In this document: positions 1 to 32,569 of the stretch, piece by piece
How the letters are laid out: each line of letters starts with the position of its first letter
How positions within the stretch are numbered: position 1 is the first letter of the stretch
NCBI GenBank assembly: GCA_016212935.1
Contig: JACRDE010000582.1
Coordinates: forward strand, 1 to 32,569
Direction: 5' to 3'
DNA length: 32,569 nt
From: Desulfomonile tiedjei
GTDB lineage: Bacteria > Desulfobacterota > Desulfomonilia > Desulfomonilales > Desulfomonilaceae
Position numbers and translations under genes: made by a program
Notes under the pieces: generated by a model
Seen by the model: only the letters and a program-made list of their open reading frames with translations
The model's database searches: none
Told to the model about the DNA's origin: nothing

Positions 1-627
1 AAGAAGGGTTTCCCCGATTTTACTTCTTTGATGGAGGGTTAGTATAATCTGTATGTTGCGCCCGTTTGGTCGAGGCGTACAAGGCACTGCACTGCGCCTG
101 AGTTGCTCGACCAATAGTGTCACTTGACGCTTTTGATACAGCCCTGCCCGTAGCGCAATGTTGCGCTTCGGTGGTCCCTCTTGCTGTTCCGTTGCCATTG
201 CCCCTTCGGAGAACATACGTACAGGCCTTTTGTTGGCACTTTGCTCTCTTTCTGGCTCGGCTGCCGTAACGTTCGCCACTTCTTCAGCGCCAGTGAATTC
301 AAGGCCAAAACCAGCAAACCTGAGCGCCCGAGCTACGCCCAGTGTTTCCGCCAGCTCAATGAGGCACTCAGCCAGCCTTGAATCTCTCTGGTTGTTTGCA
401 GTGCCATACCCGACGAACCGGACTTTGTTCGTAACTGCGGAGCATTTGAAGATGGCGTACTGGCCGTCCCAACTCACCATCTCAGTTTGCAGGTTGAGGT
501 TTTGATTTTCTTCGTGTGCCAGCCTCAATCTGCCGCCGATTATAGGGAATACCCGTGTCTGCCATTCGTTGCCGACTTTTACTTTTCGGCTGACCAACTC
601 ATCTTCTCGGAATCCGTTTGCGCTCAT
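1..627 (-). CDS. Partial CDS (3' end off the window): plasmid/phage-type conserved protein with an 'AECLIELAETLGVARALRFAGFGLEFTGAEEVANV' segment
   Basis: Manual minus-strand translation from ATG at 627 (MSANGFREDELVSRKVKVGNEWQTRVFPIIGGRLRLAHEENQNLNLQTEMVSWDGQYAIFKC...) is open to position 1 (209 codons). AAGGAG Shine-Dalgarno just upstream. Absent from the ORF track because no stop lies in the window. The segment resembles proteins common on plasmids and phages (recollection, not searched). Confidence 0.7.
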   Translation of the reverse strand, partial: MSANGFREDELVSRKVKVGNEWQTRVFPIIGGRLRLAHEENQNLNLQTEMVSWDGQYAIFKCSAVTNKVRFVGYGTANNQRDSRLAECLIELAETLGVARALRFAGFGLEFTGAEEVANVTAAEPEREQSANKRPVRMFSEGAMATEQQEGPPKRNIALRAGLYQKRQVTLLVEQLRRSAVPCTPRPNGRNIQIILTLHQRSKIGETLL

Positions 628-670
628 GGTTGTGCTCCTTTCTAGTTTGTTCTGTTTCTCAGTAGATTTA

Positions 671-835
671 TCAGCGCCTGCCTGCGCCCAATGCCACCGC
701 TCCTGCACCCACAGCCACAGCAGCGTCATCAACCCATCCCACGACAGGGATAACGTCAGGAATAAGGTCGATGGGGCTGAGGACATACAGTAGAGCCATA
801 ATCAGGATGAATGTGACGAATCCGTTGTCTCGCAT
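671..835 (-). CDS. Small DUF1232 (YkvA-like) membrane protein, 54 aa
   Basis: Minus-strand MRDNGFVTFILIMALLYVLSPIDLIPDVIPVVGWVDDAAVAVGAGAVALGAGRR*. 'SPIDLIPDVIPVVGWVDDAAV' matches the DUF1232 signature. Strong AAGGAGGA upstream of the ATG. Below the ORF-track length cutoff. Confidence 0.8.
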   Translation of the reverse strand: MRDNGFVTFILIMALLYVLSPIDLIPDVIPVVGWVDDAAVAVGAGAVALGAGRR

Positions 836-1426
836 ATGCGTGTCCTCCTTTTCTTTTGATCAGGTCTATCCTTCAGGATGACCCTCTTGTACCCTTAAAT
901 ATAATATGATTCTAATGGGATAATGATTGCTCTAGCGTTGGGTGCAGGCAAATGTTGGAATTTCACCCATGCTTGACCATTGCCCCGAGAAGTACGTCTC
1001 GGAGAATTTATCTGGCTAAGCCTCAGGGCATTTATCATCGGGACTTGCTTACTGTCAGTCGATATGGAATCGAACGGGAATCGAGGCAAGGAGTAGAACG
1101 GCTGAGCTCCTATAATTACAAGCAAAGGCTCTACTAGAGTTGTGATTCCTGCGAGTCGTGTCTCTGGAGCAGGACAAGCCTATGATCTCAAGATCTCTAA
1201 CGGTATGAATTTCCGGGCCCCAACATCAGAAGAGGTGGACAGAGGAGCGATACCACTCGGATCGAGTACTACATGAATATTTAGTAATTGGCGTGTCCTG
1301 GCATATCGTCCAGTCCCCTTCTGGAAAAAGTAGCTGAGCCATAAAGTTGAAGCATAGGAGCGGGGTTTCTTGCTTCTGCCAAGAGTCACGTCGGAAGACT
1401 CATGGCGGTGTCACATTACTACTACT

Positions 1427-1474
1427 GGGGCAACTCCTTGCAGTGCTTTTGTCCGCGTTGCAAGGAGTTGCCCC
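1427..1474. repeat. Perfect 16-bp inverted repeat (16-nt loop) 3' of the CRP/FNR-like gene
   Basis: GGGGCAACTCCTTGCA (1427-1442) / TGCAAGGAGTTGCCCC (1459-1474). No T-tract follows on either strand, so not a canonical intrinsic terminator. Confidence 0.8.
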
Positions 1475-1496
1475 GCGAGTCTATAGCTTCTGCCAA

Positions 1497-1955
1497 TCAT
1501 CCATAAGATGGAGTAACTTCCTTGAGGCTACCTTCAGACAGAAAAGCTTCGTAGTTGTGGATCAATCTCTGGACGACGGCTCCAGCTAGCCTCTTGTAAA
1601 ACATCATGCCGCTTGCAGTATCCTTCTCGAATATTTTGTTCAGGCTTTCCTTTTTAATTTTTATTATTTTGCTGGAGGCTACACACTCAGCGGTGGCTGT
1701 ATAAGCAGGTCGATCAACCAAGCCGGTCCATCCAAATGCCTCTCCCGGAAGGTTGACCGTATAAGTGATCTCAGCCTTCGTCCCAATGAACAACCGAACT
1801 CTGCCCTCAACCAGGATGTAGAAGTACTGTGCAGGAGTGCCTGCCTCAAAAATGAGTTTTCCTGGTTCGTAGGTCTCTTCAATCATGATTTTGGAGATCT
1901 CGTTCGTGACCTCCGGTCCCAGATCCTTGAACAACTCCGCTTTCTGGATAATCAT
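1497..1955 (-). CDS. Cyclic nucleotide-binding domain protein (CRP/FNR family effector domain, no HTH evident)
   Basis: 152 aa; 'PGKLIFEAGTPAQYFYILVEGRVRLF...NLPGEAFGWTGLVDRPAYTATAECVASSKIIKIKKESL' is cNMP-binding-like. Good SD (AAGGAGAATCCTATG). Ends before an HTH domain. Confidence 0.85.
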   Translation of the reverse strand: MIIQKAELFKDLGPEVTNEISKIMIEETYEPGKLIFEAGTPAQYFYILVEGRVRLFIGTKAEITYTVNLPGEAFGWTGLVDRPAYTATAECVASSKIIKIKKESLNKIFEKDTASGMMFYKRLAGAVVQRLIHNYEAFLSEGSLKEVTPSYG

Positions 1956-2021
1956 AGGATTCTCCTTCCTTTGGAAACGACATTTGTACGATCTGGTTCA
2001 ATTCGACGGAATTCCGTCCAG

Positions 2022-2600
2022 TCATTCTTGAGGTTCAGATGGCTCCTTGCCGACGATTTTCCTCCTTTTCCGGTCCTTGAGCTGGCTGTGCTCATAGACT
2101 TTCAGCGCGAAATCCTGAAAAAGGGTTTCACAAGTCTTTATTTTTTCAGCAGCTGCCTTGCGCAAGGGTGCTTCCACGATGTCCCTTTTCTCCACCTTCT
2201 TCAGCCACTGCTTCAGTTTTTCAAGCTCCTCTTCGTTTTCTTCGACCTCAGCAAAAATGAAATTCTGCCTGTCGATCTCGAATTCTATTTCTTTTGCGTA
2301 GTCTTCACACTTGCCTATAATCTCTTTATATTCTTCATTTCTGGATTCCACAAAAGCCTTGCTTATACGCGCTTCCTGCTCTTTGTTTAAGACTTTGCCA
2401 TCGATGAGCAGACCCTCACCCTTCCAGTTTTCAATATCCTGTATGAGCTTTCTGACTTCACTGACTCGCTCGTTCGAATAAGGAAGGACCCACACTGATT
2501 GGTGATTAACCGCTCCGAGCTTCTTGACCTGCCTCCAAACGGAAACCCTGGCCCGTGATGGACGTGACGGAAGCGTATATGAAAAAAAGAGCCATCTCAT
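2022..2600 (-). CDS. ChrB N-terminal domain-like protein
   Basis: Internal start 'MRWLFFSYTLPSRPSRARVSVWRQVKKLGAVNHQSVWVLP' matches the ChrB N-terminal pattern. Charged helical C-terminus. Confidence 0.7.
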   Translation of the reverse strand: MRWLFFSYTLPSRPSRARVSVWRQVKKLGAVNHQSVWVLPYSNERVSEVRKLIQDIENWKGEGLLIDGKVLNKEQEARISKAFVESRNEEYKEIIGKCEDYAKEIEFEIDRQNFIFAEVEENEEELEKLKQWLKKVEKRDIVEAPLRKAAAEKIKTCETLFQDFALKVYEHSQLKDRKRRKIVGKEPSEPQE

Positions 2601-2658
2601 GTAACCATTGTTACCTGGAGTAACATGAGAGTCAATCGCAACTTTCTTCTGTGGTCGT

Positions 2659-3858
2659 TTAATCAGTGTTTCGTTTCCTTTTTGCCGCCAGCAGGATTGG
2701 GACGGAGATGAGTTGCGATGCCACAGAAAACACAATGAGGGTGCTCAGTGAAAAATCGTACAGGATGCCCATGAACGCACTTCCCACAAACCAAAACAAT
2801 CCGTAGCCTGTGTTAAACACACCGAAAGCAAAGCCGAGCCTGTTCGTGGGAACCATGCCGGCAATGGCGGCCCTCATTATGGATTCCTGGGCTCCCATGC
2901 CCACGCCCCATAATGCCATTCCCGCGAGTGCCCAATAAAATCCACCCATGAACACCAGCGGAGCAAAAAACGATGACAGCAAGATAGCTATGATCATTAC
3001 CGAAAAGCCCAGCCTGTCAAAGAGACGCCCCAAAAGGAGGGCGGCTAAGGCATCGACACCCATTGCCACCGCATAAAAGATTGGAATCCAGTAATCCGGA
3101 ACTGCGGACACTTTTTTGAAGTGATAGGCTACAAGAGGAAAGTCAGCGTATCCAGCAGCAACGCAGCCGATAGCAATCACGTAAAACCAATAAGTTTTCG
3201 GAAAGCCATCACTCTGCAACTTGACCGAAGCTGGTTCAAGATCTTGAGGATTCGGGTACAGCTTGTATGCAGTGAAAAGGACGCTCAGCGCAATAAGGGC
3301 AGGGATAAGCAATAATCCGAATCCCGACTGATAGTCACCTCTGAAATGGAAAACAGCAGCCACGACCAAGGGGCCGAGAACGGCTCCCATCTGGTCTAGA
3401 GCCTCATGTAGACCAAATCCCCAACCCCGCCCAATCTGGTCGGAAGCGCAGGAAAGCATCACGTCACGGGCAGGCGTTCTGACCGCTTTGCCCATTCTTT
3501 CCGCAACCATCAGGATAGCCGCAATTTCCCAGTGCCCAGCCAATGCCAAAAGAGGCACTGCCAACAGGTTCATGCCATAGCCCAAAAACACGATGGCCCA
3601 ATACTGCCTTGTTTTGTCAGCAAAATAGCCTGATGCCAGTCGCAAAGCATATCCTACTAGTTCCCCAAATCCGGCAAGCACTCCCACTACCGTTGCGCTT
3701 GCTCCCAATGTTGCCAAGAATGGTCCTGTTATGCTGCGGGCTCCCTCATATGTGAAATCCGAAAATAGACTGACCACCCCAATCAGGACTACGAACTTTG
3801 TTGCGGTCACCGGTGAAATGTCGCAGGATCGCCTTACTGCATGTAATTGTTTTTTCAT
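2659..3858 (-). CDS. MFS transporter
   Basis: 399 aa, about 12 hydrophobic segments, 'GYFADKTRQYWAIVFLGYGMN' and 'ERMGKAVRTPARDVMLS' MFS-type motifs. Confidence 0.85.
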   Translation of the reverse strand: MKKQLHAVRRSCDISPVTATKFVVLIGVVSLFSDFTYEGARSITGPFLATLGASATVVGVLAGFGELVGYALRLASGYFADKTRQYWAIVFLGYGMNLLAVPLLALAGHWEIAAILMVAERMGKAVRTPARDVMLSCASDQIGRGWGFGLHEALDQMGAVLGPLVVAAVFHFRGDYQSGFGLLLIPALIALSVLFTAYKLYPNPQDLEPASVKLQSDGFPKTYWFYVIAIGCVAAGYADFPLVAYHFKKVSAVPDYWIPIFYAVAMGVDALAALLLGRLFDRLGFSVMIIAILLSSFFAPLVFMGGFYWALAGMALWGVGMGAQESIMRAAIAGMVPTNRLGFAFGVFNTGYGLFWFVGSAFMGILYDFSLSTLIVFSVASQLISVPILLAAKRKRNTD

Positions 3859-3862
3859 GAGT

Positions 3863-4942
3863 TCATGATCTCCATGTAGGATGAAGCTCTTTGGCCGTAT
3901 TCCGAGTCATCTCGCTCAATGGATTTTCAGGACAAAAGAATATCTTGTAGAGCACGAATGAGACGATTCCTGCCACTATTGGTGTAAGAAACCATGAGAT
4001 CACGATTTCCTTCATGTCAACGGTTTTGATTCCTCTGGCTCCTCCCGCTCCGCCGACGCCTCAGATGAGAGCTTGGTTCATGGAAGTCGGGTAACCCATG
4101 AAAGCGCATGTGTGAGCGGTAATGCTCTGAGCCACTTTCGCTCCAACTCCCATGTTTAGATCCAGTTGCACAATCCCCTTGCCGACCTTTTCGAGAATCG
4201 GACGGCCCAAGGTCAAGGCTCTGACGGCAATAACGATGCCGCCGATGAACCCGGCCTGCATTTCAGTGGTGAGCTTGAGTCCGAAAAAAACGCCGACAGC
4301 GTTACCCGTGTTGTTCGCTCCCAAGGTGTACGCCGCGTAGCAGCATCCGACCACAAGAAAATATCCCAAGAACTTCTCGGCTCGTTGAGATCGGCCCTTC
4401 ATTATCCAGTCCGTCAGATGGGTAAATACATACCCCAGAATGGCCGCTACAATGGGTGTGGCCACCCACGTCACACACAAGAAGATGATAGTCGTCCCCC
4501 AGAAGACCGGAGCGCCCATGGCCAACGCTGAACCGACAACAGAGAAACAGGCCAACTGGGAGGTAGATACCGGCCATTTCGTCCAGGTATTTGCCGCGGT
4601 CACTACGGCTGCTGTAAACATCATGGTCATAGCACCGAGAGGGGTCATGTCCTCTCCTCTGATTATCCCGGTGCCAACGGTAGCGACCACATTGTGGCTT
4701 TCAAAGGTGGCGCCGAGCATGGCAAAGATTGCAATCAGGATGGTCGCTGTTATCGACTTTGGGTCTGTTTCCCGCGCTCGCACCTCCGAGACCAATACCT
4801 GTAATGAACTGAGAACCTGCTGTTCCGCGAAACCACTCCACAGCGCTTCCATATCACTGCCCATAGGCAATCGTGAGGTCTTCTTATGGGACTTCAACTG
4901 CATATCCCCTATTGAAACGTTGAAATGGTCCTTGATTGCCAT
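3863..4942 (-). pseudogene. PiT-family inorganic phosphate permease interrupted by an in-frame TGA at 4061-4063
   Basis: ORF 4061..4942 is PiT-like ('LGANNTGNAVG', 'PVSTSQ', 'YPTSMNQALI'). After the TGA the same frame stays open for 65 codons to 3863 (GVGGAGGARGIKTVDMKEIVISWFLTPIVAGIVSFVLYKIFFCPENPLSEMTRNTAKELHPTWRS*), the expected PiT C-terminus. Confidence 0.75.
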
Positions 4943-4952
4943 CGGGTAGGTC

Positions 4953-5498
4953 CTAATACCTCAGGTAATGCCCCTGTAACGTAACCGATGAATTGTGGGA
5001 GTTTCCTCGTAGAAGATCCATCCTCTCTCTGATTTCTGCAAACGCAATAGGACGAAAGTCCCAGCAATCCACACCACCATCTAGTCTTCCCGGTTTGGTA
5101 TAATCCAGCCCGTGGCAATGTCCATGTAGATGCCACGTTCCTCTATCCTGTCCAGGCCACCGTTTATGTGGGTGGTGTGCTAGCCAAAGATTTTGGCCCT
5201 GCACATCGATCGTCATAGACTCCGCGACTTCTACCCAATCCAACGAAAGAAGAGGAAAGGGGTCTGCATTGCCCCTAACTAGAATCTTGTTTCCATGCAG
5301 TTGTTTGAATATTGATAAGATTCCGAGCGAGTACCCGAAATCACCGAGATGGTAGACGGTGTCACGTTCACCCACAACCTTGTTCCAGTTCTGGATGAGG
5401 GCTTTGGTCATTTCTTCTATGCTAGGGAAAGGCCTTTTTCTGAGCTTCCTGTAGTTTTCACCAAAGTGGGTGTCAGCTGTGAAAAAGACATTTGTCAT
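4953..5498 (-). CDS. Calcineurin-like metallophosphoesterase
   Basis: 'MTNVFFTADTHFGE', 'VYHLGDFG', 'VRGNAD', 'LAHHPHKRWPG', 'HLHGHCHG' motifs. ATG at 5498 preceded by GGGGAAGAGA. The longer ORF start at 5639 looks spurious. Confidence 0.88.
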   Translation of the reverse strand: MTNVFFTADTHFGENYRKLRKRPFPSIEEMTKALIQNWNKVVGERDTVYHLGDFGYSLGILSIFKQLHGNKILVRGNADPFPLLSLDWVEVAESMTIDVQGQNLWLAHHPHKRWPGQDRGTWHLHGHCHGLDYTKPGRLDGGVDCWDFRPIAFAEIRERMDLLRGNSHNSSVTLQGHYLRY

Positions 5499-5700
5499 TC
5501 TCTTCCCCTTTCGAGAGTTACGCGACCAACGCTGCAAATAATGACTTTCTTCATGTAGGTGGTGACCATTCCATCGTTCTTGATAAGAAGCATGGCGGAC
5601 CGTAGCCGATGTAGTGCGAAATGCCTCTTCGGAGACCATTACCCCTAACGGGCCGTCCAGTCAAACTGCCCCAGTTGAACCCCACCCCCATCTCTTGGTC

Positions 5701-5925
5701 CTATTTTGGACAGAGAACGTACCCGTAGCAGACCCACCCGCGGGCCCGGCAACGGTCAGTCGTGGTTGTAACACACTGCCTTTCCCGTCCCACCACAGTG
5801 CCACCCTCACAACAAGTGCAGCACTGATTGCCATAGCTGCCATCCCAAGGAGCAGCTTGAGCCATGACTTCGGCGGGGGCCAAGATGGTCAGTATTGCCA
5901 AGATGACTGCCAGGATCGTTTCCAT
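5701..5925 (-). CDS. Small secreted Cys-rich protein, 74 aa
   Basis: METILAVILAILTILAPAEVMAQAAPWDGSYGNQCCTCCEGG...: signal peptide (cleavage likely after AQA) then 8 Cys. AAGGAGGTATTTATGG start context. Confidence 0.65.
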   Translation of the reverse strand: METILAVILAILTILAPAEVMAQAAPWDGSYGNQCCTCCEGGTVVGRERQCVTTTTDRCRARGWVCYGYVLCPK

Positions 5926-6090
5926 AAATACCTCCTTTTGTATACACGCGAGATCCACAAGAGCATACCACGGGTCCTCGACCTAATTTCAATGCATTCT
6001 TTGTCGTCCGTGACGGTAATGTTTTCCTCTTGGCGGTAGTAGCTTCACGCTTGCGGTAGCACTCAACTCCTCTCAGGGGCTTACCAATTA

Positions 6091-6630
6091 TCAGTTCCTC
6101 GCTTCGTATGGCTCGGAATGACCCTTGTGTCTCCGCCAGTTTGCCTCATATAGCTCCGTGAGTTCTTCAGACCTTAGAAAGATGATGTTCTCAGCGTTGC
6201 TCTCTTCGGCTGCCCTGGTGAAGTTGAACGATCCGGTAATCACCACGGCCCGATCAAGAATCATGACCTTGTCATGAGCGAGCGCATGATGCCCATCGAT
6301 GTACGTGGGTATTCCAGAATTCGCCAGGAAGGTTGCCGAAGTATACTTTTCAGCTCTTTGGCTCTTATCGAGAATCACTTCGATCTTCACGCCTCGCTTG
6401 TGTGCATCGACCAGCGCTTTAGCAATGGGAACAGAAGTGAATGAGTAGGCCTGGACCAGAATTTGGGACTTCGCGGATCGTATCTCACTGACAATCGCTG
6501 CGGCACAGCCGCCCTTCGGACTGAACAAGACCTTGGTGGGCGCGTTGTCCAAGATGAGATCAGCCGAGTAGGCAGGGGTACAGATTACGGCTACAAAGAG
6601 GACGAGTCTTGCTAACGCTCTGATTGTCAT
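6091..6630 (-). CDS. Secreted phospholipase D-family (Nuc-like) endonuclease
   Basis: N-terminal signal peptide and one HKD motif 'HDKVMILDRAVVITGSFNFTRAAEESNAEN'. Confidence 0.88.
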   Translation of the reverse strand: MTIRALARLVLFVAVICTPAYSADLILDNAPTKVLFSPKGGCAAAIVSEIRSAKSQILVQAYSFTSVPIAKALVDAHKRGVKIEVILDKSQRAEKYTSATFLANSGIPTYIDGHHALAHDKVMILDRAVVITGSFNFTRAAEESNAENIIFLRSEELTELYEANWRRHKGHSEPYEARN

Positions 6631-6891
6631 GCTCCCACCTGTCCATCAGTTATTGATCCTTATCGAGATTGCACAGCGTTCCTGCTGCGAGTTCCGCGCT
6701 GGAGCCCTCCTCTCGGTTTCCTGGCGAGGCCCCTTCGTTCTTGGGAAAGACGCTCATGTGGACTGTCTAACTGTCATACTCCAGACCCGATCCTACGATC
6801 TCCGGCGATTCCAGGCGCAGGTCGAGGCCCATAGCGTCTGATTGACGCTTTTCGCGACCGCATCTCGTCGGTGGACTATCCTCGCGTAACT

Positions 6892-7038
6892 TCACCGCCA
6901 GATCGTCTTTAGAACGACGAAGGCGCAGAGGAACAAGGTCAGACACAAAAAGAAGAGCGAATAATGGCACAGTTCTCGCGCCATCTCTGTCTGACGCAGT
7001 TTCTTTCTCCATCCCTGAAGAAGATTCATCCTTACCAT
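6892..7038 (-). CDS. Possible 48-aa single-pass membrane protein
   Basis: MVRMNLLQGWRKKLRQTEMARELCHYSLFFLCLTLFLCAFVVLKTIWR*; GGAGGAG upstream of ATG; one hydrophobic helix. Below ORF-track cutoff. Confidence 0.4.
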   Translation of the reverse strand: MVRMNLLQGWRKKLRQTEMARELCHYSLFFLCLTLFLCAFVVLKTIWR

Positions 7039-7492
7039 CGGTCTACTCCTCCGTAACGTTCCATCAGGTCGCTGTGGTCCTCAACCCGCACTGCCGATTC
7101 CGTTCCCGCGTCGAGAGGATTCGGCAATGCACCCCTCACACATGGTATACGATATTTGTCGCTGGAATCTTTCACAAGCTGGCCCTTTTTTCTCACCATC
7201 TTCGTTCATGGTTTACGGCCTCACGTTTCCGGCACTCGGCAAGTGCGTGCGGTCAGCTCCTGAGTTGTTCACGTGAGTCGCCTCCAGTCGAAAACGAGAG
7301 GTTATAGGACCGGTGCACCAGATCTGCCCTGGGTCTTTGACGCGATGCTCCATACAGCAACGGAGAGTCCCTGAAACACCCTGTTTAGTGACTGGGAATT
7401 CGCTCGGTCGGCGGACAGCTTCGCCTATGAAGCGACCGGCGCTCAAAGTGAGCCTTGTTCGCACAGCCATTGATTTCTTTGGCCAATTTCCA

Positions 7493-8506
7493 TTACGGAG
7501 ACGCTGTCATGCGCAGGTAGACCTTGTTCAACTGACGGTCGGCAATAATTGCTATCTGACGTCCGGGTGAAGCGTAACTAAACTCCAATGGTGTCAGCTT
7601 GTTAGGCTTTGCTCTTTCACCCTCTTCGACACGGGCCTTGTGCCGGCCTATACGGACCACGTTTTCTTCGCGTGGGTAACCCGATCGCGCCCGGAGTTGC
7701 GACGAACCCTGCTTGCGACAGGGATCTGACTCTCTTTCCGGCGCTTTGACGGCACTTTCGCGGCTTTCGGGGGTCTTCTCGCGATGCGGGTGCAGCGCCG
7801 GAATAGAGAGAAGACTTTCTCCCAAAGATGCACATTCTCGATCTGGCCGGAGCTCAGGCTGCGCTTTCAACCCAATCTCCTCTGGGCATTCCACAAAACC
7901 GGAAGCCGGGACGAGATCGGCTAGCGGCAAAACGACGGGCCTCCGCCTCGGAATCTCTATTGCGCCAGGTACTGTACCCAAATCTCGTACATCGTCGAGT
8001 ATGGCACTCAACAGCTCGTTGACAGATAAGCCAGCGACCTCCAATAGGTCCGCACAAATCGAAACGCGTTGCAATGGGTACCACCGCTCGCCGATCCAGA
8101 ACCTCCAAACTTGTTTTCTTTCCCGGATGAGGAGACTGCGGACTACTTCCGAAACTGCGGACTCACTTGAGCCTCTGGGCTCACTCCTCCCTAATTCCTT
8201 ACCATAATAAAAGACGAACGGGGAACGCACTTCTGCCGGAATGATCATGAGAGAGAGTCGCTCCACGAGGCAGTCAGAGACCTCGGCGTCCTTGAGTTCG
8301 ACAGATTCGCCAATAGGCAAGTCTTCAGCAATTTTGGCCAGAAGATCCAGGTCGGCGGCGCAATACGGACAGGCTTCCAGGTGCTCCACAACTTCCTGCC
8401 ATTCATAAGGGTCAAGGGATTTCTCAACAAGCCCCTGAATCTCCTCGGTCGTAAGGTGGACATAGTGTCGAACGATATTGATGCACTTGTACAGCTCTTT
8501 CTCCAT
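7493..8506 (-). CDS. Zinc-finger (zf-HC2/anti-sigma-like) protein, soluble paralog of the 10390..12033 product
   Basis: 'HLTTEEIQGLVEKSLDPYEWQEVVEHLEACPYCAADL' (Hx3Cx2C). Collinear similarity to 10390..12033 in zinc finger, 'WRFWIGERWYPL' and 'GRQIAIIADRQLNKVYLRM'. Confidence 0.65.
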   Translation of the reverse strand: MEKELYKCINIVRHYVHLTTEEIQGLVEKSLDPYEWQEVVEHLEACPYCAADLDLLAKIAEDLPIGESVELKDAEVSDCLVERLSLMIIPAEVRSPFVFYYGKELGRSEPRGSSESAVSEVVRSLLIRERKQVWRFWIGERWYPLQRVSICADLLEVAGLSVNELLSAILDDVRDLGTVPGAIEIPRRRPVVLPLADLVPASGFVECPEEIGLKAQPELRPDRECASLGESLLSIPALHPHREKTPESRESAVKAPERESDPCRKQGSSQLRARSGYPREENVVRIGRHKARVEEGERAKPNKLTPLEFSYASPGRQIAIIADRQLNKVYLRMTASP

Positions 8507-8891
8507 AACGTCATCTCGACATCATATTCGCATCTCGCCAAAATTCGGACAGAATCTGGCCACTCCTCATTCTCTGCCGCATGGCTGTGGTCATGCTCTC
8601 CCGCCCACCACAAGACACTCTCGTTCTTGATCGCTCCTCCAGATCCATAAGGACCTTCATGGCGCTGAGCAGTGTCTCCTTTTACTAAATACGTGCCAAA
8701 GTCTCCCTTTCTTGCAGGAACACCGGCGGAGACCCCCTTTCCGTCCGTAATTCCGGAAAAGATAGAGAATTCGGTGGAAGATTTGACGCGTCGGTCACGT
8801 ATACCCTATTGGACACTGTCGCCCGACAGACCGTGTCTCAATCAGGCCGAATCAAGCGCAGACCGGCAATTTCCATATAAGGAGGATGCGG

Positions 8892-9449
8892 TTGAGAAAG
8901 AAACGAATCCTGATCTGTCAGAGCGAGTTAAATGAGCGACCCCACCTGCAAGCGGATGCCTGTGAGCTCCTTTATGAGACGCAATTGGTGAGTACTGGAA
9001 CAGCCGCCGTACGGTGGGCGCTTCAAGCCTTGCCTGAATTGATACTGATGGATATTGACTTGGCTGCTCCCATGGAGGGCATTGAAGCCGCCATGGAGAT
9101 ACGGAGCCACCATGACATACCGGTCATTTTCTTGTCGGACAGCGCGTGTCCGGACACGTTGTCAAAGGCCAAGCTAGCAACGCCTGCCTCTTATCTCGTG
9201 AGACCGGTGTCACCAGCCCAGTTGTGGGCGGCCATAGAAGTGGCTCTATATAATCAGAGCGGAAGCCAGCTTTCGGAAAGGCCCCTCAGGGCACCATCAT
9301 CCACCATTATTCCCATCTGCTCGTACTGCAAAAGGGTGCGTGATACGGCAGGCGACTGGCATCAGATAGAAGAATACCTGAAACTGCACTTAAACACCGT
9401 CTGCACACACAGCATATGCCCAGCCTGCAAGAAGGCTTCATTTCCTTGA
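8892..9449 (+). CDS. Degenerate response-regulator receiver domain plus C-terminal Cys-pair domain
   Basis: 'LPELILMDIDLAAPMEGIEAAMEIRSHHDIPVIFLSDSACPDTLSKAK' is receiver-like. The C-terminal 'IPICSYCKRVRDTAGDWHQIEEYLKLH...HSICPACKKASFP' is a recurrent signalling-protein tail. TTG at 8892 is better spaced from AAGGAGG than the ATG at 8886. Confidence 0.75.
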   Translation: MRKKRILICQSELNERPHLQADACELLYETQLVSTGTAAVRWALQALPELILMDIDLAAPMEGIEAAMEIRSHHDIPVIFLSDSACPDTLSKAKLATPASYLVRPVSPAQLWAAIEVALYNQSGSQLSERPLRAPSSTIIPICSYCKRVRDTAGDWHQIEEYLKLHLNTVCTHSICPACKKASFP

Positions 9450-9519
9450 CCACTTATCGAGGAACGGGCCCTGCTTACTGTCGGCTTTGAAGGAGATTGA
9501 CGGACTCAGAGGCCTTCGG

Positions 9520-10251
9520 TCATCTTGAGGCGAACGGAAGCAGTTCTTCAGGACAGTTTTCTCTCAGGCATGTCTCCAGTCTGCTCGCCGCATCTCTTAG
9601 CCAGCGGCTGATCGTAGACTCGGCGACGCCTAGCTTCAAAGCAGTCTCCGTTTGAGTGAGACCCATGAGGCCCACCATCTCCAAAACTTCTCGGTGGGAC
9701 GGATTGAGACGTTCCCAGCATTTCCGGATGCATCGTCTAAGCTGCCATCTCTCCTCATCGGTAAGCTGGTTTTGGACATTAAGCACGTGATCTTCGGTAG
9801 GGTCCGACGGGTTCGACCATCCGGGGGCTAGTGGGTTGATCGGATTGTTCTTTCTGTTAACGTCTCGGAGGTAGAAGTGCGCGTTCCATTGAACATATCG
9901 GTAAAGCGATTTTCGGCGAGGTCCGTCATAGTGAAGCCATTTCCAGAGCGGAGATTCTCTCCCTTCCTTGTCGCTTCGCATTCGCCCACCGTAGATCAGT
10001 CGAATAAGAATGCCCTGGCTTTCATCGTCTTCGTCCACCGGAATGCGTCCTTGGGACCTACAATACGCGGCGTTCCATTTTCCTATCACTCGCCTTACGA
10101 CGGGAAGAAAGATCTCATAGAATCGTGCCTCGGCCTCCTTCTGTCCAGCGAGAACGCCTTGCACGAGGGAGATGGTCGCGTCGGTGGGCGGGACTGCAAT
10201 CACGTCCTCGAAAGTCGCGCTCTGATCAGACACGCTGCGCTCCGTTTTCAT
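9520..10251 (-). CDS. ECF-type RNA polymerase sigma factor
   Basis: C-terminal sigma-4-like 'WERLNPSHREVLEMVGLMGLTQTETALKLGVAESTISRWLRDAASRLETCL', N-terminal sigma-2-like region. Confidence 0.75.
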   Translation of the reverse strand: MKTERSVSDQSATFEDVIAVPPTDATISLVQGVLAGQKEAEARFYEIFLPVVRRVIGKWNAAYCRSQGRIPVDEDDESQGILIRLIYGGRMRSDKEGRESPLWKWLHYDGPRRKSLYRYVQWNAHFYLRDVNRKNNPINPLAPGWSNPSDPTEDHVLNVQNQLTDEERWQLRRCIRKCWERLNPSHREVLEMVGLMGLTQTETALKLGVAESTISRWLRDAASRLETCLRENCPEELLPFASR

Positions 10252-10389
10252 GAAGGGCGCATCCAGACCTGCGCAACCGAGCGGACCCGTAGCGCACGGT
10301 AAAAGATCCTAACCACAGGAGTAGTGATTCGTGTGATCCGAATGCCTGGCCAAGGCCACGAAACGAAAGCTCAGTCGTACTCAGTCGTT

Positions 10390-12033
10390 TCATGCCGCCC
10401 CCGCGAACATGTCCTGGCCTCGCCTGAGGGACTTCTTCAGGATGGCGAGCGTTCTTTCAAGATCCTTGATACGTCGCGCCTGCGTTCGGCCCTTGATGCG
10501 GAGTCCATGTATTTCGGTTTCAATCAACTCTATTCTGCGAAGCTGCTGAAAGAGGAGTCTCTGAACATAGGCGGCATCCATCTTGCCATGAAGCAAGAAC
10601 TCCCTCATGGCAACTTCGAGCTTGGCTCCCTCGACAATTGCATTGACCGGCACCCGGCCTACCATTATCCGTGCTGTTATGGCTCCAACCAACGAGCCCA
10701 GCAGTGCTCCGCCAAAAACAAGGACAAATGTTCCTCCCACAACTCCGAACCCACCTTTGGCAACTGCCCCTCCGCCTAGCAAGGCAAGGCCTGCCATACG
10801 AGCCGCAGCCCCCTTCAGGCCCATTGCCTTTCCGACCAGCCCCCCAATAAGCGGAGCGGCAGCACCTACGACAAGGGCTCCGAGAGCTATGCCGACAACG
10901 ACCGCGAGGACTATTTTCGTGCGTCGCCCCGTGATCGAGGAAACCGTCGATTTGAGGCAGGCATCGAGGTGATCCGGTAGTGACTCTTCCAATCCGAGTT
11001 CTCGTGACAGGCGCTGAAGAAACGGTCGTCGGACTTCGGGGTCCACGCGCAGACACTTGCCACCCCCCGCGTCGGTCACCGCCAAAGGTTCATATGGTTG
11101 AAAGGCGATAACCTCCAGCAGCACGAGGCGCCTATCGATTGAGCGGGTTCTCAGACGGACCAGTGCCTCTTTCAGGTCCTGCTGGTCCAGGATCTTGAGC
11201 GGGGGTTCCTCGGGTCCCCCGGCCGCCACAGAAACACCCTCCCTCTGGAGGCGTGATCGCCATGCCTTGGACCAGGCGATCTTTTTCTGACGATCTCCTT
11301 CACTCCGGTCCGACCTTGTCTCTTCGTCCACTAAACGACTTTGCAGGGACACCACGGCGGAGGCAGCCAGCCAGTCAAGACCAAAGTGGCCATATTGACC
11401 GCCTACTCCCGTTGCCTCTGAGCGTTCGGACTGCAGCTCGCCAATTCTTAGAAAAACCTCATCGGTATCCCCCGGAGAAAAGATGTCTATGGAGCGACCG
11501 CCCACCCGCACCGAGGCTAGAGACTCTCCTGTCCCGGGACGTCCCTCGGCTGATGTTTCGATGCATTCGCGACCGGACAGGGGAATCAACAGCGGAGAAG
11601 GGTCCGAGTCTTCAATGCTGACCGGACTGCTGTCCGGGTCGGACAATGCCGCCCTTTGGGCCTCCAAGAACTCACCGCAGGACAAGCCCAATATGCGCAT
11701 GACGCCGGGTTGGGATGCAGTCGGTTCAAGCGGATACCGGTGGTCGCCAAGCCAAAACCATAGGCGACCTGTCTTTCGGGGCCGCCCGAAGTGCACCACC
11801 TTTCGCGATGCGGCCTGGTCTCGCTGGCTCATCGCGAAAACGTCGTCCTCAATAAAGGCTTCCCGGATGATGTCCACTTCTTTGGCACAGGAAGAACAGT
11901 GACTGAGATGCTCAGCAGCCAGTTCCTGCTCCACTCTGTCAAGGCTGCCTTCAATATAGGCCTCGATCTCATCGTTGGTCAGATGCAGATGATTCTTTAA
12001 TAGGATGCAGATGTTTCGTAGGTCTTTGTCCAT
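10390..12033 (-). CDS. Anti-sigma-like zinc-finger protein with Gly/Ala-rich membrane segment and C-terminal coiled coil
   Basis: 'HLTNDEIEAYIEGSLDRVEQELAAEHLSHCSSCAKEVD' (Hx3Cx2C). 'TKIVLAVVVGIALGALVVGAAAPLIGGLVGKAMG...GGTFVLVFGGALLGSLVGA' membrane region. Coding capacity continuous over 547 aa, next to the sigma factor. Confidence 0.7.
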   Translation of the reverse strand: MDKDLRNICILLKNHLHLTNDEIEAYIEGSLDRVEQELAAEHLSHCSSCAKEVDIIREAFIEDDVFAMSQRDQAASRKVVHFGRPRKTGRLWFWLGDHRYPLEPTASQPGVMRILGLSCGEFLEAQRAALSDPDSSPVSIEDSDPSPLLIPLSGRECIETSAEGRPGTGESLASVRVGGRSIDIFSPGDTDEVFLRIGELQSERSEATGVGGQYGHFGLDWLAASAVVSLQSRLVDEETRSDRSEGDRQKKIAWSKAWRSRLQREGVSVAAGGPEEPPLKILDQQDLKEALVRLRTRSIDRRLVLLEVIAFQPYEPLAVTDAGGGKCLRVDPEVRRPFLQRLSRELGLEESLPDHLDACLKSTVSSITGRRTKIVLAVVVGIALGALVVGAAAPLIGGLVGKAMGLKGAAARMAGLALLGGGAVAKGGFGVVGGTFVLVFGGALLGSLVGAITARIMVGRVPVNAIVEGAKLEVAMREFLLHGKMDAAYVQRLLFQQLRRIELIETEIHGLRIKGRTQARRIKDLERTLAILKKSLRRGQDMFAGAA

Positions 12034-12526
12034 GATCCGCCCAAAGAAAACGTCGTCAGCTTTAGGTTATCCGTGATGTCCCGAGTCGTGCTGGCGCGGT
12101 GATCGCTGAAAATCCCGGATGGTCGGCTGCACGTTTTCGAGTTCCCTATAATGAACCGATAATCTGCGCCGCCGCACACGGAAGGCTTGCCGTTTGTTAT
12201 ATCTACGGTTTTGGGCCCGTGTCAAGCTTCGACCGACCCGGAGCGGGTCTCCGAGCGTCAGAAAAAATGAAGAACAATATGGAAGATCCGGTGCGGCTAT
12301 TGCGTAGATACATACGTAGGACGACAATCAAGGTTGCTCGGGTGCGCGGTGCAAGGTCCGAATGTCAATACCGACTGGAAGGACTGTCAAAAGGAAGGGC
12401 TCAAGCTTCTTTGATACCAGTGCCTATTTGAGGATTCACCTCTTGTGCAGGATCACCGCAAGAGGATCTCAGGGGCTATGGCAGGTAGGGCGCCAATACT
12501 CTTTCTAAGAGCCATTTTTGCTTGAT

Positions 12527-12556
12527 TTGAAAAGCACGGTGTGCTATTGATACAAT
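12527..12556 (+). promoter_or_regulatory. Candidate sigma70-type promoter TTGAAA-N18-TACAAT with a dyad in the spacer
   Basis: TTGAAA 12527-12532, TACAAT 12551-12556. Spacer starts with AGCAC-GGT-GTGCT (12533-12545). Lies about 310 nt upstream of the first gene of the operon. Confidence 0.4.
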
Positions 12557-12875
12557 TCTTTATTTTCTTGCAGACAGCCATGATCGTCAATGTGGCTGAG
12601 AAAAATGGGACAATCCGAAAGCAACAGCGAGCCGGAGGTCTCGTTGGGAGCGACGGTCGTCGGAGAACTCAATGCCCGGACCCTGTGAGAAGCATTGACC
12701 ATCCGGCTGGAGCCGTCACAAAGACCACCGAATGCCGCACCACGTGTATTAAGCCGACCTTCCTGCCCACGTGATTCAGAAAACCAGCGGATGCCGCAAA
12801 ATTTGGATCGGGAGGCGAGCCAGCGATTGCCGTTTTTTCTTTGGACTGAGCTGTGTTGTTTATGGGAGGTGAGGA

Positions 12876-14417
12876 GTGAGTTCGTGGATAGACCATTGGT
12901 TGCTGCATATTGAGGGATGGCTCGCCAAGCGCGGGCTGCCGGCTGGACCTGACGCCCTGATAAATCGGAATACCATCCTGGGGCTCGTCCTGGGCGTCCT
13001 GGGCGCGGCAATCGGGTGGGTTATTTCGGAACCGTGGAGAGAGGGCTTTTCATGGGTACGCGAATACTTCATCTGGGCTGCAGTCGGATGCCTGATCTGG
13101 CTTTTCGTCGTTTCAAAAGATTTCTTCTTCAATAGAAGTGCCAAGCTCCTTGTAAAGAAGGCACTTGCCCCCGCGTACTGGGCTCCCCTGGCCATACTCT
13201 TGGCCGCGGCTCTCGCTGAATTCATCGCCTATGCCGGATCGCCGGTCACCTATCGACCGACGCTCAAGATTTTCGTACTCGATGTCTCAAGCAGCATGCA
13301 CGGGGCTCCCTTGGCAACACTGAAATCGGCCATAACAAAGTATGTGGAGGCGCTCAAGCACGTTAAAGGCCACGAATCGGTCAGCCTCGCTTGCGTTTCG
13401 TTTAGCGACAACGCGACACTCATTTCAGATCCCACCAAGGATTTGACTACCTTCGTCAATAGAGTCCAAAACATCACAGCTACTGGGTACACCAACATGG
13501 CCGCGGGTTTGAACAAGGCCAAGGATATCATTCAGAAGAGTGGTGAGTCAGCGGCATCTACAGACATTATCATGGTGTCTGATGGTCAGCCGAACTTGCC
13601 ACGGGGCGACCCATTGAAGCCCATCTGGGACCTGCAGCCATATTTCAAAGCACGCGGGGTAAATATCTATGCCATCGGTGCTGGCCCAGATTATGACCGT
13701 GGGCTGCTCGAAGCGGTAGCCCGCACCACGGAAAAAGGCCGATTCATGGCCGCGGATAACATAGGTGAACTCGTCGAGATTATGGGTAAACTCGGTGGAG
13801 GTACGATCCTGGGGACAAAAGACGTTCTTCCATTACTTTACAGAGTTCTCGCTTGGGGACTGGTGGGGATCTCCATCGGACTATGTTGTGCGATTCCAAG
13901 AAGAACCACTAGGGCTCTGATGTACGGCGCCGTTGGAGGAGTAGCCGGAGGAGTGGCTGGAGCACTAGCGTTTGCCGTGTTGCACTCCTTGTTCAGCCTC
14001 GTCGGGATCACCTCGGGGGTTTTTAACCGGATGGCAGGTTTCACCATACTGGGGGCCTGCGTGGGACTCGGATACACCCTTGTGGAAGCGGCAACGCGAC
14101 CTGCATGGCTTCGGGTTCTGAGCGGCCATCATGCTGGAACGATCATGAGTCTTGACCGCCCGGAAATGGTACTCGGAAGCAGCGATAAAGCGGACCTGAC
14201 CATTCTAGGTGACCCAGAGATATCTGAGAAGAACGTTCGGTTTGTCAGATCCGGAAGAGAGGTCACCGTCGAAACCCTTGGCCCGACAAATCTGTCTGTC
14301 AATGGAACAGATCTTAAGAAGGCCGTACTGCAAAATGAAGACACCTTCATGGTTGCGGGGACAAAATTCCTCTTCCTGAATAAACTAGCAGGCATGGCTA
14401 GCAGGAAGGTCGCTTGA
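12876..14417 (+). CDS. Membrane vWA-domain protein with C-terminal FHA-like domain
   Basis: GTG start with GGGAGGTGAGGA. N-terminal TMs; vWA MIDAS 'FVLDVSSSMHG', 'TGYTNMAAGL', 'MVSDGQPN'; second TM block; C-terminal 'MVLGSSDKADLTILGDPEISEKNVRFVRSGREVTVETLGPTNLSVNGTDL'. Confidence 0.88.
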   Translation: MSSWIDHWLLHIEGWLAKRGLPAGPDALINRNTILGLVLGVLGAAIGWVISEPWREGFSWVREYFIWAAVGCLIWLFVVSKDFFFNRSAKLLVKKALAPAYWAPLAILLAAALAEFIAYAGSPVTYRPTLKIFVLDVSSSMHGAPLATLKSAITKYVEALKHVKGHESVSLACVSFSDNATLISDPTKDLTTFVNRVQNITATGYTNMAAGLNKAKDIIQKSGESAASTDIIMVSDGQPNLPRGDPLKPIWDLQPYFKARGVNIYAIGAGPDYDRGLLEAVARTTEKGRFMAADNIGELVEIMGKLGGGTILGTKDVLPLLYRVLAWGLVGISIGLCCAIPRRTTRALMYGAVGGVAGGVAGALAFAVLHSLFSLVGITSGVFNRMAGFTILGACVGLGYTLVEAATRPAWLRVLSGHHAGTIMSLDRPEMVLGSSDKADLTILGDPEISEKNVRFVRSGREVTVETLGPTNLSVNGTDLKKAVLQNEDTFMVAGTKFLFLNKLAGMASRKVA

Positions 14418-14487
14418 GGGCATTCCTGTGTCGTGTCAGGGCTCGACCGTGGGGCCCCAAAGAGGGGGACTGAAGTAACGGGCTCAC

Positions 14488-14508
14488 ATGGGTGAGTCAC
14501 CAAGATAA
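14488..14508 (+). other. Micro-ORF MGESPR* duplicating the start of the downstream Hsp70 gene
   Basis: 12-bp direct repeat ATGGGTGAGTCA at 14488-14499 and 14527-14538, offset 39 nt. The first copy is stopped by TAA at 14506-14508. Confidence 0.45.
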
Positions 14509-14526
14509 AACGATGCGGAGGATGTA

Positions 14527-16146
14527 ATGGGTGAGTCATGTGCGGTAGGAATTGATCTGGGAACCACGAACTCTGTGGTCTCCATATGGAGGCATGGCCG
14601 GGTCGAGACCATTCCCATCCGGGGATTCAACAAGACCCCATCTGTCGTATCATTTGACGATGATGGCATCCTGGTGGGAGAGGAAGCGAAGAGCAGGTTG
14701 GATGTCTTCCCTGAAACTACCGTGGGATCGGTGAAGCGCTTCATGGGTGACAGGACCAAGACCCCTTATGAAATCAACGGGCAGAAGTATACGCCCGTGG
14801 ACATTTCCGCTCTCATTCTGAAAAAGCTTGTAGAAGGTGCTTCCGAGTATCTCGGGGAACCTGTCAAGCGGGCTGTCATAAGTGTTCCAGCATACTTCAA
14901 CGAAGATCAAAAAGAGGACACCAAACTTGCAGCCGAACAGGCCGGCCTTGAGGTGATGCGCCTGGTAGCTGAGCCTACGGCTGCAGCCCTTGCTTACGGG
15001 TTCCGGCAAAAGAAAGATCAGCTCCTGCTGGTTTACGACTTGGGAGGCGGCACCTTTGATGTGTCAATTCTGAAAGTGGAGGGAGACGACTTTAGAGTCA
15101 TTGCGGTCGACGGTGATGCCCGACTGGGCGGCGATGATTTTGACGAAGCGATTATGAAGCACCTTTCGACAGTGTTTGCAGACAAGACTGGCAAAGATAT
15201 AACAGGACAATCTTCCAGGTTGGGCCGAATCGCCCTTCAGAAACTCAAGGAGCAGGCGGAGAAGGCGAAGATCAAGCTAGCGCTCTTTCAGGAGGCAGAA
15301 ATCAAGATTCCCGATCTCCTGGGAGTTCCATTTATAGAAAAGCTTACGAGGCCCAAGTTCGTCGATTTGATCCAACCATTTCTCAACAAAACGGTGCAAA
15401 AGGTCGACAGCGTTCTGAAAAGCGCAAAATTGAAACCGGATCAAATCGATCGTGTGATTCTGGTCGGAGGATCGACGCGAATACCCGCTATCAAGGATAT
15501 TTTGAAGCAGAAGATCGGTGATCCTTATACGGCCGATAATGTGGACGAAATTGTCGCTGCGGGGGCTGCAATCTTTGCATATTGGGATGATCCCGATCAT
15601 CCGGGCATAGACGACCGACCTGCGCTGCCTCGAGACGTTACCGCCCATGCCCTCGGAATTGAGATGCTGAAGGATGATTTTTCGGGAGTCTTTTTTCAGC
15701 CCTTGATTGACAAGAATACCGAATACCCATGCAAAGGCGGCGTGACGGGATTCAGTGTGACACCCTACCAAAAATCTGTGCTCATGAAAGTCTATCGAGA
15801 AAGTCTTGCGGGAGAGAACTGCAAGGGTGACCTAAGCCTGCCAATCACGGTGAGACGTGAGCCTGTGCCGGCCATGGCTGTTTTCGACCTTGACAGGAAC
15901 GGCATCATCCATTTTACGGCTGTAGAAATGCTCGTTTCTGAAGGCGCACAGGAGAACCTCAGGCGATCGTTGGCAAGAAAAGAAGCGAAGAACAAAGTAG
16001 CTGAAATGGAAAGATCGCTCCAGAGCTATTTCGAGACTCAGGCGCGGCAAGGGCGCGTGTCCGATTTCGAACCACTGGATCGTTTTATTAAAGACGGATG
16101 GGTCCGAGCGGAAGAGGTCAGAATCAATCCTGGCATAAAAAGCTGA
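14527..16146 (+). CDS. Hsp70 (DnaK-like) protein 1
   Basis: 'VGIDLGTTNSVVSIW', 'YFNEDQKEDTKLAAEQAGLEVMRLVAEPTAAALAYG', 'VYDLGGGTFDVSIL', 'ILVGGSTRIPAI'. Confidence 0.97.
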   Translation: MGESCAVGIDLGTTNSVVSIWRHGRVETIPIRGFNKTPSVVSFDDDGILVGEEAKSRLDVFPETTVGSVKRFMGDRTKTPYEINGQKYTPVDISALILKKLVEGASEYLGEPVKRAVISVPAYFNEDQKEDTKLAAEQAGLEVMRLVAEPTAAALAYGFRQKKDQLLLVYDLGGGTFDVSILKVEGDDFRVIAVDGDARLGGDDFDEAIMKHLSTVFADKTGKDITGQSSRLGRIALQKLKEQAEKAKIKLALFQEAEIKIPDLLGVPFIEKLTRPKFVDLIQPFLNKTVQKVDSVLKSAKLKPDQIDRVILVGGSTRIPAIKDILKQKIGDPYTADNVDEIVAAGAAIFAYWDDPDHPGIDDRPALPRDVTAHALGIEMLKDDFSGVFFQPLIDKNTEYPCKGGVTGFSVTPYQKSVLMKVYRESLAGENCKGDLSLPITVRREPVPAMAVFDLDRNGIIHFTAVEMLVSEGAQENLRRSLARKEAKNKVAEMERSLQSYFETQARQGRVSDFEPLDRFIKDGWVRAEEVRINPGIKS

Positions 16147-16185
16147 GTGGTATGCACTTTTTGAAATTCGAGGGGAGGTATTCAA

Positions 16186-17976
16186 ATGGCGACAGTGAAC
16201 AAAGAAGAGTCTTCCGGAACCCCCATTGAGGAAAAAATTGAAGATGAGGGTTCACCGATTGAAGAGAGAGCCGAAGATGCAGCAACTCCTATAGAAGTTG
16301 TGGAGGAATCATCTCCTGAAGCGCCAAAGGAAGAGGTGGTTCAGGAACCCAAACCGGAAATAGAGGAAAAGAAGAGTCCATATGTGGTGGGTATTGACTT
16401 GGGGACCTCCACTTCATCGATAGCCGTGTTCGACGCGACCCCCGGCATTCGGGTCAAGGACGCTGCCAAAGTGCTTTCCATAGAAGGAAGCAAATTCATG
16501 CCTTCGGTTGTGCACGTCATGCCTGAAGGAGGGGAGATCCTGGTAGGAGAGCAGGCGAAAGACATGATGCTCATCGACCCAGAGAACACTGTGGCTAGCA
16601 TAAAAAGAGAAATGGGTGATCCATCTTACTGTAAGGAGTTCGAAGGCATCGAGAACAAGAAATTTTCCCCTGCAGACATCTCTGCGGAAATACTCAAGAA
16701 GCTTGTTCAAGAAGCAACATCTAACGGTCAATTCGATTTTCAGGGTCCAGTAATAGACGCTGTCATATGCGTTCCCGCAAACTTCGAAGACAATAAAAAG
16801 AGAATGACCGAGCAAGCAGGACAACTTGCTGGACTCAATATTCTGGAGACGCTGCACGAGCCTATTGCAGCTGCGATTGCCTATGGAGCTGCCAACGACG
16901 CTGATCAAAAAATTATGGTCTATGATCTGGGAGGTGGCACGTTTGATGTTTCTATTCTTGAGGTCAGAACCAAAGCTCAGGGAGATGCAACAGATGGCGA
17001 CAAGTGGAAGGCAAGATTCCGCGTGCTTGCCTCGGAAGGAATCCCGAAGTTGGGGGGAGATGACTTCGATAAGCGAATGATGCAACTCGTGCAAGATCGT
17101 TTTTGCCAAAAAACCGGTCTCGATCTGGACCTGTTTGATCTGGGAAAAGATCAATGCGGGGGCGTAAACAAGAGAACTCTGAGGCATGCGGAGAAGAAGC
17201 TGAAACAAGCCTGCGAGAGAGCCAAGGAGGAATTGACCCAATTGGCAGAGACGGAAATACGGATTGTTGATTTCATGAAAGATGGCAAGGGTGATATCCA
17301 CGGCCTCGAAGAGAAAATCAGGCGAGAGGAATTCGAGGATGCCATAAGAGATCTCATCGCCAGCTCTGAGGCTGCTGTTCACAAGGCCTTGGACAGCGCT
17401 AAGCTGAAAATTGACGACATCGATCGAATTATCTTAGTCGGTGGCTCCACCAGAGTCCCGTTGGTGAAGCAAATGATTGAGGAAATGTTCGGAAAACCAA
17501 CATATACCGATCCCGACCCTGATACCGCTGTTGCGAGAGGAGCGGCCATATGGGGAGATTGGCTGTCGCAACCTAAGGGCCCAGGTGTAGGTATAGAGCT
17601 GATCAATCAAGTGACTCACCACCTTGGCATAGCGCTGCACGGTGGCAAGTTCCACATTCTCATCGAGAAGGGACGGGAATTGTCGGAAGAAGCTCCAGAG
17701 GCTGCCGTGGAGCAGGAGTTTGTTACCAGCAGAGATAACATGACATCAATGAAAATCGAAGTTTTTCAATCTTCAGACCAAGTGGAATATGTAAGTGATG
17801 AGCCTTGCACGTATGTAGCCAATATCCTCTTGGACGGAATACCTCCAGCCGCAAAGGGGAAGGAACGAGTCAAAGTGTCATTTGCCGTGGACCGGCAGAA
17901 TCGTTTGCGTGTCCATGCAACTTGTCTCAGCGATGGAGCGGTGACAAAGTCACTGGACAACATAAAGATCGTCTGA
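16186..17976 (+). CDS. Hsp70 (DnaK-like) protein 2 with acidic N-terminal extension
   Basis: 'YVVGIDLGTSTSSIAVFDA', 'EPIAAAIAYG', 'VYDLGGGTFDVSIL', 'ILVGGSTRVPLV', preceded by about 65 acidic/Pro-rich residues. Confidence 0.97.
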   Translation: MATVNKEESSGTPIEEKIEDEGSPIEERAEDAATPIEVVEESSPEAPKEEVVQEPKPEIEEKKSPYVVGIDLGTSTSSIAVFDATPGIRVKDAAKVLSIEGSKFMPSVVHVMPEGGEILVGEQAKDMMLIDPENTVASIKREMGDPSYCKEFEGIENKKFSPADISAEILKKLVQEATSNGQFDFQGPVIDAVICVPANFEDNKKRMTEQAGQLAGLNILETLHEPIAAAIAYGAANDADQKIMVYDLGGGTFDVSILEVRTKAQGDATDGDKWKARFRVLASEGIPKLGGDDFDKRMMQLVQDRFCQKTGLDLDLFDLGKDQCGGVNKRTLRHAEKKLKQACERAKEELTQLAETEIRIVDFMKDGKGDIHGLEEKIRREEFEDAIRDLIASSEAAVHKALDSAKLKIDDIDRIILVGGSTRVPLVKQMIEEMFGKPTYTDPDPDTAVARGAAIWGDWLSQPKGPGVGIELINQVTHHLGIALHGGKFHILIEKGRELSEEAPEAAVEQEFVTSRDNMTSMKIEVFQSSDQVEYVSDEPCTYVANILLDGIPPAAKGKERVKVSFAVDRQNRLRVHATCLSDGAVTKSLDNIKIV

Positions 17977-18013
17977 GTTTTCAGATCATTCGTAGCCCGC
18001 ACGACTGCGAAAG

Positions 18014-19933
18014 GTGGTGACCATGACTTATGACAAGCAAATGGCTGAAGGAATCTCAGACGACAAAAAAGTAGAGGACGCAAACTGCGACGAAGCAAAC
18101 ACTGAGGGTTCGCCCAGCGACCTTTCGCTTCAGGGCAGCCGAGTCGAGGTAACCGATGATTTAGAGATGGAGATACCTCTTAACTGGACATCTCCAGAGT
18201 CCGCTCAGTCCGAGCACGAATCGGCCGAACCGGTGCTGAATACTCAGACTCCATCTTTGGCAATTGAATCGGGCCAAGGTGCTTTAACGGGGGGCGGGCA
18301 TCTTGAAGTTGCTCGTGCCTCGGGCGGAAGTGTGGCGCCCTTTTCTGCACCGGAATCTCCCATGTGGTCCGAGTCTGAGACGGAGGCTTTCCCCAAGAAT
18401 AAATGCGAAGACGGTCTCGATTCGGCTGTCCAAACGGAAGGATCGACATCCTATGAAACTTTGCAGCCGAATGCAGCACAAGAGGAGTTTCCGGAGCTGC
18501 CACTGCCGTCAAAGGAGTCTGGAGAATCAGTCTGCCAAGGCGAGGAAGAAGGCGGATCTACTCTCGTGCCCCTCAACTTTTCGCTCATACAAACAACTCT
18601 TTTTGCTTTTGTGACAGAGCTTAATGAGCGATTGGAAAGTGTCGATCACTATTCGCATGTCCACCAAGGACCTTTCAAACAACTGCTCCAATCAATAGCT
18701 GGGCTGTGCCAGCCATTGGAGGTGTCCCAAAGGCCGGCGGATAGCGTGACGCAGAGCGTTCGGGATGAAGTGCACCAGATGATAGGACAACCCCTTGAAG
18801 TATTCCGTAACTCATGTTCGCAGATCGGAATTCCAGGCTGGCCTGCAAAAGCCGTGCACGAGTTCATATTTGAACTGGCAGAACCACTAGCTGCCGAACA
18901 AAAGCGCTTCAGCCACCTTGGTGCCACACAGTTCCTTCTAGAGAATATCCAGAGAGCTTGCGAAGCCAACATGTCACAGGAGTCTGGACCGGAAGGAACC
19001 GCTTCGACCACTAATCTGGCAAGAGCAGTGGTCAACGAGCTGGTTACCAAAATAAAGACAACTTATCCTGATTTCGCCTATTCGGAATTTGTGCCGGAGT
19101 TGCAGGACGTGCTAACGCCTGTAATTCCGGCTCAAAGCCGATTCAGACATTTTCAGGACTGGTATTTGAGATGGAAGGACACAAGGGAAAGATTTACTGA
19201 GAGACTAGTAGAGCTTAAGACACAATGCCGAGAGATTTTTGCTCAACAGGTTTGGCCTGAATTTGAAGGTCTTTCGGATGAACACAAAAACAAGCTTGGC
19301 GATAGAAAGAATGGCTTGGCCATCATTCTGGACATGTTGATCGAAGTGGGAAATATAGAAAGCAGCTCGTTGGATCCCTCTGAATTAAGTGAACTCCCGG
19401 AAGAACCGAAGGGATGGGCGGATTTCGCGGCGGCAGTGGCTCAAGTCAAATGGCCGGATAAGTTAGCAGTTCTGAGGCAGATGGCAGAACAAAACTACAG
19501 AAAATTCAGAGATATGCAGGCACTCGCCGACCAAGAAAAGGACTTATTCTTCTCTTTTCTTAAGGACGATTTTTTCGACATCATTCACAACTTAGAAGAC
19601 AGCAAAATGTTTTCTCAAGAACTTTGCGAGGAGCTCAAATCGGCCTACCCGGAAAATACCACTATTTTTGGCTGGTTCGGTATCTATGATCGCTTGATAG
19701 CTGAGATGGAGACATTGCTGAAGAATTTCTGCGTCACCCCGATCAATCCAGCCAGGGGGGATCAGGCTGACTTCAAGCTTATCAGCCCGTACGGCACCGA
19801 ACCTGATGCCAAACTCAAGACGGGTCAAGTGTGTGAACCGGTCTATAGAGGGTATCAATTCTCCGATATCAGTCTATTGGAAACCGACACTTATGTCGTT
19901 GAGAAAGCTCGAGTTATCGTGGTCAGGAACTAA
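18014..19933 (+). CDS. Large protein with GrpE-like C-terminal nucleotide-exchange-factor domain
   Basis: C-terminus 'LKTGQVCEPVYRGYQFSDISLLETDTYVVEKARVIVVRN' matches the GrpE beta-domain pattern (G-V-x-E-V-x-x-GY-x-x-x-D...xARVxV), preceded by helical 'DDFFDIIHNLE...IYDRLIAEMETLLKNFCVTPINP'. Flanked by Hsp70 genes. About 190-residue acidic N-terminus. Confidence 0.65.
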   Translation: MVTMTYDKQMAEGISDDKKVEDANCDEANTEGSPSDLSLQGSRVEVTDDLEMEIPLNWTSPESAQSEHESAEPVLNTQTPSLAIESGQGALTGGGHLEVARASGGSVAPFSAPESPMWSESETEAFPKNKCEDGLDSAVQTEGSTSYETLQPNAAQEEFPELPLPSKESGESVCQGEEEGGSTLVPLNFSLIQTTLFAFVTELNERLESVDHYSHVHQGPFKQLLQSIAGLCQPLEVSQRPADSVTQSVRDEVHQMIGQPLEVFRNSCSQIGIPGWPAKAVHEFIFELAEPLAAEQKRFSHLGATQFLLENIQRACEANMSQESGPEGTASTTNLARAVVNELVTKIKTTYPDFAYSEFVPELQDVLTPVIPAQSRFRHFQDWYLRWKDTRERFTERLVELKTQCREIFAQQVWPEFEGLSDEHKNKLGDRKNGLAIILDMLIEVGNIESSSLDPSELSELPEEPKGWADFAAAVAQVKWPDKLAVLRQMAEQNYRKFRDMQALADQEKDLFFSFLKDDFFDIIHNLEDSKMFSQELCEELKSAYPENTTIFGWFGIYDRLIAEMETLLKNFCVTPINPARGDQADFKLISPYGTEPDAKLKTGQVCEPVYRGYQFSDISLLETDTYVVEKARVIVVRN

Positions 19934-19949
19934 GCCAGGAGGTAAGGAT

Positions 19950-21569
19950 ATGGGATTGCTAAGCGATCCGGAACACCCAGTACTAGGAATTGATCTGGGA
20001 ACCACTTTCAGTGCTATCGCCCGGTGGGACGGTTTGGGACCTGAGGTCTATGTCGGTCTTGAAGGCACTTACACGACTCAGTCGGTAGTTTACTATCAAG
20101 AAGACTGTGAAGACGGTGATGAGTATGTGGTCGGAGAGCTCGCATACCAGCAGACTCTTATCGAGCCTCAAAATGGAATTATTGGCGTCAAGCGGTTAAT
20201 GGACAACAGGGATTATGCCATCGTTTTGGGCGAGACCAAACCTAAATCCCACAATCCGGTTCAAATTTCCAGTGAAATCCTTCGACGATTATATAAAGAT
20301 GTTGCCGAGAAATTTCCCGGAGGCAAGTTCAAGGCCAAGGGACTGGTCGTGACCGTTCCCTATTATTTCAGGGCCAATCAGCGAAAGAACACCCGCGAAG
20401 CAGCCGAAGCAGCAGGACTGCCCAATGTGTTGGGAATCGTTGATGAACCCGTTGCTGCGTCGCTTTCTTATGCTTTCGATATGCTCAAGAACAACGGCCA
20501 GAAAGATCACCATGAGAAAATCCTCGTTTTTGACCTAGGAGGGGGGACTTTTGACCTCACCGTGTTTGACTATCGTCAGACCGCAGACATGTTACGATTC
20601 GAGGTTCTCGGCGTCGGAGGAGATGACCGCCTCGGAGGCATGGACTTTGACAGGTGTATTGCAGATTATCTCATATCCAAGGAAGGAATCGAACTCAAGG
20701 GGTTTAATGACAAGGAAAAAAGGCGCTGCGAGGAAAAACTTTTGAAGATTGCCAGAAAAGGGAAAGAGGCTCTTGCGGCAACTAAATCGTATCAACTGTC
20801 ACAAGATGGCATCCCGACAAGAAAGGGTTCTTTTCTAAGTACTAGGCTTACGCAAGACGAGCTGCAGGCGTGCATTTTGGATTATCTGGCAGAGGTGGCT
20901 GATATAGTCCTTCAGACTTGTATGTTTTGCAACGTGATACCTGCCCGCAGGGTTGTTGACCGCAAAGAGATCAAAGAAACAATTGCGACGAGAGGAATTG
21001 ATGGACTTCGTGATTACTTCGCCGATCATAAGATTACACGGGTCGTTAGAGTGGGAGGATCGAGCAAAATGCTCTTCTTTCGCAGACTACTGGAGGCCAT
21101 GTTCGGTGCTGACAAGGTTTATTCTTCAAGGAATCCAGATCTTGCCGTGGTGGAAGGAGCTGCTATCTATGCTGCCTATCTTTACGACCCAGAAGTCCTT
21201 GGCCGCAAGGTCGAAATCATTCACCGAAATAGTCATGCATTCGGAGTAGCAGTCAAAGGCGGTCATTTCAGCCCACTCATTGGCAGGAATGTTCCTCTCC
21301 CTGCAAACGCCCAGAAGTGCTACACACCGGTAGTCGACAATATTACCGAGTTGGAGATCAAGGTGTACCAGGGGGAATCCGATCTCGCCAAAGACAATGC
21401 CCATGTGGGAACGGTCCACGTAAGAGGGCTTCCTCCCAGACCGGCAAGGACTCTGGACATATGGATAACATTCGACATGAATTCTGAAGGGCTTCTTATG
21501 GTTACCACAGAGGTCAAAGAGAAAAATCAAACGCTGAGTCTTGACGTGAAACCACTTGAGACACGATGA
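19950..21569 (+). CDS. Hsp70 (DnaK-like) protein 3
   Basis: 'VLGIDLGTTFSAIARWDG', 'EPVAASLSYAF', 'VFDLGGGTFDLTVFD', 'VRVGGSSKMLFFRRL'. CCAGGAGGTAAGGAT before ATG at 19950 makes the annotated 19806 start unlikely. Confidence 0.95.
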   Translation: MGLLSDPEHPVLGIDLGTTFSAIARWDGLGPEVYVGLEGTYTTQSVVYYQEDCEDGDEYVVGELAYQQTLIEPQNGIIGVKRLMDNRDYAIVLGETKPKSHNPVQISSEILRRLYKDVAEKFPGGKFKAKGLVVTVPYYFRANQRKNTREAAEAAGLPNVLGIVDEPVAASLSYAFDMLKNNGQKDHHEKILVFDLGGGTFDLTVFDYRQTADMLRFEVLGVGGDDRLGGMDFDRCIADYLISKEGIELKGFNDKEKRRCEEKLLKIARKGKEALAATKSYQLSQDGIPTRKGSFLSTRLTQDELQACILDYLAEVADIVLQTCMFCNVIPARRVVDRKEIKETIATRGIDGLRDYFADHKITRVVRVGGSSKMLFFRRLLEAMFGADKVYSSRNPDLAVVEGAAIYAAYLYDPEVLGRKVEIIHRNSHAFGVAVKGGHFSPLIGRNVPLPANAQKCYTPVVDNITELEIKVYQGESDLAKDNAHVGTVHVRGLPPRPARTLDIWITFDMNSEGLLMVTTEVKEKNQTLSLDVKPLETR

Positions 21570-21587
21570 GCTAACACGAAGAGCCTG

Positions 21588-23837
21588 ATGACAATGAATC
21601 TGCCTGAAAGCTTGCGAAATGAATTCGATCTCGTACAGGATCTCAATGGTGGCAAGATACTTGAGTGTTACCATGTCTGGGACAAGAGCGCCAAGAATGA
21701 CAGAGTCATCAGATTGTTACCTTCACAATTTGGAGAGGACGTCTTGATAGGGGACAGATTCTCCAAGTTTTTTATGAAGTACGCATCAATCGCGCAATGC
21801 TGTATTCCAAGAGCCATCGGACTCAAGAAACTTGGTGCAACATTCTACTCAGTTGAGGAGTTTGCACCCGGCATTCCCATTACCAAGGTAGAATTCACGA
21901 GACTCGATACAATTCAGAAAGTCAAGATTTTCAGAGAAATTTGCGAAGCGCTTCATCACGCACATACGAAGGGAGTATTTCATCTCTGCATATCTCCCTC
22001 AGACATTCTTGTCAGCGACGATGACAAAGTGAGTCTCGTCGGATTTGGCACGGCTGTTTTCTCAGGTACCGAATACGTTCAAAGGGTAGGTGACGAGAAT
22101 AAGGAATTGGTGGCGCCTGAAGTTCTGGAAAGAATGGCTGCTGGCCCGGCATCTGACGTATTCAGCCTCGCCGCTTGTATAGCCAAGGTTTTTCCCTTTC
22201 TCGGTTCTCTTGAACTTATGAAGAAGGCCTTGGATAGAGATCCATTAGATAGATTTCAGAAGATTCTTGAATTCCAGCAAGTTCTGGGGGAGATCTTCCC
22301 AACCTCTCATGGAAAAGAGGGAGGCCAAACGCCTCCCCCAAGACCGCAGTACGTGGATCTGGCGACCATTCCTCCCGGTGCGAAGATACTGAATGCCAAT
22401 ACTCACAAAGTCTACGGGTTCACTGCCGCTGAACGGGGTGTAACTGTCCAGTGGGAGCCCGAATTGAGAATCCTAGTCGAGAAGGACGGTTACCTTCGGC
22501 ACAGGGCAAAACTCACGGCAACAAGGCCCTCGAATAAGATTGAGAAGACGTTCGAACTCAAGCCTGTAACAGCTTCGATTACCTCCACCCCCACAAGGGC
22601 GCTCGTTACGGATAGAAATTCCGGGGAGAGGCTGGCTATGACCTCTGAGTCGAGCGTTACGCTCGTCCAATACAATCCTGCTCGCGATATCTGGATCGAC
22701 AAAGATGGTTACCATTCAGTGAGATTGGATTGGGCTGGCCGAGTTCAGGATTTCACTCAACATCTTGACCTTTCCGCATCAGTTGTCTCGTTACGGATAC
22801 ACACTGATCCGGACGGAGTCAAAGTAGAAGTGGATGGTAGATTTGAAGGACTTACGAATTCAACGGGGCTTGCGATTAACGTCCCTCATGGAAAAATCGA
22901 GCTTACACTCTCGAAAGTTGGCTTTAGCACGGAGACGCTCATTCAAAACGTAGACGATGGTTCCGTAGCAGCAATCGGACCGATCAAACTGACCCCATTA
23001 CCCCTGCAACTCTATACAGACCCGCCTGGAGCACAGGTGAGCCTGGGGTCCAGTGTTCTCGGAACAACCGGACCAGATGGTCTTTCAGTACCTTGGCACC
23101 AAGGTCCGATAACAATTAAGAACGATGGCTACCAGACAATTGTGAGGGAATTCCCAGCTACATTACCTGGACTGCAAGTAAACGTCACTCTGGTCAGGTC
23201 GATTCAAGAGCCGATCCACCATAGGCGAAGCATGCTCTGGAGAGGAGCTGCGACATTATTCCACGGCATTGGGACGCTAACAATCAGCATCCGAATGCTA
23301 CTACGTTGGATGTATCCTAGCGTCTACCAGCCCGAACGAAAGGACGTCTTTTGCAATACAAATTGGGGCATTGCGAGAGATGACATTCCAAAGGACGAGG
23401 CCAAGCACAAGAAGCTTGTGCTATTTAAGAATCGCTGGGTCACGAAACAGGAGCGATACCTTCTCCGAAAGCAGTTGAGTACGTACCGGCTAATACGTGC
23501 AGTAGCTCTGGCCCTATACTTGCCAGGGCTTATTACATTGTCATTCTGGATTAGCGCCATGCCGGATTACATTGGTTACGCAGGCGGTTCTGTAAGTTTT
23601 GTTGCAATCATATTCACCGGGACTAGGCTCTGGCGTTTTGAGCGGTGGGCAATGGTTGTCTCCAGGATTCTTTGGACGCTTCTTTTTGTTCCGGTCATCA
23701 TAGTTCTCTTGGTAGACGGGCATGTGCTACCGCTAGTTATGCTTGTAGCATTATGGCTGGCTCTGGTATGGGGCGCCTTTGGTACCGCTGCCGCACGCCA
23801 GATTTTCAATGAGCCGGCGTCCCAGGCGAGATCTTGA
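21588..23837 (+). CDS. Pseudokinase with PEGA-like repeats and C-terminal multi-TM region
   Basis: Kinase-like fold with 'HLCISPSDILV' for HRD and 'VGFG' for DFG; 'APEVL', 'DVFSLAACI' retained. PEGA-like 'LRIHTDPDGVKVEVDGRFEGLTN...' and 'LQLYTDPPGAQVSLGSSVLGTTG'. Several TMs near the end. Confidence 0.82.
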   Translation: MTMNLPESLRNEFDLVQDLNGGKILECYHVWDKSAKNDRVIRLLPSQFGEDVLIGDRFSKFFMKYASIAQCCIPRAIGLKKLGATFYSVEEFAPGIPITKVEFTRLDTIQKVKIFREICEALHHAHTKGVFHLCISPSDILVSDDDKVSLVGFGTAVFSGTEYVQRVGDENKELVAPEVLERMAAGPASDVFSLAACIAKVFPFLGSLELMKKALDRDPLDRFQKILEFQQVLGEIFPTSHGKEGGQTPPPRPQYVDLATIPPGAKILNANTHKVYGFTAAERGVTVQWEPELRILVEKDGYLRHRAKLTATRPSNKIEKTFELKPVTASITSTPTRALVTDRNSGERLAMTSESSVTLVQYNPARDIWIDKDGYHSVRLDWAGRVQDFTQHLDLSASVVSLRIHTDPDGVKVEVDGRFEGLTNSTGLAINVPHGKIELTLSKVGFSTETLIQNVDDGSVAAIGPIKLTPLPLQLYTDPPGAQVSLGSSVLGTTGPDGLSVPWHQGPITIKNDGYQTIVREFPATLPGLQVNVTLVRSIQEPIHHRRSMLWRGAATLFHGIGTLTISIRMLLRWMYPSVYQPERKDVFCNTNWGIARDDIPKDEAKHKKLVLFKNRWVTKQERYLLRKQLSTYRLIRAVALALYLPGLITLSFWISAMPDYIGYAGGSVSFVAIIFTGTRLWRFERWAMVVSRILWTLLFVPVIIVLLVDGHVLPLVMLVALWLALVWGAFGTAAARQIFNEPASQARS

Positions 23838-23940
23838 GCTGACTTGTTGATGCTGTCCGCATCCTAATTGATTTCAGCAGAGTATGGTTCGAAGCAAGAG
23901 TCCACAGGGGAAGTGGCTCACGACACACAAAGAGGTTCCC

Positions 23941-26900
23941 ATGAGGCTCCCAGGAAATTTGAACAATGAGTTTGAGTTCATCCAAGATTTGAAGGGCGGA
24001 AAACTGCTCAGATGCATCCTTGTAAGATCCAAGAGCGACGGCAAAGAGAGCGTAATTAAGCTGCTACCCTCAGAATACGCTGGTGATAAGGGCATGGAGG
24101 AGCGATTCCGTACCTTCTTCTTAAATTACAACCAAATACCATCCTCCGGAATTGCACGGGGAACTGGTCTCAAAAAGGAAGGAGAGGCTTTTTACTCCAT
24201 CGAGGATTACTGCCCCGGGACCTCTCTGATCTCAAAAAATATCGAAGAATTGGGAAGAGAGCGCTTTATTGAAATCCTCTCTGAAGTGTGTGATGTCCTC
24301 AACTTTGCTCATAACAAGGGTGTCTTTCACCTTTGCATTACCCCGCGAGACATTTTGGTGGATGACAGTGCTTCGGTCATGGTCGTGGGGTTCGGCGCAG
24401 CTGTTTCCGCAAAGACCGGGCGACTCAATGAGTTACCCGCCGATTATCGCCAGTTTTTGGCTCCTGAAATTTTACAAGGGGCAGAGCCTTCAAGAGCTGC
24501 GGACATTTACAGTTTGGCCGCTACAATATTGAAGATTTTTCCGAGCCTACGCCGCAATGACGTGCTTCAGAGGTGTCTGTCACAAGACCCTCATCAACGT
24601 ATGGATAAAATACTATCATTGCAACAGCACCTGAAAAGCATAGTAGCGTCTGGTGACCATTGGCCGCCAGAACCAGATTACGGATCTGACATAGAGGAGA
24701 CCAACAAGCGAAAACTAACGATCAGAATTGATCCATCGGATGCGATGGTCAAGCTGAGCCGTATCGGAGACCTCGATTTTCATCAAGTTGCTCCAGGTTG
24801 GTGCGAGATCAGCGGAACAATGGAGCAATGGCAGGAAGGCGTTGTCGTCACTATCGAAAAAAATGGATTTGATCCACGTACCCTTGAGCTTTGTGGCCTT
24901 CCGGAAAGAAGCGAGCTGCAAGTCAAACTCAGGCCACCATCGCAGCACATCACCATCAAGACTGCACCTCCAGGAGCTGAGATCAGAGTGGAAGCGACTG
25001 ACGAAATTCTGGGAACAGCAAATGAGCCCTGGGGGCTAAAAGTTTGTTGGGAACCTGGAATGCAGCTGCTCATACAGAAGGATGGGTTTGAGCCGTATAG
25101 ATATCAGTTTTCATCAGGACAGCCATTGCCGAGCACAGTACTAAGAATCACCTTGAGCGCAGTAAAACCCACCATAAGGCTTATTGATAACATTGTGAGC
25201 GAAATGCACAAAGTCAAGGCCATCCTGGGTAGTGACGACTTGAAGCAGCTCGCACTACCACCTGATGACGCTGAGATGGATGACATGATAGGAGAATTTC
25301 AGGATCTGAGGTTCCACTCCAGCCAGCGATATACTGTAATGGTGCTCGGTGAGTATAGCGTGGGTAAGTCTACCCTCTTGAATTTATTATTGGACTTACC
25401 GCCAGACAGACGCCTGCCGACATTTGACAAACCGACTACTGCAAAGCCAATCCGGCTCACCTTAAGGGGAGAAAATGATCCCGAGGCGTCATGGGTAATG
25501 GATGACAACGCGGAGATACAAAAGACGTGGGATGAAGCCATTTCGCAGGCTACCACAGGTACGAACGGCCAAAGGAATGACATCAAAGAGATCAAAGTGT
25601 ACCTTGACCACCCGCTCCTGATTCAATCTGACATTATGGATATGCCGGGCACCGGAGCGGGCTGGTTCAAAGATCATCAGGAAATCACCAGGGAATACCT
25701 ACGCAAGTCAGAAATGGCTCTGATAGTAGTGGGAAGAATGGAACCTGGCGACGATGCAGCGAAAAATTTCAGTCTAGTGCAGCGTTGGGCAGTCTCCCAT
25801 ACTGTAGTATTTAACGCATGGGGTTCTTTGGACGAGCGCAAAGACCGCAAAATCCGTATAGACCAGGGGCAACTGGAGACTACAGTCAAGGAGCTTTTCC
25901 CATGGGCCTTTCTAGTAGACAGCGGTACTCGTGTGTATGCCCTGAAGTGCATTGAAGCACAGGATAAAGGTATTTCGCTGACCCAGGAATGGGGCCTGGA
26001 GGATTTCAAACAGCATTTTTGCGAAAATTGTGTAGGAGATTTCTTAACCAAAGCGGGAGAGCGGAGAAAGGACATATTGCGAATTATGGTCGAACGGGCT
26101 CGTGGCTCCTCGGAGACCCTCGAAGACTGCCTAAGTGAATGGGAAGAAAGGCTGAGCAAGGTTGGTAATGAAGGACGAGAGATCCAGGTCCAGCTGAAAG
26201 CACTGTCAGCGGTGGAAAGAAGGGTTCGTAATAATGTCGGAGAGATCGCAGAAGGTCGGGCCAAAGAAATCCTTGACACGGTGTTTGGACAAGTTGAATT
26301 GTTCATTAATGAGAACGTACGCTGGGGCTTCGATTTGGCTCGTCATGCAATGAAAGGAATTTTCGACTGTCATGAACGCCAGGCACTAGAAAAACAGTTC
26401 ACAGATAGTCTGATTAATAAATATTTGAGAATCAAAGAAGAAAATAATTGGCTCCAGCTAGCTCTGGATGAATTCGTTCACGAATGCTTGCCCATCTTGG
26501 AGAGAGAATGGGGACGATTCACAGAGGAGCAGGCACTCGATATATCAATGACTCAGACAACTGGAAAAGGATTCGACCTTCCATTCGAAGCAATCGGTAA
26601 GGCTGCCGTGGAAGGAGTGCAGGCGATGATGGCAAAACTCCTGGGAGCCGGGGCTGTGCTTGGAATTCTCCTTCTGATCCCAGGAAAGATCGTGTTGGAC
26701 ATCATCATAGCGCTTGTGATCCTGCTGAAAGGTGGAGATCCCCTGGAACGGGCTCGACAAAGTGCAATAAAGAAGTTCCGAATGGAACTGGATTTTCAAG
26801 AGATCGGATTCAAGCAAGAAATGGTCGACCTCATCATGACGGGGCCAAATGCAAGGATCCGGTCGGAGTGTGAGCGAAGATCATTAAATCTAGCGGACGA

Positions 26901-26994
26901 AAAAAATGAGGACATTGCAACGATCAAGAGAGGGATGGCGTGTATTGAAGGTCTCCAGCAGTCATTGGCTGAAATTGGTCAGGCCGACTCATAA
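23941..26994 (+). CDS. Pseudokinase / PEGA-like / dynamin-like GTPase fusion
   Basis: N-terminus aligns with 21588..23837 ('MRLPGNLNNEFEFIQDLKGGKLL'; 'HLCITPRDILV'; 'VGFG'). P-loop 'GEYSVGKST', G3 'DMPGTG'. Hydrophobic paddle-like 'GAGAVLGILLLIPGKIVLDIIIALVILL'. Confidence 0.85.
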   Translation: MRLPGNLNNEFEFIQDLKGGKLLRCILVRSKSDGKESVIKLLPSEYAGDKGMEERFRTFFLNYNQIPSSGIARGTGLKKEGEAFYSIEDYCPGTSLISKNIEELGRERFIEILSEVCDVLNFAHNKGVFHLCITPRDILVDDSASVMVVGFGAAVSAKTGRLNELPADYRQFLAPEILQGAEPSRAADIYSLAATILKIFPSLRRNDVLQRCLSQDPHQRMDKILSLQQHLKSIVASGDHWPPEPDYGSDIEETNKRKLTIRIDPSDAMVKLSRIGDLDFHQVAPGWCEISGTMEQWQEGVVVTIEKNGFDPRTLELCGLPERSELQVKLRPPSQHITIKTAPPGAEIRVEATDEILGTANEPWGLKVCWEPGMQLLIQKDGFEPYRYQFSSGQPLPSTVLRITLSAVKPTIRLIDNIVSEMHKVKAILGSDDLKQLALPPDDAEMDDMIGEFQDLRFHSSQRYTVMVLGEYSVGKSTLLNLLLDLPPDRRLPTFDKPTTAKPIRLTLRGENDPEASWVMDDNAEIQKTWDEAISQATTGTNGQRNDIKEIKVYLDHPLLIQSDIMDMPGTGAGWFKDHQEITREYLRKSEMALIVVGRMEPGDDAAKNFSLVQRWAVSHTVVFNAWGSLDERKDRKIRIDQGQLETTVKELFPWAFLVDSGTRVYALKCIEAQDKGISLTQEWGLEDFKQHFCENCVGDFLTKAGERRKDILRIMVERARGSSETLEDCLSEWEERLSKVGNEGREIQVQLKALSAVERRVRNNVGEIAEGRAKEILDTVFGQVELFINENVRWGFDLARHAMKGIFDCHERQALEKQFTDSLINKYLRIKEENNWLQLALDEFVHECLPILEREWGRFTEEQALDISMTQTTGKGFDLPFEAIGKAAVEGVQAMMAKLLGAGAVLGILLLIPGKIVLDIIIALVILLKGGDPLERARQSAIKKFRMELDFQEIGFKQEMVDLIMTGPNARIRSECERRSLNLADEKNEDIATIKRGMACIEGLQQSLAEIGQADS

Positions 26995-27106
26995 CGGCCA
27001 TGGGTCACTTGCGATGAGAGGGGCTTGAATGAGGAAAAACCTTCGGTCTTATCCCATGATCAACCTTTGATGACAGCCATCTGAGTCATTACTGGAGAGA
27101 AGACCC

Positions 27107-30100
27107 GTGACCGACAGTATACGTGTGACCCTTCCTCCGATGAGCTTAGCCGATCCTCAGGATGAGGAATGTATCGCTCTGGACACGAGGCTTGGCGATC
27201 TCCCGGAGGCTGCCATTTGGTTTCCAGACAGGTCTGACGTGAGGAAATTTCGGACTGCTTTGGGGACAAAGGATTCTCACCGATTAAGACTGGAGACTCC
27301 CGAAGGCCCCTATTTGAACACGTGTCTCGTGCACGGGCTGCAGCTATTGGAGGAATTCTCTGATTACGATTATCTTATTTGCTGCCTTCACCCCACTGGC
27401 ATGAGTGACAGGCGCCTCAGCGCTTTGCTGAAGTCACGTGAAGATGGCCGCCTAAACTTTTTCTTTCGCATATTCGATATTGCGGATTTGAAACAAGCTC
27501 CTGCCGCTGCGAACCCTGTTGGAGCGCTCTGGGATGATATCCGTAGAGTTTTCGCCAACAGCGCACCATGTCTGATCCTGGCGGATGATTGTGAACACAC
27601 GTTCAGACAATGGCTGGCAAGGGTCTTGTGGTCTGTTTACTTTGATTACCACTCCATGAGGTTAGGCAAGTATCTGAGACACCTGGATAGCGAGGCGGAT
27701 AACATCTTGGCGATTCTTTCTTCTCAGCCTCTTCAAATTAGTAGCGTGGAAAGCCTTTCCCAGGCCCTTCACCTGCGCAACAGGGGACAGGTGCTTCAGT
27801 CGGAGTTGGAAGAGTCCGAAAATCGGCTGGCGAGTTGCGTACGCACAAACCAGCGAATCCTGACAGAACTGTCTGGACTGTCCGCTACAGTTACCAACGA
27901 TACTGCACGCAAGGTCTTCGGAATAGATATTATTAATCTGGGCCGCGAAATCTTGCCTGAACTTCAAAGATTAATCCCTGACATTCTTGAATTCTCCGAG
28001 GACCTTACAGCAACCGAATACGCCAACCTAAGAATTTTGGGGCAGAGGCTGGAAGAAACCTTGGTACAGCGGCCACCTTCTCTAGCAATAGTTGGACCTT
28101 TCTCCTCCGGCAAGACCACACTTCTTAACACATTGTTGTTCGGAATGGAGCAAGCAGTGTTGGACGACAATGGAAATAGTCACGAAGAACACAAGAGATG
28201 GAGAGCGTTTAGAACCAGTCAACAAGCCAACACTGCAATAGTGTCAGAAATGACTTTTGCTCCAAGCAATGCCGAAGAAAAGGTTATTTTTGAATTCCGC
28301 AATGAGATCGACCATGTTCTAGTGGGACCCGATGACAACGGAGATCTAACAATCCCCCTTCATGGGATAATGAAAGCGCTCACTGAATTGATACGCGATG
28401 GAGTTCTCAAAGAAACTGAGTTGAGATGTGAGCTTCATAAAGAGGAGGTTCGAAGGCGTAAGGGACGAATAAAGGTGGATAATCCAGATAGCGAAAAACC
28501 TTCGATTATAATTAGCGGGGATGACGAATGCATCAGATTGATAAACATCATTCCGCAAATAATGGGTGAAGGGCTTCACTTATACGACTCGCGATTCAAG
28601 GAATACGCTCTCTGCAAGTTGTATCTCTCGGCCAAAGTCGATATCAATATTGCGCAGCATCAATTTCCTCGCGAAATCAATCTGGAGACCAAAGAAGGTT
28701 GGCATAGGTTCCAGGGTGACGGGAATACAAGCAAACCAGACGTGGAAAGTTCAAAAGCATCATTTATCGTCAAAACCGCCCATGTTCAGCTTCGGAACCC
28801 ATTTCTCAGACTTACTACCATTGCCGATACTCCTGGCACTGGCGCAGCAAACGATCGGCACCAAGTCGTAACACAACAATACCTGGGAAGGGCAGAGGGT
28901 TTGATATTGCTGCTTCCTACCAGCATAGTCGATTCGACTCGGGTTAGGCAAATTCTATCTCGTGTCGCAAAAGAATGCGAAAGGATGTTCAATGGACGAG
29001 GGATTCATTGCATCCGAAATGTGGCTTTCGTTGTGAACGTTTACGCAGGGCACGATAATACCGAGGCCAGGGAAAAGATTGAGCAATTCTCACGAATGAT
29101 TCAGAACGAATTCCAGCTTGATGCGGCCGAGTGGCAAAGACATCGTTCAACACCAGAAAACAACTTCTTCGTAGTTAATCTCGCCGACATTGACAAGGGA
29201 CAGAATCCAAGGATCTTCCCAGGCCTTGGATTTCCGTCACTCATACCTTTGAGAGAGTGGATAGAGAACCTATTCCGGACCGGAGGCTATGAGCAGAGAT
29301 TCCGACGAGTATTAAACCTGCTGAATACGGAGTGGAAATTTAGCTTGAATCAATTGGATGAGCGAAAGAAGACTATTGCGGATGCAACCAAACGAAGGGA
29401 GAAGGCGACCGATATCCATCGGTTTGAGACACAAGAGCTTCCATATTTATCTGACACTCTTCTCTCAAATCTTGACGACTTCAAGAAGCGATTTGATGAA
29501 GGCTCTTCGTCGGTAGCTGCGAAGCTTAAGAGAATGCTAAATGACTTGGAAAGCCAGGCTACAGATCTGTTGAGAGATGATCTTAAATCTTGGCGGGCTA
29601 AACTACGGGATTGCCTGGATGACGCCAACCGCATTTTGGATCAATTTCAAGATGACAATTATGTCGAGACGTGGACTGAAGATATTCGTAAGAGAACAAA
29701 ACAACTGGACGTCCAATTACCTCATCTTGCCGTTCCACCTTCTGGCGGCGTCCTCGGACATTGGGATATCAGAGATCGTTTCTCAATAGAATCTTACAAT
29801 TCGATGTTTGACGAGAAGCAACAAGAATGGCCTAATATTCCCTGGTTCCAAAAGCTTAAGGAACTGTTCGGTGGCCAAGATAAGAGAGTCAGGTTGGCCC
29901 GGGACATCAGGCAGTTTTGCCAAAGCCAGTATGATCAATTGTGGGGAGGCCTGAGCACTTTCCTCAAGGCCTGTGAAGCGTTTGCAGACGGCACCGAGCA
30001 CATCGTGACGGATCACATTGAGGCTCGGAGAAATGAACTCAACCGACGTACCAAGGATGAGACAAGCGTGAGCGAGGAATTACAGCGGGAATTAGATGCT

Positions 30101-30166
30101 TTTGGGAGATTTGAGGAGGAGCGTGCAAGACTTGCCAAGTCCCTTAGTCACCAACTTCAGCAATAA
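27107..30166 (+). CDS. Dynamin-like GTPase with uncharacterised N-terminal domain
   Basis: GTG start. 'IVGPFSSGKTTLLNTLL', 'IADTPGTGAANDRHQ', long helical C-terminal half with coiled coil. Confidence 0.85.
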   Translation: MTDSIRVTLPPMSLADPQDEECIALDTRLGDLPEAAIWFPDRSDVRKFRTALGTKDSHRLRLETPEGPYLNTCLVHGLQLLEEFSDYDYLICCLHPTGMSDRRLSALLKSREDGRLNFFFRIFDIADLKQAPAAANPVGALWDDIRRVFANSAPCLILADDCEHTFRQWLARVLWSVYFDYHSMRLGKYLRHLDSEADNILAILSSQPLQISSVESLSQALHLRNRGQVLQSELEESENRLASCVRTNQRILTELSGLSATVTNDTARKVFGIDIINLGREILPELQRLIPDILEFSEDLTATEYANLRILGQRLEETLVQRPPSLAIVGPFSSGKTTLLNTLLFGMEQAVLDDNGNSHEEHKRWRAFRTSQQANTAIVSEMTFAPSNAEEKVIFEFRNEIDHVLVGPDDNGDLTIPLHGIMKALTELIRDGVLKETELRCELHKEEVRRRKGRIKVDNPDSEKPSIIISGDDECIRLINIIPQIMGEGLHLYDSRFKEYALCKLYLSAKVDINIAQHQFPREINLETKEGWHRFQGDGNTSKPDVESSKASFIVKTAHVQLRNPFLRLTTIADTPGTGAANDRHQVVTQQYLGRAEGLILLLPTSIVDSTRVRQILSRVAKECERMFNGRGIHCIRNVAFVVNVYAGHDNTEAREKIEQFSRMIQNEFQLDAAEWQRHRSTPENNFFVVNLADIDKGQNPRIFPGLGFPSLIPLREWIENLFRTGGYEQRFRRVLNLLNTEWKFSLNQLDERKKTIADATKRREKATDIHRFETQELPYLSDTLLSNLDDFKKRFDEGSSSVAAKLKRMLNDLESQATDLLRDDLKSWRAKLRDCLDDANRILDQFQDDNYVETWTEDIRKRTKQLDVQLPHLAVPPSGGVLGHWDIRDRFSIESYNSMFDEKQQEWPNIPWFQKLKELFGGQDKRVRLARDIRQFCQSQYDQLWGGLSTFLKACEAFADGTEHIVTDHIEARRNELNRRTKDETSVSEELQRELDAFGRFEEERARLAKSLSHQLQQ

Positions 30167-30178
30167 TGGGGAAGATCA

Positions 30179-31072
30179 GTGAACGGCGACAGGACCCGAC
30201 GGATAGAAGATCTGGGAAAGATGACAGAAGCTGCAGACAAAGTCATTCATGATTTCATGGCGGAACTGGCTCCTCTCATTGTCAAAGACGTTCACAAAGC
30301 CGAACTGAACATTCTGCGCCAAGAACTCCGCGAAAATACGCTTCCCGAGGAATTGGATTCATTCAAGAACGAGTTCTCCCAGAAAATAGACGATTGCCTG
30401 CGCAAACTTGGAAAAGTCGATGTCCTGACAATCCGAATCCAGGATTCCATAACGACACTGCGTGCTGAACTGACGAAGGATTTCAACAAGCGCCTGCTCG
30501 AAGGACTAGTTGATGAGCGCGAGTTTGCTCAGAATGTAGCTGAACACTTATCTAGCGAACAACAAAGGGCAAAGTCTTCTGATGTCCGGCTCGCCAAAGA
30601 GATCAATGACCTCAGGCAAGACATACTGGGGCTCGGACAGTCTACGGGAGAAGCAGACGAGAGCCTTAGGCAGGAGTTCTCTCGAAAACTACTCCAGCAA
30701 AGGTCAGATCTTGAAACTACTCTGAACGAAAAGCATCGCGACACACAGAAAGCATTGGAGAAACAGGTCGCTGAACTGCGAAAGGCGATTTCCAACGCTT
30801 CGTCGACTCAAACGAAACGACTGGATGAGTTCAAGGCCGAAACTACAGATCAGCTAAACGACATAAACGGGCGCATATCGGCCATTAAGCGAGAATTGGC
30901 GGATGCAAGAAAGCGAATGGATGGAGAAGTCAAGAGTCTAACAAAGGGAATAAAGGACGCTTCCGATCTGGGAATCTGTGGATTACTCATCGGAGTGATG
31001 GGATTGCTGGTTGCGCTATTCGTCGGTGGAGCCATGATGTGGCCTCAGCTGAAAATTTGGCTGGGGCGTTAG
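30179..31072 (+). CDS. Coiled-coil protein with C-terminal transmembrane anchor
   Basis: GTG start, heptad-rich 297 aa, C-terminal 'LGICGLLIGVMGLLVALFVGGAMMW'. 13 nt after the dynamin-like gene. Confidence 0.8.
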   Translation: MNGDRTRRIEDLGKMTEAADKVIHDFMAELAPLIVKDVHKAELNILRQELRENTLPEELDSFKNEFSQKIDDCLRKLGKVDVLTIRIQDSITTLRAELTKDFNKRLLEGLVDEREFAQNVAEHLSSEQQRAKSSDVRLAKEINDLRQDILGLGQSTGEADESLRQEFSRKLLQQRSDLETTLNEKHRDTQKALEKQVAELRKAISNASSTQTKRLDEFKAETTDQLNDINGRISAIKRELADARKRMDGEVKSLTKGIKDASDLGICGLLIGVMGLLVALFVGGAMMWPQLKIWLGR

Positions 31073-31273
31073 TCTCTCGTGGAGGTGTGGAGTCGTAGAA
31101 GCTGCATGAGACGAATCACAACCTTCAAAACGGGGCATCGAACGCACTTCATTGCTTTGCATATCCTGGAAACCGAGAAAGGGCCCGGCGAGTGCTTCGG
31201 ATTGCCGACCCAGCGGAGCACATTGCCCCAGTCCTGGCAGGTCGTAAAAAGGCTGACACATGGAGGATGATCA

Positions 31274-32569
31274 ATGGGTGGGACGAGTCAATCAAAGCTG
31301 TGCGCTGTCGTAGCGTGTTCCAGGTGCTCCTTCAGACGCTCGGTTCCTCTGTCAACATATGAGGATGGTACTTTATTGAGATGTCCTGAGTGTAAGAGCA
31401 CTTTTCGTTACGAAGATCGTCTGGTCTTCGAGCAACACCCATATCCAGACATTTCTCCCTCCGCATTCATGCATCCGCTCGACAGATCAGCGATAAACAC
31501 CGTTCGTAAAGTGCCTGGCGTAGACTTCGCTATACGGAAGATGATGGAGTTCGGTTATGAGAAGATCATTCGGGTCAACTCCATGGCAGATGACGTAAAA
31601 GTCACTCCCAAGACCTGCGGATTTATTCATGACATGGCCGAACAGGCGGCCAAGAGCCTCGGTGTGCAGATGCCCGAAGTCTACGTGAACCAGGACCCGT
31701 TTCCTAACGCCTGGACAATCGGCACCGAATTTCCCATGATCTCCATCCATTCCGGACTCATTGACCTCATGAACGAAGACGAGTTGTATACCGTTGTCGC
31801 TCACGAGATGGGACACATAAAGTGCTACCACGTTCTCTACCACATGCTGGCCAGTTTTTTGAGTAATGCTGCGGGAGCACTGGGAGTGGCAGGCTACGCG
31901 ATCATTCCTTTGAACCTGGCTCTGTTGGAATGGTCACGGAAATCAGAACTGTCTGCAGATCGCGCTGCGCTTCTGGTCACCAACGACAAGAATGCGATAA
32001 CACGTGTGCTCATGAAACTGGCCGGAGGCTCAGCGCGCGTCTCACGATTGATAAATGAAGATGAATTCATATCTCAAGCTAGCCAATTCGAGGAGTTGAC
32101 CAAGGGAATAAGCCTCAACAACACATATCGGGTCCTGTCCAACATTTCCCGCACTCACCCGTTCCCTGTCCTTAGGGCTCACGAAATAGACCAGTGGGCC
32201 AAAAGCGAGGGCTATCAGGCTATAACCAACGGCGATTTCGAGAGAAAAGCCCCGGCATTGGAAAACAAACGGGAAGAAAATCTGATCTGCCCTCAATGCA
32301 AGTCCGTCATTTTGGCCGACGCTTCCTATTGTGAGAAATGCGGAAGCTCGACAAAGAGAATGGACAATCCGCATGGAGGCTCAGGCGTGGACGAGGTGAA
32401 AGAGATGACCAAAGCCGCCTGGGAGTGGTTGAAGGAGAAAGGCGGTTTGGGTGGTCCATCTGGTGACCTCCCGGACAAAGGTGAAAGGATCTGCCCTCGC
32501 TGCGGGTATGTGGCGCTGGAAACGCATGTTCTTTATTGCCCTCACGATGGGACTGCGATTCCAACCACT
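31274..32569 (+). CDS. M48-family zinc metalloprotease with N- and C-terminal zinc ribbons (3' end off window)
   Basis: Manual translation MGGTSQSKLCAVVACSRCSFRRS...LRCPECKS...; 'TVVAHEMGHIKCYH' (HExxH). C-terminal 'LICPQCKSVILADASYCEKCG' and 'RICPRCGYVALETHVLYCPHDG'. GGAGG SD. 432 codons open to the window end, hence absent from the ORF track. Confidence 0.92.
   Translation, partial: MGGTSQSKLCAVVACSRCSFRRSVPLSTYEDGTLLRCPECKSTFRYEDRLVFEQHPYPDISPSAFMHPLDRSAINTVRKVPGVDFAIRKMMEFGYEKIIRVNSMADDVKVTPKTCGFIHDMAEQAAKSLGVQMPEVYVNQDPFPNAWTIGTEFPMISIHSGLIDLMNEDELYTVVAHEMGHIKCYHVLYHMLASFLSNAAGALGVAGYAIIPLNLALLEWSRKSELSADRAALLVTNDKNAITRVLMKLAGGSARVSRLINEDEFISQASQFEELTKGISLNNTYRVLSNISRTHPFPVLRAHEIDQWAKSEGYQAITNGDFERKAPALENKREENLICPQCKSVILADASYCEKCGSSTKRMDNPHGGSGVDEVKEMTKAAWEWLKEKGGLGGPSGDLPDKGERICPRCGYVALETHVLYCPHDGTAIPTT

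Follow-up and report, generated by a model that had tools for sequence, protein, structure and literature searches.

The window, a stretch of 32,569 nucleotides from Desulfomonile tiedjei that is an entire contig, carries a conserved cassette encoding three lid-less Hsp70s (HspA, HspB and HspC) and a GrpE-like protein. The cassette was found, complete or nearly so, at 16 loci in 13 genomes of the Desulfobacterota, Planctomycetota, Cyanobacteria and Clostridiaceae (four phyla), and the order HspA-HspB-GrpE-like-HspC was always the same. The cassette is solid; its function we infer.

Ten Co-Directional Genes Form the Train

Ten co-directional open reading frames run on the + strand from position 12876 to the contig end (Table 1). 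The intergenic gaps are, in gene order, 109, 39, 37, 16, 18, 46, 112, 12 and 201 bp, the 16-bp GrpE-HspC gap being counted from the HspC ATG at 19950. This start codon lies directly 3′ of AGGAGG, and the start of the longest ORF (19806) was set aside. No + strand terminator-like site was found in the gaps of the train, and such sites were not in excess (17 observed vs. 20.8 expected by chance). Rfam and tRNA searches gave no match. A sequence-only reading had described a co-directional train with short gaps and no terminators, and that description holds for the ten genes and their 12–201 bp spacing. Its calls of three Hsp70, vWA/FHA-type and M48 genes were likewise recovered with Pfam, as was the GrpE-like gene, just under the cut-off. 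The contig end truncates the M48 gene, so the train may extend further.

Table 1. Genes of the train, with the evidence for each assignment
Feature	Position	Strand	Evidence
vWA protein, TM segments, degenerate FHA-type C-terminal domain	12876..14417	+	Pfam VWA 1.8e-18, Yop-YscD_cpl 7e-10; TM estimate
HspA, lid-less Hsp70	14527..16146	+	Pfam HSP70 1e-115; HspA clade
HspB, lid-less Hsp70, acidic N-terminal extension	16186..17976	+	Pfam HSP70 2e-98; HspB clade
GrpE-like putative exchange factor, 639 aa	18014..19933	+	Pfam GrpE 25.1 bits; profile-profile comparison
HspC, lid-less Hsp70	19950..21569	+	Pfam HSP70 9e-78; profile gap; structure model
Pseudokinase, PEGA repeats, C-terminal TM segments	21588..23837	+	Pfam Pkinase 3e-12, PEGA 7e-11
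Pseudokinase and PEGA-like repeats fused to dynamin-family GTPase, 1036 aa	23884..26994	+	Pkinase 2e-14, Dynamin_N 3e-12
Second dynamin-family GTPase, 1019 aa	27107..30166	+	Pfam Dynamin_N 4e-8
Coiled-coil protein, one C-terminal TM segment	30179..31072	+	Sequence, TM estimate
M48 metallopeptidase (HEMGH), N- and C-terminal zinc ribbons	31274..32569	+	Pfam Peptidase_M48 1.9e-25

The Cassette Hsp70s Lack the Lid and the Conserved Linker

HspA, HspB and HspC have an HSP70 domain with the phosphate-binding motifs of the NBD, which places them in the Hsp70 superfamily. Alignment of 43 cassette Hsp70s with 10 DnaKs revealed that the standard-form cassette proteins retain the ATPase motifs and that all have lost the VLLLD linker and the alpha-helical lid, two supports of the textbook Hsp70 cycle. 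Assignment to the DnaK subtype was rejected on the absence of linker and lid; the window Hsp70s reach 270–382 bits vs. NCBIfam cut-offs of 648 and 822, and the genome has a separate housekeeping DnaK. With the altered linker, ATP-driven allostery could be weak or absent. No J-domain motif was found in the cassette loci, and a J protein encoded at a distant site possibly acts in trans.

In a tree from which YegD was left out, the HspA, HspB and HspC clades were recovered at 99–100% support. The HspA and HspC clades stand apart from the sampled DnaK, HscA and HscC. The HspB clade is separate too, but its monophyly is unsettled once YegD joins the tree; YegD is a long branch that also unsettles the root, and the tree is cleaner without it. 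Identity with HscA or HscC was discarded, as the cassette proteins did not group with E. coli HscA or HscC, each a single long-branch reference. A 2021 review recognizes three prokaryotic Hsp70 types, DnaK, HscA and HscC (PMC8215388), and the cassette points to further Hsp70 clades, which occur together and have a GrpE of their own.

HspC is the most distinctive marker of the cassette, with a profile gap of 671–825 vs. ≤336 bits (the latter value from one search). Its predicted structure (pLDDT 82.7) consists of the NBD and a beta-sandwich, without a lid. In a variant, HspC2, a vWA domain takes the place of the substrate-binding domain.

The GrpE-Like Protein Is an Enlarged GrpE Relative by Profile Comparison

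The GrpE-like protein is far larger than canonical GrpE and has a long, variable N-terminal part. Its Pfam GrpE match (E 1.6e-5, 25.1 bits) falls just below the cut-off of 25.8 bits. In hhalign comparisons with canonical GrpE it reached 98.3% (E 2e-14) vs. ≤0.4% for shuffled controls; the homology spans the helix and the beta-wing, with the beta-wing giving most of the signal. The predicted structure has a pLDDT of 75.6, and its fold-search matches are dominated by helical bundles. Judged by its profile, the protein is a true, much enlarged relative of GrpE, and it would presumably promote nucleotide exchange on the cassette Hsp70s. As a single-sequence query against genome contigs it found nothing because it evolves too fast; the HspC alignment succeeded as query. 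A weak match in genome G294 was read as canonical GrpE, since a DnaK-level Hsp70 directly adjoins it.

The Cassette Recurs With Exchangeable Partners

We searched ~1,100 genomes for HspC and ~490 for the GrpE-like protein. The cassette is chromosomal and sparse, at ~1 in 300 genomes in each of the three phyla sampled. The GrpE-like gene is missing from two loci and HspB from two, so that neither is strictly needed. The sequence-only reading had looked to the joint recurrence of at least five of the families in other genomes, and such loci were found: five families are present in each of the Phycisphaerae and Pseudanabaenales loci, and genome G017 has vWA/FHA, HspA, HspB (split over two contigs), GrpE-like, HspC and pseudokinase/PEGA genes, with the vWA/FHA homologue upstream of HspA. 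The G017 cassette stops at the pseudokinase.

The partner genes vary. vWA domains occur in 10 of the 16 loci, some of them fused to an Hsp70, and pseudokinases in five, the Clostridiaceae loci being without one; in several loci the vWA and pseudokinase proteins have TM segments. TerD is present in seven loci, all in Clostridiaceae, and in three Clostridiaceae loci ZorA and ZorB motor genes follow HspC2-vWA. TPR proteins and a trypsin-like protease are further partners.

The Window Carries Pseudokinases, a Dynamin Pair, a Coiled Coil and an M48 Protease

The vWA protein of the window has the MIDAS motif DVSSSM. The two kinase-fold proteins read HLCISPSDI and HLCITPRDI instead of HRDxKxxN, and GFG instead of DFG; an active Ser/Thr kinase was rejected for both on the missing HRD and DFG catalytic motifs, and their earlier description as pseudokinases stands. 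PEGA scores above the Pfam cut-off in the first, and similar repeats were seen by eye in the second. MADS and PD-T4-6 models matched these proteins and were dismissed, the overlap being limited to the kinase fold. Two Dynamin_N domains (47.5 and 33.9 bits vs. a cut-off of 27) belong to the bacterial dynamin family, with a putative role in membrane remodelling. Two dynamin-like GTPases had been predicted, and both domains are there; one of them shares its polypeptide with a pseudokinase, and this fusion protein weakly matches the solved GTP-binding protein 5owv. The coiled-coil protein has no Pfam family above cut-off.

Among the 16 loci, this contig alone has the two dynamins, the coiled coil and the M48 gene beside the cassette, and for that reason the earlier proposal of a single machine built from the ten genes is unproven. 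A chance junction of two independent units, the conserved vWA-Hsp70-GrpE-pseudokinase cassette and a tandem-dynamin/coiled-coil/M48 operon with no relation to it, is rather unlikely. The protein with the first dynamin also contains a pseudokinase/PEGA module that resembles the one in the preceding cassette gene, which ties this dynamin to the cassette, and the genes lie on one strand, with gaps as short as 46 and 12 bp and no terminator. Consistent with a junction, the first unit stands alone in G017, the second dynamin has no relative among 98 related genomes, and the widest gaps are at the start of the train (109 bp), before the second dynamin (112 bp) and before the M48 gene (201 bp).

A Putative Hsp70-Based Switch for Lineage-Specific Effectors

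These data suggest, with somewhat less than even confidence, a dedicated J-protein-independent Hsp70/NEF machine with vWA/pseudokinase scaffolds that controls lineage-specific effectors in stress or conflict. In such a machine, (i) HspA, HspB and HspC would alternate between ATP- and ADP-bound forms, served by a dedicated GrpE-like exchange factor; (ii) the vWA and pseudokinase scaffold proteins, with TM segments in several loci, would partner the Hsp70s, perhaps in a single complex at the membrane; and (iii) the whole, as an Hsp70 counterpart of MoxR-vWA chaperone switches, would set the assembly state of effectors. In the window the two tandem dynamins, and perhaps also the M48 protease, would be the effectors; elsewhere this part would fall to TerD proteins, the ZorA/ZorB motor, TPR proteins or the trypsin-like protease. 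The likely use would be a response to stress or conflict, with phage or envelope damage as the presumed trigger.

The phage-defence idea of the sequence-only reading has only indirect support, from the ZorAB, TerD and vWA partners. The ZorAB and TerD neighbours connect the cassette with phage defence and stress biology in a direct way that can be tested. Plasmids and viral contigs, searched with GrpE-like, HspC and dynamin queries, returned no part of the cassette, their matches being DnaK-level Hsp70s and generic kinases; this absence of the cassette, unlike the case of many defence systems, argues against a conflict role.

It is possible, if doubtful, that the cassette represents an undescribed J-independent Hsp70 class of three obligate lid-less paralogues with a private GrpE. 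The vWA domain, sometimes replacing the substrate-binding domain, would then be a client or peptide clamp, and the class would gate interchangeable conflict effectors (the dynamin pair, ZorAB motor, TerD and proteases).

Rather unlikely is a proteostasis or envelope quality-control module, that is, a stress response and not a conflict system, in which the Hsp70 and GrpE-like proteins hold or extract membrane proteins, the dynamins remodel the membrane and an HtpX-like M48 protease degrades clients. The sparse spread of the cassette and its exchangeable partners (TerD, ZorAB, trypsin-like, TPR) suit a conflict system better, and neither the M48 protease nor the dynamins recur with it. The module would account for the Hsp70, GrpE and M48/HtpX chemistry (in NCBIfam the M48 gene matches HtpX models best, well under their cut-offs), and for the TM segments estimated in the vWA/FHA protein, pseudokinases and coiled coil. 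It would also parallel HscC, which with tail-anchored J proteins is tied to a membrane task (PMC8215388).

Comparison With Known Systems

The sequence-only reading had left open whether the set was already named; in the literature covered, mainly open-access papers, no named system corresponded to the cassette. Its nearest published relative is the HSP70 and GrpE theme of the GAP1-N2 systems (Kaur 2020, PMC7159879), GTPase-centric conflict systems in which GTPases are accompanied by HSP70 and GrpE and, in some of the systems, by a second HSP70. Membership in these systems, which would explain the common components (HSP70/GrpE, extra Hsp70, GTPase, vWA, kinase) and the membrane features (PMC7159879), is very improbable. 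The defining GAP1 domain is absent from the ten window proteins and the neighbour proteins scanned, and the GTPases are dynamin-type and missing from most cassette loci. In contrast to GAP1-N2 systems, the cassette has three Hsp70s in fixed order, in the standard form with a beta substrate-binding domain; the window has pseudokinases, and a DnaJ-FNIII protein was not seen.

The MoxR-vWA ternary systems (Kaur 2020, PMC7159879) also pair an ATP-driven chaperone with vWA, exchangeable effectors and peptidases, but have a MoxR AAA+ ATPase where the cassette has Hsp70. Membership was rejected, as none of the genes in the train gave an AAA+ match above the Pfam cut-off. Hsp70 fused to or beside vWA suggests that it can take the place of MoxR ATPases in vWA-based switches.

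The housekeeping DnaK-DnaJ-GrpE machine shares the Hsp70 NBD motifs and GrpE homology, whereas the cassette has three lid-less paralogues with an altered linker, a larger GrpE-like protein and no J-domain motif found. The ZorA- and ZorB-like genes behind the cassette recall Zorya; membership was rejected, as the window has no Zor gene and, among the three L216 genes scanned, only ZorA/ZorB were recognised, with no ZorC, ZorD or ZorE. A Ter system was excluded for the window by the missing TerD domain. LeoABC-type tandem dynamins resemble the neighbouring pair of dynamin-like genes (LeoA/LeoBC and 5owv are matched weakly), but here one is fused to pseudokinase/PEGA and both lie in an Hsp70 train. 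The E. coli yegD-yegI-yegJ-pphC-yegL locus likewise has a member of the Hsp70 family, with a kinase, a phosphatase and a vWA-type protein close by; it differs in its single, very divergent Hsp70, its phosphatase and its lack of GrpE, and its kinase is reported to autophosphorylate (PMC13232886).

A co-directional ten-gene train

The sequence-only reading had claimed a co-directional train with short gaps and no obvious terminators. ORF calling confirmed it, with ten + strand genes separated by intergenic gaps of 12–201 bp and no terminator-like site within any gap. The overall observation held, and two details were corrected: HspC starts at 19950, and one of the two dynamin-like GTPases is a fusion with a pseudokinase. 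The last gene (M48) is truncated by the contig end; the window is one entire contig of a 5.6-Mb genome in 647 contigs. This genome encodes an ordinary DnaK separately, on contig C321. The divergent cluster upstream possibly encodes regulators; no such sigma factor/zf-HC2/receiver cluster was seen beside the cassette of the related genome G017.

Features of the window and of other loci (window gene order from Pfam and inspection)
Sequence	Coordinates	Strand	Feature
Window	1–6630		Ordinary genes: cNMP-binding, ChrB N-terminal, MFS, PHO4 phosphate permease, phosphoesterase, PLD-like
Window	7493–12033		Divergent cluster
Window	7493–8506		zf-HC2-looking protein
Window	8886–9449		Receiver-domain protein
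Window	9520–10251		ECF-type sigma factor
Window	10390–12033		zf-HC2-like membrane protein
Window	12876–32569	+	vWA/FHA, HSP70, HSP70, GrpE, HSP70, pseudokinase-PEGA, pseudokinase-dynamin, dynamin, coiled coil-TM, M48 with zinc ribbons
L097 (G017)	4798–10986		Ankyrin-repeat protein and 1702-aa RHS/YD-repeat-like protein, directly upstream of vWA/FHA
L007	4177–6333		HspA′, C-terminal domain >200 residues, no Pfam match
L219	13899–16208		HspA′, as in L007
L216 (also L210, L213)	10970–14851		Hsp70 NBD-vWA, then ZorA- and ZorB-like genes (PADLOC ZorB1, 5.9e-69)
L225 (G1510, Pseudanabaenales)	2836–6177		Three tandem vWA-type genes and trypsin-like protease directly upstream of HspA (by eye)
L231 (E. 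coli K-12)	4675–10129		Hsp70-family yegD near kinase yegI, phosphatase pphC, vWA-type yegL

Recurrence of the Hsp70–GrpE cassette

A search of 98 related genomes with the GrpE-like protein found a relative in one, G017. Its locus reads vWA/FHA-HspA-HspB and, on a second contig, GrpE-like-HspC-pseudokinase/PEGA/TPR; the HspB pieces of the two contigs overlap by ∼40 identical residues, and its HspC is 49% identical to that of the window. A genome-wide HspC scan brought up further loci, at 39–43% identity among the matches listed, in Phycisphaerae, Clostridium bovifaecis and Pseudanabaena; the next-best listed matches were ≤34% identical. These loci are a lower bound, and further members were probably missed. 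With a profile built from six HspCs, members scored 671–825 bits and the best non-member, in six genomes with weaker matches also listed, 336 bits. The profile added seven Clostridiaceae genomes (total 8/196) and one in the order of Pseudanabaena (total 2/38); in three phyla, sampled with 292, 300 and 294 genomes, the seed genome was the only member found in each. Each of these searches used a single marker on a sample of genomes.

The cassette is conserved. Purpose-built HMMs run on predicted ORFs found HspA and HspC in all 16 loci (13 genomes), and HspB and the GrpE-like gene in 14 each. G1473 and G1493 lacked HspB; in G1438 and G1420 it was the second locus that had no GrpE-like gene. The order A-B-GrpE-C was kept in every locus.

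Lid-less Hsp70s and a GrpE relative

HspA, HspB and HspC each formed a clade of their own (99–100% support) in a maximum-likelihood tree, apart from 25 background Hsp70s, with alike lineage groupings inside each, as expected for a cassette inherited as a block. When E. coli DnaK, HscA, HscC, YegD and further paralogues were added, HspA and HspC remained clades; HspB was no longer resolved as monophyletic, owing to the long branch of YegD, which attaches at that point.

Standard members (NBD plus beta substrate-binding domain) keep the catalytic lysine and the DLGGGT motif and have lost lid and linker: the V/I-LLLD motif is absent, and 96–152 residues follow the linker position, compared with 223–247 in DnaK. 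The predicted HspC structure (pLDDT 82.7) consists of an NBD and a beta-sandwich, has no lid, and matches structures of DnaK. Since this linker governs ATPase coupling in DnaK (PMC8215388), we infer that allostery must differ in the cassette Hsp70s. A fourth Hsp70 (HspA′ or HspC2) is present in some loci, several of these proteins having a C-terminal domain added or substituted. For the group L209, L212 and L215, a single stop codon was flagged by the search within the part of the second HspC that it matched.

The GrpE-like proteins share only 16–21% identity with that of the window, and are related to GrpE: profile-profile alignment with 42 canonical GrpEs gave 98.3% (E 2e-14), and controls made by shuffling or reversal stayed at ≤0.4%. 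Most of the signal came from the beta-wing. The predicted structure has long helices, then six strands.

Partner genes and known systems

Association with vWA recurs: as vWA/FHA in the window and G017, as three tandem genes in G1510 and after HspA′ in L009 (both read by eye), replacing the SBD in HspC2 of L210 (L213 and L216 by homology), and together with TerD in L008, L211 and L214. Pseudokinases with PEGA or InlB-type repeats occur in the window, G017, L007, L009 and L219, the kinase fold in the last three being a weak profile match. TerD-like genes were found in seven Clostridiaceae loci, and ZorA/ZorB-like genes in three (PADLOC run on L216), with no ZorC/D/E recognised among the genes scanned. 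No cassette locus other than the window was seen to carry the dynamin, coiled-coil or M48 genes; cassette and dynamin operon may have been joined by chance.

The Hsp70s, with the GrpE-like protein as putative exchange factor, would form a switch that works independently of a J-protein and sets the assembly state of effectors, with vWA or pseudokinase proteins as the scaffolds holding them. In its exchangeable partners and its patchy distribution the cassette resembles chaperone-thresholded conflict systems (PMC7159879); alternatively, it may serve in proteostasis. Of published neighbourhoods, the HSP70+GrpE theme of GAP1-N2 systems comes closest; the GAP1 domain that defines them was not found in window or scanned neighbour proteins. 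Text searches, largely of open-access literature, found no paper on this gene set. Ter systems were reportedly covered by Anantharaman in 2012, and bacterial Hsp70s and J-proteins by Barriot in 2020.

Ahead of the cassette, three Clostridiaceae loci (L209, L212, L215) have a TerD gene and a gene for a WG-repeat protein (Pfam 2e-92 in L209). In the laboratory strain E. coli K-12, the yegD region is a parallel Hsp70-kinase-vWA locus.
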